From the NCBI RefSeq assembly GCF_900102005.1, contig NZ_LT627736.1:2480001-2544000 (forward strand): a DNA stretch of 64,000 nt, read 5' to 3'. Positions 1 to 64,000 of the stretch are shown here, piece after piece (the first letter of the stretch is position 1; the number at the start of each line of letters is the position of its first letter). The position numbers and the translations under genes are program-made. The notes beneath the pieces are model-generated. The model was not told where the DNA came from. It did no database searches and worked only from the letters and a program-made list of their open reading frames with translations. The stretch comes from Microbacterium sp. LKL04. Lineage in GTDB: Bacteria > Actinomycetota > Actinomycetes > Actinomycetales > Microbacteriaceae.

Positions 1-611
1 AGGCCCTCGAGTGCGTAGTACTCGCACTGGATCGGGATCAGGACCTCGGTCGCGGCGGTGAAAGCGTTGATCGTGAGAAGTCCGAGCGACGGAGGGCAGT
101 CGATGAAGACGAAGTCGACATGGTTCTCACTCAGATACGCGTCCAGGGCCGTTCGCAGGCGATGCTCGCGGGCGACCTTGGAGACCAACTCGATCTCAGC
201 ACCCGCCAAGTTGATGGTCGAGGGGGCGCACAGCAGATTCGGGGATTCCGGGCTGCTCTGGATGACATCCGCGAGCGGCTCGTCGTCGATGATCACGTCG
301 TAGATGCTGGCCACGTCAGCACTGTGGGGGATCCCGAGGGCGGTCGACGCATTTCCCTGCGGATCCAGATCGATCACCAGAACACGTGCACCGACCGATG
401 CGAGGCCAGCGGCGAGATTCACGGTCGTCGTGGTCTTACCCACGCCGCCCTTCTGGTTCGACACGGTGAGCACGCGCGTCGTGCCGTCGAACTCGACCTC
501 GATCGCCGCCAATGCCTTCCGGCGCGACGTCAGATTCGCCAACTCGCGGGCGATCGGACTGTCGTCGAAAGAGAAGGGTGCGGGAGAGGTGGTATTCTCC
601 GAATCCGGCAC
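1..611 (-). CDS. parA: Chromosome-partitioning ATPase ParA/Soj (3' end outside window)
   Basis: ParA-type Walker ATPase that works with ParB-parS to segregate replicated origins. About 203 residues are present; the C-terminus lies beyond the left edge. The start is a GTG at 611, preceded on the minus strand by AGGAG. A low-complexity N-terminal extension of about 45 residues precedes the deviant Walker A motif KGGVGKTT (residues 54-61), then DLDPQGNAS and the Walker B-like FIDCPPSLGLL. The extension is usual for actinobacterial ParA. It is the first gene of a minus-strand unit that should continue into parB outside the window. The parS cluster lies directly upstream. Identification is firm; only the length cannot be judged. 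Confidence 0.95.
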   Translation of the reverse strand, partial: MPDSENTTSPAPFSFDDSPIARELANLTSRRKALAAIEVEFDGTTRVLTVSNQKGGVGKTTTTVNLAAGLASVGARVLVIDLDPQGNASTALGIPHSADVASIYDVIIDDEPLADVIQSSPESPNLLCAPSTINLAGAEIELVSKVAREHRLRTALDAYLSENHVDFVFIDCPPSLGLLTINAFTAATEVLIPIQCEYYALEG

Positions 612-680
612 CTGATACTCCTGTCGTGTCGAGGACTATTCCACTGTAGTCGAGGCCTCCCCTGTCAGCGGATGAGCCTA

Positions 681-696
681 TGTTTCACGTGAAACG
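681..696. other. parS site 1 (one mismatch)
   Basis: 16-bp palindrome TGTTTCACGTGAAACG; the last base differs from the ParB-binding consensus TGTTTCACGTGAAACA. It is the site closest to the parA start, 70 bp upstream. Confidence 0.85.
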
Positions 697-708
697 TGCG
701 GTGGCGGG

Positions 709-724
709 TGTTTCACGTGAAACA
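709..724. other. parS site 2 (perfect)
   Basis: Perfect match to the canonical parS palindrome TGTTTCACGTGAAACA, 28 bp from site 1 (start to start), between parA and rsmG. Confidence 0.95.
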
Positions 725-748
725 TCGACCGTGCCACTAGCGCGGCAC

Positions 749-764
749 TGTTTCACGTGAAACA
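749..764. other. parS site 3 (perfect)
   Basis: Second perfect parS palindrome in the parA-rsmG gap, 40 bp from site 2 and just beyond the rsmG stop codon at 774. Confidence 0.95.
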
Positions 765-773
765 TGACGGGTG

Positions 774-1418
774 TCAGCGCACAGTCGCGCGGATCACCCG
801 TGTCGGCTCCTCGACGATGCCGTCGCCGATGGGCTCGACGCGGACATCCGACAACCGGAACTTGCGGACGATCTTCTCTGCTGCCGCGATCTCGTTCGCC
901 GCGTTCGCGCCCTTCAGCAGGATCAACTCCCCGCCGTTCCGGACGAGGGGTGCGGTGATGGGGATGAGCGTACGGAATGCACTGAGCGCGCGCGCCGTCA
1001 CCGCATCCAGGACGGGACCTTCCGTCCAGTCCTCGCCGCGCGCACGGACGATCTCGACGTTGTCGAGCCCCAGCGCGTCAGCCTGCTCGGTCAACCAGGC
1101 GATGCGCCGCTCCATCGGCTCGACGAGCACCCAGCGCACGTCGGGCCGCGCGATCGCGAGGACGAGGCCGGGGAGACCCGCACCGGATCCGATGTCGCCG
1201 ACGCGAGATCCTGCGGTGAACAACGGAGCCGCAACGCCGCTGTTCAGAATGTGGCGCGTCCAAATGCGGGGGAGTTCGAGCGGACCGATGAGCCCGCGTT
1301 CCTCGCCCTGTGCGATCAGCGCTGCGGTGAACCGACGCGCGAGATCAACCCGATCGCCGAAGACGGATGCCGCGGCATCCGGTTCAGCCTCGGGTGTTTC
1401 ACGTGAAACATCACCCAC
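774..1418 (-). CDS. rsmG: 16S rRNA (guanine-N7) methyltransferase RsmG/GidB
   Basis: SAM-dependent enzyme that methylates N7 of G527 (E. coli numbering) of 16S rRNA; its loss is a known route to low-level streptomycin resistance. The 214-residue product has the family length. It carries the SAM-binding stretch VGDIGSGAGLPGL, then LVEPMERR and the C-terminal half of the Rossmann fold (ARALSAF, LLKG). I chose the GTG at 1418, which overlaps the jag stop by 8 bp. The open frame extends further upstream but that part lies inside jag and does not look like the family. A parS site is embedded in codons 3-8, encoding VSRET. Confidence 0.93.
   Translation of the reverse strand: MGDVSRETPEAEPDAAASVFGDRVDLARRFTAALIAQGEERGLIGPLELPRIWTRHILNSGVAAPLFTAGSRVGDIGSGAGLPGLVLAIARPDVRWVLVEPMERRIAWLTEQADALGLDNVEIVRARGEDWTEGPVLDAVTARALSAFRTLIPITAPLVRNGGELILLKGANAANEIAAAEKIVRKFRLSDVRVEPIGDGIVEEPTRVIRATVR
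1395..1410. other. parS site 4, inside rsmG
   Basis: Perfect TGTTTCACGTGAAACA within the first codons of rsmG, 1 bp past the jag stop codon. Intragenic parS at this place is known in other actinobacteria and Gram-positives. Here it is read as part of the RsmG N-terminus. Confidence 0.93.
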
Positions 1419-1914
1419 GGCGGAGAACCGTGTGGCGGTCCGCACCTTCGCCGTAGGACTCGGACACCAGGCCGTGTTCTGCGGCGATGTCGTGCACGAG
1501 CTTGCGCTCGTAGCTGGACATCGGTGGGAGGGATGCCTGCGAGGCACCGTCGTCGAGGCGCTCGAGGGCTCGCTCGACGAGCTTCTGCAGCTGGCCTCGA
1601 CGGGCGTCACGGGATCCACCGACGTCCAGGATCAGACGCGAGAAGCGTCCCGTCTTCGTCTGCACAGCGATGCGGGTGAGTTCCTGAAGCGCCTGCACCG
1701 TGTCGGGATCGGCGAGCAGCGACAGCGCGCCGGCCTGCTCGTTCTCGACCGAGACGTAGGCGCGGCCCGCACGCACGTCGAGCGTCAGGTCGCCGTCGAT
1801 GTCGGCGATGTCGAGGATCCCCTCGACGAAGTCGGCCGCGATGTCGCCTTCCTGCTCGAGCTCGTCGACGGTGGGCGCGGGGCGGGCGCCGGCGGTGTTG
1901 TCAGTCGTGGTCAT
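1411..1914 (-). CDS. jag: Jag/KhpB-type RNA-binding protein (KH + R3H)
   Basis: Single-stranded nucleic-acid-binding protein of the Jag/SpoIIIJ-associated family, 167 residues. An acidic N-terminus is followed by a KH-like domain (about residues 40-100) and a C-terminal R3H domain with the RxxxH signature in SSYERKLVHDIAAEHG. The Jag-N domain of firmicute members is absent, as usual in actinobacteria. The gene sits between yidC and rsmG in the conserved order, 20 bp downstream of yidC, so probably on the same message. Homologues act in RNA regulation of cell division and envelope growth; the exact targets here are not known. Confidence 0.9.
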   Translation of the reverse strand: MTTTDNTAGARPAPTVDELEQEGDIAADFVEGILDIADIDGDLTLDVRAGRAYVSVENEQAGALSLLADPDTVQALQELTRIAVQTKTGRFSRLILDVGGSRDARRGQLQKLVERALERLDDGASQASLPPMSSYERKLVHDIAAEHGLVSESYGEGADRHTVLRRG

Positions 1915-1934
1915 CGTGAATCCTTCAGTCCTCG

Positions 1935-3032
1935 TCAGGACGAGCTGTCCTGCTTGCCCTTCTGAGCCTGCTTCTTGGCACGGTTCTTACCTACCGGCTG
2001 TTGACGCTTCGGCGCAGCCGCCTTCGCACGCTCCGCCTCTTCGAGCAGACGCTGCTGCTCGGCCTCGTACTTGGCCATCGGGATGACCTTGCCGGTGGCG
2101 TCGAGCGCCTTGCCCTTCTTCGCGAGACGCTCTTCGCGCGCCTTCGCGGCCTCGGAGCCGGGGGTCGGCAGGTTCCGGATGACGATGAACTGCTGGACCA
2201 TGGTCCAGATGTTCGACGTGAACCAGTACATGACCACGCCGAGGGGGAAGAAGACACCCGAGAAGATGAAGGCGAGGGGGAGGACGTAGAGCATGATGCG
2301 CTGCATCTGGTACGCCTGGCCGGTCTTGGCCTCGGGGGACAGGTTCTTCGAGATGATCTGCAGCTGCGTGAAGAACTGCGACAGGATCATCAGGATGACG
2401 AGGATCACGAGGATCACGACCGTCGCGGTCTGATTCGTGTTGATCGCGTCGATCATGTTGACGTGCAGCGGCGCGACACCGAAGAGCTCGGCGTTGTAGA
2501 ACTCGCGCGTCAGCGTGGCATTGAGAAGGCCGGTGCCACCGACGCCCCACTCCGCGTGCCGCTTGACCTCGCTGAGCGTGTAGAACATGCCGAGAAGGAT
2601 CGGCATCTGCACCAGGAGTGGAAGGCAGCTCGACAGCGGCGTCGTGCCGTGCTTCTTGTACATCGCCATGGTCTCGCGGCTCATGGCCTCGCGAGAGAGC
2701 TGGTCGCGCTTGCCGCGGTAGCGCTCCTGGATCTTGCGCATCTCGGGCGCGAGCTCCATCATCTTGCGCTGGCTCTTGATCTGCCGCACGAACAGCGGGA
2801 TCAGCGCGGCACGCACGACGATGACGAGACCGACGATGGACAAAACCCAGGTCAGACCCGCATCCGGCTGCAAACCGATGGACGTGAAGATCCAGTGCCA
2901 GAAGACGAGGATCGCCTCGACGACGAACTTGAACGGCCACAGGATGACACTGAAGAAGTCCGTGCCGCCGGGTTTCGGGGTCGTCGGGTTCGGAAGGGGC
3001 GGCAGGGTCGCCGCGGCGGCGAAGAGATCCAC
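1935..3032 (-). CDS. yidC: Membrane protein insertase YidC/Oxa1
   Basis: Inserts and folds inner-membrane proteins, alone or with SecYEG. Product about 365 residues. It has an N-terminal hydrophobic segment, the conserved first-core-TM arginine in VIVVRAALIPLF, the charged hairpin with KSQRKMMELAPEM, then TM segments including LPLLVQMPILLGMFYTL and a basic Lys/Ala-rich cytoplasmic tail for ribosome contact. The single-membrane Gram-positive form lacks the large periplasmic domain. The start is either GTG 3032 or the adjacent TTG 3035; AAAGGA lies upstream of both. It lies 3-6 bp downstream of yidD. Confidence 0.95.
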   Translation of the reverse strand: MDLFAAAATLPPLPNPTTPKPGGTDFFSVILWPFKFVVEAILVFWHWIFTSIGLQPDAGLTWVLSIVGLVIVVRAALIPLFVRQIKSQRKMMELAPEMRKIQERYRGKRDQLSREAMSRETMAMYKKHGTTPLSSCLPLLVQMPILLGMFYTLSEVKRHAEWGVGGTGLLNATLTREFYNAELFGVAPLHVNMIDAINTNQTATVVILVILVILMILSQFFTQLQIISKNLSPEAKTGQAYQMQRIMLYVLPLAFIFSGVFFPLGVVMYWFTSNIWTMVQQFIVIRNLPTPGSEAAKAREERLAKKGKALDATGKVIPMAKYEAEQQRLLEEAERAKAAAPKRQQPVGKNRAKKQAQKGKQDSSS

Positions 3033-3038
3033 CAAGGA

Positions 3039-3395
3039 TCAGTCCTTTCTGCGGGGCACGACGAAGCCGTGCGAAGTCAGGTCGTGCCGGAAGTGCGTGT
3101 GGGCGGGGACATCATCGATGCCGCCCGCTGCCCACGGGTGGCATCGTGCGAGGCGGGCGGCTGCGAGTGCCGACCCTTTGATCACACCGTGCTGCTGCAC
3201 CGCGCCGAGTGCATAGGCCGAACACGAGGGATAGTACTTGCAGACATCGCCGTACGTCTGGGAGATGGTGGCGCGGTATCCGTGCAGGAGACCGATCACG
3301 GCGTTGCGGGGGAGAAGGACGAGGGATGCCGGCAGTGCTGCGGCATCCACCACCGCTTCTCCTCGCGTGTAGGAGGGGAGAGGTGCGGAGCTCAC
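3039..3395 (-). CDS. yidD: Membrane protein insertion efficiency factor YidD
   Basis: Small membrane-associated factor that helps YidC-dependent insertion. The family core is plain: KYYPSCSAYALGAVQQHG, then RLARCHPWAAGGIDDVP. I chose GTG 3395 because it overlaps the rnpA stop in a GTGA arrangement, giving 118 residues; an upstream in-frame ATG at 3419 would overlap rnpA by 28 bp. The conserved rnpA-yidD-yidC order supports the call. Confidence 0.92.
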   Translation of the reverse strand: MSSAPLPSYTRGEAVVDAAALPASLVLLPRNAVIGLLHGYRATISQTYGDVCKYYPSCSAYALGAVQQHGVIKGSALAAARLARCHPWAAGGIDDVPAHTHFRHDLTSHGFVVPRRKD

Positions 3396-3730
3396 GCGGC
3401 GGCCTTCCGTTCGAGGCATCGCACGACCTCGGTGCGCAGCGCCGCGTAGTCGGCGGATGCCGCAGACGGCAGCACGCGGATCACCACGTCGGCCCCGGGA
3501 CGGACGCCGTCGAGGGCTTCCGCGCAGATCGCCTTAAGGCGCCGCCTCACGGTATTGCGCACGACAGCGCCCCCCACGCGCTTGCTCACGATGAAGCCGA
3601 AGCGTGGGGGGCGCTGCTCAGAAGTGCTGACCACATGGGTCACGGTGTGCGCTGCCGCACAGCGAGAACCTCCGCGGACGACGGAACGGTAGTCCGCCCC
3701 GCGGGTGATGCGATTCCCGCGCGCCAGCAC
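3392..3730 (-). CDS. rnpA: Ribonuclease P protein component
   Basis: Protein subunit that assists the RNase P RNA in removing tRNA 5' leaders. The 112-residue basic protein begins at GTG 3730, 9 bp after rpmH. The N-terminus MLARGNRITRGADYRSVVR and the family signature RFGFIVSKRVGGAVVRNTVRRRLK (RNR-type motif VRNTVRRRLK) are present, with the Ile/Val-Arg C-terminal helix region. It is co-oriented and close-packed with rpmH, as almost everywhere in bacteria. Confidence 0.95.
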   Translation of the reverse strand: MLARGNRITRGADYRSVVRGGSRCAAAHTVTHVVSTSEQRPPRFGFIVSKRVGGAVVRNTVRRRLKAICAEALDGVRPGADVVIRVLPSAASADYAALRTEVVRCLERKAAA

Positions 3731-3739
3731 CGTGTGGCG

Positions 3740-3877
3740 TCAGGCCGAGAGCTCGGTGCGCCCCTTGGAGCGACGAGCCGAAAGGATGGCGCGGCCGGCG
3801 CGGGTGCGCATACGGGCGCGGAAGCCGTGCTTCTTGGCGCGGCGGCGGTTGTTGGGCTGGAACGTGCGCTTGCTCAT
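3740..3877 (-). CDS. rpmH: 50S ribosomal protein L34
   Basis: 45-residue highly basic protein starting [20 protein letters not shown], the L34 signature. ATG at 3877 with GGAG 8-9 bp upstream. It is the first gene of the left-going rpmH-rnpA-yidD-yidC-jag-rsmG unit and diverges from dnaA. Confidence 0.97.
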
Positions 3878-3975
3878 GAAGATCACTCCGGAAAGGCGGG
3901 GTCACCCGAACGCTCGAGACCGGGGACACAGGTACATGGGGGACCCACGCCGAAAAGGCGCAAGTCAACCGACCT

Positions 3976-4004
3976 AGGATACGTCGAGATTCCTGAGATC
4001 CCAA
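3976..4004 (-). promoter_or_regulatory. Putative rpmH promoter
   Basis: On the minus strand TTGGGA (3999-4004), a 17-bp spacer, then TATCCT (3976-3981), about 100 bp upstream of rpmH. A good housekeeping-sigma match in a G+C-rich intergenic region. The rest of the 305-bp rpmH-dnaA gap holds the DnaA-box-bearing dnaA leader. Confidence 0.5.
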
Positions 4005-4025
4005 ACTCGTCACACCGACCGGCCA

Positions 4026-4169
4026 TTATCCACCGGTGGTCGAACGCCGCTGGCGACGACACGCGGGCCGGTTCTACAGTGGGTTTTGCCTTGCGCTGCC
4101 CAGATGACTAGCGTGATCCGGACACTTATCCACAGGTTGTGCACAGTCCCGTACACACCATTGTCCACA
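4026..4169 (+). promoter_or_regulatory. DnaA boxes in the dnaA leader
   Basis: Three plus-strand 9-mers match or nearly match TTATCCACA: TTATCCACC (4026-4034), TTATCCACA (4126-4134) and TTGTCCACA (4161-4169), the last ending 13 bp before the dnaA ATG. A possible dnaA -10 (TACAGT, 4075-4080) lies between the first two. The arrangement suggests autoregulation of dnaA by DnaA, which is known in many bacteria. The promoter assignment is weak; the boxes are clear. Confidence 0.7.
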
Positions 4170-4182
4170 CCCCAGGAGGGTC

Positions 4183-5607
4183 ATGTCCGAGCACGAACTT
4201 CCAGATGTCCCCGTCTGGACCGCTGTGCTCGACGTCCTCGCTCACGACGACCGCGTCACTCCGCAACTGCACGGGTTCGTGAACCTCGCCGTCGCACAGG
4301 GCGTCATGAGCGGCACCCTGTATCTCGACGTGCCCAACGATCTGACCGCCGGCCAGTTCAACAAGCGCCTGCGCGGCCCGATCATGGAGGCCCTCGCCCA
4401 GGTCGACGCCGAACCGGCCGCCAGCACGTTCCGCGTCGTGGTGAACCCCGAACTCGGCGACGCCCACCTCACCGCGCCCGTCCCCGTGCAGTCCGCTCTC
4501 GCACCGACGCCCACGGCCCCGATCCGCCCGAACGCCGAGGACTACAGCGAGCAGGCGGCACCGGCATCCCGCAACGACACCCGCCTGAACCCGAAGTACA
4601 CCTTCGACAACTTCGTCATCGGTCAGTCCAACCGCTTCGCACACGCCGCGGCCGTCGCCGTCGCGGAAGCTCCGGCCAAGGCGTATAACCCGCTGTTCAT
4701 CTACGGCGACTCGGGACTCGGCAAGACCCACCTCCTGCACGCGATCGGCGACTACGCGATCAACCTCTACACGGGTATCAAGGTGCGGTACGTGTCGAGC
4801 GAGGAATTCACGAACGACTTCATCAACTCGATCGTCAACAACCGGGCGTCGGCGTTCCAGGCGCGCTACCGCGACGTCGACATCCTGCTCATCGACGACA
4901 TCCAGTTCCTCCAGGGTCGCGCCGAGACCCAGGAAGCCTTCTTCCACACCTTCAATCAGCTGCACGACCACGACAAGCAGGTCGTGATCACGAGCGATGT
5001 CCCGCCCCGGCACCTCACCGGCTTCGAGGACCGGATGCGGAGCCGCTTCGAGTGGGGCCTCATCACCGATGTGCAGGCCCCCGACCTCGAGACCCGTATC
5101 GCTATCCTGCGCAAGAAGGCCCAGTCGGAGCGACTCCAGGTGCCGGACGAGGTCCTCGAGTACATCGCCACCAAGGTCTCGAGCAACATCCGGGAGCTCG
5201 AGGGCGCGCTCATCCGCGTCTCGGCTTTCGCGAGCCTCAACCGGTCGAACCTCGACATCTCGCTCGCGCAGACCGTGCTCCGCGACATCGTGGACCAGGA
5301 CGACGCAAACGTCATCTCGCCGACCGACATCATCTCCGCGACGGCCCAGTACTTCCGCCTCACAGTCGACGACCTCTACGGATCGAGCCGGTCGCAGTCG
5401 GTCGCGACCGCTCGACAGATCGCGATGTACCTGTGCCGCGAGCGGACGAGTCTGTCACTGCCGAAGATCGGTCAGCTCTTCGGCAACCGCGATCACACGA
5501 CGGTCATGTACGCCTACAAGAAGATCAGCGAACTCATGAAGGAGCGTCGCTCGATCTACAACCAGGTGTCGGAGATCACGTCGCAGCTGGGCCGCTCCGG
5601 CCGCTGA
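4183..5607 (+). CDS. dnaA: Chromosomal replication initiator DnaA
   Basis: AAA+ initiator that binds DnaA boxes and melts oriC. 474 residues: domain I (about 1-85, interaction), a variable linker (about 90-140), an AAA+ core with Walker A GDSGLGKT (175-182), Walker [10 protein letters not shown] and the sensor region, and domain IV with the DNA-binding signature region [24 protein letters not shown] near the C-terminus. ATG 4183 follows an AGGAGGG Shine-Dalgarno. The linker is shorter than in Streptomyces DnaA. oriC follows directly. Confidence 0.98.
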
Positions 5608-6038
5608 CGGACGCACACGCCCGAGCGTTCGGGCGTACTTGACACGCTCCCGGACTCACCCCCACAATGCGGTTTCCCACAGTGTGGAAAGCCTGTGGAT
5701 AACTGTGCGGCGACGGCCCTCAGATGTGAACGAACGGCGGCCGCCTGTGGATGAAGGTCTGAACGCGACATCGTCGACGTCCGCGTTGTCCCGCGAGTTT
5801 CCGCAGCCCGTGCACAAGTTACACAGATGTGGTTCCGGCTCGGCGACTGGGATCCACCGACTTATCCACAGTTTCCACAACTGTTAACAAGAAGACAGAG
5901 AACTATCTAATGAGAACCCGGTCCGATCACACCGAGGGGTGAGATCCGGCTCCGCTCGATCCACGCAGAGACGCTTCCGGACCGGCTCGACATGGGCACT
6001 AGCATGAGAGGGCCCATCTCGCCGTCAAGGGAGCATCC
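5608..6038. other. oriC: Chromosomal origin of replication oriC
   Basis: 431-bp non-coding gap between dnaA and dnaN. Clear DnaA boxes: TGTGGATAA (5694-5702, reverse), TGTGGATGA (5746-5754, reverse, one mismatch) and TTATCCACA (5862-5870, forward). Weaker ones are TGTGGAAAG (5683-5691) and GTTTCCACA (5871-5879). A relatively A+T-rich stretch at about 5878-5920, containing GTTAACAAG, directly follows the last pair and is the best candidate unwinding element. The dnaA-dnaN position is the standard actinobacterial oriC location. No coding frame here looks real. Confidence 0.88.
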
Positions 6039-7181
6039 GTGAAGTTCCACGTCAACCGCGACGTATTCAGCGAAGCCGTGTCGTTCGTGGTGAAGCTGCT
6101 CCCGCAGCGGAACCCCCAGCCGATCCTCGCCGGCGTGCTCATCGAAGCGACCGACGACGGTCTGTCGCTGGCCGCATTCGACTACGAGGCATCCGCTCGC
6201 ACCCGCATCGACGCGACCGTCGACGAACCGGGCACGATCCTCGTGCACGGCCGGCTCCTCTCCGAGATCGCCAGCCGGCTGCCGAACGCTCCCATCCAGA
6301 TCACGCAGGACGCCGACGGCGAGATCCTCCTGACCTGTGGGTCGGCGCGCTTCACCCTCGCGGCCATGCCGGTCGCCGAGTACCCGGCGATTCCCGAGGT
6401 CTCGGGGGATTCGGGCCTCGTCCCGGGCGACGACTTCTCGACGGCCATCGCGCAGGTCGCGTTCGCGGCATCCCGTGACGACGTCACCCCCGTGCTCACC
6501 GGCGTCCAGCTCGAGGTCACCGGGAACGAGCTCAGCCTCGTCGCCACGGACCGTTACCGGGTCGCTCTCCGTGAGATCAACTTCGACAGCGGCGCCGTCG
6601 CCCGCGAAGAGGCGACCACGGCGCTGGTTCCCGCTCGCACCCTGACCGAGGTCGGCAAGACGTTCGCCCACGCCGGTGACATCCAGGTGTCGTTCTCGGG
6701 ATCGGGTGATCGCGAGATCATCGCCTTCACCGCGGGCAACAAGACCGTCACGTCGCTCCTGATCAAGGGCAACTTCCCCCCGGTCCGGCGCCTCTTCCCG
6801 GCGCAGACCGAGCACTACGCCGTCGTCAACACCGCCGAGCTCGCCGAAGCGGTCCGCCGCGTCTCGCTCGTGCTCGACCGCTCCGCGCCGCTGCGGTTCA
6901 CGTTCTCGGACGAGGGCGTGTCGATGGATGCCGCAGGCACCGAGCAGGCTCGCGCGACCGAATCGGTCGACGCGACGCTCGCCGGTGACGAGGTCACGCT
7001 GGGTCTGAACCCGCAGTACCTGCTCGAGGCCCTCGGTGCGGTGAAGAGCGAGTTCACGCGTGTGACGTTCACCTCCAGCGAGAACGCGAACAAGCTCAGC
7101 CCCGTTCTCATCACGCCGCAGACCTCGGGCACGCCCGAGAGCTTCAAATACCTGCTGCAGCCGAACCTGCTGCTGCGCTGA
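6039..7181 (+). CDS. dnaN: DNA polymerase III beta sliding clamp
   Basis: Ring-shaped processivity clamp; dimeric, three domains per chain. The 380-residue product begins MKFHVNRDVFSEAV, which is typical, and ends with the tandem-fold C-terminal domain (LSPVLITPQ, SFKYLLQPNLLLR; the conserved MP(V/M)R tail is replaced by LLLR as in other actinobacteria). It starts the dnaN-recF-DUF721-gyrB run immediately downstream of oriC. Confidence 0.97.
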   Translation: MKFHVNRDVFSEAVSFVVKLLPQRNPQPILAGVLIEATDDGLSLAAFDYEASARTRIDATVDEPGTILVHGRLLSEIASRLPNAPIQITQDADGEILLTCGSARFTLAAMPVAEYPAIPEVSGDSGLVPGDDFSTAIAQVAFAASRDDVTPVLTGVQLEVTGNELSLVATDRYRVALREINFDSGAVAREEATTALVPARTLTEVGKTFAHAGDIQVSFSGSGDREIIAFTAGNKTVTSLLIKGNFPPVRRLFPAQTEHYAVVNTAELAEAVRRVSLVLDRSAPLRFTFSDEGVSMDAAGTEQARATESVDATLAGDEVTLGLNPQYLLEALGAVKSEFTRVTFTSSENANKLSPVLITPQTSGTPESFKYLLQPNLLLR

Positions 7182-7235
7182 CCCCGTCGTCCGTCCACCT
7201 CGAGGCGTGTCGGTGCCTCGAAGGAGGGTGAGCTG

Positions 7236-8402
7236 GTGATCGTGGAGCATCTGAGTCTCGTCGACTTCCGCAACTACGCGTCGGCCGAGGTGGGCCTCGT
7301 CGCCGGTCCGAACGTCTTCGTCGGCCGTAACGGTCAGGGCAAGACGAATCTCGCCGAGGCGATCGGCTACTTCGCGACGCTCGGCTCGCACCGCGTCTCA
7401 CAGGACGCGCCGATGGTCCGTTACGGAGCGGATGCCGCCTTCGTCCGCGCGCGGCTCGGTTACGGCGACCGGCGCATCCAGCTCGAGGCGCAGCTCAACC
7501 GGTCCGGGTCGAACAAGGCGCGGGTCAACGGCTCGCCGGTACGGACCTCCGAACTCCCGCGCTACGCGCAGGTGGTGCTGTTCGCCCCCGAAGACCTGCA
7601 GATCGTCCGCGGCGATCCGTCGTCGCGCCGTCGGTTCGCCGATCAGCTGCTCGTGCAGCGCTCCCCCCGCATGACCGGTGTGCTGGCCGACTACGACCGC
7701 GTACTCAAGCAGCGCACCGCCCTGCTGAAATCCGCGCGGGCCAGGAGCCTCAAGGCAGAGCAGCTCACGACCCTCGACGTCTGGGACGACAAGCTCGTCT
7801 CGCTCGGGACCGAGATCATCCTGGCGCGGCTCCGTCTGGCGGAGGACCTCGCGCAGCCGATGCGCGATGCCTACGAGGCGATCGCCGGCGCCGATCACGG
7901 CCCGCAGCTCGAATGGATGCTGACCGTGGAGGGTGCCGACCCCGAGGACGACGGCGCTGCCGTGACGCAGACGGGTTCGGCGATCGGAGCGGACGCGATC
8001 GCGGCATCCTTCCGCGCCGGTCTCGCCGCGAAACGCGCGCAGGAACTCGAGCGCGGTGTGACCCTCGTCGGGCCGCACCGGGATGATCTGCTCCTCCGGC
8101 TCCGCGGGCTCCCCGTGAAGGGATACGCGTCGCACGGCGAGTCGTGGTCGACCGCGCTGTCGCTGCGATTGTCGTCGGCGCAGCTCCTGCGCGACCAGTT
8201 GCGACTCGGTGACCCGATCGTCATCCTCGACGACGTCTTCGCCGAACTCGACGCCGATCGTCGGACACGTCTGGCGGGGGTCGTCGCGGACTTCGAACAG
8301 GTCATCGTCACCGCCGCCGTCGAGGGTGACGTCCCCGAGGCCCTCCGCGTCCGGACCGTCCGTGTCGAGGCGGGAACGATCGTGGCGGATGCCGATGTCT
8401 GA
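7236..8402 (+). CDS. recF: DNA replication and repair protein RecF
   Basis: SMC-like ATPase that promotes RecA loading at gaps. 388 residues from GTG 7236, with AAGGAGG just upstream. Walker A GRNGQGKT (30-37), the ABC-type signature region LSLRLSSAQLLR near residue 310, and Walker B PIVILDDVFAELD followed by the D-loop. The N-terminus VEHLSLVDFRNYASAEV fits the family. The stop overlaps the start of the DUF721 gene by 8 bp, implying translational coupling. Confidence 0.96.
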   Translation: MIVEHLSLVDFRNYASAEVGLVAGPNVFVGRNGQGKTNLAEAIGYFATLGSHRVSQDAPMVRYGADAAFVRARLGYGDRRIQLEAQLNRSGSNKARVNGSPVRTSELPRYAQVVLFAPEDLQIVRGDPSSRRRFADQLLVQRSPRMTGVLADYDRVLKQRTALLKSARARSLKAEQLTTLDVWDDKLVSLGTEIILARLRLAEDLAQPMRDAYEAIAGADHGPQLEWMLTVEGADPEDDGAAVTQTGSAIGADAIAASFRAGLAAKRAQELERGVTLVGPHRDDLLLRLRGLPVKGYASHGESWSTALSLRLSSAQLLRDQLRLGDPIVILDDVFAELDADRRTRLAGVVADFEQVIVTAAVEGDVPEALRVRTVRVEAGTIVADADV

Positions 8403-8883
8403 CGCCGGCGGCATCCCCGAGACGGTCTCCACTTACCTGCGCCTGCGCGGTCTCGAGCCCTCCGCGGCCAAGAAGCGCCGCAAGCGGCGGCGGAACGACG
8501 ACGACGAGAACCAGCCGTTCACGTCGGGGCGGGACCCGAAGGGAATGGGCGATCTGCTCGCCGACCTCACGCGTCAGTCCGGATGGGACGTGCAACTCGC
8601 CAAGGAGGACCTCGTCCTCAAGTGGGCCGAGGTCGCCGGTGAGGAGACGGCGCGTCACGCAGATCCCGTCGCGCTGAGCGACGGTGTGCTCACCGTCCAG
8701 TGCGATTCGACCGCGTGGGCGAAGAACCTGCACCTCATGCGCGCGACGATCGTGACGGAGCTCATCCGACGGTTCCCCGAAGCCGGCGTCGAATCGGTCC
8801 GTTTCGTGGGCCCGGACGTCCCCTCATGGAAATGGGGCCCCAGAGCCGTTCCAGGGCGGGGCCCTCGCGATACCTACGGGTGA
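8395..8883 (+). CDS. DUF721 (DciA-like) protein
   Basis: 162-residue protein starting MSDAGGIPETVSTYLRLRG at ATG 8395, overlapping the recF end. A basic stretch KKRRKRRR (about residues 26-33) is followed by the DUF721 domain (about 50-150): LLADLTRQSGWDVQL, KWAEVAGEETARHADPV, LTVQCDSTAWAKNL. DUF721 proteins between recF and gyrB are standard in actinobacteria. The family includes DciA, which loads the replicative helicase in bacteria lacking DnaC/DnaI; that role is probable but inferred from the family and position. Confidence 0.88.
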   Translation: MSDAGGIPETVSTYLRLRGLEPSAAKKRRKRRRNDDDENQPFTSGRDPKGMGDLLADLTRQSGWDVQLAKEDLVLKWAEVAGEETARHADPVALSDGVLTVQCDSTAWAKNLHLMRATIVTELIRRFPEAGVESVRFVGPDVPSWKWGPRAVPGRGPRDTYG

Positions 8884-8910
8884 GGCACGTCCCGCACCCT
8901 CCGAGAAGCT

Positions 8911-8949
8911 TTCACGCGCTCACAGCGCCGTTCAGCCGCTCATAGCGCC
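8911..8949. repeat. Tandem 19-bp repeat upstream of gyrB
   Basis: TTCACGCGCTCACAGCGCC (8911-8929) and TTCAGCCGCTCATAGCGCC (8931-8949) agree at 16 of 19 positions with a 20-bp period. Each contains an inverted repeat of the form GCGCT-NNN-AGCGC, perfect in copy 1. They lie just 5' of a -10-like TAGACT (8960-8965). Likely a regulator-binding array or a supercoiling-sensitive promoter element; the binder is unknown. Confidence 0.55.
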
Positions 8950-8983
8950 CCCTTTCCGATAGACTGGGAGGAAGGCCTGAACG

Positions 8984-11050
8984 ATGGATGTGGAGCGCAC
9001 GAAACCGATGACGTCAGAAACCCCCGACACCGTTCCCGAAGACCCCGAAACTCCCGCCGAGCCCCGGATTCCCGCCGAATACGGCGCCTCTGAGATCCAG
9101 GTTCTGGAGGGTCTCGAAGCGGTTCGCAAGCGGCCCGGCATGTACATCGGTTCCACCGGTGAGCGCGGCCTCCACCACCTCGTGTACGAAATCGTCGACA
9201 ACTCCGTCGACGAGGCTCTCGCGGGGTACTGCGACACGATCCACGTGACGATCCTCGAGGACGGCGGACTCCGCGTGGTCGACAACGGTCGCGGCATCCC
9301 CGTCGACCCGCACTCGTCCGACCCCAGCAAGTCGACCGTCGAGGTCGTTCTCACGGTCCTCCACGCCGGCGGCAAGTTCGGCGGCGGCGGCTACGCCGTC
9401 TCGGGTGGTCTCCACGGCGTCGGTTCGTCGGTCGTCAACGCGCTGTCGACGCGCTTCGAGGTCGAGATCGCACGTCAGGGACACGTGTGGCGTCAGACCT
9501 TCTCGGGAGGCGGCAAGCCCGAGGCCCCGCTGGCCAAGGGCGAGGAGAGCGACAAGACCGGGACGACCATCACGTTCTGGCCCGACGGGTCGATCTTCGA
9601 GACGACCGAGGTCGACTACAACACGCTGCGCACCCGGTTCCAGCAGACGGCGTTCCTGAACAAGGGGCTGCGCATCACCCTGACCGACGAGCGTCCCGAA
9701 GCGATCGACGTCGTGGATCTTCCCGAGGGCGGGTCGGAGACGGCCCAGCGCCACGACGACTTCCTCTATGAGCGCGGCCTCGTCGACTACGTCGAGTACC
9801 TCAACAAGGTCCGCAAGGCCGAGGTCATCAACGACGAGATCATCGAGATCGAGTCCGAGGACACGGTCCGCCACATCTCGCTCGAGCTCGCGATGCAGTG
9901 GACCTCGGGCTATACCGAGAACGTGTTCACCTTCGCGAACACGATCAACACCCATGAGGGTGGCACCCACGAAGAGGGCTTCCGCGCGGCGATGACGATG
10001 TACATCAACCGCTATGCGAAGGAGAAGGGCCTCCTCAAGGACAAGGACGAGAACCTCGCGGGCGAGGACATCCGTGAGGGCCTCACCGCCGTCATCTCGG
10101 TGAAGCTGTCCGAACCGCAGTTCGAGGGGCAGACGAAGACCAAGCTCGGCAACACCGAGGCGAAGGCCTTCGTCCAGAAGGTCGTCGGCGACCAGCTCAT
10201 GGACTGGCTCGACCGCAACCCGCAGCAGGCCAAGCTCATCATCACGAAGGCCATCGAGGCCGCGACTGCACGTATGGCTGCGCGCAAGGCGCGCGAGACC
10301 GCCCGTCGCAAGAGCGTCTTCGAGTCGGCATCCATGCCGGAGAAGCTCAAGGACTGCACGAGCAAGGACCCGTCGATCAGCGAGATCTTCCTCGTGGAGG
10401 GTGACTCCGCCGGTGGGTCGGCCGTCTCCGGTCGCGACCCGGAGCGGCAGGCGATCCTTTCGCTGCGCGGCAAGATCCTCAACGTCGAGAAGGCGCGGCT
10501 CGACCGGGCGCTCGGAAACGCCGAGATCCAGGCGATGATCCAGGCGTTCGGCGCGGGCATCGGACCGGACTTCGACATCGAGAAGGCCCGGTACCACAAG
10601 GTCGTCCTGATGGCGGATGCCGACGTCGACGGCCAGCACATCACGACGCTTCTGCTGACGCTGCTGTTCCGCTACATGCGCGGGCTCGTCGAGGCCGGTT
10701 ACGTGTACCTCGCGCAGCCGCCGCTGTACCGACTCAAGTGGTCGAACGCTCCTCACGAGTACGTCTACAGCGACGCCGAGCGCGACGCGCTGCTGCGCGA
10801 GGGCGCATCCGCGGGCCGCCGCATCCCCAAGGACAACGGCGTGCAGCGCTACAAGGGTCTGGGCGAGATGAACGCCAAGGAGCTGTGGGAGACGACGATG
10901 GACCCCGAGACGCGCACGCTGCGTCAGGTCACCATCGACGATGCCGCGGCGGCCGACGAGATCTTCTCCGTGCTGATGGGCGAGGACGTCGAGGCGCGGC
11001 GCGGATTCATCCAGCGCAACGCCAAGGACGTGCGGTTCCTGGACATCTGA
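8984..11050 (+). CDS. gyrB: DNA gyrase subunit B
   Basis: ATPase subunit of gyrase, which introduces negative supercoils with GyrA. 688 residues from ATG 8984, preceded by GGAGGAAGG at good spacing. GHKL ATPase features: the NSVDEAL helix, DNGRGIP near residue 100, and a GGLHGVG loop. Toprim domain with EGDSAGGSA near 471 and DADVDGQHI near 545; C-terminal QRYKGLGEM. An N-terminal extension of about 30 acidic residues precedes the conserved core. A TAGACT -10-like element lies 19 bp upstream of the ATG. Confidence 0.98.
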
Positions 11051-11104
11051 GTCCGCCGCATCCGCCCCTGCACTCCGACGACGACGAACGAAGACTGAGA
11101 GAAC

Positions 11105-13663
11105 ATGGCTGACGAAGAGCGTCCCGACCCGACTGCCGGCTACTCGCACGGCAACATCGACCAGGTCGACCTCCAGGTCGAGATGCAGCGGAGCTACCTC
11201 GACTACGCGATGAGCGTGATCGTGGGGCGTGCGCTGCCGCGCGTCGAGGACGGCCTCAAGCCCGTCCACCGTCGTGTCATCTACGGCATGTACGACGGCG
11301 GCTACCGTCCCGACAAGAGCTACTCGAAGTGCGCCCGCGTCGTCGGCGAGGTAATGGGTCAGTACCACCCGCACGGTGACAGCGCGATCTACGACGCGCT
11401 CGTCCGCCTCGTGCAGCCCTGGTCGCTGCGCTACCCTCTCGCCGACGGTCAGGGCAACTTCGGCTCCCCCGGCAACATGGGCGCCGCCGCCCCGCGGTAC
11501 ACCGAGACGAAGATGGCGCAGCTCGCGCTCGAGATGGTCCGCGACATCGACGAGGACACCGTCGACTTCGAGGACAACTACGACGGCCGGACCCGTGAGC
11601 CGGTCGTCCTCCCCTCGCGCTTCCCGAACCTCCTGGTCAACGGGTCGGTCGGCATCGCCGTCGGTATGGCCACGAACATCCCGCCGCACAACCTGCGCGA
11701 GGTGGCCGACGGCGTCATGTGGGCGCTGCAGAACCCGGATGCCTCCCGCGAAGAGCTCCTCGACGCGCTGATCGAGCGCATCCCCGGGCCCGACTTCCCC
11801 ACCGGTGCGCAGATCCTCGGCACCAAGGGCATCCGCGAGGCGTACCGCACCGGCCGCGGCTCGATCACGATGCGCGCCGTCGTGAACGTCGAGGAGATCC
11901 AGAACCGCACCTGCCTGGTGATCACGGAGCTCCCGTACCAGGTCAACCCCGACAACGTCGCCGCCAAGATCACGGCTCTCGTGCGCGAGGGCAAGCTCAG
12001 CGGCATCGCCGACATCCGCGACGAGACGAGCGACCGCACGGGTCAGCGACTCGTCATCGTGTTGAAGCGGGATGCCGTCGCGAAGGTCGTCCTCAACAAC
12101 CTGTACAAGCACACGCAGCTGCAGGAGAACTTCGGCGCGAACATGCTCGCGATCGTCGACGGCGTGCCGCGCACGCTGCCGATCGACGGCTTCATCAGCT
12201 ACTGGCTGACGCACCAGTTCGAGGTCATCGTCCGCCGCACCCGGTACCGGTTGCGCGAGGCCGAGAAGCGCATGCACATCCTGCGCGGCTACCTCAAGGC
12301 GCTCGATGCGCTCGACGAGGTCATCGCCCTCATCCGCCGCTCCCCTACGGTCGATGAGGCGCGCGAGGGCTTGAAGGCGCTCCTCGACGTCGACGACGCG
12401 CAGGCCGATGCGATCCTCACGATGCAGCTGCGCCGCCTGGCGGCCCTCGAGCGCCAGAAGATCGTCGACGAGGCGACCGAGCTCGAGCTCAAGATCGCCG
12501 ACCTCAACGACATCCTCGCCTCGCGCGACCGGCAGAGCGCTATCATCGGCGACGAACTCGGCGAGATCGTGGCGAAGTTCGGGGATGAGCGTCGCACGCA
12601 CATCCTGCACGGTTACGACGGCGACATGTCGATGGAGGACCTGATCCCTGAAGAGGAGATCGTGGTCACCGTCACGCGCAACGGGTACGTCAAGCGCACG
12701 CGCAGCGACAACTACCGCTCGCAGCACCGTGGCGGCAAGGGAGTGAAGGGCGCGCAGCTGCGCGCCGACGACATCGTCGAGCACTTCTTCGTGTCGACCA
12801 CGCACCACTGGCTCCTCTTCTTCACGACCAAGGGTCGCGTCTACCGCGCGAAGGGCTACGAGCTCCCCGAGGGCGGGCGCGACGCGAAGGGCCAGCACGT
12901 CGCGAACCTCCTGGCCTTGCAGCCGGGCGAGGACGTCGCCCAGATCCTCGACATCCGCGACTACGCCACGGCCGAGTACCTCGTCCTCGCCACGCGCGAC
13001 GGCAAGATCAAGAAGACGGCCCTCACGGAGTACGACACCAACCGTCAGGGCGGCATCATCGCGATCCGTCTGCGTGGTCAGGACGAGGAGAACGGCGATG
13101 AGCTCGTCAGCGCGATGCTCGTCGACTCGACCGACGACCTGCTGCTCGTCTCGCGGCTCGGCATGTCGCTGCGCTTCACGGCGAGCGATGAGTCCCTCCG
13201 CCCGATGGGCCGGTCGACCGAGGGTGTGAAGGGCATGTCCTTCCGCGACGGCGACAGCCTGCTCTCGGCATCCGTCGTCCGTGACGAAGGATTCGTCTTC
13301 GTCGTCACCGAAGGCGGGTACGCCAAGCGCACGGCCGTCGATCAGTACCGCGTGCAGGGCCGCGGTGGTCTGGGCATCAAGGTCGCCAAGCTGCACGACG
13401 ACCGCGGCGAGCTCGCCGGCGGGCTGATCGTCAGCGCGGACGACGAGGTCCTCGTGGTTCTTGCCAGCGGCAAGGTGGTACGCTCGGCCGTTGCCGAGGT
13501 GCCCGCCAAGGGCCGCGACACAATGGGCGTGGTCTTCGCCCGGCCCGACGACGACGACCGGATCCTCGCCATCGCCCGAAACGGCGAGCGTGGACTGGCC
13601 GAAGCTGCAGCCGATCCTGAAGCCGCCTCGGCTCCCGAGACCACCGAAGAGAGTGACGCATGA
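11105..13663 (+). CDS. gyrA: DNA gyrase subunit A
   Basis: DNA cleavage and religation subunit of gyrase. 852 residues: winged-helix and tower domains with catalytic Tyr132 (in [10 protein letters not shown]), coiled coil, and a C-terminal beta-pinwheel with the GyrA box (QHRGGKG). The quinolone-resistance region reads [10 protein letters not shown], with Ser93 and Asp97 at the positions equivalent to E. coli 83 and 87. These are the unmutated residues; mycobacteria have Ala at the first. It is 54 bp downstream of gyrB and overlaps the next gene by ATGA. Confidence 0.98.
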
Positions 13664-14067
13664 GCTCTGTTGCCGACAAACTCGCCAAGAAGTCCTCGAG
13701 CCGGACGACCGCCAAGCAGGTCCGCCTCCGTCTCGTCTACGTCGACTTCTGGTCGGCCGTGAAGCTGTCGTTCCTGGCTGCGGTCGCTCTGGCGATCGTC
13801 ACGGTCGTCTCGACCCTGCTGATCTACCTCGTGATCAGCTCGACGAACCTGATCGGTCAGGTCGACGCGCTGCTCGGTGCGGTCAACGGTGAGAACTCGT
13901 TCACGCTCGGGTCCGTCATCAACCTGCCCCAGGTGATGGCGTTCGCCGCTGTCGTCGCGATCCTCAACCTCATCGTCGTGACCGTGCTGGGCGCAGTCAT
14001 GGCCGGTATTTACAACCTCATGGTCAAGGTCACCGGAGGACTGCTCGTCGGCTTCACCTCGAACTGA
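13660..14067 (+). CDS. DUF3566 membrane protein
   Basis: 135-residue membrane protein with two strongly hydrophobic segments, around residues 35-60 ([23 protein letters not shown]) and 90-118 ([21 protein letters not shown]), flanked by basic N-terminal and small C-terminal tails. The DUF3566 family is found directly after gyrA across actinobacteria. Function is not established. The ATG overlaps the gyrA stop (ATGA), so it is translated with gyrA. Confidence 0.88.
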
Positions 14068-14070
14068 GTC

Positions 14071-14086
14071 GGATGCCGCGGCATCC
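14071..14086. terminator. Palindrome between convergent genes
   Basis: Perfect 16-bp palindrome GGATGCCGCGGCATCC in the 21-bp gap between the DUF3566 stop and the VIT-family stop. It could act as a bidirectional terminator stem, though no T-run follows. It also contains the frequent word GGATGCC on both strands. Confidence 0.4.
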
Positions 14087-14088
14087 CG

Positions 14089-14799
14089 TCACACGACGGA
14101 GGTGCCCAGCAGCAGACCCAGCGCCCACGTGACGGCGAGGGCGAGTGCCCCGCCGACCACGAGCCGGGTGACGGCTCGACGCTTGCCGGCGCCGCCCAGG
14201 CGGGCCGAGATCGTTCCGGTCAGCGCGAGCGCGACGAGCACAGCGGCGAAGGTGGTCGGAACGCGCCATTCCGCGGGTGGCAGCAGGATCGCGAGGAACG
14301 GCAGCAGAGCGCCGAGCGTGAACGCGATCGCCGACGAGAGAGCGGCCTGCCACGGGCTCGTGAGTTCGTCCGGGTCGATGCCGAGCTCGATGTCGAGGTG
14401 AGCACCCAGCGCGTCGTGGGCGGTGAGTTCCTCGGCCACCTTGCGTGCCGTCTCTTCGGACAGTCCCTTCTCGCGGTACAGCTCCGTCAGCTCTGCGAGC
14501 TCCTGCTCCGGCATCTCGGCGAGCTCGCGCTTCTCCTTCTCGATCAGCGCGCGTTCCGTGTCGCGCTGACTGCTCACCGAGACGTACTCGCCGAGCGCCA
14601 TCGAGATGGCCCCGCCGACGAGCGCGGCGGAGGAGGCCGTGATGATCGGCCCGAGGTCCGTCGTCGCGCCGGCGACGCCGACCGCGACAGCCGCGACGGA
14701 GACGATGCCGTCGTTCGCTCCGAGGACTCCGGCGCGCAGCCAGTTCAGTCGTTGTCCGAGGCCGGCGCCCTGCGGCTCGGCGTGCATGGTCGTGCTCAT
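14089..14799 (-). CDS. VIT/CCC1-family iron/manganese transporter-like protein
   Basis: About 236 residues. The N-terminal LRAGVLGANDGIVSVAAVAVGV is the first TM of the VIT1/CCC1 family. A soluble helical insert of Glu-rich character (SQRDTERALIEKEKRELAEM...YREKGLSEETARKVAEEL) corresponds to the metal-binding domain, then three more TM segments. Family members move Fe2+ or Mn2+ out of the cytoplasm. The start is uncertain: ATG 14799 or an in-frame ATG at 14826; neither has a strong Shine-Dalgarno. Convergent with the gyrA operon. Confidence 0.85.
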   Translation of the reverse strand: MSTTMHAEPQGAGLGQRLNWLRAGVLGANDGIVSVAAVAVGVAGATTDLGPIITASSAALVGGAISMALGEYVSVSSQRDTERALIEKEKRELAEMPEQELAELTELYREKGLSEETARKVAEELTAHDALGAHLDIELGIDPDELTSPWQAALSSAIAFTLGALLPFLAILLPPAEWRVPTTFAAVLVALALTGTISARLGGAGKRRAVTRLVVGGALALAVTWALGLLLGTSVV

Positions 14800-14877
14800 G
14801 AGCCCAGTGAACCAGAACGGCGGCATGCGACGGGCCCCGCCGGTCGCGCGGATTCGTCAAACAGTGCCATCGTCGGG

Positions 14878-14883
14878 TAAAGT
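14878..14883 (+). promoter_or_regulatory. Possible -10 of the tRNA-Ile/Ala unit
   Basis: TAAAGT, 33 bp before the tRNA-Ile gene, with a GTCAAA-like -35 about 16 bp further upstream (14856-14861). The only promoter-like sequence in the 116-bp gap between the VIT gene and the tRNAs. Weak evidence. Confidence 0.3.
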
Positions 14884-14915
14884 CTTGGAGGTTGCAGGCG
14901 TGAGCCGGCAACGAC

Positions 14916-14989
14916 GGGGCTATAGCTCAGGCGGTTAGAGCGCTTCACTGATAATGAAGAGGTCCCAGGTTCAAGTCCTGGTAGCCCCA
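14916..14989 (+). tRNA. tRNA-Ile (GAT anticodon)
   Basis: 74 nt without CCA. Acceptor stem GGGGCTA pairs with TAGCCCC, discriminator A. Anticodon stem CTTCA/TGAAG encloses a 7-nt loop with GAT at 14950-14952. T arm GGTTCAAGTCC. It precedes tRNA-Ala by 14 bp, the usual pair after gyrA in actinobacteria. Confidence 0.97.
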
Positions 14990-15003
14990 CCGTCACCGCA
15001 CCG

Positions 15004-15076
15004 GGGGCCTTAGCTCAGTTGGTAGAGCGCCTGCTTTGCAAGCAGGATGTCAGGAGTTCGAATCTCCTAGGCTCCA
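15004..15076 (+). tRNA. tRNA-Ala (TGC anticodon)
   Basis: 73 nt. Acceptor GGGGCCT pairs with AGGCTCC including the G3:U70 wobble that identifies tRNA-Ala, discriminator A. Anticodon TGC at 15037-15039 in the loop TTTGCAA closed by CCTGC/GCAGG. Confidence 0.97.
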
Positions 15077-15081
15077 CAGTC

Positions 15082-15115
15082 AGAAAGCCGGAATCCCCAC
15101 GGATCCCGGCTTTCT
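15082..15115 (+). terminator. Terminator hairpin after tRNA-Ala
   Basis: 10-bp perfect stem AGAAAGCCGG (15082-15091) / CCGGCTTTCT (15106-15115) with a 14-nt loop, 5 bp after tRNA-Ala. No long T-run, as usual in high-G+C actinobacteria. Confidence 0.7.
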
Positions 15116-15386
15116 CCCGTTCCGCACCTCTTCCTTCAGGGCATCTTGCGCGAATCTTGAGCGAGCCTTGCGCTGCGCTTGCGTTCGGATGGCGACGATG
15201 AAGGTGTCGCCGATGGCGCCGATGACCCGCAGCTTCGGCCCAGCGATGAGCAGAAGTCCCGCGTGGGCAGCGGGATCTTTGGGGATCCGCTCGCGACATC
15301 AGCCTGGGACGTACGGTTGGGGATCCTGCGTCCCAGGCAGTCGCCTGCCACCACGTCCAGGACCGCCCATCCTCTAGGGTGAACGC
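15116..15386. other. Intergenic region, no confident gene
   Basis: 271 bp between the tRNA terminator and the NUDIX gene. On the minus strand a frame closed at both ends (about 15063-15270) reads like a short membrane-protein tail: a hydrophobic stretch GLLLIAGPKLRVIGAIGDTF followed by a basic, Gln/Lys/Arg-rich helix. It has no ATG, GTG or TTG start and uses codons rare here (TCA, AGA, CAA). It may be a gene remnant or chance. Confidence 0.35.
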
Positions 15387-15806
15387 GTGGACATCCGCGT
15401 TGCTGCCTACGCCGTCGTCGTCGACGACCACCGCATCCTGCTCGCCCATTGGAACAGCCCCACGCGACCCGCGTGGACGATGCCCGGCGGAGGGCTGGGT
15501 CCCGGTGAGGATCCGATGGATGCCGCGGTCCGGGAGGTCCTCGAGGAGACGGGGTTTCACGTGGAACTCGACGGAATCCTGGGCACCGACTCCCAGGTGA
15601 TCGCCGAGAAGGACCGGTTCCACGGCAGTGGACCGATCCAGGCCCTCCGCATCGTCTACCGAGCCCACGTCGTCGGTGGCGAGCTCCGGAACGAGGAGGA
15701 GGGCTCGACGGATGAGGCCGCCTGGTTCCCTGTGAGGGAGGTTGCGGCCCTGACCCGGGTCGGTCTGGTCGACACGGCGATGCGGATGGCGGGGCTCATC
15801 GCCTGA
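15387..15806 (+). CDS. NUDIX hydrolase
   Basis: 139-residue single-domain NUDIX protein. The full Nudix box GX5EX7REUXEEXGU is present, from GGLGPGE to REVLEETGF (about residues 34-56). Starts at GTG 15387 with the motif-typical N-terminus DIRVAAYAVVVDDHRILL. Substrate cannot be told; family members hydrolyse nucleoside diphosphates linked to another group, including damaged nucleotides. It ends convergently with the next gene, the two overlapping by 11 bp. Confidence 0.9.
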   Translation: MDIRVAAYAVVVDDHRILLAHWNSPTRPAWTMPGGGLGPGEDPMDAAVREVLEETGFHVELDGILGTDSQVIAEKDRFHGSGPIQALRIVYRAHVVGGELRNEEEGSTDEAAWFPVREVAALTRVGLVDTAMRMAGLIA

Positions 15807-16449
15807 CCATGCGCCTCTTCGCGCAAAGCGTTCTGAGGTACGCGATGACGGCGTCTGTCTTCTCGGGGCAGAACGCCGTCGGTGCCATCCCGATGATCGC
15901 CGGGGCGCTCTCACTGGTCAGGAACGATTCGGCCGTCGTGATTAAGCGGTCGACGGACTTCTCGATGGACATGCTTTCGAGGTCGGCGCAGAACGCGCGG
16001 GAGATGGCGAGGGACTCGGCGAGATCGACGTCGGGGAACTCCTCGGCCATCTGCTTCTTGAACGCCTCGACCATCTTCGGCTCGTCTCCGGGACAGTAGG
16101 TCTCGACGGCCGGCGGGACGATGATCTCCACGGCCTCGTCGCCATACTGTTCACGGATCTTGTCATTGAAGACCCCGTATCCCAGCAGATAGCCCTTGTC
16201 ATCGTCGTACAGGTCTTCGCAGAGCTGGTGCACCATCGGGATGAGCGTGTCCATGTCGGCCTCGGGCAGCCTGGCCGCGATCTCAGCGGTGAAGGCGGCG
16301 TCCTCTGCCGACGTGGTCTGCGTGGGAGATGCTGACGGCGTCGCCGACGCACCGCCCGCCGTCGACGTGCCTGCGCAGCCGACCAAGGTCAGCGCCGCGA
16401 CGACCACGGTGAGGATAGAAAGCAGACGGCGCGAGACAGCGGAGGTCAT
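15796..16449 (-). CDS. Secreted lipoprotein of unknown function
   Basis: 217 residues from ATG 16449. Signal sequence with lipobox LVGC (Cys at about 25), a Ser/Thr/Ala-rich linker, then an acidic helical domain with three Cys-containing repeats of similar look (HQLCEDLYDD, SRAFCADLES, PTAFCPEKTDAV). It somewhat resembles DUF732-type exported actinobacterial proteins, but I would not assign it. The longer open frame to 16593 has no signal-like start. Convergent overlap with the NUDIX gene. Confidence 0.7.
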   Translation of the reverse strand: MTSAVSRRLLSILTVVVAALTLVGCAGTSTAGGASATPSASPTQTTSAEDAAFTAEIAARLPEADMDTLIPMVHQLCEDLYDDDKGYLLGYGVFNDKIREQYGDEAVEIIVPPAVETYCPGDEPKMVEAFKKQMAEEFPDVDLAESLAISRAFCADLESMSIEKSVDRLITTAESFLTSESAPAIIGMAPTAFCPEKTDAVIAYLRTLCAKRRMVRR

Positions 16450-16522
16450 GCCATCATGCTGGTCGACGTCTGGAATGGCGACAACGCGTGGCGCCGGGTA
16501 CCCCGCGTGCCGTAATGAGCGG

Positions 16523-17020
16523 TCAGACCCGCCGTTCGCCCATCGATTGCGAGATGTCTGCGACGACGGCATCGTAGGAGCGAATGAGGTCATCGGCGTC
16601 GACGAACAGGCTGAAGCCGTGCGCGCCGGCTCCCATAGCGATCTGCTTGCCGACGATGCTCGCGTCGGCGTAGACCGGCCAGGCGGTCGTGCTGCCGATC
16701 GGCGTGATCGTTCCCCGTTCGTAGCCGGTCGCAGCGAGCGCCAGCTCGGGCTCCGGGAGACGCAGCTTGTTCACGCCCACCACCGCCCGCAGTTTTGGCC
16801 AGGAGATCGCCCGGTCACCGGGGATGAGGGCGAACAGATAGGTGTCGTCACTGCGCTTGACGACGAGGGTCTTCACGATGTCGGATGCCGCGAGCCCGAG
16901 AAGTTCCGCGGCCTCCTCGAGGCTCCCGGCCGCGGGGCGAGCGACGAACTGCACCGACAAAGACCGGGAGCGCGCCGCTTCAGCGACGCGCTCCGACGGT
17001 ACGGGCGTGGATTCAGGCAT
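16523..17020 (-). CDS. YbaK/ProX-type aminoacyl-tRNA deacylase
   Basis: 165 residues from ATG 17020. YbaK/EbsC fold: a region with DIVKTLVVKRSDDTYLFALIPGDR containing the conserved Lys, then GVNKLRLPE, a GTITPIG loop (the family GGxxP/G motif region) and the C-terminal IAMGAGAHGFSLFVD. Members hydrolyse misacylated tRNA such as Cys- or Ala-tRNA-Pro. Specificity cannot be assigned here. The start overlaps the stop of the upstream gene by 8 bp, so they are probably co-expressed. Confidence 0.85.
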   Translation of the reverse strand: MPESTPVPSERVAEAARSRSLSVQFVARPAAGSLEEAAELLGLAASDIVKTLVVKRSDDTYLFALIPGDRAISWPKLRAVVGVNKLRLPEPELALAATGYERGTITPIGSTTAWPVYADASIVGKQIAMGAGAHGFSLFVDADDLIRSYDAVVADISQSMGERRV

Positions 17021-17582
17021 CCGGCGCGCGCAGCGGGTCGTCCGCCACCCACAGCTCGTCGTCTGCGCGAAGCGTCTGCCACGCGGCGTAGAGCACACCG
17101 GCCGTCGCGGCGACGCCGAAGATGATGGCGAGGACGCCACCGGCGCCGAGCCCCTTCTTCTTCTGCGGAACCGACAGCTTCTTGGTGGCCTTCTTGCCCG
17201 CCTTGGCGGCGTTCTTGCGGAACGAGTCGGCGTCGAAGCCGCCGAGGCCCTTGCCCTTCGACAAGCGGTGGCGCTGGTCGTTGGCGACATCCCACACCGA
17301 GAGTGCGGTTCCCACGACGGCACCGGCAGCCGGAACGACGGCGCCGTTGAGCACCTTGCGTCCCGTCTCGACGCCGCGGTCGACGTAGGGAGCGGCGTAA
17401 CGCTCGTAGGAGTGCTTGGCAGCGGGCACGACGTGGTCGTGGTTGTACTTGCCGAGCTGGCGACCCGCCTCACGGGCGACGTCACCGGCCTGACCGACGA
17501 GCACCTGCTGCGACTCCCACAGGTTCGCTGCCTGCTTCTGCAGCTTGCGGAGTTCCTTCTTGGTCTTGCGGTTGAGGCTCAC
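17013..17582 (-). CDS. Hypothetical membrane-anchored protein
   Basis: 189 residues, not recognised. Very basic N-terminus (MSLNRKTKKELRKLQKQ), a helical amphipathic middle (VAREAGRQLGKYNHDHVVPAAKHSYERYA), a Gly/Ala-rich stretch, a Lys-rich segment, one C-terminal TM (GVLAIIFGVAATAGVLYAAW) and a short acidic tail DDELWVADDPLRAPDA. The layout suggests a cytoplasmic basic domain tethered to the membrane. Members of this kind sit near ppiA in Microbacteriaceae; function unknown. Confidence 0.75.
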   Translation of the reverse strand: MSLNRKTKKELRKLQKQAANLWESQQVLVGQAGDVAREAGRQLGKYNHDHVVPAAKHSYERYAAPYVDRGVETGRKVLNGAVVPAAGAVVGTALSVWDVANDQRHRLSKGKGLGGFDADSFRKNAAKAGKKATKKLSVPQKKKGLGAGGVLAIIFGVAATAGVLYAAWQTLRADDELWVADDPLRAPDA

Positions 17583-17682
17583 GGGGCCCTCCCTTTTCGG
17601 GGTTCATCCGGGGACGTAGTGGGTCCATACTGCCAGACGCATTCAGGCGGCGCGGGGGGTTGCAAGTGAGAGGATGATGAGT

Positions 17683-18240
17683 ATGCCGATTCACTCCGCT
17701 GTCGCGACACTGCACACCACCCACGGCGACATCGTCGTCAACCTGTTCGGCGATCAGGCGCCGCGCACCGTCAAGAACTTCACGGGTCTGGCCGATGGAT
17801 CCCAGGCCTGGACGCACCCCGCCACGGGCAAGCCCGGCGAAGGTCCCCTCTACACCGACGTCATCTTCCACCGCATCATCCCCGGCTTCATGATCCAGGG
17901 CGGCGACCCGCTCGGCCAGGGCATCGGCGGCCCCGGCTACAACTTCGACGATGAGATCAGCCCGGAGCTGACCTTCGGCAAGCCCTACCTGCTCGCCATG
18001 GCGAACGCGGGCCTGCGCCGCAATGCGATCACCGGCAAGGCCGAGGGCACCAACGGCTCGCAGTTCTTCATCACGACCGACCCGACCCCGTGGCTCAACG
18101 GCAAGCACACGATCTTCGGCGAGGTCGCCGACGACGCGTCGCGTGCCGTCGTGGACAAGATCAGCGCCGTCCCGACCGGTGCGCAGGACCGTCCGGTCGA
18201 GCCCGTCGTCATCTCCTCCATCGACATCGCCGAGGCCTGA
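17683..18240 (+). CDS. ppiA: Cyclophilin-type peptidyl-prolyl cis-trans isomerase
   Basis: Catalyses proline isomerisation. About 185 residues, single cyclophilin domain: VIFHRIIPGFMIQGGDPLGQG, GKPYLLAMANAG, NGSQFFITTDPTPWLNGKHTIFGEV. The catalytic Arg in FHRIIPGFMIQGGD and the substrate-pocket Gln/Phe in GSQFFI are present. No signal peptide, so cytoplasmic. Alternative in-frame ATGs at 17674 and 17677 exist; GAGAGG (17668-17673) spaces best to 17683. Position between gyrA-tRNAs and crgA matches ppiA of mycobacteria. Confidence 0.93.
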   Translation: MPIHSAVATLHTTHGDIVVNLFGDQAPRTVKNFTGLADGSQAWTHPATGKPGEGPLYTDVIFHRIIPGFMIQGGDPLGQGIGGPGYNFDDEISPELTFGKPYLLAMANAGLRRNAITGKAEGTNGSQFFITTDPTPWLNGKHTIFGEVADDASRAVVDKISAVPTGAQDRPVEPVVISSIDIAEA

Positions 18241-18247
18241 TCCCTTC

Positions 18248-19123
18248 GTGACCTCCGCCGACCCCCGGACCAATCCGGACAACTTCTGCTACCGGCATCC
18301 TGACCGTCAGAGCTTCGTGCTCTGCCAGCGATGCCTGCGCACCATCTGCCCCGAGTGCCAGACACCGCTTCCTGTCGGCGTCATCTGCCCGGAGTGCTTG
18401 GCGGAGCAGCAGAAGGGGGCACGGTCGGCGGAGGTCAAGCGGATGCCGGGGCGCTTCGCGCGCAAGATGCGCAGCGACCGCCCTGTCGTCACCTACGCGA
18501 TCATGATCTTCACGCTCGCGATGTACCTCGTGCAGCTGATCCCCGTCGTCGGCGGCGAGGTCACGAACGCCCTCGCGTTCGCGCCCGCGTACGCGGTTCC
18601 CGGGAGCGCTGCGCCGTTCGAACCGTGGCGCATGCTGACGGTCGCCTTCGTGCACTCGACGCCGCTCCCCTTCCACGTGGCCCTGAACATGCTGGCCCTG
18701 TGGGCGCTCGGCCGCAGCCTCGAACCGCTGCTCGGCAAGGTGCGCTTCATCGCGCTCTATGTGCTGAGTGCGATCGGCGGCTCGGCCCTGGTTGCTCTGA
18801 TCGCACCGGGGTCCGCGGTCGTCGGCGCCTCGGGAGCGGTCTGGGGCCTCCTCACGGCGATGCTCATCATCGGCCGACACGTCGGCGCGAACATCCTGCC
18901 CATCGCGATCCTGCTCGGGATCAACCTGGTGTTCTCGTTCGTAGGGTCCGGCGTCTCGTGGCAATCCCACATCGGTGGTGGGCTCGTGGGCCTGCTCATC
19001 GGGTTCATCTTCGCGCGGACGCGCGCGCAGAAGCGTCAACCGCTGCAGGCCGCACTGCTCGTCGCGGTGGGCGTCGGCCTGGTCGCGGTGACCGCGACGG
19101 TACCCGCCCTGCTGTATCTCTGA
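18248..19123 (+). CDS. Rhomboid-family intramembrane serine protease with N-terminal zinc-finger-like domain
   Basis: 291 residues from GTG 18248, 7 bp after ppiA. The N-terminus (about 12-60) has a Cys/His cluster (CYRHPDRQSFVLCQRC, CPECQ, CPECL) like a B-box or zinc ribbon. The six-TM rhomboid core follows, with the active-site Ser in GASGAVWG and His in SHIGGGLVG, plus the conserved HxxxN in HVALNMLALW. It cleaves within membranes; the substrate is unknown. The Cys-rich head is common in actinobacterial rhomboids. Confidence 0.92.
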   Translation: MTSADPRTNPDNFCYRHPDRQSFVLCQRCLRTICPECQTPLPVGVICPECLAEQQKGARSAEVKRMPGRFARKMRSDRPVVTYAIMIFTLAMYLVQLIPVVGGEVTNALAFAPAYAVPGSAAPFEPWRMLTVAFVHSTPLPFHVALNMLALWALGRSLEPLLGKVRFIALYVLSAIGGSALVALIAPGSAVVGASGAVWGLLTAMLIIGRHVGANILPIAILLGINLVFSFVGSGVSWQSHIGGGLVGLLIGFIFARTRAQKRQPLQAALLVAVGVGLVAVTATVPALLYL

Positions 19124-19134
19124 GTTATCCACAG

Positions 19135-19159
19135 ATTCATCCCCAGGCTGGGGATGAAT
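19135..19159. terminator. Terminator hairpin after the rhomboid gene
   Basis: Perfect 10-bp stem ATTCATCCCC/GGGGATGAAT with loop AGGCT, 11 bp beyond the stop and before the convergent crgA. A lone perfect DnaA 9-mer TTATCCACA (19125-19133) lies between the stop and the hairpin. Confidence 0.7.
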
Positions 19160-19196
19160 CACACCGGTGTAATTCCTGTCGGTGGGATGCCAGGGT

Positions 19197-19433
19197 TCAG
19201 CGCCAGCGCGTGGTCATCAGGAATCCGATGAACGCGATGCCGAACCCGATTGCGAGGTTCCACGGACCGATCTGCGGGATCGGGAAGGCCTGGCCGCTCA
19301 GGTAGAAGACGATGATCCAGACGAGTCCGATCAGCATCAGCCCGATCATGATCGGCTTGAACCAGACCGGGTTGGGGGCGGCTTCGCCCTCGGGCTGAAC
19401 CAGTCGGTCCTCGTCCTTGTCTCCACGTGCCAT
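19197..19433 (-). CDS. crgA: Cell division protein CrgA
   Basis: 78-residue two-TM protein typical of actinobacteria. Basic/acidic N-terminus, then NPVWFKPIMIGLMLIGLVWIIVFYL (TM1), PIPQIGPWNLAIGFGIAFIGFLMTTRW (TM2) ending in TTRWR, the family signature. CrgA recruits and coordinates septal peptidoglycan proteins (FtsZ, FtsQ, PBPs) in mycobacteria and Streptomyces. It lies between ppiA and trpG as in Mycobacterium. Confidence 0.95.
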   Translation of the reverse strand: MARGDKDEDRLVQPEGEAAPNPVWFKPIMIGLMLIGLVWIIVFYLSGQAFPIPQIGPWNLAIGFGIAFIGFLMTTRWR

Positions 19434-19488
19434 GGCGAGAAGTCTACCTGCCAGCCCCGATTCAGCCTTCGCTGGCTAAACTCCGATC

Positions 19489-20283
19489 GTGACCGACTCC
19501 TCGCCCACGGAGCACCAGACCCGACGCACGCGTCGATCCCGCCCACGACCCCGCGCCACCGTCGCGAGCGTCCTGGGTGAGATTCTGCTCACTCTGGGCG
19601 TCGTGGTCCTCCTCTACGTCTCGTGGCACACCTGGATCGGCGACGCGATCGTGCAGAGCGAGCAGCACGCCGCGGCTCAGGCGCTGGCCGATCAGTGGGC
19701 GACCGAGGCGGAGGAGACCCCCGAGGCGTCTCCTGCCCCGAGCCCCACGCAGCAACCCGATTCCGCGGAAGAAGCGATTCCCGTCCTGGGCGACCAGAAG
19801 CACGCCGAGGTGTTCGGGATCATGAAGGTCCCGCGTTTCGGCAAGGATTGGCAGTTCAAGATCGCCTCGGGTGTGACCCGCCCCGACATCATGGACCGCG
19901 GCGAGATCGGGCACTACCCCGACACCGCCATGCCGGGTGCGGTCGGCAACACGGCGTACGCGGCTCACCGCTGGACCTCGGGCGCGCCCTTCGATCCGAT
20001 CGACAAGCTGGTGGTCGGCGACGCGATCGTCATCCAGACCAAAGCCGGGTGGTACACCTACCGGTTCCGCTCGTTCGAGTACGTCCAGCCCAGTCAGGTC
20101 CAGGTGCTCCTGCCGGTCCCGAACCAGGAAGGCGTCGCCGCCAATGGCCGCTACCTCACGCTGACGAGCTGTGCCCCGAAACTGAATTCCCTGGAGCGCA
20201 TCATCGCCTACGCCGTGTTCGACGAGTTCACTCCCGCAGCCGACGGTCCGCCGGCCTCGTTGACCGGCGGGGTGGGCGCCTGA
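19489..20283 (+). CDS. Class E sortase
   Basis: Membrane-anchored transpeptidase that attaches surface proteins to the cell wall. 264 residues from GTG 19489: basic cytoplasmic tail, one TM (VLGEILLTLGVVVLLYVSW), a Glu/Pro/Ser-rich linker, then the sortase barrel. Catalytic His in TAYAAHRWTSG, Cys in YLTLTSCAP, Arg in LNSLERIIAYA. Class E is the housekeeping sortase class of actinobacteria and commonly sorts LAXTG proteins; no such substrate was seen in the window. Its stop overlaps the start of the following small gene by one base (TGATG). Confidence 0.92.
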   Translation: MTDSSPTEHQTRRTRRSRPRPRATVASVLGEILLTLGVVVLLYVSWHTWIGDAIVQSEQHAAAQALADQWATEAEETPEASPAPSPTQQPDSAEEAIPVLGDQKHAEVFGIMKVPRFGKDWQFKIASGVTRPDIMDRGEIGHYPDTAMPGAVGNTAYAAHRWTSGAPFDPIDKLVVGDAIVIQTKAGWYTYRFRSFEYVQPSQVQVLLPVPNQEGVAANGRYLTLTSCAPKLNSLERIIAYAVFDEFTPAADGPPASLTGGVGA

Positions 20284-20450
20284 TGTACGCCGCGCTGTGG
20301 CGAGCACTGCCCGGTCCCTGGTGGGTGCGGGTGTTCATTCTCCTCGTGCTGGTCGCCATCATCCTGTACCTGCTGTACTTCTACGTCTTCCCGTGGGTCT
20401 TCCAGACCGTGTGGCCGAGCGAGGAGTCCACCGTCGGCGGCGGCGGGTGA
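20283..20450 (+). CDS. Small single-TM protein
   Basis: 55 residues, below the usual annotation cutoff. Starts MYAALWRALPGPWWVRVFI, one strong TM (VFILLVLVAIILYLLYFYVFPWVF), and ends in SEESTVGGGG. It is coupled to the sortase by TGATG and to the glutamine amidotransferase by GTGA. Similar tiny Trp/Phe-rich proteins with a PWWVR-like motif sit at this place in related actinobacteria. Function unknown. Confidence 0.8.
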   Translation: MYAALWRALPGPWWVRVFILLVLVAIILYLLYFYVFPWVFQTVWPSEESTVGGGG

Positions 20451-21085
20451 CCACCGGCATCCGGGTTCTCGTCGTCGACAATCACGACAGCTTCGTCCAC
20501 ACCCTCATCGGCTACCTCGTGGAGCTGGGGGCTCGGGTGGACATGGTCGAGGCGGATGCCGCCGGTGCCGTCGCGCGCGTGGACGCGGCCGACGGCGTCC
20601 TGATCTCCCCGGGTCCCGGGACGCCCGAGGACGCGGGGGCGTCGATCGGGATCGTGCGACACTGCGCGGACACGCGGACGCCGCTTCTCGGCGTGTGTCT
20701 CGGGCACCAGGCCATCGCGGTCGCTTTCGGCGGCGTGGTGTCGCACGCCTCCGACCTCATGCATGGACGCACCTCCCGCGTGACGCACGACGGGTCCGGT
20801 GTGCTCGCAGGGATGCCGCAGCCGTTCACTGCGACCCGGTACCACTCGCTCGCCGTCCGCGAGGACTCCCTCCCCGCCGAGATCAGCGTGACGGCGCGAA
20901 CCGAATCGGGCACCGTGATGGGCCTGGCCCACCGTTCGCTGCCGATCGAGGGCGTGCAATTCCACCCCGAGAGCGTGCTGACCGAGGCCGGCTATCTCCT
21001 GCTCGGGACATGGCTCGAAGGCATCGGGGTCGCAGGGGCGGCCCAGCGGGGCGCCCGGCTGTCGCCGCATCGCACCGTCGGCTGA
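20447..21085 (+). CDS. Glutamine amidotransferase, anthranilate / aminodeoxychorismate synthase component II
   Basis: Class I glutamine amidotransferase supplying ammonia for anthranilate (TrpG) or aminodeoxychorismate (PabA). 212 residues from GTG 20447, which overlaps the previous stop as GTGA. Begins RVLVVDNHDSFVHTLIGYL. Oxyanion loop SPGPGTPEDAG, nucleophile Cys in LGVCLGHQAI, His/Glu of the triad in GVQFHPESVLTE. The gene beside pknB matches Rv0013 (trpG) of M. tuberculosis. Without a synthase subunit nearby, trpG and pabA cannot be separated. Confidence 0.9.
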   Translation: MTTGIRVLVVDNHDSFVHTLIGYLVELGARVDMVEADAAGAVARVDAADGVLISPGPGTPEDAGASIGIVRHCADTRTPLLGVCLGHQAIAVAFGGVVSHASDLMHGRTSRVTHDGSGVLAGMPQPFTATRYHSLAVREDSLPAEISVTARTESGTVMGLAHRSLPIEGVQFHPESVLTEAGYLLLGTWLEGIGVAGAAQRGARLSPHRTVG

Positions 21086-21090
21086 GGCGG

Positions 21091-22806
21091 TCAGCCGCTG
21101 CAGGTCGTGAGGGTGATCTCGGATCCGACGGGGACTTCACCGATCGCGGACTGGACCTTCACCATGCGGGGATCGGTCGCGGGGCAGGAGGGGTCTTCCT
21201 GCACGATCGGGTTGAGGCCGTACTGCTCCGACTTCAGGATCTCCACCGCCTTGTCGACGGTGTAGTTGAGGGCGAAGTCCTCGACCGTGACGGTTCCCGT
21301 CGCGACGACGAGATCCACGGCGGTGCCCTTCGGGATCTCGTCTCCGGGGGCCACCGACGCGCCGTTGACCGACCCGCTGATGACGACGTCGGCGGCGAGC
21401 TGGGGGTCGTTCCGTCGGGTGATGGAGCCGAGGGTCAGCCCGGCCTGTTCGAGAGAGGTCGTGACTTCGCGCACCGTGAGGTTCGCGAGGGTCGGAAGGG
21501 CGGCTTTCTCAATGCCCTTCGAGACGTAGACCGTCACCTGGTCGCCGGGTGCGACCGTCGTCCCCGCGAGGGGATCCGTCCTGATCACGGCTCCCTCGGG
21601 AACATCGGCGCTCGTCTCCTGGACCTGCTGGGCCTCGAGCTTGGCCGCGCCCATCACCTGATCGGCGCGGTCCCACGTCATGGTCACGACGTCGGGCACG
21701 ACGAGGGCGTTGGGGGTGACCGTCCCCTCATCGGGTCGGATGCTGTTGACCCAGATGAAGACCGACACGAGGAGGACGGCCAGCATCGCGATGCCGGCCC
21801 AGACCCACGCGGCGGGAGGACCGGCCTGGGTCCGACGCATGGTGTCGTCGCTCGTGAGCTGCCGGAGCGACCGTGCGGTCTCGGCGGCCTGCTTCGGGTC
21901 GGGACCGTAGAGCTCGTTGCTGAGCGATTCGACCCGGCGCTTGCTGGGCACCTTGCGACCCGTCGCGGCGGCGAGGGCGTCGCGGAACGCGACCGCCGTC
22001 TGGGGACGCTGGAACGGATCCTTGGCCAGCGCGCGGAGGACGAGGGCGTCCAGGGAGCGCGGGACGGTCTCGACGACCTCGGACGGCGGGATCGGGGCTT
22101 CCGAGACGTGCTGGTACGCGACGGCGATCGGGTTCTCGCCGCGGAAGGGCGGCTGGCCCGTGAGGAGCTCGTACAGGACGATGCCGGCCGAATAGATGTC
22201 GGCGCGTGCGTCGACCGGGTCGCCCTTGGCCATCTCGGGCGAGAAGTACGACGCGGTGCCGATGATGGCCGTCGTCTCGGCCACGGTCGAGGAGGAATCC
22301 GACACCGCGCGTGCGATGCCGAAGTCCATGACCTTCACCTGACCGGCATCGGTCACCATGACGTTGCCCGGCTTGATGTCCCGGTGGACGACACCGGCGC
22401 GGTGGGAGTACTCGAGCGCCTCGAGGATGCCGTCGGTGTACCGGAGTGCGTCCTCGAGGGGCACCGGTCCCTCGCTGATGATGTCCTTCAGCAGGTGGCC
22501 GGTGACGAGCTCCATGACGATGTACGGCTCGGGGTGCGGGCGGCCCGCGGCATCCGTCCGGGTCTCCTCACCGGCGTCGTAGACGCGGACGATCGCGGGG
22601 TGCGACATGCGCGACGCCGACTGCGCCTCGAGGCGGAACCGGGTGCGGAACGCGCCGTCGGCAGCGAGGTCGGGCTCGAGGATCTTGATCGCGACGGGTC
22701 GCCCGAGCGTCAGATCCTGCCCGCGGTACACCGAAGCCATGCCACCCCGGCCGATGAGGTCATCGACTCGGTAGCGGCCCGACAGCACACGTGATGTAAC
22801 GGACAC
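21091..22806 (-). CDS. pknB: Ser/Thr protein kinase with PASTA domains (PknB)
   Basis: Eukaryotic-type receptor kinase that phosphorylates cell-wall and division proteins. 571 residues from GTG 22806, preceded by GGGGAG. Kinase domain about 10-275: GRGGMASV loop, catalytic Lys41, HRDIKPGNV, DFGIARA. Juxtamembrane region, then a TM (AGIAMLAVLLVSVFIWV) and three PASTA-like extracellular repeats that bind peptidoglycan fragments or lipid II. It ends with a Cys pair-containing repeat. Last gene of the operon, 70 bp after pknA. The open frame extends to 22902 but that part is not kinase-like. Confidence 0.95.
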   Translation of the reverse strand: MSVTSRVLSGRYRVDDLIGRGGMASVYRGQDLTLGRPVAIKILEPDLAADGAFRTRFRLEAQSASRMSHPAIVRVYDAGEETRTDAAGRPHPEPYIVMELVTGHLLKDIISEGPVPLEDALRYTDGILEALEYSHRAGVVHRDIKPGNVMVTDAGQVKVMDFGIARAVSDSSSTVAETTAIIGTASYFSPEMAKGDPVDARADIYSAGIVLYELLTGQPPFRGENPIAVAYQHVSEAPIPPSEVVETVPRSLDALVLRALAKDPFQRPQTAVAFRDALAAATGRKVPSKRRVESLSNELYGPDPKQAAETARSLRQLTSDDTMRRTQAGPPAAWVWAGIAMLAVLLVSVFIWVNSIRPDEGTVTPNALVVPDVVTMTWDRADQVMGAAKLEAQQVQETSADVPEGAVIRTDPLAGTTVAPGDQVTVYVSKGIEKAALPTLANLTVREVTTSLEQAGLTLGSITRRNDPQLAADVVISGSVNGASVAPGDEIPKGTAVDLVVATGTVTVEDFALNYTVDKAVEILKSEQYGLNPIVQEDPSCPATDPRMVKVQSAIGEVPVGSEITLTTCSG

Positions 22807-22876
22807 TTCACTCCCCGGAATGGAACCCGGACAGCCTATCCGACCGCGTTCGAAAGCCTGCTGAAAGCCGTCGCGA

Positions 22877-24697
22877 TCAGCCCTGGCCCTCGTCGGACCC
22901 ACCGTCGGCCGGCGGCGGGGTCTCTTCCGGCGCCGGGACGATGGATGCCGCGGCCTCCGACGAGTCTCCCGAGACGCGCTCGGTGTTGTCGCCGTTGCAG
23001 GTCACCGTGTACGTGACAGACAGGGCCTGGCTGCCGTTGTCGTCGACGACGACCTCCTGCGGCCGATCCCCGATCGCGAAGCTCGCCGTCGATTCGCCGT
23101 TCGTGTTGAACACTCCGCCCGAGACCGTCATCGTGTAGCTCGTCGCCTGCGGGGCACCGGCGGGGCAGGTGTAGCTGTCCCACATGATGCGGACCGTGGA
23201 ACCGGCGGTGACCGTGCCGTCTGCGTTGCCGCCCTGAATGCTCGGCGCCGCGGGCGTCTCCATCTGCGCCGCGTCGGTGTAGCGCAGCAGCGTGATCTGG
23301 TCCGCGGTGTTGACGTTGCCCGTCGGGTTCACGCGGTACACCTGACCGACCTGGCCGTCGGTGGGGGCGGGGTCGCCGTCTTCGCACTGGACGTTGTTGA
23401 ATCCGTTGTCGTTCAGGATGCGCGTCGCCTCGTCGCACGACTTGCCCTCGAGTCCGAGCGAGGCGGGGTTGGGCGCCGCGGTCGTGGGGGGCGGCGGCGA
23501 CGAGGGAGGAGGCGACGATGCCGGCGGGGAGGGCGAGCTCGGCGGCGGGCTGGACGGCCCGGGATCCGCTGTGTCGTCCTTCGGCCCGAAGAGCGCGATG
23601 AGCGTGCCGATGAGCACGACCGCGAGCAGGGCGATGAGGGCCACGAGAGGCCACGTCCAGGGACTGCGCTTCTTCTTGGGCTTCTGCTCCGACGCGGCCT
23701 GCTCCGTCGCGAGTGCAGCCGTGCCGGTTCCGACGCCCGCTCCGGCCGCGGCGGCACCCGCAGACGGCAGCAGGCGGGTCGTGGCATCCGAACCCGTGTT
23801 GGAGGTCAGCAGCTGGGTGAAGGCGTCCGTCGAGGCGGCACCCGCGATGGCCGGGACGATCGCCGCAGCACCCGCGACGTCACCGCGGCGCAGGGCTCCC
23901 GCGGCGCGCGCGACGGCGGAGGTCGACGCGGGACGCTCGTCGGGCTTCTTCGCGATCATGCTCATCACGAAGCGCTGCACGGGCTCCGACACGGTGTCGG
24001 GGAGCGGCGGCGGGGTGTCGTTGATCTGCGCCATCGCGATCGCGACCTGCGACTCGCCCGTGAACGGACGGCGTCCCGCCAGCAGCTCGTACGCGACGAT
24101 GCCGAGGGAGTAGATGTCGGTCGCGGGGGATGCCGCGTGCCCTGACGCCTGCTCGGGCGAGAGGTACTGAACCGTACCCATGACCTGACCGGTCGCCGTC
24201 AGCGGCACCTGGTCGGCGATACGGGCGATGCCGAAGTCGGTGATCTTGACGCGGCCGTCGGGGGTGATCAGCAAGTTGCCGGGCTTGATGTCTCGGTGGA
24301 CCAGGCCTGCGGCGTGCGCCGCCTGGAGAGCCGAGGCGGTCTGAGCGACGATGTCGAGCGTCTTGTCGGTCGACAGGGCGCCTTCACGCTCGAGGATCGT
24401 CGACAGAGCCTCGCCCGGGACGAGCTCCATCACGAGGAAGGCGGAGCCGTTCTCCTCGCCGTAGTCGAAGACGCTGGCGATGCCCTCGTGGTTGACGAGA
24501 GCGGCGTGCCGAGCTTCGGCGCGGAAGCGCTCGAGGAAGCCGGGGTCGCCCATGTACTCGTCTTTGAGGATCTTAATCGCGACGGTACGCCCGATGACGT
24601 GGTCGGTGGCTTCCCAGACCTCGCCCATGCCGCCGATGGCGATCCGGGAGTCCAGTTCGTACCGTCCGCCGAAGCTCACACCTTGCGTCGGTCTCAT
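22877..24697 (-). CDS. pknA: Ser/Thr protein kinase (PknA-like) with one PASTA domain
   Basis: 606 residues. Kinase domain about 12-270: GGMGEVWE loop, Lys42, HRDIKPGNLL, DFGIARIADQV, activation segment TATGQVMGTVQYLSPEQ. An Ala-rich cytoplasmic linker precedes a TM (WPLVALIALLAVVLIGTLIALF), then a Pro/Ser-rich extracellular spacer and one PASTA-like domain (LEGKSCDEATRILNDNGFNNV). A final Thr/Ser-rich segment follows. M. tuberculosis PknA has no PASTA domain, so the extracellular sensor is a difference. ATG overlaps the pbpA stop (ATGA). Confidence 0.93.
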   Translation of the reverse strand: MRPTQGVSFGGRYELDSRIAIGGMGEVWEATDHVIGRTVAIKILKDEYMGDPGFLERFRAEARHAALVNHEGIASVFDYGEENGSAFLVMELVPGEALSTILEREGALSTDKTLDIVAQTASALQAAHAAGLVHRDIKPGNLLITPDGRVKITDFGIARIADQVPLTATGQVMGTVQYLSPEQASGHAASPATDIYSLGIVAYELLAGRRPFTGESQVAIAMAQINDTPPPLPDTVSEPVQRFVMSMIAKKPDERPASTSAVARAAGALRRGDVAGAAAIVPAIAGAASTDAFTQLLTSNTGSDATTRLLPSAGAAAAGAGVGTGTAALATEQAASEQKPKKKRSPWTWPLVALIALLAVVLIGTLIALFGPKDDTADPGPSSPPPSSPSPPASSPPPSSPPPPTTAAPNPASLGLEGKSCDEATRILNDNGFNNVQCEDGDPAPTDGQVGQVYRVNPTGNVNTADQITLLRYTDAAQMETPAAPSIQGGNADGTVTAGSTVRIMWDSYTCPAGAPQATSYTMTVSGGVFNTNGESTASFAIGDRPQEVVVDDNGSQALSVTYTVTCNGDNTERVSGDSSEAAASIVPAPEETPPPADGGSDEGQG

Positions 24698-26148
24698 TCG
24701 CTCAGCACCGCCTCAATCACTTTCTTCGCGATCGGGGCCGCGATCCCGTTGCTCGTGCCGTTCTGGCCGAGCCCACCACCGTTCTCCACCATCACCGTGA
24801 CGACCACCTTCGGGTCTTCAGCGGGCGCGAACCCGGTGAACCACAGCGTGTACGGGTCCCCCGGATTGTGCTCCGCCGTTCCGGTCTTCCCGGCGACGTC
24901 GACGCCGTCTATTCTCGCACCCGACGCCGCGCCGTTTTGGACATTGGCGGTCATCAGCTCGGTCATGGTCTTCGCCACTTCCGGGCTCACGGCGCGACCG
25001 AACTCGGTGTTCGCCGGTTCGTCCTGCACCGTCAGGTCGGGGGCGACGACGCGGTCCACCATGCGAGGGTTCATGACGACGCCGTCGTTGGCGATGCCGG
25101 CCGCGACCATCGCCATCTGCAGCGGGGTCGCGCGGACGTCGGTCTGGCCGATGCCGCTCAGCGCCGTCTGCGGCGCGTCGAAGCCCTCGGGGTAACTGGA
25201 GGCGGCGACGTTGAGCGGGATCTCGAAGGCCGAGTTGAAGCCGAACTTCTGTGCTTCTTCGCGGATCGCGTCGGTGCCGAGCTCGAGCGCGAGCTCGGCC
25301 ATCGGGATGTTGCAGCTCAGCCGCAGCGCCGTCGCCAGGGTCGTCTTCTCGCCGGGGCCGCAGGTGCCGCGGTCGAAGTTGTGCAGGATGTTGCTCGTTC
25401 CGGGGAGCGTGAAGGTCGCCGGGTTGTCGAACTCCGAATCGGGCGTGTACTTGCCCGACGACAGCGCCGCCGACGCGACGACGAGCTTGAACGTCGATCC
25501 GGGAGGCTCGGTCTCGCGGGTCACGCGGTTCGTCAGCGGTCGCAGCGGGTCGGCCTCGAGCTTCTGGTCGGCCGCGTTGACGGCGGAGCTGTTGTGCGAC
25601 GCGAGCAGGTTCGTGTCGAAGCTGGGGCTCGTGGCCATGGCCAGGATGCGGCCGGTGTCGGGTTCCATCGCGACGACGGCTCCCTCGAGGCCGTCGAGCG
25701 CGTCGTAGGCGACCTTCTGGATCTTCGGGTCGAGCGAGAGGAGCACGTTCGACCCGCGCGGCGGCTGTCCGCTCACGATCTGGTCGAAGCGGGTGAGGAA
25801 CTGGCGGCTGCCCGTTCCGGCGAGGGCCGCGTTCATCGCGTACTCGAGACCGGTCGAGGAACGGAGGACGGGGTTGATGAACCCGGTCACGGGCGCCCAC
25901 ATCTCGGCATCCGGGTACGTGCGGATCCAGCTGTAGACGTCGTCGCTCGGGTTCGACGAGGCGATCGCGGTACCGCCGGCGAAGATCGTCCCGCGCTGCA
26001 CCTCGTACGAGTCGTACAGGGTGCGGCGGTTGTTGGGGTTCTCGTTCAGCTGCCCGGCGAGAGCGACCTGGATGACGCTCGTCGCCGCGAAGAGGCTGAG
26101 GAACATGAGGAGCACGACGACGCTCAGTCGGCGTAGTTGCTTGGTCAT
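24694..26148 (-). CDS. pbpA: Penicillin-binding protein 2-like transpeptidase PbpA
   Basis: Septal/elongation peptidoglycan transpeptidase. 484 residues from ATG 26148: short basic tail, one TM (LSVVVLLMFLSLFAATSVIQVAL), a dimerisation-type N-terminal domain, and a transpeptidase domain. Active-site motifs: STFK (in PPGSTFKL), SCN (in RLSCNIP) and KTG (in AGKTGTAEH). Start overlaps the rodA stop (ATGA), and its own stop overlaps pknA. The gene order rodA-pbpA-pknA-pknB is the conserved actinobacterial division cluster. Confidence 0.95.
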   Translation of the reverse strand: MTKQLRRLSVVVLLMFLSLFAATSVIQVALAGQLNENPNNRRTLYDSYEVQRGTIFAGGTAIASSNPSDDVYSWIRTYPDAEMWAPVTGFINPVLRSSTGLEYAMNAALAGTGSRQFLTRFDQIVSGQPPRGSNVLLSLDPKIQKVAYDALDGLEGAVVAMEPDTGRILAMATSPSFDTNLLASHNSSAVNAADQKLEADPLRPLTNRVTRETEPPGSTFKLVVASAALSSGKYTPDSEFDNPATFTLPGTSNILHNFDRGTCGPGEKTTLATALRLSCNIPMAELALELGTDAIREEAQKFGFNSAFEIPLNVAASSYPEGFDAPQTALSGIGQTDVRATPLQMAMVAAGIANDGVVMNPRMVDRVVAPDLTVQDEPANTEFGRAVSPEVAKTMTELMTANVQNGAASGARIDGVDVAGKTGTAEHNPGDPYTLWFTGFAPAEDPKVVVTVMVENGGGLGQNGTSNGIAAPIAKKVIEAVLSE

Positions 26149-27521
26149 CCGATCACCACCCGGGGCCTGGAGCGAACCGCGTCGGAGATGCGAAGCAGGA
26201 TCGCGATGATGAGGAAGTTCGCGATGAGCGACGATCCGCCCGCCGCGAGGAACGGCATCGTGAGACCGGTGAGCGGGATGACGCGGGTCACGCCGCCGAC
26301 CATGATGAACACCTGCAGGGCCAGAGTGAACGACAGGCCCGTCGCGAGGAGCTTGCCGAAATCGTCCTGACCGGCGATGCCGATGCGGATGCCGCGGCTG
26401 ACGAACACCATGTAGAGCGCGAGGATCGCGAACACACCGACCAGACCCAGCTCTTCGCCGAGGCTCGGCAGGATGTAGTCGTTGTGCGCCAGCGGCGTCA
26501 GGTCGGGGCGCCCCAGACCCCAGCCGGTGCCGATCAGCCCGCCGTGGGCGAGACCGAAGATCCCGGACACGAGCTGGAAGCTGCTGCCGTTGATGTAGTC
26601 CGGGTTGAACGCGTCGAGCCAGTTCGAGAAGCGCAGTCCGACGTAGGGCAGGACTCGCGAGGCGACGAGAGCGCCGGCGGCGGCCATCAGGACTCCGAGG
26701 ATCGCCCAGCTGGCCTTGCCCGTCGCGACGTAGAGCATCGCGATGAACATGCCGAAGATGAGGATGCCGGTACCCAGGTCGCGCTGCAGGACGATGATCC
26801 CGAGCGAGACACCCCAGACGATCAGCAGCGGGCCGAGCTGACGGGCCTTCGGCCACGTGATGCCGAGGAACTTCGTGCCGACCGAGCTGAGCGCTTCGCG
26901 GGTGCGGACGAGATATCCCGCGAAGAAGACCGCGAGGCAGATCTTCGCGAGCTCACCGGGCTGGAACGAGAAGACGCCGCCGATGGACACCCAGACATCT
27001 GCGCCGGCCTTGATGCCGAGACCCGGCACGAACGGCAGGAGGAGCAGCAGGATGCCCGTCAGCCCGAACACGTACGTGTAGCGGAAGAGGACGCGGTAGT
27101 TGCGGAGGAAGACCACGATGAGGATCGCCCCCGCGATCGCGATGGCAGCCCACACCAGCTGGCGGAAGCCCAGCGAACCCCAGCCGAGACGCCCCTCGGC
27201 GATGTCGAGCCGGTAGATCATCGCGACGCCGAGACCGGTCAGCAGGGTCGCGATGGGCAGGACGAACGGATCCGCGTCCCGTGCCCAGATGCGGGTCACG
27301 ATGTGGAGAGCGAGCGCCAGACCGGCGAGCCCGCCGCAGTACGAGAGGAACGTCGGGTCGATCTCGCCGCGGGTGCCCAGCTGGACGAGCATGACCGCGA
27401 CCGTCGTCACGACGACCGCGAACACGAGGAGTCCGAGCTCGCGGTTGCGCTGCGTCGCCGGCATCCGCAGTTTGCGCAGTGCCTTGATGACCGTCGTGTC
27501 GGTCTCTACCGAGGCTGTCAT
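26145..27521 (-). CDS. rodA: FtsW/RodA/SpoVE-family peptidoglycan glycosyltransferase
   Basis: Polytopic SEDS glycosyltransferase that polymerises lipid II, partner of the following PbpA. 458 residues from ATG 27521, about ten TM segments. SEDS signatures: GVFSFQPGELAKICLAVFFAGYL, LQRDLGTGILIFG (with the catalytic Asp), FGLAHGGLIGTGWGLG, HNDYILPSLGEELGL, and the C-terminal PLTGLTMPFLAAGGSSLIANF. The longer upstream frame overlaps pstP and is not family sequence. Confidence 0.95.
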   Translation of the reverse strand: MTASVETDTTVIKALRKLRMPATQRNRELGLLVFAVVVTTVAVMLVQLGTRGEIDPTFLSYCGGLAGLALALHIVTRIWARDADPFVLPIATLLTGLGVAMIYRLDIAEGRLGWGSLGFRQLVWAAIAIAGAILIVVFLRNYRVLFRYTYVFGLTGILLLLLPFVPGLGIKAGADVWVSIGGVFSFQPGELAKICLAVFFAGYLVRTREALSSVGTKFLGITWPKARQLGPLLIVWGVSLGIIVLQRDLGTGILIFGMFIAMLYVATGKASWAILGVLMAAAGALVASRVLPYVGLRFSNWLDAFNPDYINGSSFQLVSGIFGLAHGGLIGTGWGLGRPDLTPLAHNDYILPSLGEELGLVGVFAILALYMVFVSRGIRIGIAGQDDFGKLLATGLSFTLALQVFIMVGGVTRVIPLTGLTMPFLAAGGSSLIANFLIIAILLRISDAVRSRPRVVIG

Positions 27522-28747
27522 GGGGTCCCCTGGCGGAGGTTGTCGACGATCGCCTGCGCGTCGGCGAGCGATCGGGCGGAGATGGTCTGTTCCACCGACT
27601 GCCGCTGATAGGCGGGGAGGTCGGCGAGGAGGATGTCGGTGTCCTCGAACGGCGTCGACAGTGAGATCGGACCGATGTCCTGTTGGATGCCGCGATAGAT
27701 CACGACGCTGTCGTCGTCGGCGCCGATGAAGTAGCGGGTCTGCGTCCAGGCGTATCCGGCGAACACGCCCGCCGCGATGACCGCCACAATCGCGATGAAC
27801 CCGACGAACCACCAGACGCGCCGGCGGCGTCCCCGGCGACGGTCTTCCTCGATGAGCTCCTCGAGGTACTCGGCTGCCGGTTCGAAGTGGCTCGGCTCGT
27901 TCGCCGCCTGGCGTCCGGTCTGGAACCAGCCCGTGCGGGCCGGCCGGGCGACGGGGATCTCGATGCCCTTGGGTGTGGCCGCGGAGCCGACAACGGTCGC
28001 CGTCCCGCTGTACATCGGATGCCGGCCCCCCACGTCGACGAGGACGATCGTGACGTTGTCGGGGGCCCCGGCATCCAGCGCCAGCTTCAGGAGCATGTCA
28101 GCGGTGCGGCCGGGAGCGAGATCCTGGCGCAGCACCTTCGCCGTCTGCGCATCGTCCACGACGCCGCACAGACCGTCGGAGCAGATCAGCCAGCGGTCGC
28201 CCGGCTGGGTCTGCATGATGAACGCGTCGACCTCGGGGTCGGTGCCCATGTCGCCGAGCACGCGCATGAGGACGGAACGGCGCGGGTGGTAACGGGCCTC
28301 TTCGGGTGTGATCCGACCCGAGTCGACGAGCCGCTGGACGAAGGTGTGGTCCGTCGTGATCTGGGTGAAGGCCCCATCGCGGAACAGGTAGACGCGCGAG
28401 TCGCCGATGTGGGCGATGACGGCGTAGTCGTCGACCATCAGGACGGCGCTGACCGTCGTTCCCATGCCGGCGAGCTCGGGACGTTCGGCGACGGTGTCGA
28501 CGAGGACGTGCGCGGCATCCACGATCGCCTCACGGAGCTCCCGCTCCGCCTCGGCCGGGGTCGGGAACCCGTGGTCGAGGCCCTCCAGGTGGTGGACGGC
28601 GATGCTCGACGCGATGTCGCCACCGGCGTGGCCGCCCATGCCGTCCGCGACCACGAACAGGTTCGAGCCCGAGAAGCCCGAGTCCTGGTTGTTGGAGCGG
28701 ACCTTCCCGGTATGGGAGATGGCGGCGCTCGACCCCTCGAAGACCAT
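27518..28747 (-). CDS. pstP: PP2C-type Ser/Thr phosphatase PstP
   Basis: Metal-dependent phosphatase that reverses PknA/PknB phosphorylation. 409 residues: cytoplasmic PP2C domain (about 1-240) with RSNNQDSGF, VADGMGGHAGGD, HIGDSRVYLF, SDGLCGVVDD and PDNVTIVLVDV containing the metal-ligand Asp residues; linker; one TM (WWFVGFIAIVAVIAAGVFAGYAW); and an extracellular tail of about 90 residues. Starts at ATG 28747. Ends overlapping rodA (ATGA). Confidence 0.95.
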   Translation of the reverse strand: MVFEGSSAAISHTGKVRSNNQDSGFSGSNLFVVADGMGGHAGGDIASSIAVHHLEGLDHGFPTPAEAERELREAIVDAAHVLVDTVAERPELAGMGTTVSAVLMVDDYAVIAHIGDSRVYLFRDGAFTQITTDHTFVQRLVDSGRITPEEARYHPRRSVLMRVLGDMGTDPEVDAFIMQTQPGDRWLICSDGLCGVVDDAQTAKVLRQDLAPGRTADMLLKLALDAGAPDNVTIVLVDVGGRHPMYSGTATVVGSAATPKGIEIPVARPARTGWFQTGRQAANEPSHFEPAAEYLEELIEEDRRRGRRRRVWWFVGFIAIVAVIAAGVFAGYAWTQTRYFIGADDDSVVIYRGIQQDIGPISLSTPFEDTDILLADLPAYQRQSVEQTISARSLADAQAIVDNLRQGTP

Positions 28748-28759
28748 CGGTGCGGGCCG

Positions 28760-29296
28760 CTACTTCCGCAGCTCGAACGTCGTGGCGCCGACCTTGATGG
28801 GGGCGCCGACGATCACGGGGACGGGAGAGGCGACGCGCTCGCCGTCGTGCCAGGTGCCGTTCGTGGAGTCGAGGTCCTGCACCATCCACTGCTCGCCCCA
28901 CAGCACGAGCCGCGCGTGGTGGCTCGAGGTGTAGTCGTCGCGGATGACGAGGCCCGATTCGCTGGAGCGACCGATCGTGAGCGGTTCGTCACCGAGCGGC
29001 AGTTCGAGCCCGGCCTTCGGTCCGCTGGTGATCACGATGCGCGAGGCCGTGTTCTTCGTGGCCTTCTGCGGACCGCTCGGGGCGGCCGGCCGGTTCGCGA
29101 TCGGCGAGACGATCGAGGTCTCAGCGTTCGCCGGAGCGGTCGCCACGGGTCCGGGCGCGGCGGCGACCGGCTCGGGCATCTTCCGCACCTTGACCCCGAA
29201 GAGGTCGGCGCGGAGCGAGTAGACCACCGCGAAGACGAAGAACCACAGCAGGATCAGGAACCCGATCTGCAGCAGCAGGAGTGTCAGTTCGCTCAT
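28760..29296 (-). CDS. fhaB: FHA-domain protein FhaB (FipA-like)
   Basis: 178 residues: N-terminal TM (LTLLLLQIGFLILLWFFVFAVVYSL), a low-complexity linker, and a C-terminal FHA domain (about 90-175) with the phosphothreonine-binding signature IGRSSESGLVIRDDYTSSHHARL and DLDSTNGTWHDG. FHA domains read the phospho-Thr marks made by PknA/B; the mycobacterial homologue links FtsZ and FtsQ. ATG overlaps the fhaA stop (ATGA); 12 bp from pstP. Confidence 0.94.
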   Translation of the reverse strand: MSELTLLLLQIGFLILLWFFVFAVVYSLRADLFGVKVRKMPEPVAAAPGPVATAPANAETSIVSPIANRPAAPSGPQKATKNTASRIVITSGPKAGLELPLGDEPLTIGRSSESGLVIRDDYTSSHHARLVLWGEQWMVQDLDSTNGTWHDGERVASPVPVIVGAPIKVGATTFELRK

Positions 29297-30027
29297 GCCT
29301 GGCCTCCGATGTCGAACATGCGCGTCGCCGGATCCTGCGGCCGCGGGGGGATGCGGCGGGATGCCTGCGCGACGACGCGGAACGTGATGCGCGTGCGCCC
29401 GATCGTGACGACCGAGTCCGGCTCGAGGGCCGCCTCCCCGACCTTCATACCGTTGAGCTGTGTGCCGTTGGTCGAACCGAGGTCGCGAACCATGGCGCGG
29501 CGGCCGTCCCACAGGATCTCGACGTGCCGGCGGCTGGTTCCGGCGTCGGAGATCGTGATGTCGGCATCCGTCCCGCGTCCGATGACGGTGCGGCTCGCGG
29601 TGAGGCGGTGCTGCTGGCCGTCGATCTCGACGACACCGTGCCACGACACGTCCTCGGCGCCGGCCGAGTGCGAGTCGACCCGGACGGTTCCGGTCGTGAG
29701 GGACTCGTCGGCGTTGATCGAGAGCGAGACCGGACCGGCGAAGCTGTACTGCTGCGCCTTGGCATGGCCTTCGACGAGCTGAACGAGCTCGTCGTGGAGC
29801 GCGCGGCCCAGCGCGCCCATGCGCTCGTGGTCTGCCGGAGCGAGCCGGACGACGAGAGTGTTCGGAACGAGGATGCGGTCGCGCGAGACCACGGCGGCCT
29901 TCGCATCGAGTTCGGCACGCAGTGCGGAGGCGATCTCTACAGGCTGCACACCGCTGCGGAAGGTCTTCGCGAACGCGCCGTTCACGGCGCGCTCGATTCC
30001 CTTCTCGAAGCTGTCAAGTAGTCCCAC
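29293..30027 (-). CDS. fhaA: FHA-domain protein FhaA (DUF3662 + FHA)
   Basis: 244 residues from GTG 30027, with GAGGAG 4-9 bp upstream. The N-terminal DUF3662 domain begins GLLDSFEKGIERAVNGAFAKTF, then a Gly/Ser/Thr-variable linker and a C-terminal FHA domain with IGRGTDADITISDAGTSRRHVEI and DLGSTNGTQLNG. The M. tuberculosis homologue binds the pseudokinase MviN and controls peptidoglycan synthesis. First gene of the seven-gene phospho-signalling operon; the promoter should lie in 30028-30170, where TAGCAT on the minus strand (30061-30066) is a possible -10. Confidence 0.94.
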   Translation of the reverse strand: MGLLDSFEKGIERAVNGAFAKTFRSGVQPVEIASALRAELDAKAAVVSRDRILVPNTLVVRLAPADHERMGALGRALHDELVQLVEGHAKAQQYSFAGPVSLSINADESLTTGTVRVDSHSAGAEDVSWHGVVEIDGQQHRLTASRTVIGRGTDADITISDAGTSRRHVEILWDGRRAMVRDLGSTNGTQLNGMKVGEAALEPDSVVTIGRTRITFRVVAQASRRIPPRPQDPATRMFDIGGQA

Positions 30028-30170
30028 GGGGCTCCTCAGGCAGTCTGGACCGGTGCTCACATGCTAGTTGTCGACCCTGGCAGGGTCTGGGGAACACAGC
30101 TGCGGCCGTTTCTCCGGCGGGCTCGCGCCATGATATCCTCGGAAAGTTGATCCCGTGGCGACACGGGTTC

Positions 30171-30254
30171 GCGCGAGTGGCGGAATAGGCAGACGCGCTG
30201 GCTTCAGGTGCCAGTGCCCGAAAGGGCGTGGGGGTTCAACTCCCCCCTCGCGCA
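30171..30254 (+). tRNA. tRNA-Leu (CAG anticodon)
   Basis: 84 nt, class II tRNA with long variable arm (TGCCCGAAAGGGCGT). Acceptor GCGCGAG pairs with CTCGCGC, discriminator A at 30254. Anticodon loop TTCAGGT, anticodon CAG 30205-30207. T arm GGGTTCAACTCCC. A leu tRNA at this place downstream of fhaA also occurs in mycobacteria. A -10-like TATCCT is at 30134-30139. Confidence 0.97.
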
Positions 30255-30316
30255 CAGACAGTGCGACACGAAGCCGGTCGGTGGTGAGAACCCCGACCGG
30301 TTTCGTCGTCGGTGGG
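30253..30316 (+). repeat. 64-bp direct repeat, left copy; tRNA-Leu terminator
   Basis: Begins in the last two bases of tRNA-Leu. It contains a hairpin CGAAGCCGGTCGG / CCGACCGGTTTCG that looks like the tRNA terminator. It matches 39337-39400 at 61 of 64 positions, same orientation. The pair brackets the carbohydrate island and is a candidate att-like duplication. Confidence 0.8.
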
Positions 30317-30321
30317 CGAGT

Positions 30322-30462
30322 TCAGCCGCGTTTGCTGCTGATGAAGCTGACCATGCGGCGCATGTCGTCGATGGCGAACGCCGCCGCTGAGGTGAGTGCG
30401 CGGTAGCCGTAGTCGCGCGCTCGCCGTTTCTCCGGATTGCCCAGGTCGGTCGGCGTCAGCTT
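30322..30462 (-). pseudogene. C-terminal gene remnant beside tRNA-Leu
   Basis: A 46-codon frame ending at TGA 30322-30324 reads with normal high-G+C codon use: basic RRARDYGYRALTSAAAFAI then DDMRRMVSFISSKRG. Upstream it is closed by TGA (30463-30465) with no usable start, so it looks like the 3' end of a gene whose N-terminus was lost, probably at the island junction. I do not recognise the family. A chance frame cannot be excluded. Confidence 0.35.
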
Positions 30463-30579
30463 TCACCTAACGGCTGTTGAACTTGGCGTGGCTTCGGAGT
30501 TCGTCCCTGTCCAGCGGCGCAGCCGGGCTCGCGCCTGACTCGGTCATTCGTTGCTCAAAAGCGATGGTGGTGCACGTCG
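30463..30579. other. Left junction of the island, non-coding
   Basis: 117 bp between the remnant and the LacI stop. No gene, tRNA-like fold or strong repeat seen. Confidence 0.4.
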
Positions 30580-31629
30580 TCAGTCCCGACGCCAAGCAGC
30601 ACCCAGCGAAGACGTACGCGGGATGAGGCGTGGTTCGAGTGTCACTGTTCTGTTCAGTGCTGTGGGACTTTCGATCCGCTCCAGCAAAAGATCCGCAGCA
30701 GCCTGTCCCATCTCTTCACCGGGCTGAGCGACGGTCGAGATTGGCACGGCACTCTCAGATGCGAAGTGGTTGTTGTCATACCCGGTGACCGCGATGTCGC
30801 CGGGCACAGAAAAGCCTTCCACCTCACCGAACACCTGGATGAGACCGATCGCGAGGAGGTCGGAGGCTGCGATCACCGCGTCGAATGCACCGGCGCCCCG
30901 GCTCAAGAGCCGCTTTGCCACCTCGCGCCCGTGACGAATATTCAGCCCCCGCGTTTCGGCGATCTCGAGCGATGCGCCTGGGACCTCCGCGACGGCCTCG
31001 CGGGCGCCCTCCAGTCGCGCGGAAACCGCGGAGAGGAACAGCGGACCACCTGTGAAGACCAGCCGCCTCCGACCGAGGGCGAGGAGATGGTCAGCGGCCA
31101 AGCGGCCACCGTGATGCTCGTCGACTATGACACCCGAGTAGGCGAGCGATGGGGACTCAAAGTTGACGAGAACGGTCGGTGTTGAACGAGTGGGCAGGAA
31201 GTTTGAACGAGCGAGGTCCGTGTCGAGGGGAGCAATGATGATGCCGGCAACTCTCGAGCGATCGAGCAACTCGAGGTTGTGAACTTCACGAGTGGGCTCG
31301 ATGTCGGAGTTGACGATCAGGACGTCCATGCCGCGTCGTCGCATCACCGCTTCGACGCCTCGTGCGATGTCGACGAAGAACGAGTTGCCGAGGTCGGCAA
31401 GTACGAGGCCCACGGAAGTACTTACTCCGGCGGCGAGGGATCGCGCTGCGTCGTTCCGCACGAACCCGAGTTCCGCGATTGCCGACAAGACTCGTCGCCT
31501 TGTTGCTTCCCGCACCTTCTCGGGGTTGTTCAGCGTGTTCGATACCGTGCCCAGGGCGACCCCTGCGTGCGCAGCCACGTCGGCCATGCTGGGCAGCGGC
31601 TTCGGCGCCGGTGACCGCTCCATGACCAT
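30580..31629 (-). CDS. LacI-family transcriptional regulator (island regulator)
   Basis: 349 residues. HTH at about 15-35 (SMADVAAHAGVALGTVSNTLNNPEKV), hinge RNDAARSLAAG, then a periplasmic-binding-protein-like effector domain (VGLVLADLGNSFFVDIARGVE, DAVIAASDLLAIGL, GYDNNHFASESAVPISTV). It diverges from the sugar-transport operon, and two palindromes fit as its operators in the shared 179-bp gap. It probably represses the importer and hydrolases until an oligosaccharide derived from the substrate appears. Start ATG 31629 or 31623. Confidence 0.9.
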   Translation of the reverse strand: MVMERSPAPKPLPSMADVAAHAGVALGTVSNTLNNPEKVREATRRRVLSAIAELGFVRNDAARSLAAGVSTSVGLVLADLGNSFFVDIARGVEAVMRRRGMDVLIVNSDIEPTREVHNLELLDRSRVAGIIIAPLDTDLARSNFLPTRSTPTVLVNFESPSLAYSGVIVDEHHGGRLAADHLLALGRRRLVFTGGPLFLSAVSARLEGAREAVAEVPGASLEIAETRGLNIRHGREVAKRLLSRGAGAFDAVIAASDLLAIGLIQVFGEVEGFSVPGDIAVTGYDNNHFASESAVPISTVAQPGEEMGQAAADLLLERIESPTALNRTVTLEPRLIPRTSSLGAAWRRD

Positions 31630-31699
31630 CGGATCCCTTCACCGCGACGAGTCGGGCGACGTCGTGGCAGTTGCGATCATATCGGTGACCGCATCTGAA

Positions 31700-31713
31700 A
31701 TGAAGCGTTTCAT
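31700..31713. promoter_or_regulatory. LacI-type operator 1
   Basis: ATGAAGCGTTTCAT, a near-perfect palindrome with the central CG typical of LacI-family operators, between lacI and the binding-protein gene. Its centre is 66 bp from that of operator 2. Confidence 0.6.
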
Positions 31714-31733
31714 ATTCGTTACCTCCCGCATCC

Positions 31734-31739
31734 TTGACA
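31734..31739 (+). promoter_or_regulatory. -35 element of the sugar operon
   Basis: TTGACA, perfect -35. A poor -10 (about 31755-31762, in TGTCATCGT) follows at 15-17 bp and operator 2 begins directly after it, so a bound repressor would cover the transcription start. Confidence 0.5.
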
Positions 31740-31765
31740 GTCCATAAAACCGGTGTCATCGTTCG

Positions 31766-31779
31766 TTGGAGCGCTTCAA
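31766..31779. promoter_or_regulatory. LacI-type operator 2
   Basis: TTGGAGCGCTTCAA, palindromic apart from one arm position, sharing the GCG(C/T)TTCA core with operator 1 and lying just downstream of the promoter. Confidence 0.6.
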
Positions 31780-31808
31780 AACCGAGGCGTCACATTCAAG
31801 GAGGAATA

Positions 31809-33128
31809 GTGTCCACAGCATCGCGGCGCGCCCGTCGCCTCGTTCCTGCTCTCGCCGCTCTCGGCGTAGGCGCTCTCGCGCTTGCGGCCTGTGGTCCGGC
31901 CGGAAGCCCGTCTTCCGGGGAGTCGACCGGCGAGTTCACCTACCTCGGTCAGACCGAGAACACGACGATCGTCGGCACCCTCGAGACACTGTCCAAAGAC
32001 CAGTGCGCAGCCGAGGAGAAGGCGGCTCCGCTGAAGGCGGACGACATCGCCGGTACGCAGTGGGACCAGCAGCTCCAGTTGTTGGCCAGCCAGGATGGCC
32101 TGTCGAGCATGTCGATGGCAGCGGGAACCCCCTCTCTGATGAGCCAGTTCATCGACGCAGGCCAGGTTCTGAACCTGTCCGAGACCCTCGATGAGCTCGG
32201 TGTGGCGGATCGCATCCAGCCCGCAGCCGAGTCGACGATCAAGGCTCTGTACGGTGACGGCAGCCTCTACGCCCTCCCGACCGAGTTCAACATCGAGGGT
32301 TTCTGGTACAACAAGGAGCTTCTCTCCGACAACGGCGTCGAGGTCCCGGAGACCTGGGACGACCTCGTTTCGGCAGCTGAAACCCTCGATGCCGCCGGCG
32401 TCCAGCCCTTCAGCGCGGCGGGCAAGGACGGCTGGCCCGTCACCCGTCTGGTCGGCGACTACATCTTCCGCGACCTGGGCGCCGACGCGCTCCAGAAGGT
32501 CGCCGACGGAGAAGCGAAGCTGACCGACCCCGAGTATGTCGCAGCCGCTGACGCCGTCGCCGAGCTCGGGAAAGCCGGATACTTCGGCGACGCGGTCGGG
32601 TCTGTCGACTACAACGCCGCGATGAACACCTTCCTGACCGGCAAGGCCGCCTTCTTCTACATGGGCAGCTGGGCCCTGGCGAACTTCGCCGACGAAGCCC
32701 AGAACCAGATCGGCGGACCGGACAACATCGGATTCGCCCGCTTCCCTGCCGTCGACGGCGGCGCCGGCAGCATCGACGAGATCCCGGCCAACGTCGGCAT
32801 CCCCGTGATGTTCGCGCAGAAGAACTACGGCGACGACACCGGCGCGTGGATCAAGTGCATCGCCGAGAACTACGGCGACACCGTGCTTGCCGACAGCGGT
32901 GTCGTATCCGGTTTCGTCGTCGACAACCCGCCGGCAGACCTCCCCTCGACCACTCAGGCCGTCCAGGCCGAGATCGAGGCGGCGCCCTCGAGCGTGCTCT
33001 GGTTCGAGGCGCTGTTCAGTTCGGAGGGCACCAGCGTCAGCCAGACCAACGGAGGCGGTCTCGCCACGGGCTCGGTCTCCGGTCAGCAGTTCATGGAACT
33101 GGTCCAGGCAGCCAACGACAAGGGCTGA
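31809..33128 (+). CDS. CUT1-type sugar ABC transporter substrate-binding lipoprotein
   Basis: 439 residues from GTG 31809 with AAGGAGG upstream. Signal peptide with lipobox (ALAACG, Cys about 29), so anchored outside. Family-1 solute-binding features: DGSLYALPTEFNIEGFWYNKELL, ETWDDLVSAAETLDAAG, FLTGKAAFFYMGSWALANF, and the hinge/C-terminal region. Specificity is unknown; the linked GH78 and GH43 genes suggest rhamnose- or galactose-containing oligosaccharides. Followed by a strong hairpin and two permease genes. Unlike neighbouring core genes it carries a single GGCATCC. Confidence 0.92.
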   Translation: MSTASRRARRLVPALAALGVGALALAACGPAGSPSSGESTGEFTYLGQTENTTIVGTLETLSKDQCAAEEKAAPLKADDIAGTQWDQQLQLLASQDGLSSMSMAAGTPSLMSQFIDAGQVLNLSETLDELGVADRIQPAAESTIKALYGDGSLYALPTEFNIEGFWYNKELLSDNGVEVPETWDDLVSAAETLDAAGVQPFSAAGKDGWPVTRLVGDYIFRDLGADALQKVADGEAKLTDPEYVAAADAVAELGKAGYFGDAVGSVDYNAAMNTFLTGKAAFFYMGSWALANFADEAQNQIGGPDNIGFARFPAVDGGAGSIDEIPANVGIPVMFAQKNYGDDTGAWIKCIAENYGDTVLADSGVVSGFVVDNPPADLPSTTQAVQAEIEAAPSSVLWFEALFSSEGTSVSQTNGGGLATGSVSGQQFMELVQAANDKG

Positions 33129-33138
33129 GCCACACCAC

Positions 33139-33169
33139 GGTCAGGGCGGGCCCTGGGCCCGCCCTGACC
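33139..33169 (+). terminator. Intra-operon hairpin after the binding-protein gene
   Basis: Perfect 13-bp stem (33139-33151 with 33157-33169) and 5-nt loop, 10 bp past the stop. No T-run. Such hairpins after the binding-protein gene usually stabilise its 3' end or attenuate the permeases, keeping binding protein in excess. Confidence 0.7.
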
Positions 33170-33198
33170 TCCGCTCATCCACACCCGAAAGACCCCCA

Positions 33199-34086
33199 AT
33201 GAACAAAGTCCTGGGCGACAAGCGCGCCATCTTCGTCCTCGTAGGCCCAGCCCTGTTGGTCTACTCCCTGATCATGCTGATCCCGATCGTGTGGTCGCTC
33301 TTCTACACGGTTCAGGACGGTAACCCCATCACGGGGTTCGAGTTCAACGGCGTCGACAACTTCGTCACGTTCTTCCAGGACCCCGCCGCGTGGAACGCCA
33401 TCGGATTCACCCTGATGTACGCCGCGATCCTGACGGTCCTCCAGGTGGGCGTCGGCTACCTGCTTGCGCTGATGTACGTCTTTTGGCTGAGGAAGGCGTC
33501 GGGCCTCATCCGGACGATCGTCTTCTTCCCGGTCGTTCTTCCGACCGTCGCCGTCGCTCTCCTGTTCCAGCGGCTCTTCGAAGCAGCACCCACCACAGGC
33601 CCCGTGAACTCCCTGCTCAACGCCTTCGGGCTGGAGTCGGTGGACTGGTTCGGGACGCCGGGAGCCGCTTTCTGGATCATCATCCTGATGGACCTGTGGC
33701 GGTCGATGGGGTTCTACGCCGTGCTCCTGTACGCAGGCCTCGTCGACATCCCCGACGAGCTCCTCGAATCCGCACGCATCGACGGTGCCGCTGGGTGGAA
33801 GCTCGTCCGGACCATCGTCCTACCCCTGTCGCTGCCGGTGCTGCTGTCCTCGCTGATCTTCAGCATCAACGGCACCCTCAAAGTCTTCGACACCGTCGTA
33901 GCGCTCACCAACGGCGGTCCAGGCAGCGCCACCACCCCGCTCACCCTCTACATGTTCCGCACGTCCTTCACCTACGGCCAGTACGGGTACGGAAGCACGA
34001 TCGCGCTCATGCTCACCATCCTCTGCCTCCTGTTTACCGTGTTCATCTTCCGGTCAACGCGCCGCGACCTCACGAAGGAGAGCTGA
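33199..34086 (+). CDS. Sugar ABC transporter permease 1 (MalF-like)
   Basis: 295 residues, six TM segments starting AIFVLVGPALLVYSLIMLIPIVWSLFYTV. The permease EAA loop that contacts the ATPase is ESARIDGAAGWKLVRTIVLPLS. It pairs with the next gene as the heterodimeric pore of a CUT1 importer. No ATPase gene is in the island, so a shared MsiK-type ATPase elsewhere is expected, which is usual for actinobacterial CUT1 systems. ATG 33199. Confidence 0.92.
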   Translation: MNKVLGDKRAIFVLVGPALLVYSLIMLIPIVWSLFYTVQDGNPITGFEFNGVDNFVTFFQDPAAWNAIGFTLMYAAILTVLQVGVGYLLALMYVFWLRKASGLIRTIVFFPVVLPTVAVALLFQRLFEAAPTTGPVNSLLNAFGLESVDWFGTPGAAFWIIILMDLWRSMGFYAVLLYAGLVDIPDELLESARIDGAAGWKLVRTIVLPLSLPVLLSSLIFSINGTLKVFDTVVALTNGGPGSATTPLTLYMFRTSFTYGQYGYGSTIALMLTILCLLFTVFIFRSTRRDLTKES

Positions 34087-34088
34087 CC

Positions 34089-34997
34089 ATGACGACCACC
34101 AGCCTGCTGGTATCCGGCAAGCGACTCGAGACCGCGACGCGACCCCCCGCTCGCCGCCGTCGAGGCCCGAAGGACTTCTTCGGACGTCTCCCCCTACGGA
34201 TCGGCATCGCGATCCTCCTGATCATCGAGATCTACCCGATGGTCTGGATGCTGCTCGGTTCCTTCAAAACGCAGAACGAGTTCCTCAATGAGCCGTTCTG
34301 GGCGCTCCCGAGCTCGTTCGGCTTCGAGAACTACGTCGAGGTGTTCACGACCGGGGAGTTCGGCAAGTACGTCCTCAACAGCGTGATCGCCGTCTTCCCA
34401 TCCCTCGCGATCATCCTCGTGTTCGGCGCCGCAGCTGGCTTCGCTCTCGAGGTAATGGTGTGGAAAGGACGGGGCACGGTCCTGCTCCTCTTCCTTGCCG
34501 GGATCATGGTTCCGGCTCAGATGATCCTGCTGCCGCTGTTCACGATCTACTTCCGGACGGGCCTGAACGGATCGCTCTGGCCGCTGATCCTCACCTACAC
34601 GGCGATCGGCATGCCGCTGACCGTCTTCATGATGGCCACGTTCTTCCGAGCCGTGCCCCGCGAGATCTTCGAAGCCTCCACGCTCGATGGTGCCAATATC
34701 TTCCGGTCCTTCTGGTCCGTAGGCCTGCCGCTCGTGCGGAACGCGCTGTTCACCGTGGGACTCGTCCAGTTCTTCTTCCTCTGGAACGACCTGCTCATCG
34801 CGCTGACGTTCACCAACAGCAGCGATCTCCGTACGATCCAGGTCGGATTGCTCAACTTCACCGGCCAGTACGGAGCTGTCCAATACGGGCCTACCTTCGC
34901 CGCCATCGCCGTGAATGTCTTCGGCACCCTCCTCATCTACCTCTTCCTCAACCAGCAGGTCATGAAGGGCCTCACCGCAGGATCAGTGAAAGGCTGA
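34089..34997 (+). CDS. Sugar ABC transporter permease 2 (MalG-like)
   Basis: 302 residues; basic N-terminal extension of about 35 residues, then six TM segments. EAA loop EASTLDGANIFRSFWSVGLPLVR. The C-terminal QQVMKGLTAGSVKG is the classic end of CUT1 MalG-type permeases. It starts 2 bp after permease 1 and ends 1 bp before the GH78 gene, so these are co-translated. Confidence 0.92.
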   Translation: MTTTSLLVSGKRLETATRPPARRRRGPKDFFGRLPLRIGIAILLIIEIYPMVWMLLGSFKTQNEFLNEPFWALPSSFGFENYVEVFTTGEFGKYVLNSVIAVFPSLAIILVFGAAAGFALEVMVWKGRGTVLLLFLAGIMVPAQMILLPLFTIYFRTGLNGSLWPLILTYTAIGMPLTVFMMATFFRAVPREIFEASTLDGANIFRSFWSVGLPLVRNALFTVGLVQFFFLWNDLLIALTFTNSSDLRTIQVGLLNFTGQYGAVQYGPTFAAIAVNVFGTLLIYLFLNQQVMKGLTAGSVKG

Positions 34998-34998
34998 C

Positions 34999-37596
34999 AT
35001 GACCACCATCACCGAGCTCTGGCTCGAGAACAGGCGCGGCGGAAAGACGATCGGCATCGGAGAAGCGGCACCCCGCATCTCCTTCACCGCCGTCGGGCCC
35101 GGACCGTTCGACCTTCGCTTCGCGCACGACGACGGCCGCGTAGAGATGACCGCCGTTTCGGACACGCAGCTTGTCGCTTGGCCCTTTGCGCCGCTGAGCG
35201 CCCGGGAGGGCGGCGAACTGCGCGCCGGGTCCACCGAGGACGCCCTCTCGGTCCGGGTTGAGACAGGCCTCGGGGACGACTGGAACGTCGACTTCGTCTC
35301 ACCTTCCGTCGAAGCGGACCACGAAGGGCCTCGCCCTGCATGGCTGTTGCGTGCAACCTTCGACCTCGCGCGAGTCCCCGGCGACATCGCCCGCGCCCGC
35401 GTGTACGCGACGGCGCACGGAGTCTACGAACTGGAACTCAACGGCGCGCGCGTCGGGGACGACGTCCTGGCACCCGGCTGGACCAGCTACGGCCACCGGA
35501 TCCGCTATCAGACGCACGATGTCACCGACGGGCTCGTCGGCGGAACGAACGTCATCGGAGCCTGGCTCGCGGACGGCTGGTACAGAGGCCATATCGGCTT
35601 TGATGGCGGGCTGTGGGACATCTACGGCACCGACGTCGCCCTGCTCGCTCAGCTCGAGGTCACCACCACCGACGGCACCATGCATCACATTCCGCTGGAG
35701 TGGGCGTGGTCCGCGTCACCCATCACGGCGGTCGGCCTGTACGAAGGGGAAACCTTCGACGCGAGGCTCCTGCCGCGCGGCTGGTCGACGCGATCCTTCG
35801 ACGCCGCTGCCTGGAGCCCGGTCCGGGTCCTGCCCCGCGCCGACTTCACCGCGCGCATCGAATCACCCACGGCCCTTCCCGTACAACAGGTCGAAACCAT
35901 CGCGCCGGTGTCCGCGGAGCGTCGACCAAACGGTCGCATCCGCCTGGACTTCGGTCAGAACATCTCCGGCGTCATCCGGATCCGAGTACGAGCTGAAGCC
36001 GGCCGCACTGTGCGGCTCCATCACGCCGAAGTCATCGAGAACGGCGAACTCGGAACTCGACCGCTCCGCGGCGCCACGTCCATCGACACGTACACGACGC
36101 GCGGAGGCGGGGAAGAGGTCTACACGCCGCGGTTCACCATCCACGGGTTCCAGTACGCGGAACTGGAGAACTGGCCCGGCGAACTCACTGATGGGGACGT
36201 GGAAGCCGTGGTCATCCACACCAGCATGCGTCAGACGGCCTGGTTCGAGTCATCCCATCCCGGTCTGAACAAGCTCCACTCGAACGTGCAGTGGAGCATG
36301 CGCGACAACTTCGTCGACCTCCCCACCGACTGTCCGCAACGCGATGAGCGCGTCGGCTGGACCGGCGACATCCAGGTTTTCGCACCCACCGCGCTGCGCC
36401 TCTTCGCTGCTCAGGGAACTTTGACGGGATGGCTCAGGGATCTCGCCTTCGAGCAGGCCGAGCAAGGGCATGTGCCCCAGTTCGTGCCGTGGATCGAATG
36501 CGGTTTCCCCAACTTCCCGACAGCCGCGTGGGGAGACGCCGCGGTGGTCGTGCCGTGGGAGATGTACCTCGCCGACGGCGATACCCGGATCCTCACCGAG
36601 CAGTACGCGAGCATGTGCGCCTGGGTGGACCTGGTCGACAACCTCACCGGCAATAGCGGCCTCTGGAACGGCGGCTTCCAGCTCGGCGACTGGCTTGACC
36701 CCACCGCACCGCCGGAGGACCCGGGCAAGTCCCACACCGATAAGTACCTCGTAGCGACTGCCTACCACGTACGCACCGCACGCATCCTCGCGGACACCGC
36801 AGCGCTCCTCGGCAAAGAGGAGGACGCACAGCGATATGCGGCGATCGCCGATCGCGCCACACGTGCGTTCCAGGACGAGTTCATCTCCGGATCCGGTCGG
36901 GTTGTCAGCGACACACCCACGTCCATCGCCGTCGCCCTCGTGTTCGACCTCTTCGAGAGCGAGGCTCAGGCTGGACGGGCCGGAAGGCGGCTCCTCGAGC
37001 TGGTGGAGCATAGCGGGTTCCATATCTCCACGGGATTCGTAGGCACGCCCATCATCTGCGACGCGCTCGTCCTCGCAGGAAGTGTCGACTACGCGTACCA
37101 CCTGCTTCGGCAGGAGGAGTTGCCGTCGTGGCTCTATCCGGTGTCGATGGGAGCCACCACTATCTGGGAGCGGTGGGACTCGATGCTGCCCGACGGCAAC
37201 ATCAACCCCGGCGACATGACCTCCTTCAACCACTACGCGCTGGGGGCCGTCGCCAGCTTCCTTCACGAGACCGTCGCCGGGCTCGCCAGCGATGCGCCCG
37301 GGTGGAAACAGGTGCGGTACCAGCCGCGACCCGGGGGCGGACTGACCCACGCATCCGCTCGCTATGACAGCGTCCGCGGCACCGCCTCCATCCGATGGGC
37401 GCGCGACGGGGACGCCCTGACCATCCGCATCCAGGTGCCCGCCGCCTCCACCGGTGTCGTCGTCCTACCCGGCAGCGGCCGGGAGATCGAGGTCGGTCCC
37501 GGCGAGCACACCTTCACCGAGTCATTCCGACCCGCCAGCGACGATCCGGCGGCACCGGTCGTCGGATGGCGCAAACCTGAACCCGTTGACGCCTGA
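34999..37596 (+). CDS. Alpha-L-rhamnosidase, GH78
   Basis: Hydrolyses terminal alpha-L-rhamnosyl groups. 865 residues without a signal peptide, so cytoplasmic, acting on imported oligosaccharides. N-terminal beta-sandwich domains (about 1-330), (alpha/alpha)6 catalytic domain (about 390-760) with DCPQRDERVGWTGD (Glu450, matching the general acid of characterised GH78) and WERWD (Glu724, matching the catalytic base), and a C-terminal beta-sandwich. The motifs and length fit the family well. It follows permease 2 by one base. Confidence 0.93.
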   Translation: MTTITELWLENRRGGKTIGIGEAAPRISFTAVGPGPFDLRFAHDDGRVEMTAVSDTQLVAWPFAPLSAREGGELRAGSTEDALSVRVETGLGDDWNVDFVSPSVEADHEGPRPAWLLRATFDLARVPGDIARARVYATAHGVYELELNGARVGDDVLAPGWTSYGHRIRYQTHDVTDGLVGGTNVIGAWLADGWYRGHIGFDGGLWDIYGTDVALLAQLEVTTTDGTMHHIPLEWAWSASPITAVGLYEGETFDARLLPRGWSTRSFDAAAWSPVRVLPRADFTARIESPTALPVQQVETIAPVSAERRPNGRIRLDFGQNISGVIRIRVRAEAGRTVRLHHAEVIENGELGTRPLRGATSIDTYTTRGGGEEVYTPRFTIHGFQYAELENWPGELTDGDVEAVVIHTSMRQTAWFESSHPGLNKLHSNVQWSMRDNFVDLPTDCPQRDERVGWTGDIQVFAPTALRLFAAQGTLTGWLRDLAFEQAEQGHVPQFVPWIECGFPNFPTAAWGDAAVVVPWEMYLADGDTRILTEQYASMCAWVDLVDNLTGNSGLWNGGFQLGDWLDPTAPPEDPGKSHTDKYLVATAYHVRTARILADTAALLGKEEDAQRYAAIADRATRAFQDEFISGSGRVVSDTPTSIAVALVFDLFESEAQAGRAGRRLLELVEHSGFHISTGFVGTPIICDALVLAGSVDYAYHLLRQEELPSWLYPVSMGATTIWERWDSMLPDGNINPGDMTSFNHYALGAVASFLHETVAGLASDAPGWKQVRYQPRPGGGLTHASARYDSVRGTASIRWARDGDALTIRIQVPAASTGVVVLPGSGREIEVGPGEHTFTESFRPASDDPAAPVVGWRKPEPVDA

Positions 37597-37617
37597 GCGC
37601 GTTGCAGAGAGACGTCC

Positions 37618-38655
37618 ATGCAGACATCCATCAAGCCCGGCCAGGTGTGGCTCGACACCAAGGGCGAACGTATCCACGCGCACGGCGGCTCTGTGATCAC
37701 CGTCGACGGTGTCCACTACTGGTACGGCGAGAACAAAGAGTTCTCCGCACCCGGAAGCGGTATCTGGCACTGGGGTGTCCGGTGCTACTCGTCGACCGAC
37801 CTCTACAACTGGGAGGACCGCGGGCTGATCATCCCGCCGGTGGAAGACGATGAAGACTCTCCGCTGCACCCGAAGCAGCTCGTCGACCGGCCGCACATCA
37901 TCTACAACGCCGAGACGAAGAAGTTCGTCGCGTGGCTCAAGATCATGACCAAGGGCTCACTACAGCGCTCGACCGTCCTGGTCGCCGACGACATCCTCGG
38001 ACCATATGAGATCGTGCGCACCTGGTTGAAACCGTTGGACATGAGCGCCGGGGACTTTGATCTGGTCGTCGACCCGCACGACGGCAAGGGGTACTACTAC
38101 TTCGAACGCGTGCACTCGGAGATGATCTGTGCCGATCTCACCACCGACTACACCGACGTCACCGGCTACTACTCCACCCACTTCCCGCAGCCGCAACCGC
38201 CTTTCGTCCGCGAAGCTCCCGCCCACCTGTACCGCAACCGGCTGCACTACCTCCTGACCTCGGGAACAACCGGGTACTACCCGAACCCGTCAGAAGCGGC
38301 CGTATCGCGCTCCTACCATGGTCCGTTCGAGGTGCTCGGAGACCTGCACCCGACCGACGAATCCCGCACCTCGTTCCACTCCCAGATCTCCTCCGTCTTC
38401 AAACACCCGGACAAGAAGGACCTCTACATCGCGATCGCCGACCGGTGGCTACCGAGGTACCTGGACCACGGCGCCCGCGCCCACGACGCGTTCGTCGAGC
38501 ACTTCGCCCCTGGCAAGGACGGCGATGAGCCGATGGAAGAGTTCGCCGACGTCGACACGACCATCGCGGACTACGTCTGGCTGCCCATCCGCTTCGACGG
38601 CGACCGGCCCGTCATCGAATGGCGCCACGAATGGACCATCGAAGAGTTTGACTGA
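37618..38655 (+). CDS. Glycoside hydrolase, GH43-like (possible exo-beta-1,3-galactanase type)
   Basis: 345 residues, no signal peptide. Five-bladed-propeller GH43 hallmarks: IHAHGGSVITVDGVHYWYGENK near the N-terminus, VDRPHIIYN with the Asp, and REAPAHLYRNRLHYLLTSG whose Glu fits the general acid. The AHGG...YYWYGE arrangement resembles GH43 subfamily 24 exo-beta-1,3-galactanases, but I cannot fix the subfamily. Linked to GH78 and the importer. Followed by a strong terminator hairpin. Confidence 0.82.
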   Translation: MQTSIKPGQVWLDTKGERIHAHGGSVITVDGVHYWYGENKEFSAPGSGIWHWGVRCYSSTDLYNWEDRGLIIPPVEDDEDSPLHPKQLVDRPHIIYNAETKKFVAWLKIMTKGSLQRSTVLVADDILGPYEIVRTWLKPLDMSAGDFDLVVDPHDGKGYYYFERVHSEMICADLTTDYTDVTGYYSTHFPQPQPPFVREAPAHLYRNRLHYLLTSGTTGYYPNPSEAAVSRSYHGPFEVLGDLHPTDESRTSFHSQISSVFKHPDKKDLYIAIADRWLPRYLDHGARAHDAFVEHFAPGKDGDEPMEEFADVDTTIADYVWLPIRFDGDRPVIEWRHEWTIEEFD

Positions 38656-38660
38656 ACGCA

Positions 38661-38691
38661 CCAGGGCCCGGGCAGTACGCCCGGGCCTTGG
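38661..38691 (+). terminator. Terminator after the GH43-like gene
   Basis: Stem 38661-38673 (CCAGGGCCCGGGC) pairs with 38679-38691 (GCCCGGGCCTTGG), one wobble, 5-nt loop, then TCTTT. Six bases after the stop. It separates the importer-GH78-GH43 unit from the truncated gene. Confidence 0.75.
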
Positions 38692-38736
38692 TCTTTGGGG
38701 CACTGTCGCCCCGCACACCAAGCAAAGGAGCTTGAC

Positions 38737-39210
38737 ATGTCCGCGTTGAAACCGTGGCGCGCCGGCATTGCCGTCGCTGCCACCGCCGCCCTCCTTGCAG
38801 TAGGGGTCCAGCCGTTCAACCACGAATCCGCGGCCGCCGTCACGGGCGCTGGCGGGGCAGTGGCGGTCACTTATACGTCATACAACGTCGACGAAGGTTC
38901 GTACCGGCTGAGCCCCCAGGCCGACAAGACGCTCACCGCCCTGACGAACAGCTCGGCCACCACCATCAACGTCAACCCGTCCGTTTCCTATCAGGCCTAC
39001 GAGGGCTGGGGGTCGTCCCTCGAGGACGCCACCATCTACCACCTTGGTCGCCTCAGCGCGCAGAACCGCGAATCTGCTCTGCAGACGCTCGTCAGTCGCG
39101 TACCGGCCCCGAACGACGGCGTCTGCCGAGGGCCTCCAGGTCGGACGAGTATCACTTCGAACGGGAGGGGCCTCCGGATGTCTGTTCGGCGAAGCCCGGC
39201 CCGTGCCTGA
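38737..39210 (+). pseudogene. Truncated secreted glycoside hydrolase, GH30-like
   Basis: ATG 38737 with AAAGGAG upstream. Clear signal peptide (MSALKPWRAGIAVAATAALLAVGV) and the start of a GH30-type catalytic domain: SVSYQAYEGWGSSLEDATIYHLGRLS, followed by NRESALQTLVS. After about residue 122 (near 39100) the frame turns into low-quality Arg/Gly/Pro sequence and stops at 39210, so only about a quarter of a normal enzyme remains. The break is likely an island-edge deletion or recombination point. The GH30 call rests on one motif. Confidence 0.7.
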
Positions 39211-39336
39211 GACGCTGCCGTGGGAATCACCGCTGACCTGGGAGTTGGAAAATGTCAGCCGCAAACGTGGAAAGCGACGGAGCCCACCTCTCGCGGGCCC
39301 TGTCGGTGCCTGGCCCCGAGGAAATCCAAACACACC
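39211..39336. other. Scrambled sequence at the island's right edge
   Basis: 126 bp with no convincing gene. A short frame from ATG 39252 (MSAANVESDGAHLSRALSV) runs into the right repeat and ends inside it. Codon use shifts between frames, as expected of a junction made of fragments. Confidence 0.4.
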
Positions 39337-39400
39337 CACAGACAGTGCGACACGAAGCCGGTTGGTGGTGAGAACCCCGACCGGCTTCGTCGTTGGTGGG
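39337..39400 (+). repeat. 64-bp direct repeat, right copy
   Basis: Matches 30253-30316 at 61 of 64 positions. Here the hairpin reads CGAAGCCGGTTGG / CCGACCGGCTTCG. The three differences keep pairing (Watson-Crick or G-T wobble) or fall outside the stem, so the copy stays foldable as a terminator. There is no tRNA gene on this side. The bases to 39495 show nothing further. Confidence 0.8.
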
Positions 39401-39495
39401 GCACCTTTCTTCGCGGCGCGGGCGGTGTAGGTCTCGCACCAGCGGGAGTGGCAAGCTACCTGAGGCATCCACTCTGCTGGGACGGCGAGCGACCA

Positions 39496-40101
39496 ATGAG
39501 AACAAACCAATCCGGCAAGTGGCTAGGAGTATTTCTCGCCTCAACCTTCGCGATCTGCCTCCTGGCGATCCTGGCTCGCTTCCTGATCACCGGGTCCGGG
39601 GTGGAGCGGATGGGCGGGTCTGCTCTAGACGCGATACTCCTGGGAATTCTGCCCGGGATAGCTGCCGTGGTGGCCATCGTCCTCTTCGTGGGCGTACGCC
39701 TGTCATTGCACACGCGAGCCCTCCGCCGCGCGCGTCGTGACGCTGCGGTGGTTGCGCCTACCGTGTTGCGCGCTGACGACGTGGATTCTTTCAGCCGCCT
39801 CGTGGGCAAGCCTGTGAAGGCGGGCTACGTCCACATCGTCGGTACACGGGACGGCGTTGAGTTCTGGAAGAACTCGAAAGAGATGCTGGGGGCTATTCAG
39901 GGTGCGGAGTTCCGCGCCAAGCCGGCATCGACCGTCTACGGCACCCACCATGCGCTTGACATTCGCGCGGGCCAGATCCAGACGACATTGAGTGCGGTTC
40001 GGGAAGGGCTGGCCTTCTACTCAGGCTTGCTGCCTGAATCCGAGGTGCGAGCCCTCGCGCGCACACTCACATCAGCCGATGCGTCTGGGGCCGATGCGTG
40101 A
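39496..40101 (+). CDS. Hypothetical two-TM membrane protein
   Basis: 201 residues, not recognised. Short basic start, TM1 (LGVFLASTFAICLLAILARFLI), TM2 (AILLGILPGIAAVVAIVLFVGV), then a basic cytoplasmic segment (RALRRARRDAAVV) and a soluble alpha/beta-like domain containing GTRDGVEFWKNSKEMLGAIQGAEFRAK. First gene beyond the island's right repeat. The domain could be secreted or cytoplasmic; nothing indicates an enzyme. Confidence 0.7.
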   Translation: MRTNQSGKWLGVFLASTFAICLLAILARFLITGSGVERMGGSALDAILLGILPGIAAVVAIVLFVGVRLSLHTRALRRARRDAAVVAPTVLRADDVDSFSRLVGKPVKAGYVHIVGTRDGVEFWKNSKEMLGAIQGAEFRAKPASTVYGTHHALDIRAGQIQTTLSAVREGLAFYSGLLPESEVRALARTLTSADASGADA

Positions 40102-40138
40102 TGCCCCGTCGTCCGCCGATGGAAAGGGAGGAACCGGC

Positions 40139-40702
40139 ATGACCCGGACATCTGTACGGGTGGGAATTCTGCCCGCACTGTCGATGGTGGCCGTCGTGAC
40201 CCTCGTCCTCACGGGGTGCGTCGCGTCCCAACTTCATCGACAGGTGACCGAAGAGGCGGAAGACAGCGTGGAGGCTGAGATGGGCTTCGTGCTGAAGCAG
40301 GCGAGGGACACCTTCGCGGGTCTCGAGCCAGGCCGCACCTTGTCACCTCCGCAAGTCGCAGCAGTGTTCGGAAACGACCTGACGGAGTCAGACCTCGACG
40401 AAGGTGACACCCCCCGGCTGCGCGACACTAATGCGGCGGTCTACTCGGCCGAGACATCGGACGGTTACACGACCTACGGGGTGTTCTTCGGAGGATATGG
40501 CTCTGCTTCTTTCGGGCAGGGATCGGACAGCGCGGCAGCTCACGGCTGTGGACTGCTCGCGCTCAAAGCGGGGACGCGAACCGTTCTCCTGTCCGACGAG
40601 GCGTGTCCCTCGGCCCTTCAGAGCTGGGCGTCTGTCGATTCGTTCGAGGTGTCGCTCTCCGAGGTAGCGAAGAACCTCGACGTCTACGTCGAAACCGACT
40701 GA
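40139..40702 (+). CDS. Hypothetical lipoprotein
   Basis: 187 residues from ATG 40139 with GGGAGG upstream. Lipobox LVLTGC (Cys about 27). The mature part has a helical N-terminal region (HRQVTEEAEDSVEAEMGFVLKQARDTFAGL) then a Gly/Ser-rich region with two Cys residues (HGCGLLAL, EACPSAL) that could form a disulfide. No family recognised. Downstream of the two-TM protein by 37 bp; may be in one unit with it and the next lipoprotein. Confidence 0.7.
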   Translation: MTRTSVRVGILPALSMVAVVTLVLTGCVASQLHRQVTEEAEDSVEAEMGFVLKQARDTFAGLEPGRTLSPPQVAAVFGNDLTESDLDEGDTPRLRDTNAAVYSAETSDGYTTYGVFFGGYGSASFGQGSDSAAAHGCGLLALKAGTRTVLLSDEACPSALQSWASVDSFEVSLSEVAKNLDVYVETD

Positions 40703-40742
40703 GGTTGTCGGCCCGTCTTGGGGTCGCTGTACGGTTCGGTAC

Positions 40743-41258
40743 ATGTTCTTCACGTCGCGCAGAGCCCTGGTGATCAGTGTCGTCATCTTGGGTGGTCTCG
40801 CGGTGTCCGTGACTCTGTCGGCGTGCGTCGTGTCGACCGCGCCCGACCCGCAGATGGTCACCCCCAGCTCCCTCGCGCAGACGCAGACCCCCAGTCCCTC
40901 CCCTCAGCAGCAGTACGAGGAGGCCGTTCGCTCTTTCGATCTCGCGCTGCCGGAGGGATATCACTGGCCCGTCGATTACCCCCCGGAGTTCTTCACCGGA
41001 GGCCCTCGTTCTGAGCTGCCGTATCGAACCGAGCGCCTCTGGGGGTGCATTGTGATCACGGCGGCTTGGGATGCCGCGGCTCAGGGTGACACAGAACGCG
41101 CCGACTTGCTGCTGGAGACCCTGACAGCCAGAGACGTCGAGTGGGACATCGACTATCTGACCAGCTGGGACAGCGACAATCGTCCGGTCGGTGACAGCGG
41201 CCTGTGTCTTGCCGATCTGAGGGGCATCGACGTGGGCTCCCCGTCGGAGACCTACTGA
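40743..41258 (+). CDS. Hypothetical lipoprotein
   Basis: 171 residues from ATG 40743. Signal anchor with lipobox TLSAC (Cys about 28), Pro/Ser/Gln-rich linker, then a soluble domain with Trp/Tyr-rich LPEGYHWPVDYPPEFFTGG and Cys residues in WGCIVITAAWDAA and GLCLADL. The C-terminal region has a short helical repeat-like AAQGDTERADLLLETL. Unknown function. It ends 7 bp before the convergent TetR gene. Confidence 0.7.
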   Translation: MFFTSRRALVISVVILGGLAVSVTLSACVVSTAPDPQMVTPSSLAQTQTPSPSPQQQYEEAVRSFDLALPEGYHWPVDYPPEFFTGGPRSELPYRTERLWGCIVITAAWDAAAQGDTERADLLLETLTARDVEWDIDYLTSWDSDNRPVGDSGLCLADLRGIDVGSPSETY

Positions 41259-41265
41259 ACCGAGT

Positions 41266-41931
41266 TCAGGCGGGCGAGTCGCCCAATTGATCGCTCATCG
41301 CCGCGGTGCTGCGTCGAATCTCGAGGTAGATCTCCCGCACGCTGGCTGAGGTTCCGATCTCGGCGCGACGGGCCCACTCATCGAAGGCGAGCCGGACGAT
41401 GAGGAAGACGATCCCGATCGCGGCGCGGGCGGTGAGGACGTCGGCATCCGACCCCGCGGCATCCGTCGCGGTCGCCGTCAGAGCATCCACCTGGTCTGCC
41501 TCGTTGCGCAGCGCGAGGGCGAGAAGCGTCGGCTCCTGACCGACGAGCCGCCTGACCCGGAGGGCACGCTCATGCTCTTCGGGACGGGAGTCGAACCAGG
41601 TGATCTGCGCCAGCCAGGTGTTCTCGAGAGCGCGCAACAGCGGGTTTCCGCTCACCACGGCGGCGCTCACCGCCTTCAGCATCGACTCGGAGTCCTCCGT
41701 CGGCTGCAGGATGGCCGCCTCCTTCGTCGGGAAGTAGCGGAAGAAGGTGCGGGGCGATGTGCCTGCGAGCTCGGCGATGTCATCTACGGTGGTGCCGGTC
41801 ACGCCGTGCTTCTCGAACAGCTCGATCGCGGCATCCGACAATTCGCGCTGGGTCTCGCGGCGACGCCGCTCGCGCAGTCCCTCGGCGGGCCGCTCCGTGG
41901 CGGGCCCGTCGGTAGGGGAATACCCGTTCAT
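41266..41931 (-). CDS. TetR-family transcriptional repressor
   Basis: 221 residues from ATG 41931. N-terminal HTH (about 20-70): RRETQRELSDAAIELFEKHGVTGTTVDDIAELAGTSPRTFFRYFPTKEAAIL, standard TetR fold, then a helical ligand domain. It diverges from the MFS exporter at 42038, and a palindrome in the 106-bp gap is a likely operator. The open frame runs on to 42807 through the MFS gene, which is not coding on this strand. Confidence 0.9.
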   Translation of the reverse strand: MNGYSPTDGPATERPAEGLRERRRRETQRELSDAAIELFEKHGVTGTTVDDIAELAGTSPRTFFRYFPTKEAAILQPTEDSESMLKAVSAAVVSGNPLLRALENTWLAQITWFDSRPEEHERALRVRRLVGQEPTLLALALRNEADQVDALTATATDAAGSDADVLTARAAIGIVFLIVRLAFDEWARRAEIGTSASVREIYLEIRRSTAAMSDQLGDSPA

Positions 41932-41974
41932 GACCTCATTGTTGCACTGATCGTCAAATATGCGCTGACCGCCA

Positions 41975-41995
41975 ATATGGCAGTCACTGTCATAT
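41975..41995. promoter_or_regulatory. Putative TetR operator
   Basis: ATATGGCAGT-C-ACTGTCATAT: two 10-bp arms with one mismatch around a central base, midway between the divergent tetR and MFS genes. Fits TetR dimer binding that would block both promoters. Confidence 0.65.
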
Positions 41996-42037
41996 ATCAT
42001 CGACACGATCCTCATCGCGCGACATCGAAGGCAACCC

Positions 42038-43513
42038 ATGACACTCAGTGACTCCCGCCCCGGCACAGCGCCCGCCCCGACGGTCGCCGTTCCCCCCGCG
42101 AAGACCGGACCGGTCATCGCGCTCCTCGTCGTTGCCGCCTTCGTCGTCATCCTCAACGAGACGATCATGGGCGTCGCCTTGCCGAGCCTGATGGTCGACC
42201 TCGATATCACGGCAGCCACCGCGCAGTGGCTGACGACAGGCTTCCTCCTCACGATGGCCGTCGTCATCCCCCTGACCGGAACGCTTCTCGCGCGCTTCAC
42301 CGTGCGCCAGGTGTTCTTCACCGCGATGACGCTGTTCGCGATCGGCACGCTCATCGCGGCTCTGGCGCCGGGATTCGGGATGCTGCTGGTCGGCCGCATC
42401 GTCCAGGCGTCGGGTACCGCGATCATGATGCCGTTGCTGTTCACCACGGTGCTGAACGTCGTGCCGGCGACACACCGCGGGCGGATGATGGGGGTCATCA
42501 GCATCGTGATCGCGGTCGCGCCGGCGATCGGCCCCACGGTCTCGGGGCTCATCCTCTCGGCGCTGGACTGGCGCTGGATGTTCTGGCTGGTCCTGCCGAT
42601 CGCGCTCGTCGCCATCGCCCTCGGCGCGCTCTGGGTGCGCAATGTGACCGAGACGAGGGACGCGCGTTTCGACATCCTCTCCGTCGTCCTGTCGGCCCTG
42701 GGCTTCGGCGGTCTCATCTTCGGCCTCAGTTCCATCGGCGAGTCGGCGTCGGGCCACGCCCCGGTTCCCGTGTGGATCCCGCTCGTCGTGGGCGCGGCAT
42801 CCCTCATCGCTTTCGTCGTCCGTCAGCTGGTGCTGCAGCGGACGGATGCCGCTCTTCTCGACCTGCGGACCTTCCGGTCGCGCTCGTTCAGCCTCGCCGT
42901 CGTCCTCGTGATCGTGGTCATGTCGGCGCTGTTCGGGTCGCTGATCCTGCTTCCCATCTACCTGCAGCAGGTCCTCGCGCTCGACACCCTGACCGTCGGA
43001 CTCATGCTCCTTCCCGGCGGTGTGCTGATGGGCATCATCGCTCCCGTCGTCGGATCGCTCTTCGACCGCTTCGGACCGCGGCCGCTGGTCCTTCCGGGCA
43101 TGGTCGTCGCGGCGGCGGCCCTGTGGGGCATGACGACTTTCGGTGAAGGCACGTCGGTCGCATGGATCATCGCGGTGCACATGGCTCTGAACCTCGGGCT
43201 CGGCTTCGTCTTCACGCCGTTGCTCACGTCGGCGCTGGGGTCTCTTCCGCAGCGGCTGTATTCGCACGGCAGCGCGACGGTCAGCACGCTGCAGCAGGTC
43301 GCCGGTGCGGCCGGCACGGCTCTGTTCATCACGCTCATGTCGGTCGGTGGCGCTGCCGCGGCGGCATCCGGGGCCGATGCGATCGGCGCTGTTGCGTCCG
43401 GCGTGCACACCGCCTTCTTCGTCGGCGCGGCGGTCGCCTCGGTGGCCGTTGTGCTGGCGGCCTTCGTGCGGAAGCCCGTCGGGGAGTCGGAGGCACAGGG
43501 CCCCGTGCACTGA
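42038..43513 (+). CDS. MFS drug/efflux transporter (DHA2-like, 14 TM)
   Basis: 491 residues, about 14 TM segments. MFS motif A region RFTVRQVFF, motif C (antiporter) region VIAVAPAIGPTVSGLIL, and NETIMGVALPSLMVDL in TM1, all typical of the EmrB/QacA (DHA2) drug:H+ antiporters. ATG 42038. Regulated by the adjacent TetR, which is the usual arrangement for a substrate-induced efflux pump. Substrate unknown. Confidence 0.92.
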   Translation: MTLSDSRPGTAPAPTVAVPPAKTGPVIALLVVAAFVVILNETIMGVALPSLMVDLDITAATAQWLTTGFLLTMAVVIPLTGTLLARFTVRQVFFTAMTLFAIGTLIAALAPGFGMLLVGRIVQASGTAIMMPLLFTTVLNVVPATHRGRMMGVISIVIAVAPAIGPTVSGLILSALDWRWMFWLVLPIALVAIALGALWVRNVTETRDARFDILSVVLSALGFGGLIFGLSSIGESASGHAPVPVWIPLVVGAASLIAFVVRQLVLQRTDAALLDLRTFRSRSFSLAVVLVIVVMSALFGSLILLPIYLQQVLALDTLTVGLMLLPGGVLMGIIAPVVGSLFDRFGPRPLVLPGMVVAAAALWGMTTFGEGTSVAWIIAVHMALNLGLGFVFTPLLTSALGSLPQRLYSHGSATVSTLQQVAGAAGTALFITLMSVGGAAAAASGADAIGAVASGVHTAFFVGAAVASVAVVLAAFVRKPVGESEAQGPVH

Positions 43514-43581
43514 GGCGTCTCCCGTGATTCGCTCGCATGCGGCCCCCTGAGGCGTCAGCCCTCGGCGCGTAGGCTCGTCAG

Positions 43582-44604
43582 GTGAGTGCATCGCGTGGCC
43601 GGATCTGGACCGGGGTCATCCGCGTCGCACCGTACGACCGCGATCACACGGTCGCGATCCGCGCGGCGATCAGCGTGGGTGTCCCGCTCCTCTTCCTCTG
43701 GACGATGGGCCGGCTCGATCTCAGCATCTACGCGAGTTTCGGAGCCTTCGCGTCGCTCTACGGGCGCACCGACCGGATCGGCGATCGGGTCAGGATGCAG
43801 GCGGCCGCCGGCGCCGTCCTCCTCACCGCGATGCTCATCGGCACGGCGACGTCGGTCGCCGGCCTGGCGGCGCCGTGGGCGATCGTCGTGGTGTCGGCTG
43901 TCGCCTCGCTCGTCACGCTGCTCGCCTACTCGGCGCAATGGCACCCGCCGGGCGCCCTCTTCATCGTGTTCGCCGCGGGAGCCACGGCATCCGTCCCCGC
44001 TGATGTCACCCGACTGATGGACGTCCTCGCCGTCGGCCTCGCGGCGGTGATCTTCTCGATCATCATCACGTTCGTCTACGAGGCCGTTTCGGCCCGGAGC
44101 ATCCCGCGCCTGACACGGACGAAGAACCGCATTGCCGTCGGTGCCGTGGCCGCGGAGATGGCCATCACGGTCGCGGTCGCGACGCTCCTCGGTGGAATCG
44201 CCGGGCTCCTCTTGCTCGACTCGCACTGGTACTGGGCGATGGTCGGTGCCGTCGCGGCGGTCAGCGGGCCGCACGTGAAGGCGCGCATCATCCGCGGCCT
44301 GCAGCGTCTCATCGGAACGGGTCTCGGAGTGGTGGTGGCCGCAGCCATCCTCGCCCTGGGGGTGCCGCCGCTCGGCGTGATCCTGATCGCCGTCGCCCTC
44401 CAAGCGGCCGCCGAACTGTTCGTCGGCCGCAACTATGCGATCGCGATGGTGTTCATCACGCCGCTGGCGCTCCTGATGGTGCAGCTCGCGGCACCGACCA
44501 CCGCCGGAGTCCTGCTGAGCGATCGTCTGGGGGAGACGCTCGTCGGCATCGTTGCAGGGACCGCCGTCGCCGTGGTCTCCGCTCTCGTTCGTCGGACTCG
44601 CTGA
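43582..44604 (+). CDS. FUSC-family inner membrane protein
   Basis: 340 residues from GTG 43582, two blocks of TM segments (about 35-160 and 180-330) separated by a basic loop RSIPRLTRTKNRIAV. FUSC-type repeats: FGAFASLYGRTDRIGDRVRMQ in block 1 and YWAMVGAVAAVSGPHVKARIIRGLQRLIGTGLG in block 2. This family includes aromatic-acid and fusaric-acid exporters. It has no cytoplasmic domain between the blocks, so it is the short form. It may be co-expressed with the MFS pump 68 bp upstream. Confidence 0.85.
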   Translation: MSASRGRIWTGVIRVAPYDRDHTVAIRAAISVGVPLLFLWTMGRLDLSIYASFGAFASLYGRTDRIGDRVRMQAAAGAVLLTAMLIGTATSVAGLAAPWAIVVVSAVASLVTLLAYSAQWHPPGALFIVFAAGATASVPADVTRLMDVLAVGLAAVIFSIIITFVYEAVSARSIPRLTRTKNRIAVGAVAAEMAITVAVATLLGGIAGLLLLDSHWYWAMVGAVAAVSGPHVKARIIRGLQRLIGTGLGVVVAAAILALGVPPLGVILIAVALQAAAELFVGRNYAIAMVFITPLALLMVQLAAPTTAGVLLSDRLGETLVGIVAGTAVAVVSALVRRTR

Positions 44605-44662
44605 CATCCCTCGGGCGGTTGGCCCGTGAGCTCTCCGTTGTCGGGGCTCTCGTCCAGCCGGC

Positions 44663-46303
44663 TCAGCTGCGGCCGGCGGTCTCGGCTCCGTCGGTCCACG
44701 TCAGCCACCCGCCGTCGAGGTTGCGGACGTCGTGACCGAGCTGCTGCAGGATGCGGCTGGCCGTGTGGCCCCGCTGGCCCACCCTGCAGTGGACGATGAG
44801 CGGCGCATCGGGGAGCTCGCCGTGACGCTCGCGAAGCTCGTCGAGGGGGATCAGGATCGACCCGGGGATCGATCCCGCCTCGTGCTCGCCCGTCGTGCGC
44901 ACATCGACGACCACGGCGCCGGCTGCGCGGGCGGCATCCACCTCATGCCACTGGATCGTACGGTCGGCACCGGTCGCCAGGTTCTCGGCCACGTACCCCG
45001 CCATGTTGATCGCGTCCTTCGCCGAACCGTATTGCGGCGCGTAGGCGAGTTCCAACTGAGTGAGAGCGGATGCCGTGAGCCCTGCCGTCATCGCGACGGC
45101 CAGGACGTCGAGCCGCTTGTCGACGCCTGACCGCCCCACGAGCTGCGCGCCGAGGATCAGGTCGGTGTCGGGATCGATCAACAGCTTCATGGCCATCTGC
45201 TCGGCGCCCGGGTAGTAGGTCGCATGAGAGAAGGGGTGCGTGTGCACGATGCGGTGCGGCCGGCCCGCCGCGACGAGTCGGCGTTCGCTCCAGCCGACGA
45301 GACCGACCGTGAGGCCGAGGACTCCGACGATCGTCGTCCCCAGAGCAGGGGTCGCGGCGACGGTCGCCGCACCGGCGATGTCGTCGGCCACCGCGCGACC
45401 GTGCCGGTTCGCGAGCCCGGCCATGGTGACGAGGGTCGCGGTGCCGTCCAGGTGATCGGTCTTCTCGACGGCGTCGCCGACGGCCCACACATCGGGCACG
45501 TTCGTGCGGTGCCGGTCGTCGACGGCGATGCCGCCCGTCGGACCGAGCGCGATCCCCGCGGCCCTCGCGATCTGCACTTCGGGACGCACGCCGCGAGCGT
45601 CGACGACCAGCTCTGCGGGCACCTCGGTCCCGTCGGAGAGGGTGGCGACGCCGGCACCGATTCCCGACACGGTCACGCCCGTGCGCAGATCCACTCCGGC
45701 ATCGCTGAGTGCCCGGTGGACGGGAGAGACCATCTCGGGGTCGAGGGGGCTCAGTACCTGATGGCCCCGCTGAACGAGGGTCACCCGTGCGCCCCGGGCG
45801 ACGAGGTTCTCGACCGCCTCGATCCCGATGAACCCGCCTCCCGCGACGACGGCTCGCGGCGAGGCGGCCTCGGCGAGGACGGCGGTGATCGCGTCGACGT
45901 CCTCGACGCTCCGGAGGGTGATGACCGGCATCCCCTCACCCGGGATGGGATCGCCCGTCGTCGCGCCCATGCCGAGGACGAGATCGTCGAAGGGCTCGAT
46001 CCGCTCGTCGCCGGTCTCGAGGTCGCGGACCTTCACGGTCTTCGCAGCCGTGTCGATCGCGACGACCTCGTGGCGGACGTGGACCTGCAGCGCGAAGCGG
46101 GAGGCGAGGGATGCCGGCGTCTGCAGCAGCAGCGAGGAGCGGTCCTCGATCACGCCGCCGACGTAATAGGGGAGCCCGCAGTTCGCGAAGGACACGTGGT
46201 GGCCTCGCTCGAAGACGACGATCTCACGGTCCTCGTCGAGTCGACGCAGGCGGGTCGCCGCGGACATGCCTGCGGCGACTCCACCGATGATGATGGTGCG
46301 CAT
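44663..46303 (-). CDS. CoA-disulfide reductase with C-terminal rhodanese domain
   Basis: 546 residues from ATG 46303. FAD-binding N-terminus (IIIGGVAAGMSAATRLRRL), active-site Cys42 in SFANCGLPYYVGG, the second nucleotide motif VVAGGGFIGIEAVENL, and GDAVEKTDHLDG for FAD. After about residue 445 a rhodanese domain follows (VDVRTTGEHEAGSIPGSI, catalytic Cys in VHCRVGQRG). Such CoADR-RHD fusions reduce CoA disulfides, polysulfides or CoA persulfide with NAD(P)H. A CsoR/CstR-like palindrome lies at the start codon. No sensor gene is in the window. Confidence 0.92.
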   Translation of the reverse strand: MRTIIIGGVAAGMSAATRLRRLDEDREIVVFERGHHVSFANCGLPYYVGGVIEDRSSLLLQTPASLASRFALQVHVRHEVVAIDTAAKTVKVRDLETGDERIEPFDDLVLGMGATTGDPIPGEGMPVITLRSVEDVDAITAVLAEAASPRAVVAGGGFIGIEAVENLVARGARVTLVQRGHQVLSPLDPEMVSPVHRALSDAGVDLRTGVTVSGIGAGVATLSDGTEVPAELVVDARGVRPEVQIARAAGIALGPTGGIAVDDRHRTNVPDVWAVGDAVEKTDHLDGTATLVTMAGLANRHGRAVADDIAGAATVAATPALGTTIVGVLGLTVGLVGWSERRLVAAGRPHRIVHTHPFSHATYYPGAEQMAMKLLIDPDTDLILGAQLVGRSGVDKRLDVLAVAMTAGLTASALTQLELAYAPQYGSAKDAINMAGYVAENLATGADRTIQWHEVDAARAAGAVVVDVRTTGEHEAGSIPGSILIPLDELRERHGELPDAPLIVHCRVGQRGHTASRILQQLGHDVRNLDGGWLTWTDGAETAGRS

Positions 46304-46312
46304 GGTCACCAG

Positions 46313-46330
46313 AATACCCCCGGGGGTATT
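46313..46330. promoter_or_regulatory. CsoR/CstR-like operator of the CoADR gene
   Basis: AATACCCCCGGGGGTATT, a perfect 18-bp palindrome with the ATACCCC/GGGGTAT arms seen at CstR and related CsoR-family sites. It ends 9 bp before the ATG. On the minus strand TATTCT within it could be a -10, which would start transcription at or next to the ATG (leaderless). Confidence 0.7.
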
Positions 46331-46390
46331 GAGAGGTGTCATCCGTCCCTCATTTCGTCCCTCCATGGGTGTCTGGCGGGCAACGTTTGT

Positions 46391-46415
46391 GTCACCTTCC
46401 TACGGAGGGGGTGAC
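46391..46415. promoter_or_regulatory. Hairpin-forming sequence upstream of the cold-shock gene
   Basis: GTCACC (46391-46396) can pair with GGTGAC (46410-46415), with CCTTCC/GGAGGG complementarity inside. It lies about 75 bp before the cold-shock ATG in an otherwise plain leader. Could be part of a structured 5' leader or a regulator site. Weak evidence. Confidence 0.25.
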
Positions 46416-46488
46416 TGTACAGGTTGTGAGGGCTAGGTTGGGGAAGGACCGGCGGACGTGTCGCCGGCATCAATCAGTAAGGCAGTTC

Positions 46489-46695
46489 ATGAGCGTCAGC
46501 GGTACCGTCAAGTGGTTCAACTCGGAAAAGGGCTTCGGGTTCATCGCTCCCGATGAAGGCGGCGCCGACGTCTTCGCCCACTACTCAGCCATCGAATCTT
46601 CGGGCTACCGCTCGCTGGAAGAGAACCAGCGAGTCGAGTTCGACATCGCCCAGGGCCCCAAGGGCCTGCAGGCGGAGAACATTCGCCCCGTCTGA
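46489..46695 (+). CDS. Cold-shock protein, CspA family
   Basis: 68-residue OB-fold RNA chaperone. RNP1 KGFGFI ([10 protein letters not shown]) and RNP2 VFAHY ([10 protein letters not shown]) motifs are present, begins [21 protein letters not shown] 46489. The leader to the divergent CoADR gene is about 185 bp; mRNA structure there may matter for temperature control, as in other csp genes. Ends convergently 5 bp before the phosphatase gene. Confidence 0.95.
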
Positions 46696-46699
46696 GGTT

Positions 46700-47377
46700 T
46701 CACACCTCAGCAGTGAGGAGCAGGCGGCGGAGTTCGGCCATCGTGTCGACCGCCGCCTGCGCCCCATCGCTCTCGTGGGGCCAACTGAAGCCCCACCGTA
46801 CGAAAATGACGGGGACGCCGTTCGCGGCGGCCCCGTCTACGTCGTGGTGGCGGTCGCCGATGAGGATCGGGCGGCTGATATCCGCTCCAGCCGCCTTCAG
46901 GCGACGCAATGACTCGGCGACGATGTCGGCCTTCGTGGCGAGTGTCTTCTCGTCCGGTGTCGCACCCGCCATCGCCTGCATGTGCTCGGACAGGCCGAAG
47001 TGCTCCATGAGCGCGACGACCTGGACCTCGGGCTTCGAGCTCGCGGTCGCCTGCGGGATGCCCGCCGCCGCGATGTCCGCGATCAGCTCCCCGACCCCCG
47101 GGTAGAGCTCCACGTTCGCGGTGTACCCGTCGGCCTTGCCGAGAGCCCGGTAATAGGTGACCGCTTCGGTGGCCTGTTCCGGCGTCATCCCGACGTTCTT
47201 CTGGAACGAGTCGTACATGGGCGGGCCGATCCAGTGGACCAGCTCTGCGCGCGTCGGCGCCGGGTACCCGAAGTGGGTGAGGCAGCGGTCGAGGCGGCTG
47301 AGGATGCCCACGGATGCGTCGACGATCGTGCCGTCCACGTCCCAGAGGATGCAGGACCAGGGGGAGCGCGTCGTCAT
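46700..47377 (-). CDS. HAD-superfamily phosphatase (phosphoglycolate phosphatase-like)
   Basis: 225 residues. HAD motif [11 protein letters not shown], motif II SSKPEV region, motif [23 protein letters not shown]. Cap domain between about 20-85 places it in subfamily IA with Gph/PGP-like enzymes. The substrate cannot be told. GTG or ATG start at 47377. Convergent with csp; diverges from nucS. Confidence 0.88.
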
Positions 47378-47421
47378 GCGACCAGCCTACGGGGACGGAT
47401 GCCGCGGGTAGGCTCGTCGCC

Positions 47422-48108
47422 GTGCGTCTCGTCATCGCCCGTTGCTCCGTCGACTACACCGGTCGCCTGAACACGCATCTGCCCCCCGCCACCCGTCTCA
47501 TCATGGTCAAGGCGGACGGCACGGTCGCGTTCCACCGCGACATCCAGCATCAGCCGCTGAACTGGATGAGCCCGCCGTGCACGCTGACGATCATCGAGCC
47601 CGGCGAGGACGACATCGACGTCGTCGAGAAGTGGCGCGTCACGCACGCCAAGACGGGCGACGAACTGACGATCCGCATCTACGAGGTGCTCCACGACTCA
47701 TCGCACGAGCTCGGCGTGGATCCGGGTCTCGTGAAGGACGGCGTCGAGGCCGACCTGCAGCGGCTGCTCGCGGAGCAGGTGGGGGTTATCGGCGAGAACC
47801 TGACGCTCGTGCGACGTGAGTTCCCCACGGCCATCGGGCCGGTCGACCTTCTGCTGCGCAACCCCGAGGGCGGCACGATCGCCGTCGAGGTCAAGCGCCG
47901 CGGCGACATCGACGGCGTGGAGCAGCTGACGCGCTACCTCGAGCTGCTCGGGCGCGACCCGCACCTCGCACCCGTGACCGGCGTGTTCGCCGCCCAGGAG
48001 ATCAAGCCCCAGGCGAAGGTGCTCGCGACCGACCGCGGCATCCGTTGCGTCACTCTGGACTACGACGAGATGAAGGGCATCGAGTCCGGGGCGCCCCGCC
48101 TGTTCTGA
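47422..48108 (+). CDS. nucS: Mismatch-specific endonuclease NucS/EndoMS
   Basis: 228 residues from GTG 47422 ([20 protein letters not shown]). N-terminal DNA-binding/dimerisation domain, then a PD-(D/E)xK nuclease core: GPVDLLLRN and [17 protein letters not shown]. The C-terminal tail ends in RLF, similar to the clamp-binding end of mycobacterial NucS. NucS replaces MutS/MutL mismatch repair in most actinobacteria, cutting both strands at mismatches. Family match strong. Confidence 0.93.
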
Positions 48109-48114
48109 TCTGCG

Positions 48115-49329
48115 TCAGTGACCGGTGCCGCGGGTTCCCGGCAGCGGCTTGGCCGCACCGGACGCGAACCCGGACGCCGCGACGAGGGCGGCGATGATGA
48201 ACAGCGCGTTCAGCAGACCGATGTGGTCGCTGATCACACCGAGGATCGGCGGCCCGCACAGGAACGCGATGTAGCCGATCGTCGCCGCAGCGCTCACGCG
48301 CGCTGCCGCGTGTTCGGGATCGTCGGCCGCCGCCGACATGCCGAGCGGGAAGCCGAGCGAGGCGCCCACCCCCCACAGCGCAGCCCCGACGAACACGAGC
48401 GGCAGGTTCGGCGCGAGGATGAACAGCAGGATGCCTGCGACCGTCGTCGCAGCGAGGACGCGCAGCGTCGCCACTCGACCGAAACGGTCGACGAGAGGTC
48501 CGCCGAACACACGCAGCACGGTCATCGCGACGGAGAAGACCATGAGTGCGGCGGCGCCGAGCTCCTCCGTGCTGTCGTGGTTTTCGCTCACGCCGAGCGC
48601 CATCCAGTCGTTCGCGCCGCCCTCGGCGAACGCCATTCCCAGGATCACGACGCCGAGCACGTAGGTTCGCGGCTCACGCCACGCCGATAGGGCGATCATC
48701 AGGCGGGCCCGCCACCCGGCCGGTGCTGCGTCTGGTGAACCGAACTCACGGTGCGGAACGAAACGGAACGCGACGACGGCGATGACCGCGATCGACACCG
48801 CGATCACAGCGGCATGGGCGAACACCGAGATCTGCGCACGAGCGGCGAGGGCCCCGAGCCCGGCTCCGATGACGGTGCCCAGGCTGAAGAACGCATGGAA
48901 CAGCGGCAAGATCGTCTTCTTCACCTCGACCTCGATCGCCGCCCCATCGACGTTCATGAGCACGTCGAGGGCGCCGTTGCCGAAGCCGAACAGCATCAGC
49001 CCGACGAGGACCACGGGGACGGCGGCAAGGACGTCCGTGCCCAGCCCGATGAGGAACAGGCCGGTCGCCAGCACGAGCATTACCAGGAGCATCCCGCGCC
49101 GGGTACCCATACGCGCCGCGATGACCGAAGAGACCGACAGGCCCAGAATCGACGCCGCTCCCATGCCGAGCAGCAGGAGTCCGATGGTGGCGTTGTCGAT
49201 ACCGAGCGCCGCCTTGATCGACGGCACCCGCGACGCCCACGTCGCGATGCTCAAGCCGCTCGCGGTGAAGATCGCGAACACGGCGAGACGCCAGGTCCAC
49301 AGGCGCGCGGAGGTGAGCTCGAGGGTCAT
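48115..49329 (-). CDS. MFS transporter (12 TM)
   Basis: 404 residues from ATG 49329, twelve TM segments. Starts WTWRLAVFAIFTASGLSIATWASRVPSIKAALG; motif A-like AARMGTRRGMLLVML; second-half loop GGPLVDRFGRVATLRVL. Resembles the YbjJ-type/fucose-permease-like branch of MFS. Divergent from a LacI regulator at 49397, with a palindrome between, so probably sugar-responsive. The substrate is not identifiable. The open frame continues to 49893 but those residues fall inside the lacI gene. Confidence 0.88.
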   Translation of the reverse strand: MTLELTSARLWTWRLAVFAIFTASGLSIATWASRVPSIKAALGIDNATIGLLLLGMGAASILGLSVSSVIAARMGTRRGMLLVMLVLATGLFLIGLGTDVLAAVPVVLVGLMLFGFGNGALDVLMNVDGAAIEVEVKKTILPLFHAFFSLGTVIGAGLGALAARAQISVFAHAAVIAVSIAVIAVVAFRFVPHREFGSPDAAPAGWRARLMIALSAWREPRTYVLGVVILGMAFAEGGANDWMALGVSENHDSTEELGAAALMVFSVAMTVLRVFGGPLVDRFGRVATLRVLAATTVAGILLFILAPNLPLVFVGAALWGVGASLGFPLGMSAAADDPEHAAARVSAAATIGYIAFLCGPPILGVISDHIGLLNALFIIAALVAASGFASGAAKPLPGTRGTGH

Positions 49330-49352
49330 GACGGTCACTCTAGCGGCATCTC

Positions 49353-49364
49353 CGAATCGATTCG
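49353..49364. promoter_or_regulatory. LacI-type operator between MFS and LacI genes
   Basis: CGAATCGATTCG, a perfect 12-bp palindrome with a central CG, in the 67-bp divergent gap. It could serve both promoters. Confidence 0.6.
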
Positions 49365-49396
49365 ACAATCGGATCCGTGCGGCTACGATCGAGAGC

Positions 49397-50437
49397 ATGA
49401 GCAGCCGCCGAGCGACGATCTCCGACGTCGCGCGCCACGCCGGAGTCTCGGCCTCGACGGCATCCGTCGTCTTCAGCGGCAAGGTCGCCGTCTCCGACGC
49501 CACCCGCGCGAAGGTGATGCGCGCCGCCGATGCCCTCGGATACACCGGTCCCGACCCGCGAGCGGCGTCGTTGCGGACCGGCCGAGCCGGCGTCGTGGCG
49601 GTGCTCTTCCGCGAGCGGCTCGGCATCGCGTTCCGCGACCCCGTCACCACCGAGATGATGGACGGACTCACGGCCGCCCTCAGCCCGATCGGCGCCGGCA
49701 TCCTCCTGCTCACCGACGAGGGCCCGGCGGAGTCCGGCCCCACCCTGACGACCGCGCCCCTGGACGCGGCGATCCTCCTCGGCTGCAACGAGATCCTGCA
49801 GTCGTCGGTCGACGTGCTCCGCGGTCGCGGCATCCCCGTCGTGGTGATCGAGGGCGATGCCGGAGCCGACGTCCCCCGCGTGCTCCTCGACAACGTCGAG
49901 GCCCAGCGGACGGCCGCCGAGCACCTGCGTTCCCTCGGTCACGATGACGTGGCGCTGGTGACGCTGGCGAAGGATGCCGCGCGTCCCCGAGGCTTCATCG
50001 ACGATCCCGCGCAGATCACCGTCGACGTCACGCGCGATCGACTGCTCGGCGCCCGGGAGATCTTCCCCGATGCTGCCGCCTACGCGGTCCGCGAGAGCTC
50101 GATCGACGAAGGGCTCGCCGCGGGCCGTGTGCTGCTCTCGGGTCGCCGGCCGACCGCGATCATCGCGCAGAGCGACCTCCTGGCGGCCGGGGTGATCCGT
50201 GCCGCCGAGGAAGCCGGGCTCCGGGTTCCGGAAGACCTGAGCGTGACGGGCTTCGACGGTGTCGCAGTGGACGGTCTGGCCCCCTACGCGCTCACGACGC
50301 TCGCGCAGGACGCGGGCGCGAAGGGACGCGCGGCGGGCGAGGCGGTCGTCGCGATGCTCGAGGGGCGGGAACCGGCATCCCTCACCCTCACCTGCACATT
50401 CCGACGAGGGAACACGACCGCGCCCGTACCGGGGTGA
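49397..50437 (+). CDS. LacI-family transcriptional regulator
   Basis: 346 residues from ATG 49397. HTH RRATISDVARHAGVSASTASVVFSGKVAVSDATRAKV, hinge region, then a type-1 periplasmic-binding-like sensor (DAAILLGCNEILQSSVDVL, GRRPTAIIAQSDLLAAGVI, VTGFDGVAVDGLAPYALTTLAQ). It is linked to the divergent MFS gene and probably autoregulates through the palindrome at 49353. Effector unknown. Separate from the island's LacI. Confidence 0.92.
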   Translation: MSSRRATISDVARHAGVSASTASVVFSGKVAVSDATRAKVMRAADALGYTGPDPRAASLRTGRAGVVAVLFRERLGIAFRDPVTTEMMDGLTAALSPIGAGILLLTDEGPAESGPTLTTAPLDAAILLGCNEILQSSVDVLRGRGIPVVVIEGDAGADVPRVLLDNVEAQRTAAEHLRSLGHDDVALVTLAKDAARPRGFIDDPAQITVDVTRDRLLGAREIFPDAAAYAVRESSIDEGLAAGRVLLSGRRPTAIIAQSDLLAAGVIRAAEEAGLRVPEDLSVTGFDGVAVDGLAPYALTTLAQDAGAKGRAAGEAVVAMLEGREPASLTLTCTFRRGNTTAPVPG

Positions 50438-50519
50438 CCTGGGAGCCGGCCGGGCGCCGCCTATCCCTCAGCCGGTAGACTGGACATCTCGACCCCCGCG
50501 ATTGCACAAGGAGGCCAGG

Positions 50520-53435
50520 TTGCTGATCCTCCTCGCGGCGTTCGCCCTCGTGCCGCTCCTGTTGCCGGCCCTCGTCTCCCGGCTCGGCTCGCGCACCTTC
50601 CTCGTCGCGGCTCTCGTTCCGATCGCCGCGTTCGTGCACACGGCGCTGCAGGCCCCGCGCGTGCTGAACGGTGATATCCCGTTCGAGACATACGCCTGGA
50701 TTCCCGATCTCAAGGTCCAGCTGTCGATGCGGATGGACGTTCTCGGCTGGGTCATGGCGCTCATCGTCACCGGCGTCGGCGCGCTCGTCATGCTCTACTG
50801 CCGCTGGTACTTCGCCGGCAAGCGCGAGGGCCTCGCGACGTTCTCGGCGGTCCTCCTCGCCTTCGCGGGTGCGATGTACGGGCTTGTGCTGACCGACGAC
50901 ATCGTCGTGCTCATCATGCTGTGGGAGGTCACGAGCGTCCTCTCGTACCTGCTCATCGGTTTCTACCACCGCCGCGGCGCGAGCCGACGCGCCGCTCTGC
51001 AGGCCCTGCTCGTGACGACGCTCGGCGGGCTCGTCATGCTGATCGGCGTCGTCATGCTCGTCGTCCTCTACGGCACGACGAGCATCACCACGATGATCGA
51101 GACCGGGCCCGTCTTCCAGGGCGGCGAGGCCGTCGCCCTGAATGCCGCGATCGTCATGCTCCTCGTCGGGGCCCTCAGCAAGTCGGCCATCTTCCCGTTC
51201 CACTTCTGGCTCCCCGGCGCGATGGCCGCGCCGACGCCGGTGAGCGCGTACCTGCACGCCGCCGCCATGGTGAAGGCCGGTATCTACCTGATCGCCCGCT
51301 TCGCGCCCGCCTTCGCGGATACCGACCCGTGGCGACCCATCGTCATCGGCCTCGGGATCTTCACGATGCTCCTCGGTGGATTCCAGGCGATGCGCGAGTC
51401 GGACCTCAAGCGCATCCTCGCCTTCGGCACCGTCAGCCAGCTCGGCATGCTCACGGTCGTCCTCGGCTACGGCGAACGCAACAGCGCCCTCGCCGGTCTC
51501 GCCCTCCTCGTCGGGCACGCCCTCTTCAAGTCGGCGCTGTTCCTCATCGTCGGCGTCATCGACCGTCAGCTGAGCACCCGCGACATCGGGGAGCTCTCAG
51601 GGGTGGGGCGCCAGGCGCCGACGCTCGCGACGTTCTCGATCATCGCGATCGCGTCGATGGCGGGGGTCGCGCCCACGGTCGGCTTCGTCGCGAAGGAAGC
51701 GGCGCTCACCTCGTTCCTCGAGGGCGGCGCGTCCGCGACGGCCCTCATCCCCCTGATCGGGATCCTCGGCGGCTCCGCTCTGACGGCGGCGTACGGCATC
51801 CGTTTCGTGTGGGGTGCCTTCTGGACGAAGAAGGATGCCGCCGGTGCGCCGCGCGAGCGCACGGAGTGGCCCGACCCGCCGATCGGCTTCCTGGTGGCGC
51901 CGGTCGTGCTCAGCGGGCTGACCATGGTCGCCGGCGTCACGGCGCCGCTGCTGGACTCGGGTCTCGCGGGTTACGCCGACAGCATCCCGCTCGAGGAGGG
52001 CGGCAAGGAATATCACCTCGCTCTCTGGCACGGGTGGGAGCCCGCGCTCTTCCTCTCGCTCGGCTCGATCGCCCTCGGCGCGCTGCTGTTCTGGATCACG
52101 CAGCGCCGCCCACTCAGAACCCGCATGCTGCCGTTCACGGCGAACGACGTCTACAACCTGTCGCTGCGCGGCGTCGCGAAGGTCTCGGTCTGGACGACGT
52201 CGCTCACCCAGCGCGGCTCGCTGCCGTTCTACGTCGGGACGATCTTCGTCGTCTTCATCGCCGCCGAGGCCACGGCCCTGCTGGCCTCGACCGAGTGGCG
52301 CATCGCCGTCGACGCCTGGCAGAGCCCGGCGCAGCTGCTCGCCGCTCCCGTCATGATCCTCGCGGGCATCGTCGCGATCCGCGCACGCAAGCGCTACACG
52401 GGAGTCGTGCTCGTCTCGGTCACGGGTCTCGGCATGGTGCTCCTGTTCGCGACCAGCGGCGCCCCCGACCTCGCCCTCACGCAGATCCTCGTCGAGACGG
52501 TCACCCTCATCGCGTTCGCGCTCGTGCTCCGCCGCATCCCGGCACGCCTGGGCGACCACAACGCGTCGGTGCTCCCCGTCGTCCGCGCCGTCATCGGCAT
52601 CGGGGTCGGCGTCACGATGGCGGCCGTCGCCCTCATCGCGACGGGTGCCCGCGTGGCCGACCCGGTCTCGGGTCCGTTCCCCGACCTCGCCTACGAGATC
52701 GGGCACGGCAAGAACGTCGTCAACGTGACACTCGTGGACCTGCGCGGGTGGGACACGATGGGCGAGCTCTCGGTCCTCATCCTCGCGGCGACAGGCGTGG
52801 CATCCCTCGTCTTCGTCACCAACCGCTCCGACAGCCGCGTCCTGCCCTCTCTTCCGACGAGCTCCGGACGCAGCCGCCGTCCGCTCGTCGAGACGGCCGA
52901 CGGACCGCGCCCCCGCTCCACGGCGCCGGGCTCGACCCGCCAGGCGTGGCTCGTGGGCGGACTGAAGGTGAAGCCCGAGAACAGATCGCTCCTGCTCGAA
53001 GTGATCGTGCGCGTCCTCTTCCACTCGATCATCGTCGTGTCGGTGTACCTGCTGTTCGCCGGCCACAACCTGCCCGGCGGCGGATTCGCCGGCGGCCTGG
53101 TCGCCGGTATGGCACTCGTCATGCGCTACGTCGCCGGCGGACGGTGGGAGCTGGGTGCGGCCGCGCCGACGGATGCCGGCCGACTCCTCGGCGCGGGCAT
53201 GGTGCTCGCCCTGTCGTGTGCGATCGTGCCGCTGTTCTTCGGTGCCGCGCCCCTCACGAGCACGTACTGGGAGGCGGAGATCCCCCTACTCGGCGAGGTC
53301 GAGTTCGTGACCTCGACGATCTTCGACGTCGGCGTGTACCTCGTCGTGATCGGACTCGTCCTCGACGTGCTGCGCTCCCTCGGCGCCGAGGTCGACCGGC
53401 AGACGCAGGCGCAGCGGGAGCGGGTGAGCGCATGA
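50520..53435 (+). CDS. mrpA: Na+/H+ antiporter subunit A with fused subunit B (MrpAB)
   Basis: 971 residues from TTG 50520, preceded by AAGGAGG (50508-50514). N-terminal NuoL-like module of about 14 TM segments: PFHFWLPGAMAAPTPVSAYLHAAAMVKAGIYLI carries the conserved proton-path Lys/His. A C-terminal MrpA extension follows, then an MnhB domain (about 830-960): FHSIIVVSVYLLFAGHNLPGGGFAGGLVAG. Fusion of A and B is common. First gene of the complete six-gene Mrp operon that exports Na+ in exchange for H+; complex I-like, at the cytoplasmic membrane. Confidence 0.93.
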   Translation: MLILLAAFALVPLLLPALVSRLGSRTFLVAALVPIAAFVHTALQAPRVLNGDIPFETYAWIPDLKVQLSMRMDVLGWVMALIVTGVGALVMLYCRWYFAGKREGLATFSAVLLAFAGAMYGLVLTDDIVVLIMLWEVTSVLSYLLIGFYHRRGASRRAALQALLVTTLGGLVMLIGVVMLVVLYGTTSITTMIETGPVFQGGEAVALNAAIVMLLVGALSKSAIFPFHFWLPGAMAAPTPVSAYLHAAAMVKAGIYLIARFAPAFADTDPWRPIVIGLGIFTMLLGGFQAMRESDLKRILAFGTVSQLGMLTVVLGYGERNSALAGLALLVGHALFKSALFLIVGVIDRQLSTRDIGELSGVGRQAPTLATFSIIAIASMAGVAPTVGFVAKEAALTSFLEGGASATALIPLIGILGGSALTAAYGIRFVWGAFWTKKDAAGAPRERTEWPDPPIGFLVAPVVLSGLTMVAGVTAPLLDSGLAGYADSIPLEEGGKEYHLALWHGWEPALFLSLGSIALGALLFWITQRRPLRTRMLPFTANDVYNLSLRGVAKVSVWTTSLTQRGSLPFYVGTIFVVFIAAEATALLASTEWRIAVDAWQSPAQLLAAPVMILAGIVAIRARKRYTGVVLVSVTGLGMVLLFATSGAPDLALTQILVETVTLIAFALVLRRIPARLGDHNASVLPVVRAVIGIGVGVTMAAVALIATGARVADPVSGPFPDLAYEIGHGKNVVNVTLVDLRGWDTMGELSVLILAATGVASLVFVTNRSDSRVLPSLPTSSGRSRRPLVETADGPRPRSTAPGSTRQAWLVGGLKVKPENRSLLLEVIVRVLFHSIIVVSVYLLFAGHNLPGGGFAGGLVAGMALVMRYVAGGRWELGAAAPTDAGRLLGAGMVLALSCAIVPLFFGAAPLTSTYWEAEIPLLGEVEFVTSTIFDVGVYLVVIGLVLDVLRSLGAEVDRQTQAQRERVSA

Positions 53436-53953
53436 CCGTCTCGCTCGTCCTCGTGATCATCATGGGTGTGCTCTTCGCCGCCGGCGTCTACGCGATGCTG
53501 GAGCGCAGCCTCACGCGCGTCCTCATCGGCTTCCTGCTCCTGGGTAACGCTGCGAACCTCTTCCTCTTGATCGTCATGGGTGCTCCCGGCGTCGCGCCCT
53601 TCTTCGGCAGCGACGGCGAGGGTGAGGAGTTCAGCGATCCGCTGCCGCAGGCCCTGTCGCTGACGGCCATCGTCATCACGTTCGCGATCTCGTCGTTCCT
53701 GCTCGCGCTCATCTACCGCTCCTGGCAGCTGGGACAGGCCGACACGGTCGCCGACGACGAGGCCGACCGCGAGGTGCGCGAGCGCGGCGCCCGCGACGAA
53801 GAGACGATGGACGACGAGATCACCGACGAGGACGACGACGCCACGACCGACTTCATCGGGACGGAGACCTCCCCCATCGTGATCCTCCACGCGCAGGACA
53901 TCGCCGAACTGCGCGACGACGCCCCCACCGACAAGCCGGGAGGGCACCGATGA
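53432..53953 (+). CDS. mrpC: Na+/H+ antiporter subunit C (MrpC)
   Basis: 173 residues, NuoK-like: three TM segments (LVLVIIMGVLFAAGVYAML, RVLIGFLLLGNAANLFLLIVMG, LTAIVITFAISSFLLALIYRSW). The loop SDPLPQALSLTAIVIT is the conserved MrpC/NuoK element. The C-terminus carries an unusual tail of about 70 highly acidic residues (DDEADREVRERGARDEETMD), longer than typical MrpC (about 110-115 residues). ATGA overlap with mrpA. Confidence 0.93.
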   Translation: MTVSLVLVIIMGVLFAAGVYAMLERSLTRVLIGFLLLGNAANLFLLIVMGAPGVAPFFGSDGEGEEFSDPLPQALSLTAIVITFAISSFLLALIYRSWQLGQADTVADDEADREVRERGARDEETMDDEITDEDDDATTDFIGTETSPIVILHAQDIAELRDDAPTDKPGGHR

Positions 53954-55521
53954 CCGCCCTCGTCCCCCTGCTCGTCACGCTGCCGCTCCTCGGCGCGGGC
54001 ATCGCGCTGATCTTCGGGCGTCGGCGTCGGGTGCAGGTCGGGGTCTCGATCGTCACCCTCACCGTCGCCGCGGTCATCGCCGCCGTGCTGCTGTACTACG
54101 TGGACGTCAGCGGGATGCCGCTGGCCGTCTCGGTCGGCGGATGGCCGATCCCGTTCGGCATCGTCCTATACGTCGACCGGCTGGCCGCGCTCCTCGTGCT
54201 CGTCTCCAGCATCGTGCTCCTGGCCGTCCTCCTCTTCTCCGTGGGTCAGGGCGCCGCGGACGGCGATGAGGAGACGCCGGTTTCGATCTTCCACCCGTCG
54301 TACCTGATCCTCGCCGCCGGCATCTTCAACGCGTTCATCGCGGGCGACCTCTTCAACCTCTACGTCGGGTTCGAGATCCTGCTCGTCGCGTCGTACGTGC
54401 TCATCACGCTGGGGTCCACCGAGTCCCGCATCCGCACCGGCGTCGTCTACATCGTCGTCTCACTGGTCTCATCGATCCTCTTCCTCGCCGCCATCGCGGC
54501 GATCTACGGCGCCCTCGGCACCGTCAACATGGCGCAGCTCGCCGACCGGATGGGGGAGCTCCCCGACGAGGTGCAGCTCGTGCTGCATCTGATGCTGCTG
54601 CTCGCCTTCAGCATCAAGGCCGCGGTCTTCCCGCTGTCGTTCTGGCTGCCCGACTCGTACCCGACCGCGCCGGCGCCGGTCACCGCGGTCTTCGCCGGAT
54701 TGCTGACCAAGGTCGGCGTCTACGCGATGATCCGCACCGAGACGCAGATCTTCCGCGACAACGACGTCAACCAACTGCTGCTGATCGTCGCGCTCGCCAC
54801 CATGATCGTCGGCATCCTCGGCGCCGTCGCTCAGGCCGAGCTCAAGCGCATCCTGTCGTTCACGCTCGTGAGCCACATCGGATACATGGTCTTCGGGCTC
54901 GCGATCGCGACGCCCGCGTCGCTGGGCGCCACGATCTACTACATGGTCCACCACATCGTGGTGCAGACGACGCTCTTCCTCGCGGTCGGGCTCGTCGAGC
55001 GCCGCGCAGGATCGACCTCGATCCTCAAGGTCAAGGGGCTCATGCGCGCGGCGCCGCTGCTGGCCGTGCTCTACTTCATCCCGGCGATCAACCTCGGCGG
55101 ACTGCCTCCCTTCTCGGGATTCATCGGCAAGTACGCGCTGTTCGATGCGGCCGCCGCCGTCGGCACGCCGATCATGTACGCGCTCATCGTCGCCGGCATC
55201 CTGACGTCCCTTCTCACCCTGTACGCCCTCATGCGAGCCTGGAACCTCTCGTTCTGGCGCGAGGAGGAGGACGCGAACGAGGAGTCCGGCGTCATCGACC
55301 GCATCTCGTACCTCGACGACGCCCCCGCCGCCGGCGTCCAGACGCAACGCCGCGTCATCCCGCGCATCATGACCGCCTCGACGACGGGCATGGTCGCCGT
55401 GACGATCGCACTGACCGTCTTCGCCGGTCCGCTCTACCACCTGTGCGCGAGCATGGGAGCGTCGCTCCTGAACCCCGTGAGCCTCACCCAGTTGCAGGAG
55501 GAGGTGAACGGTGGGAACTGA
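53950..55521 (+). CDS. mrpD: Na+/H+ antiporter subunit D (MrpD)
   Basis: 523 residues, NuoM/N-like, about 14 TM segments: LAAGIFNAFIAGDLFNLYVGFEIL, AAVFPLSFWLPDSYPTAPAPVTAVFAGLLTKVGVYA with the conserved Lys, and a Lys in LKRILSF. Homologous to MrpA and complex I antiporter subunits. ATGA overlap with mrpC. The C-terminal extension after about 430 includes a charged EEEDANEESG loop. 11-bp overlap with mrpE. Confidence 0.94.
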   Translation: MTALVPLLVTLPLLGAGIALIFGRRRRVQVGVSIVTLTVAAVIAAVLLYYVDVSGMPLAVSVGGWPIPFGIVLYVDRLAALLVLVSSIVLLAVLLFSVGQGAADGDEETPVSIFHPSYLILAAGIFNAFIAGDLFNLYVGFEILLVASYVLITLGSTESRIRTGVVYIVVSLVSSILFLAAIAAIYGALGTVNMAQLADRMGELPDEVQLVLHLMLLLAFSIKAAVFPLSFWLPDSYPTAPAPVTAVFAGLLTKVGVYAMIRTETQIFRDNDVNQLLLIVALATMIVGILGAVAQAELKRILSFTLVSHIGYMVFGLAIATPASLGATIYYMVHHIVVQTTLFLAVGLVERRAGSTSILKVKGLMRAAPLLAVLYFIPAINLGGLPPFSGFIGKYALFDAAAAVGTPIMYALIVAGILTSLLTLYALMRAWNLSFWREEEDANEESGVIDRISYLDDAPAAGVQTQRRVIPRIMTASTTGMVAVTIALTVFAGPLYHLCASMGASLLNPVSLTQLQEEVNGGN

Positions 55522-56110
55522 CATCCAGCGGAGCGCGCTGACCGGCATCTGGCGGCAGCTGCCGTTCTTCCTGTGGCTCGTCGCGCTCTGGATGCTGCTG
55601 TGGGGTCAGTTCACGGTGCTCGCCTTCCTCACCGGCGTCGTGGTCGCCGTCTTCGTGACGAGCGTCTTCCGCCTGCCCCCCGTCGAACTGTCGGGACGAC
55701 TCAACCCGTGGTGGCTGCTCGTCTTCACGCTCCAGTTCGTCGGTGCCGTCGTGAAGGGCTCGCTCGTCGTCGCGTGGCAGGTCGTGCGGCCCGGTCATCA
55801 GCCCGGCGTCTCGGTCGTCGCCGTGCCGCTCGTGACGGACGACGACCTGATCATGGCGCACGTGGGGGTCACGGCATCCCTCATTCCGGGATCGCTCGTC
55901 CTCGAGACCGACCGCGACCGCCGCATCCTGTACCTGCACGTCCTCGGAGCGTCGACGGATGCCGAGGTGGAGCAGCAGCGCCGGATGGTGCAGCGCTGGG
56001 AGGCACGGCTCGTCCGTGCGGTCGGCTCGCGGGCTCAGCTCGACGCCGTCCGCGCATCGCAGGCCGGCGCCGAGGGCATTCGCACGCGCGTGAAGGAGGA
56101 GAGCTCGTGA
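55511..56110 (+). CDS. mrpE: Na+/H+ antiporter subunit E (MrpE)
   Basis: 199 residues from GTG 55511. Two to three TM segments (FFLWLVALWMLLWGQFTVLAFLTGVVVAVFV, WWLLVFTLQFVGAVVKGSLVVAW) then a cytoplasmic domain with the MrpE signature LITPGSL-like SLIPGSLVLETDRDRRILYLHVL. GTGA overlap at 56107 with mrpF. Stabilises the complex. Confidence 0.93.
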   Translation: MGTDIQRSALTGIWRQLPFFLWLVALWMLLWGQFTVLAFLTGVVVAVFVTSVFRLPPVELSGRLNPWWLLVFTLQFVGAVVKGSLVVAWQVVRPGHQPGVSVVAVPLVTDDDLIMAHVGVTASLIPGSLVLETDRDRRILYLHVLGASTDAEVEQQRRMVQRWEARLVRAVGSRAQLDAVRASQAGAEGIRTRVKEESS

Positions 56111-56382
56111 CCACCATCCTCATCGTCCTCATCTGCGCCGTCTTCGGTGTCGCCGCACTCATGACCGTCTGGCGCATCATCATCGGTCCGTCGATCCTCG
56201 ACCGCGCGGTCGCCTCCGACGTGCTCCTGACGCTCCTCATCTGCGCGCTGGGCGCCGAGATGGCCATCAACCACCACACCCGAACCCTGCCGGTGCTGCT
56301 GATCGTCGCCGCCGTCGGCGTCTTCGGATCGGTTTCGATCGCCCGCTTCGTGGCGCGCCGCGACTCGGAGGTCGACCGATGA
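56107..56382 (+). CDS. mrpF: Na+/H+ antiporter subunit F (MrpF)
   Basis: 91-residue three-TM subunit starting at GTG 56107: LIVLICAVFGVAALMTVWRIIIGPSILDRAVASDVLL carries the family motif RIIIGPSILDRAVASD. The overlap of four bases at each end couples it to mrpE and mrpG. Confidence 0.94.
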   Translation: MTTILIVLICAVFGVAALMTVWRIIIGPSILDRAVASDVLLTLLICALGAEMAINHHTRTLPVLLIVAAVGVFGSVSIARFVARRDSEVDR

Positions 56383-56735
56383 TCGAGATCCTCCACGTCG
56401 TCGCCCTGCTGCTGATCCTCGTCGGCGCGCTCCTGTGCCTCACGGCCGCGATCGGCCTGATGCGGTTCCGGGACGTGCCTACGCGGCTGCACGCAGCCAC
56501 GAAGCCGCAGGTGCTCGGACTGCTGCTGATCGCCATCGCGATCGGCCTCGAGCTGCAGTCCTGGGCGGTCGTGGCGTTCCTCGTCCCCGTCCTGCTCATC
56601 CAGTTCGCGACCGCGCCGCTCTCGGCGCACATGGTCGGACGACAGGCCTACCGCAACGGCACGATCGATCGCCGGAACCTCCACGTCGACGAACTCGCCG
56701 AGGCGAAGGAGACCCCGCCCGCCGCGGGCGGCTGA
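56379..56735 (+). CDS. mrpG: Na+/H+ antiporter subunit G (MrpG)
   Basis: 118 residues, three TM segments: LLLILVGALLCLTAAIGLMRFRDVPTRLHAATKPQVLGLLLIAIAIGL contains the PTRLHAATK signature. Last gene of the operon; ends 1 bp from the stop of the convergent YhgE gene, the two stops forming the palindrome GGCTGACTCAGCC. Confidence 0.94.
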   Translation: MIEILHVVALLLILVGALLCLTAAIGLMRFRDVPTRLHAATKPQVLGLLLIAIAIGLELQSWAVVAFLVPVLLIQFATAPLSAHMVGRQAYRNGTIDRRNLHVDELAEAKETPPAAGG

Positions 56736-56736
56736 C

Positions 56737-58632
56737 TCAGCCGATCAGGCTCGGCTGCAGGTCCCGCATCGTCCGGCGGAACGTCATCCGCGTGACGCCC
56801 GCGACCGCGACCACCAGGGCGCCGACCAGCCAGGTCGCGAGGACCGCGGCATCCGTCCAGGCGCGCCCGGCCACACCGCCGTACATGACCTGCCGCATCG
56901 CGTCGACGACGTACCCCATCGGCAGGACGTGGTGCAGCGCGGCCAGCGGTGCCGGAAGCGTCTGCCACGGGAACGTGCCGCCCGCGGTGACGAGCTGCAG
57001 CACCATGAGGACGAGTCCGACGAACTGCCCCACCGACCCCAGCCAGACGTTGAGGGCGAGGATGATCGCCGCGAACGTCGCCGATGCGAGCAGCAGGATG
57101 CCGAGGGTCGGCAGCGGATGCGTGAACGAGAACCCCAGCGCGATCGAGAGCACGCCGAACAGCGACACCATCTGCACCGCGCCGAGGGCGGCCGGCGTGA
57201 GCCACCCCGCGAGGGTGACGCGGATGGGGGAGCGGAGCGCCGTGACGGCGCGCTTCGAGATCGGCTTCACGATCAGGAACAGGGCGTAGATGCCGATCCA
57301 GCCGGCGAGGGCGGCGAAGAACGGCGCGAGGCCCGCGCCGTAGTTCTGCGCCTGGGTGACGGACGCCTCGGAGATGCCGACCGGGTCCGAGAGGGTCGAC
57401 GCCTGCGCCTTGCGCGTGTCGGCGCTGTCGTCGGGGAGCTGCTGCGCACCGTCCCGCAGGCCGTCGCGGAGCTTTGTGGCGCCCTCGTCGAGGGTGTGGA
57501 TGCCGGAGGCCAGCGTGTGGGATCCCTCGTCGAGCTTGTGCGCACCGGCGTCGGCGCTCGCAACCCCGTCGGCGAGGGTGTGGGCGCCGGTCGCGGCCGT
57601 GGCGGCCCCCGACGCGAGCTTCGCGCTGCCGTCGGCGACCTGGGCGGCGCCGGCATCGAGGGCGTCGATCTGCGCGACGGCCTGCTGCACGCGCGTGTCG
57701 AGGTCGGCGACGCGGGTGCCGATCGGGTCGACGACGTCGAGCACCTGCGCGATCTGGGTGGCGTCGAGTCCCTGCTTCTGCAACCGTGCCGTGAGGTCGT
57801 CATGCAGCGACGGAACGGCGGACGCGGCCCGGTCCGCGGCGGAGCCGACGCGGTCGGCGATGCTCCGGAATTTCGCCGTGCCGCCCGAGACCTGCTCAGC
57901 GCCCGAGGTCAGGGACTGGAGTCCGTCGGACAGCGTGTCGATGCCCGACGCCAGTGAATCGGCACCGGTCCGGAGCTTCGCCGTCCCGTCCGCGAGGGTG
58001 GCGGCGCCGTCGGCGAGCGTGTCGGCACCGTCACCGGCGCTCGCGAGTCCGTCGGTCAGCTGACCGGCCCCGTCGGCCGCATCGAGGAGCTTCACCCGCA
58101 CGGTGTTGAGCGCATCGAGCATCGTGAGCCCGGCTTCACGGACCACTTTCTCCGTGACCGTCGTGCGGATCCGCGAGACCGCCTGACTGCCGATCGTCGA
58201 GGCGAGGTAATTGTTGGCGTCATTTGTGGTCAGGTCGATCTCGGCCTGCCGAGGGTCTTTCGACGAGATGGACGCGACGGATGAGGTGAAGTCGGCGGGG
58301 AGCGTGACGGCGAAATCGAACGAGCCGTCATCGAGGCCGCGTCGGGCGCCGGCGGCATCCACTTCGTGCCAGTCGAAGCTGCCGTCCTCGAGCAGCGAGT
58401 CGGCGACCTCGTCGCCCAGGTTGCGGTCGGCGCCGTTGAGGGTGGCCCCTTCGTCCTGCACGACGAGGGCAACGGGCACCTCCGACAGGTTGCCGTACGG
58501 GTCCTGGTTCGCCCACAGGTACAGGCCGCCGTAGAGGACCGGCACGAGGATCAGGGCGATGAGGGCGATGACCCGCATGCGGGTCGAGGTGAGGCGGCGC
58601 AGCTCGGCCGCGAACAGAGCGGGGATCTTCAC
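56737..58632 (-). CDS. YhgE/Pip-domain ABC-2-like membrane protein
   Basis: 631 residues. N-terminal TM (MRVIALIALILVPVLYGGLYLWANQD), a large extracellular middle (about 45-420) that includes a heptad-like repeat region of GADTLADGAATLADGTAKL units (Asp/Gly/Ala-rich, beta-helix or coiled-coil like, as in YhgE/Pip), then five C-terminal TMs with the ABC-2 permease motif. Phage-infection-protein/YhgE-type proteins are linked with secretion or phage adsorption in Gram-positives. Co-transcribed with the dead-ATPase and TetR genes by ATGA overlap. Confidence 0.88.
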   Translation of the reverse strand: MKIPALFAAELRRLTSTRMRVIALIALILVPVLYGGLYLWANQDPYGNLSEVPVALVVQDEGATLNGADRNLGDEVADSLLEDGSFDWHEVDAAGARRGLDDGSFDFAVTLPADFTSSVASISSKDPRQAEIDLTTNDANNYLASTIGSQAVSRIRTTVTEKVVREAGLTMLDALNTVRVKLLDAADGAGQLTDGLASAGDGADTLADGAATLADGTAKLRTGADSLASGIDTLSDGLQSLTSGAEQVSGGTAKFRSIADRVGSAADRAASAVPSLHDDLTARLQKQGLDATQIAQVLDVVDPIGTRVADLDTRVQQAVAQIDALDAGAAQVADGSAKLASGAATAATGAHTLADGVASADAGAHKLDEGSHTLASGIHTLDEGATKLRDGLRDGAQQLPDDSADTRKAQASTLSDPVGISEASVTQAQNYGAGLAPFFAALAGWIGIYALFLIVKPISKRAVTALRSPIRVTLAGWLTPAALGAVQMVSLFGVLSIALGFSFTHPLPTLGILLLASATFAAIILALNVWLGSVGQFVGLVLMVLQLVTAGGTFPWQTLPAPLAALHHVLPMGYVVDAMRQVMYGGVAGRAWTDAAVLATWLVGALVVAVAGVTRMTFRRTMRDLQPSLIG

Positions 58633-59327
58633 GAGAGGATGCCTTCGGTCGAAGAGTCGGTGAGGGCACGGCGCCGGGAGCGCAGGGCCGAGGTCGCCCG
58701 GAGGCGGGGCCGGCCGACACGACCCTGGCGGGCGGGGGGCTCAGCCTCGAGGGCCGTGGCGGCGGCCGTGCCGGCAATGACGAGGACGGCGAAGCCGCGT
58801 GCGGCGAAGTCCTTGGCGATGCGCTGCCAGTGCCGGGGATCGCCCCCGTGACGGTCGGGCGAGACGAGGACGAGCGCCTCGATGCCGCGTCGGAGGGCGG
58901 CGAGTTCGAGCAGCATCCGGATGCGGTCGTCGGCGTCGAGCTGCCCGATGGGTGTGCGTGCGAGCGGTCGCCAGCCGTGCTCGTCGAGCCAACGGCGGGC
59001 CGAGAGCGGATCGGCGCGCCGCCCGGCGAACATGAGCTCCTCTTCGACGACGCCGACGACGGCGACGTCGGGCGCCGGGTCGTTGACATCGGGGGCGTCG
59101 ACGAGGGCGACGACCTTCCTCAGCCGGCGGGGGCTGCGGCGGCCGTCGATCGTGACGGTGCCGGTGTCGGCTCGCATGCGTCCGCTGGCGATGAGACCGA
59201 GCACCGACGGGCGCTGTTCTGTCTCGGCGGTGGTGAGGGTGACGCGACCCGACGCGAACGTGGCGTCCGTCGCGGGAAGGATGCCGCCGGCGCGACCCTT
59301 CGAGACGTCGTCGAGCACGATCTTCAC
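58629..59327 (-). CDS. ABC-ATPase-like protein lacking a Walker A motif
   Basis: 232 residues from GTG 59327. The order of ABC-ATPase elements is recognisable: KIVLDDVSKGRAG start, the P-loop position reading TAETEQRPSVLGLIAS instead of GxxGxGKST, TGTVTIDGRR, then a signature-like QLDADDRIRMLLELAAL and a Walker B-like EALVLVSPDRHGGDP. The catalytic Lys and the Walker B Glu are missing, so it probably does not hydrolyse ATP. It precedes the YhgE gene (ATGA overlap), suggesting a regulatory or structural partner. Confidence 0.7.
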   Translation of the reverse strand: MKIVLDDVSKGRAGGILPATDATFASGRVTLTTAETEQRPSVLGLIASGRMRADTGTVTIDGRRSPRRLRKVVALVDAPDVNDPAPDVAVVGVVEEELMFAGRRADPLSARRWLDEHGWRPLARTPIGQLDADDRIRMLLELAALRRGIEALVLVSPDRHGGDPRHWQRIAKDFAARGFAVLVIAGTAAATALEAEPPARQGRVGRPRLRATSALRSRRRALTDSSTEGILS

Positions 59328-59935
59328 GCGCGGGCTCCTTCGAGCACCTCGTCGGCCTCCCGCCAGCCGAGGCCGGCGACGCCGAGGATCGCCCGGACGG
59401 CGACCGACGCGGCTTCGGGCCGGGCGGTGTCGAGCCGGGTGATGACGGTGCGCGCGGCCTCTTCGATCAGGCGCGCGACGGTCGCAGCGGGCATGTCGGT
59501 GCGGATCGTGCCCTCGTCGCGTCCCCGGGTCACGATCGCGAGGACCCGCCGGCGGACCGGGGTGAGCACCGCCGCGGTCTCCTCGATGTGCGAGTCGTCG
59601 AGGGCCACGGTCGCGGCGAACTGCACGTCGGCGGCGCCATCCCACAGCGCGAGGGCGAGACGGGCGAGGGCGACGGGCGCGGGGCCGCTGTCATCGACGT
59701 CGCCGGCCAGCGCGTTGAAGCGCTCGGCGCCGCCCAGGATCATGGCGCGCAGCAGCGTGTCGCGGTCGTCGAAGTGCCCGTAGAGCGCGCGACGGCTGAG
59801 CCCGGCGGCGCGCGCGATGGCGTCGATCGGAGCGTGGGGGTCTCGGGCGATGGTGGCCGCTGCCGCCGCGAGGATGTCCGCGCGGTTCGCCGCGGCATCC
59901 TTTCTCGGACGACGCGGCGATGCAGTCGTGGTCAC
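59324..59935 (-). CDS. TetR-family transcriptional repressor
   Basis: 203 residues from ATG 59935. HTH KDAAANRADILAAAAATIARDPHAPIDAIARAAGLSRRALYGHFDDRDTLL, helical effector domain ending LGWREADEVLEGARA. It is the first gene of the tetR-ABC-YhgE operon (GTGA overlap downstream) and likely autoregulates via the palindrome 15 bp before its start. Confidence 0.92.
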   Translation of the reverse strand: MTTTASPRRPRKDAAANRADILAAAAATIARDPHAPIDAIARAAGLSRRALYGHFDDRDTLLRAMILGGAERFNALAGDVDDSGPAPVALARLALALWDGAADVQFAATVALDDSHIEETAAVLTPVRRRVLAIVTRGRDEGTIRTDMPAATVARLIEEAARTVITRLDTARPEAASVAVRAILGVAGLGWREADEVLEGARA

Positions 59936-59949
59936 GCCACGATCATACG

Positions 59950-59973
59950 AAGTTGCACAATCGTGTGCAACTT
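59950..59973. promoter_or_regulatory. TetR operator, perfect inverted repeat
   Basis: AAGTTGCACA-ATCG-TGTGCAACTT: two perfect 10-bp arms, 4-bp spacer, 14 bp upstream of tetR. The clearest operator in the window and of the usual TetR architecture. Confidence 0.85.
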
Positions 59974-59987
59974 AATTCAGCGAGCTC

Positions 59988-61622
<1,635 letters not shown>

Positions 61623-61641
61623 TCATCCGCCGCGTTACGCA

Positions 61642-61659
61642 AATGTTACCGCTCACAAT
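61642..61659. promoter_or_regulatory. Operator B of the ytfQ operon
   Basis: AATGTTA-CCGC-TCACAAT. Its complement carries TGTGAGCGGTAACA, close in form to LacI-family operators. Confidence 0.65.
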
Positions 61660-61673
61660 CTAGCGCGGAGCAA

Positions 61674-61691
61674 AATGTGAAGGCTAACATT
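61674..61691. promoter_or_regulatory. Operator C of the ytfQ operon
   Basis: AATGTGA-AGGC-TAACATT, 32 bp from operator B (three helical turns) and 70 bp before the ytfQ start. Confidence 0.65.
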
Positions 61692-61760
61692 CGAGCAACC
61701 GGAAGCCATGGCGGCCCGGAACACCGGCGGTGAGCCGGACCCGAACAAGGAGGTTTTGGG

Positions 61761-62744
61761 ATGAAGAAGACTGCTTTCGCAGCAGCGGCCATGCTGGGGG
61801 CACTGGCACTCGTCGTCACCGGATGCGCGGGCAACGGCGCACCCGGCGCGGGTGGCAACGGTGGCGGCGGCGACCTGATCACGGTCGGGTTCGCACAGAC
61901 CGGCTCCGAGTCCGGGTGGCGCGCAGCCAACACCGAGTCGATGAAGAAGGCGTTCTCGGAGGAGAACGGGTTCAAGCTGACGTTCAACGCAGCGGACAAC
62001 AAGCAGGAGGCGCAGATCTCCGCCGTCCGCAACTTCATCAACCAGGGCGTCGACGCCATCGTCATCGCCCCGATCACGGTCGACGGCTGGGACGACGTCC
62101 TGAAGGAAGCGAAGGATGCCGGCATCCCGGTCATCCTCGAAGACCGCACGGTCTCGGCCAGTGACGACCTCTACGCCTCGTGGGTCGGCCTCGACTTCGA
62201 GCAGGAGGGTCGCACCGCCGGCGAGTGGGTCAAGGAGAACTTCGACGGCAAGGGCGCGAACCTCGTCGTCCTCGAGGGCACGACCGGCTCGTCGGCCGCA
62301 CTCGACCGCGCCACGGGCTTCAACGAGGCCATCGAGGGCACGGACGTCAAGGTGATGGACTCGCAGACGGGTGACTTCACCCGCGACGGCGGCAAGAAGG
62401 TCATGGAGGGCTACCTCCAGAAGTACGGCAAGGACATCAACGTGCTGTTCGCGCACAACGACGACATGGGTCTGGGTGCACTCGACGCCATCAAGGCGGC
62501 GGGACTGACCCCCGGCAAGGACATCCAGATCGTCACGATCGACGCGGTGAAGGACGGCATGACCGCCCTCGCGGGCGGCGAATTCAACTTCATCGTGGAG
62601 TGCAACCCGCTCCTGGGCGAGAAGGCCGCCGAGCTCGTGAAGTCCGTCGTCGACGGCAAGACCGTCGAGAAGCGCACGATCGTCGAGGACCAGTCGTTCA
62701 CGCAGGAGCAGGCCGCCGAGGTCCTGGACTCCCGCCCGTACTGA
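61761..62744 (+). CDS. ytfQ: Sugar ABC transporter substrate-binding lipoprotein, YtfQ-like
   Basis: 327 residues from ATG 61761 with AAGGAGG 8 bp upstream. Lipobox (LALVVTGC, Cys22). Periplasmic-binding fold of the ribose/galactofuranose (CUT2) type: VGFAQTGSESGWRAANTESMKKAF, FINQGVDAIVIAPITVDGWDDVLKEAKDAGIPVILEDR, GTTGSSAALDRATGFNEAIE, VLFAHNDDMGLGALDAI. Sequence and order match E. coli YtfQ, the galactofuranose-binding protein. Substrate may be galactofuranose, arabinose or ribose. The following hairpin is a likely mRNA-stabilising element. Confidence 0.9.
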   Translation: MKKTAFAAAAMLGALALVVTGCAGNGAPGAGGNGGGGDLITVGFAQTGSESGWRAANTESMKKAFSEENGFKLTFNAADNKQEAQISAVRNFINQGVDAIVIAPITVDGWDDVLKEAKDAGIPVILEDRTVSASDDLYASWVGLDFEQEGRTAGEWVKENFDGKGANLVVLEGTTGSSAALDRATGFNEAIEGTDVKVMDSQTGDFTRDGGKKVMEGYLQKYGKDINVLFAHNDDMGLGALDAIKAAGLTPGKDIQIVTIDAVKDGMTALAGGEFNFIVECNPLLGEKAAELVKSVVDGKTVEKRTIVEDQSFTQEQAAEVLDSRPY

Positions 62745-62784
62745 TCGGTCGCCACCCCTCACGATCCGCTCGGATCACCGAACC

Positions 62785-62817
62785 ACCGCCGGGGACCGGA
62801 TTCCGGTCCCCGGCGGT
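62785..62817 (+). terminator. Intra-operon hairpin after the ytfQ-like gene
   Basis: Perfect 15-bp stem (62785-62799 / 62803-62817) with a 3-nt loop, between ytfQ and the ATPase gene. Same layout as the hairpin at 33139 after the other binding-protein gene. Confidence 0.75.
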
Positions 62818-62838
62818 CATCACGGAAAGGCGCGCCCC

Positions 62839-64000
62839 ATGGTCGATGTCGCAGCCACGCCGGAATCCCCGGCCACCGTTCCGCAGCACGACGAGATCGT
62901 GCGGATGCGGGACGTCACCATCCGGTTCCCCGGCGTGCTCGCGCTGGACCGGGTCGATCTGACCCTCCGCGCCGGCGAGGTGCACACCCTCATGGGCGAG
63001 AACGGCGCCGGAAAATCGACGCTCATCAAAGCGCTCACGGGCGTCTACGCCATCAACGGCGGGACGATCGAGGTCGCCGGCGAGCAGCGCGTCTTCCGCT
63101 CGACCGCCGACGCAGAGGCATCCGGGATCTCCACGGTGTACCAGGAGGTCAACCTCTGCACGAACCTGTCGGTCGGTGAGAACGTCATGCTCGGCCGCGA
63201 GGTGCGGCGCACCGGCTTCATCGACTGGCGTGCGACCCACCGCGAGGCGACGCGTCATCTCGCCGCCCTCGGGCTCGACATCGATCCGCGGTCCGCGCTC
63301 TCGTCGCACTCCATCGCCGTGCAGCAGCTCGTCGCCATCAGCCGCGCGACGGTCGCCGACGCCCGCGTGCTCGTCCTCGACGAGCCGACCTCCAGCCTCG
63401 ACCGCAGCGAAGTCGAGCAGCTGTTCACGGTCGTGCGCGGCCTTCGCGACCGCGGCGTCGCCATCCTCTTCGTCACGCACTTCCTCGATCAGGTCTACGA
63501 GATCTCCGATCGCCTGACGGTCCTGCGCAACGGTCAGCTGGTGGGGGAGTACCTGCCGGCCGAGCTGCCGCGCGGCGAGCTCATCGCCAAGATGATCGGC
63601 CGTCAGCTCGATGAGCTCGAGGCGCTGTCCCGCACGTCCGAGCGCGAGATCGACCGCGGCGCGACGCCGGTGCTCCGCGTCGCGGGGCTCGGTCGCAAGA
63701 ACGTCATCGAACCCGTCGACATGGAGGTCTACGAGGGCGAGGTCGTCGGCATCGCCGGCCTGCTGGGCTCAGGCCGCAGCGAGCTCGTCCGTCTCGTCTA
63801 CGGCGCGGACCGCGCCGATGCCGGTACGCACGAGGTGCGGGGGGATGCCGCGCGCATCACGACCCCGCGGAACGCGATCGACAAGCGCATCGCCTTCTCG
63901 AGCGAGGACCGTCGCGCCGAGGGGATCATCGCAGACCTCACCGTCGCCGAGAACATCGTGCTCGGCATCCAGGCCAAGCGCGGCGCGATGCGTCCCATCG
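62839..64000 (+). CDS. ytfR: Sugar ABC transporter ATP-binding protein, YtfR-like (partial)
   Basis: 387 residues to the window edge, about three quarters of the usual 500; two ABC domains. ATG 62839 after CGGAAAGG. First domain: Walker A GENGAGKST (53-61), Q-loop VYQEVNL, signature-position LSSHSIAVQQLVAI, Walker B VLVLDEPTSSLD. The second domain begins near 275 (RVAGLGRKNVIEPVDMEVYEGEV) with the normally degenerate P-loop LLGSGRSEL and SSEDRRAEGII. Presumed to continue with permeases ytfT/yjfF outside the window. Confidence 0.93.
   Translation, partial: MVDVAATPESPATVPQHDEIVRMRDVTIRFPGVLALDRVDLTLRAGEVHTLMGENGAGKSTLIKALTGVYAINGGTIEVAGEQRVFRSTADAEASGISTVYQEVNLCTNLSVGENVMLGREVRRTGFIDWRATHREATRHLAALGLDIDPRSALSSHSIAVQQLVAISRATVADARVLVLDEPTSSLDRSEVEQLFTVVRGLRDRGVAILFVTHFLDQVYEISDRLTVLRNGQLVGEYLPAELPRGELIAKMIGRQLDELEALSRTSEREIDRGATPVLRVAGLGRKNVIEPVDMEVYEGEVVGIAGLLGSGRSELVRLVYGADRADAGTHEVRGDAARITTPRNAIDKRIAFSSEDRRAEGIIADLTVAENIVLGIQAKRGAMRPI

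Follow-up and report, generated by a model that had tools for sequence, protein, structure and literature searches.

The word at the locus and along the chromosome

The window, by which we mean the whole 64,000-nucleotide stretch of DNA analysed here, is studded with a short word, GGATGCC, and its complement, and contains one accessory stretch in which the word is nearly absent. The features are as follows.

1365..63970, both strands: dispersed sites, 98 GGATGCC/GGCATCC by exact count, 82 of which extend to GGATGCCG/CGGCATCC
1365..1380: inward-facing pair GGATGCCGCGGCATCC, a perfect 8+8 inverted repeat, close to a called stop codon
3324..3348: inward-facing pair, 17 nt from start to start, away from called stops
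8387..8416: inward-facing pair, 22 nt from start to start, away from called stops
14071..14086: inward-facing pair GGATGCCGCGGCATCC in the gap separating two called genes that converge, 3 nt past the stop of the first
30256..39450: accessory stretch with one copy of the word; 79-nt direct repeats, 87% identical, at 30238-30316 and 39322-39400
62114..62127: overlapping inward-facing pair GGATGCCGGCATCC within a called gene

A first-pass annotation had estimated by eye some 92 copies without strand polarity, where base composition would give about 15. The exact count, 48 forward and 50 reverse (first start 1365, last 63964), and the expectations of 14.8, 14.9 and 17.8 at Markov orders 0 to 2 bear this out, as does the genome, with 5,015 copies in 2.92 Mb (2477+/2538-; 115/149 for the word read backward). 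The 7-mer, over-represented as it is, does not stand as the unit: the core word is the 8-mer GGATGCCG, with 4,221 copies genome-wide (1.44/kb; 2094+/2127-, against 72/90 for the backward-read control). C at position -1 of GGATGCC is weakly preferred here, at 39 of the 98 window sites.

Could such an excess be a by-product of biased codon use, dipeptide use or mutation? The expectation for GGATGCC in the window does rise to 23.2, 40.9 and 74.1 at Markov orders 3, 4 and 5, so that the order-5 model explains 74 of the 98 copies, and under the highest-order model for the window alone the word falls outside the top 15; models of high order, however, absorb the word's own sub-words. When the order-5 check proposed by the first-pass annotation is run on 464 kb, GGATGCC is the top 7-mer, 758 copies against 575 expected. 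Codon and dipeptide use, which that annotation had named among the things that would refute its claim, likewise falls short, since within-gene shuffling of synonymous codons leaves 103.7 copies of GGATGCCG (sd 7.8) where genes contain 566, a 5.5-fold excess. Chance does account for 63 and 23 copies in two of the frame classes under this shuffle, but all six frame/strand classes exceed the shuffle mean, one of them with 2 sites only. (Genes were called with a simple codon-usage caller, so starts are approximate, and G051, G020 and L153 gave no usable calls.) GGATGCCG is moreover the commonest intergenic 8-mer, with 67 copies against 5.3 expected at Markov order 2, and its density is nearly equal in coding (1.36/kb) and intergenic DNA (1.38/kb). 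Together with the site conservation and mutually exclusive dialects described below, these results make a by-product extremely improbable, and we rejected it on the synonymous shuffle. The over-representation is real and exceeds what had been claimed, and the data support a word that is selected or driven, placed despite preferred codons as the first-pass annotation had held.

The near-absence of the word between the direct repeats is confirmed as well. Its flanking density, first put at 1.6-1.8/kb, is 1.59/kb on one side, as estimated, and 2.09/kb on the other, higher than estimated, against a single copy in 30256-39450 and two up to position 41000. One copy in this 9.2-kb island has a Poisson probability of 1.3e-5 at the flanking GGATGCCG rate, and since a Markov-2 model of the island itself predicts 0.87, the word there is simply at baseline. 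Equal density in other islands would have told against the claim; a second accessory stretch, L017, is likewise depleted (4 copies in 20 kb). Scarcity in recently acquired DNA, a trait of uptake sequences, is seen in these two stretches. A point against an uptake reading is that stretches of five M. foliorum phages are mildly enriched, with 39 copies in 100 kb (0.39/kb) where about 10 are expected at order 2. For the island, the first-pass suggestion of a recent acquisition is compatible with the lack of the word, which gives no date.

Core, flanks and inverted pairs

One-base neighbours of GGATGCCG are no commoner than expected when the change falls at position 2, 4 or 5, and barely commoner at position 3, whereas T variants are in excess at positions 7 (55 against 24.7) and 8 (49 against 15.5); C at position 8, which makes the GGATGCCC dialect, shows no excess in the own genome (44 against 59). 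Beyond the core lies a weak, mainly one-sided consensus reaching to +21, which after correction for codon position comprises +8C, +10G, +12C/not G, +16 not T, +20 not G and +21C, with control words of only 50-76 sites each set against 628 for the word itself. These preferences keep their direction in most frame classes and at 48 intergenic sites, as they do, without that correction, in five site sets taken from other species and genera. The 83 GGATGCG sites of G100 show +10G, +12C, +20T and +21C again, along with deviations at other positions.

A core with weaker flanks resembles the site of a protein bound to duplex DNA, and the word might be the target of an abundant protein with a chromosome-organising or regulatory role. 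The fairly even spread of sites points the same way (mean 7.2, variance 5.7 in 102 non-island 5-kb bins), though evenness is not significant (P 0.06). Promoter regulation is not suggested, since in the own samples divergent intergenic regions are poorest in sites (7 in 9,258 bp, 0.76/kb). Further evidence against such a protein comes from the dialects considered below.

Where two sites lie at most 20 bp apart they tend to face inward, in 15 of 18 cases in samples of the own genome and 5 of 9 in other species and genera. Pairs are found near a called stop more often than single sites, both in the own samples (6/27 against 42/635) and in other genomes (6/12 against 49/530), although 21 of the 27 inward pairs in the own samples lie away from any called stop. 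The first 50 bp past stops hold 38 sites in 10,050 bp in the own genome (3.78/kb); in other genomes the corresponding density, 2.04/kb, is no higher than the 2.0-2.6/kb found 50-150 bp upstream of starts. Inverted pairs, often at putative terminators, are a further trait of uptake sequences that this genome appears to share.

The pairs and flanks also bear on a recombination or repair signal, one of the roles proposed at first pass. Chi is a short word, over-represented in the core genome, that differs between species, and the present word, abundant, short, core-enriched and island-poor, could be a Chi-like hotspot, read as single-stranded DNA by an AddAB/AdnAB-type recombination nuclease and protecting or steering repair of the cell's own DNA. 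Chi of E. coli, however, is oriented with replication and read by RecBCD, and neither property is found here. With the origin set at gyrBA and the terminus assumed opposite, 635 sampled sites show no orientation bias along the replichores (right, 170+/174-; left, 150+/141-), and the recC model TIGR01450 matched none of 25 genomes, in a search whose positive control gave a signal in both E. coli and B. subtilis, above the cut-off in one of the two. RecBCD-Chi is therefore unlikely, and we dropped it for want of RecC in those 25 genomes. Chi of another enzyme is the part of the proposal that survives; a preference for inward pairs and weak contacts out to +21 would be unexpected of a single-stranded 8-mer, and we regard a hotspot of this kind as improbable.

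Dialects in relatives and the methyltransferase

Other Microbacteriaceae replace GGATGCCG with GGATGCCC, GGATGCGC, GGATCCG or CAGGATCC. GGAT is common to the dialects found, which diverge from position 5 on (GGATGCCC, GGATGCG, GGATCC), so that a strict inner core shared between dialects is accompanied by tolerant outer positions. About 24 of 40 sampled genomes have a clear GGAT-core word and about nine have none. The low-GC genomes G010, G030, G059 and G249 yielded no clear dialect. For the order's remaining families the median is 0.14/kb. Single 20-kb samples give weaker results under the synonymous shuffle (GGATGCG 17 against 6.9 in G026, CGGATCC 24 against 9.5 in G164). One switch of dialect falls inside the genus Microbacterium. 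GGATCCG, the only dialect mapped onto a GyrB tree (a quick one, 78 rows), requires one change there (support 80), and GGATCC is also present in one genome of genus g35. In the close relatives L103 and L085, 83-88% of individual sites are retained, against 38-43% for permuted words; of 16 same-dialect comparisons, 8 fall short of significance for conservation. Short-term conservation of sites is thus combined with long-term turnover. Replacement of a dialect over a whole chromosome, once within a single genus, would require thousands of simultaneous site changes if the word were bound by a chromosome-organising or regulatory protein, and the nucleoid-protein role proposed at first pass fits poorly with it; a binding site of this sort seems unlikely, if a little less so than the Chi-like hotspot.

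Dialects are also known for HIP1, the very frequent octamer GCGATCGC of cyanobacteria, which has alternate versions in some lineages, each matched by a methyltransferase (Elhai 2015). An orphan DNA methyltransferase, together with associated repair, has been proposed to generate or maintain HIP1. A comparable origin for GGATGCCG was worth considering, since a solitary CcrM/YhdJ-like enzyme of family PF01555 occurs in 266 of 299 genomes of the family. Of the four methyltransferase families searched (PF01555, PF00145, PF02086 and PF07669), it alone was present in 21 of 21 genomes tested, the others being sporadic (10/21, 5/21 and 15/22, respectively) and absent from G000. Among the genomes lacking PF01555, the only ones these figures cover, 4 of all 33 and 2 of the 23 that are at least 95% complete reach 0.5/kb, and loss in whole sampled genera goes with a weak GGATGCCG (g52, 2/2; g6, 5/5).

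The promise of that enzyme as the reader did not last. Its presumed recognition region, placed by what we take to be the domain order, is strongly conserved across different dialects; the enzyme is absent from G100 despite a strong GGATGCGC word, and from G281, which carries CGGATGCC and is one of 13 of the 33 lacking genomes identified by set difference. Unlike HIP1, a palindrome with variants that correspond to methyltransferases, GGATGCCG is asymmetric, a palindromic core occurring only in GGATCC dialects, and the methyltransferase here does not track dialect. The search thus revealed no predicted methyltransferase specific to each version of the word, and the modification site of the first-pass annotation finds no support, given the conserved presumed recognition region and the strong dialect of G100. 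There may be a loose link between the PF01555 enzyme and the word, but we consider a HIP1-like origin improbable, to much the same degree as the Chi-like hotspot or marginally more.

An uptake-signal reading and its meaning

The remaining candidate, a DNA uptake signal, was left out of the roles first proposed, yet fits most of the evidence. The DNA uptake sequences (DUS) of Neisseriaceae occur in thousands of copies, genic and intergenic, with terminator-linked inverted pairs, an invariant short core with lesser outer positions, dialects that follow phylogeny, and accumulation in the core genome, as far as the source consulted in part describes them (Frye 2013). The present word has high copy number, both orientations and coding as well as intergenic sites, and resembles DUS in its thousands of copies, inverted pairs, short core, dialects and core-genome accumulation; it differs in that its core is GGATG rather than CTG, in its phylum, in the lack of an outer membrane, and in being known from sequence alone, with no ComP-like receptor found. 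The uptake sequences (USS) of Pasteurellaceae combine a short strong core with weaker 3' regions (Bakkali 2007) and have copies in terminators (TerminatorNet 2026), again from partial accounts. The likeness lies in the strong short core, the weaker regions on one side and copies at putative terminators; the USS flanks, however, are A/T-rich runs, in place of the single weak preferences at +8, +10, +12, +20 and +21 seen here.

Predicted competence machinery is present, also where the word is weak. G000 has ComEA, ComEC and Tad genes, and PF03772 (comEC) and T2SSE ATPases each occur in 60 of 60 genomes; since comEC is found in motif-poor genomes too, the uptake machinery does not predict the word. 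Micrococcus luteus, another actinobacterium, likewise has comEA, comEC and Tad/Flp genes and requires the pilus for transformation, according to a review whose consulted part mentions no uptake sequence preference in that species. The literature matches listed included nothing on this word, on uptake sequences of Actinobacteria or on transformation of Microbacterium.

Several candidate readers were set aside. PilB-type pili do not track the motif, no PilB-type match being found in G106, G215 or G258, all strong in the word (27 of about 50 candidates scored in each). ComEA and ComEC of G164, a genome of the GGATCCG dialect, are not unusually divergent, and these proteins show no divergence by dialect. 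A minor pilin looked promising as a dialect receptor when TadE-like and 106-aa genes seemed absent from genomes of other dialects, but inspection of the loci turned up comparable genes in G034 and G004 and, in G007, a TadE-like gene, so the apparent gap is an effect of the BLAST cut-off; in G164 neither gene was found in the stretch examined. The ComEA/ComEC comparison and the minor-pilin loci leave no candidate for a dedicated ComP-like minor-pilin receptor.

Overall, we favour the uptake reading because most of the word's traits are also on record for the uptake sequences known from Neisseriaceae or Pasteurellaceae, in a genome with ComEA/ComEC and Tad-pilus genes, and we put the probability that GGATGCCG marks a putative uptake-signal-like system in a Gram-positive family at about one half. 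On this reading the organism would be competent and its uptake biased. GGATGCCG would be the local version of an uptake-signal-like sequence shared across the family, and its reader the DNA-binding part of a surface uptake machinery, the Tad/Flp pilus with ComEA/ComEC, which would bind double-stranded DNA through the GGATG core and weak one-sided contacts over about two helical turns. Such binding would favour DNA from the same or a close species; biased uptake followed by recombination would then build up the word at tolerated positions on both strands, genic and intergenic, while DNA not circulated in this way would stay word-poor. Hairpin-oriented pairs and sites past stops are probably tolerated or co-opted as terminators, and a reader of altered specificity could give rise to a new dialect, which would then supplant its predecessor throughout the chromosome. 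Somewhat more doubtful is the fuller proposition that this system arose in Microbacteriaceae independently of Neisseriaceae and Pasteurellaceae, with an asymmetric site some 28 bp long that a Gram-positive cell reads at its surface, the probable reader being a Tad/Flp competence pilus, and with dialects that may act as barriers to gene exchange between species and genera.

Regardless of the reader, an asymmetric word at 1.4/kb, beyond codon use and replaceable by dialects, calls for explanation. Uptake words are named in two Gram-negative families in the sources drawn on in part here (Frye 2013; TerminatorNet 2026; Bakkali 2007). If the uptake reading is true, this would be a third origin, in Gram-positive cells, and self-preferring uptake would need no outer membrane. 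The word, which some relatives carry in altered versions, would be akin to the tags by which a few other bacteria recognise their own DNA during uptake, the dialects within one genus would offer a natural test of such words as species barriers, and the 85 sampled genera, with their graded word strength, could separate drive from selection.

Abundance of the word and its relation to codon use

The window (C1:2480001-2544000 of the single-contig, 2.92-Mb source genome; the GyrB encoded at 8984-11050 shares 99% identity with the Microbacterium oleivorans Wellendorf protein) contains 48 forward and 50 reverse copies of GGATGCC, 82 of the 98 extending to GGATGCCG. Expectations are 14.8-17.8 under Markov orders 0-2, 23 at order 3 and 41 at order 4, bearing out the excess described in the first-pass annotation; at the fifth order proposed there the count still exceeds the expected 74, although that model, partly by absorbing the word, accounts for most copies. 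Genome-wide, GGATGCC occurs 2477/2538 times by strand (backward-read control 115/149) and GGATGCCG 2094/2127 times (72/90), so the lack of strand polarity noted in the window also holds. Nor did sampled sites show any replichore orientation bias (170/174 and 150/141, with the origin set at gyrBA and the terminus taken as opposite). In a 464-kb sample, comprising the window and 20 stretches of 20 kb across the chromosome, we counted 635 GGATGCCG sites against 61, 92, 208, 413 and 577 expected at Markov orders 2 to 6, the high-order expectations embedding most of the word itself.

Codon or dipeptide use as the source of this excess is rejected: after synonymous-codon shuffling within each of 426 called genes, 103.7 (sd 7.8) copies of GGATGCCG are expected, and 566 are observed. 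The Asp-Ala and Ala-Ser readings first remarked on inside genes do carry the two largest excesses (245 vs 23 and 123 vs 4.5), Gly-Ile is still above expectation (142 vs 63), and the rarest frame class has 2 sites only. Density is 1.36/kb in coding and 1.38/kb in intergenic DNA (464 kb, genes from our own simple caller), and GGATGCCG is the commonest intergenic 8-mer of the sample (67 vs 5.3 at Markov order 2).

Other words also stand out. The palindrome AACGATCGTT, possibly an operator, occurs 12 times vs 0.4-0.7 expected in the window and the 20 stretches; CACGTGAAA, a parS-like word, is over-represented near gyrase genes in many species (the window and many gyrB loci among L081-L160); GTTAACA occurs 12 times in 22 kb vs 0.1 expected in Microbacterium sp. 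Leaf159 and Leaf320 (L124, L127), and CGGAACCA 17 times in 14.6 kb vs 0.7 in an uncultured Microbacterium (L153).

Islands, phages and turnover of sites

The near-absence of the word from the accessory island is upheld: one GGATGCCG is present, against about 14 at the density of the flanks (P 1.3e-5), and this count is near the island's own Markov-2 expectation of 0.87.

30256-39450: island genes for LacI, ABC transporter parts (a solute-binding protein and two permeases), an alpha-L-rhamnosidase (GH78) and a GH43-like protein
30238-39400: catabolic island flanked by 79-nt direct repeats, 87% identical

The first repeat starts inside the 3' end of tRNA-Leu (30238), and no integrase was found among nine ORFs scanned in 30238-39400. 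Equal density in other islands was not found: a second low stretch (L017, C1:2336001-2356000) has 4 GGATGCCG in 20 kb, and one 5-kb bin of stretch L019 has 2. L017 also encodes proteins with TIR and AAA_13 domains, which may serve in defence. In 100 kb of M. foliorum phage DNA (five 20-kb stretches) we counted 39 GGATGCCG vs about 10 expected at order 2, a density below the 1.44/kb of the source genome, yet above zero excess.

When the source genome's gyrase region was aligned to 21 relatives, 8 of the 16 loci that bear GGATGCCG retained its sites more often than permuted words (p<0.05; 20/24 vs 38% in one case, 23/26 vs 43% in another). Retention was not above permuted words in the other eight, all at about 79-83% identity, or in any of five GGATCCG-dialect loci, where 1-2 of 10-15 sites were kept. 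This pattern indicates that sites persist in the short term, and that over the long term density stays while positions turn over.

Shape of the site and dialects across the family

Scored against the synonymous shuffle, one-base neighbours of GGATGCCG show no excess at positions 2, 4 and 5 and a slight one at 3; T-to-C and T-to-G changes at position 4 give 134 vs 226 and 68 vs 156 expected. C at position 1 (242 vs 170), G at 7 (121 vs 78) and A or T at 6 are mildly over, T at 7 and 8 clearly so (55/24.7 and 49/15.5), and C at 8 shows no excess in the source genome (44/59). Across 628 coding sites, corrected for codon position, weak preferences extend on the 3' side (+8C, +10G, +12C or T/not G, +13C, +16 not T, +20 not G, +21C) and the 5' side (-1C, -2A, -3 not C, -6G). 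They run in the same direction in most reading-frame classes and in 48 intergenic sites and, uncorrected, in five sets from other species and genera, with +13C and some of the 5' preferences as exceptions; they are almost absent around four control words, but these, with 50-76 sites each, have far less power. These preferences make the site asymmetric, and it may be roughly 28 bp long.

Close pairs (<=20 bp apart) are inward-facing and hairpin-capable in 15 of 18 cases in our source-genome samples, inward-facing in 5/9 in other species or genera, and in 25/35 across 51 named loci, which share one region and so are non-independent; 21 of 27 inward pairs lie away from any called stop. The 50 bp past called stops hold 38 sites in 10,050 bp in the source-genome samples (3.78/kb, vs 1.4-2.1/kb upstream of starts). 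In other GGATGCCG genomes the density past stops is 2.04/kb, and three bins ahead of starts give 1.24, 2.0 and 2.6/kb; the enrichment at gene ends is therefore not a general one.

GGATGCCG ranges from 14 to 4,831 copies per genome in 299 Microbacteriaceae, and in 111 genomes from other families of the order has a median of 0.14/kb and a maximum of 0.27/kb. When words were ranked de novo in samples of 12-60 kb from each of 40 genomes, about 24 genomes gave a GGAT-core word that we read as clear, the remainder being weak, doubtful or without a word.

Dialects of the GGAT-core word and the sampled genomes bearing them
GGATGCCG or CGGATGCC(G): 15 genomes
GGATGCCC: G007, G074
GGATGCTC, grouped with GGATGCCC: G011
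GGATGCG: G026, G020
GGATCCG: G164, G034
GGATCCT(G): G004, G047

Single 20-kb samples give a weaker dialect excess under synonymous shuffling. Shuffling does bear out CGGATCC, at 217 vs 37.7 across six Microbacterium loci (plus 74 in 18 kb intergenic) and 80 vs 13 in G034, as well as CAGGATC, at 30 vs 6.2 in G004 plus G047. The six loci, with just 2-4 GGATGCCG each, require one change on a quick GyrB tree (78 rows, support 80). In genome G100, GGATGCGC occurs 45 times vs 7.5 at Markov order 3; around its GGATGCG word +10G, +12C, +20T and +21C recur (83 sites, uncorrected for codons), together with preferences absent in the source genome, and the flanks of GGATCC words differ. The recurrence around the G100 word may point to a single family of readers whose core has shifted.

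TCCGGATC and TGATCCGG are strongly over-represented in G096 (L031, L032, L075); because their in-gene excess after codon shuffling is small, they may be dispersed repeats instead of a dialect.

Candidate readers and known repeat systems

A solitary PF01555 methyltransferase, akin to YhdJ (PRK11524), CcrM and RsrI enzymes, is present in 266/299 family genomes and 2/19 genomes from other families of the order.

L161:7166-7995 (source genome C1:2043168-2043995): solitary CcrM/YhdJ-like PF01555 methyltransferase

As reader of the word it was rejected, being strongly conserved across dialects and missing where dialects persist.

Candidate genes for DNA uptake are widespread, with comEC and T2SSE-type ATPases in 60/60 genomes tested. 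In the source genome ComEA (SLBB + HHH_3) adjoins ComEC, a Tad cluster (ATPase, TadBC, small pilin, TadE) adjoins a topA-like gene (topA and neighbours named by eye), and there is also a type IV pilus cluster; none of these genes was seen to track motif or dialect. The pilus cluster (L202, C1:2255001-2273000) has PilB/PilT-like ATPases and an N-methylated pilin, its PilB type not being found in the same-genus G106, G215 and G258. In G164 (GGATCCG dialect) neither small Tad genes nor topA was found beyond TadBC within L205:1-5571, so its Tad locus may be rearranged.

In behaviour, the uptake words (DUS/USS) of Neisseriaceae and Pasteurellaceae come closest to the Microbacterium word, a likeness by which we claim no membership. 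The DUS of Neisseriaceae number thousands of copies, keep a CTG core in all dialects, have dialects that agree with the core-genome phylogeny and form inverted pairs tied to terminators (Frye 2013); the H. influenzae word joins a core to two less conserved 3' regions (Bakkali 2007), and uptake words of both families occur in terminators (TerminatorNet 2026). An uptake signal is, in our analysis, the best single explanation, at about even odds. Most of the remainder is shared by a DNA-binding protein of another kind, a Chi of another nuclease (RecC was found in 0/25 genomes), and a repeat like HIP1, whose alternate versions are each matched by methyltransferases (Elhai 2015).

The over-representation seen in one window is confirmed, and it proves to belong to a repeat system that is family-wide and has dialects; the breadth of the orphan PF01555 methyltransferase in the same family merits a study of its own.
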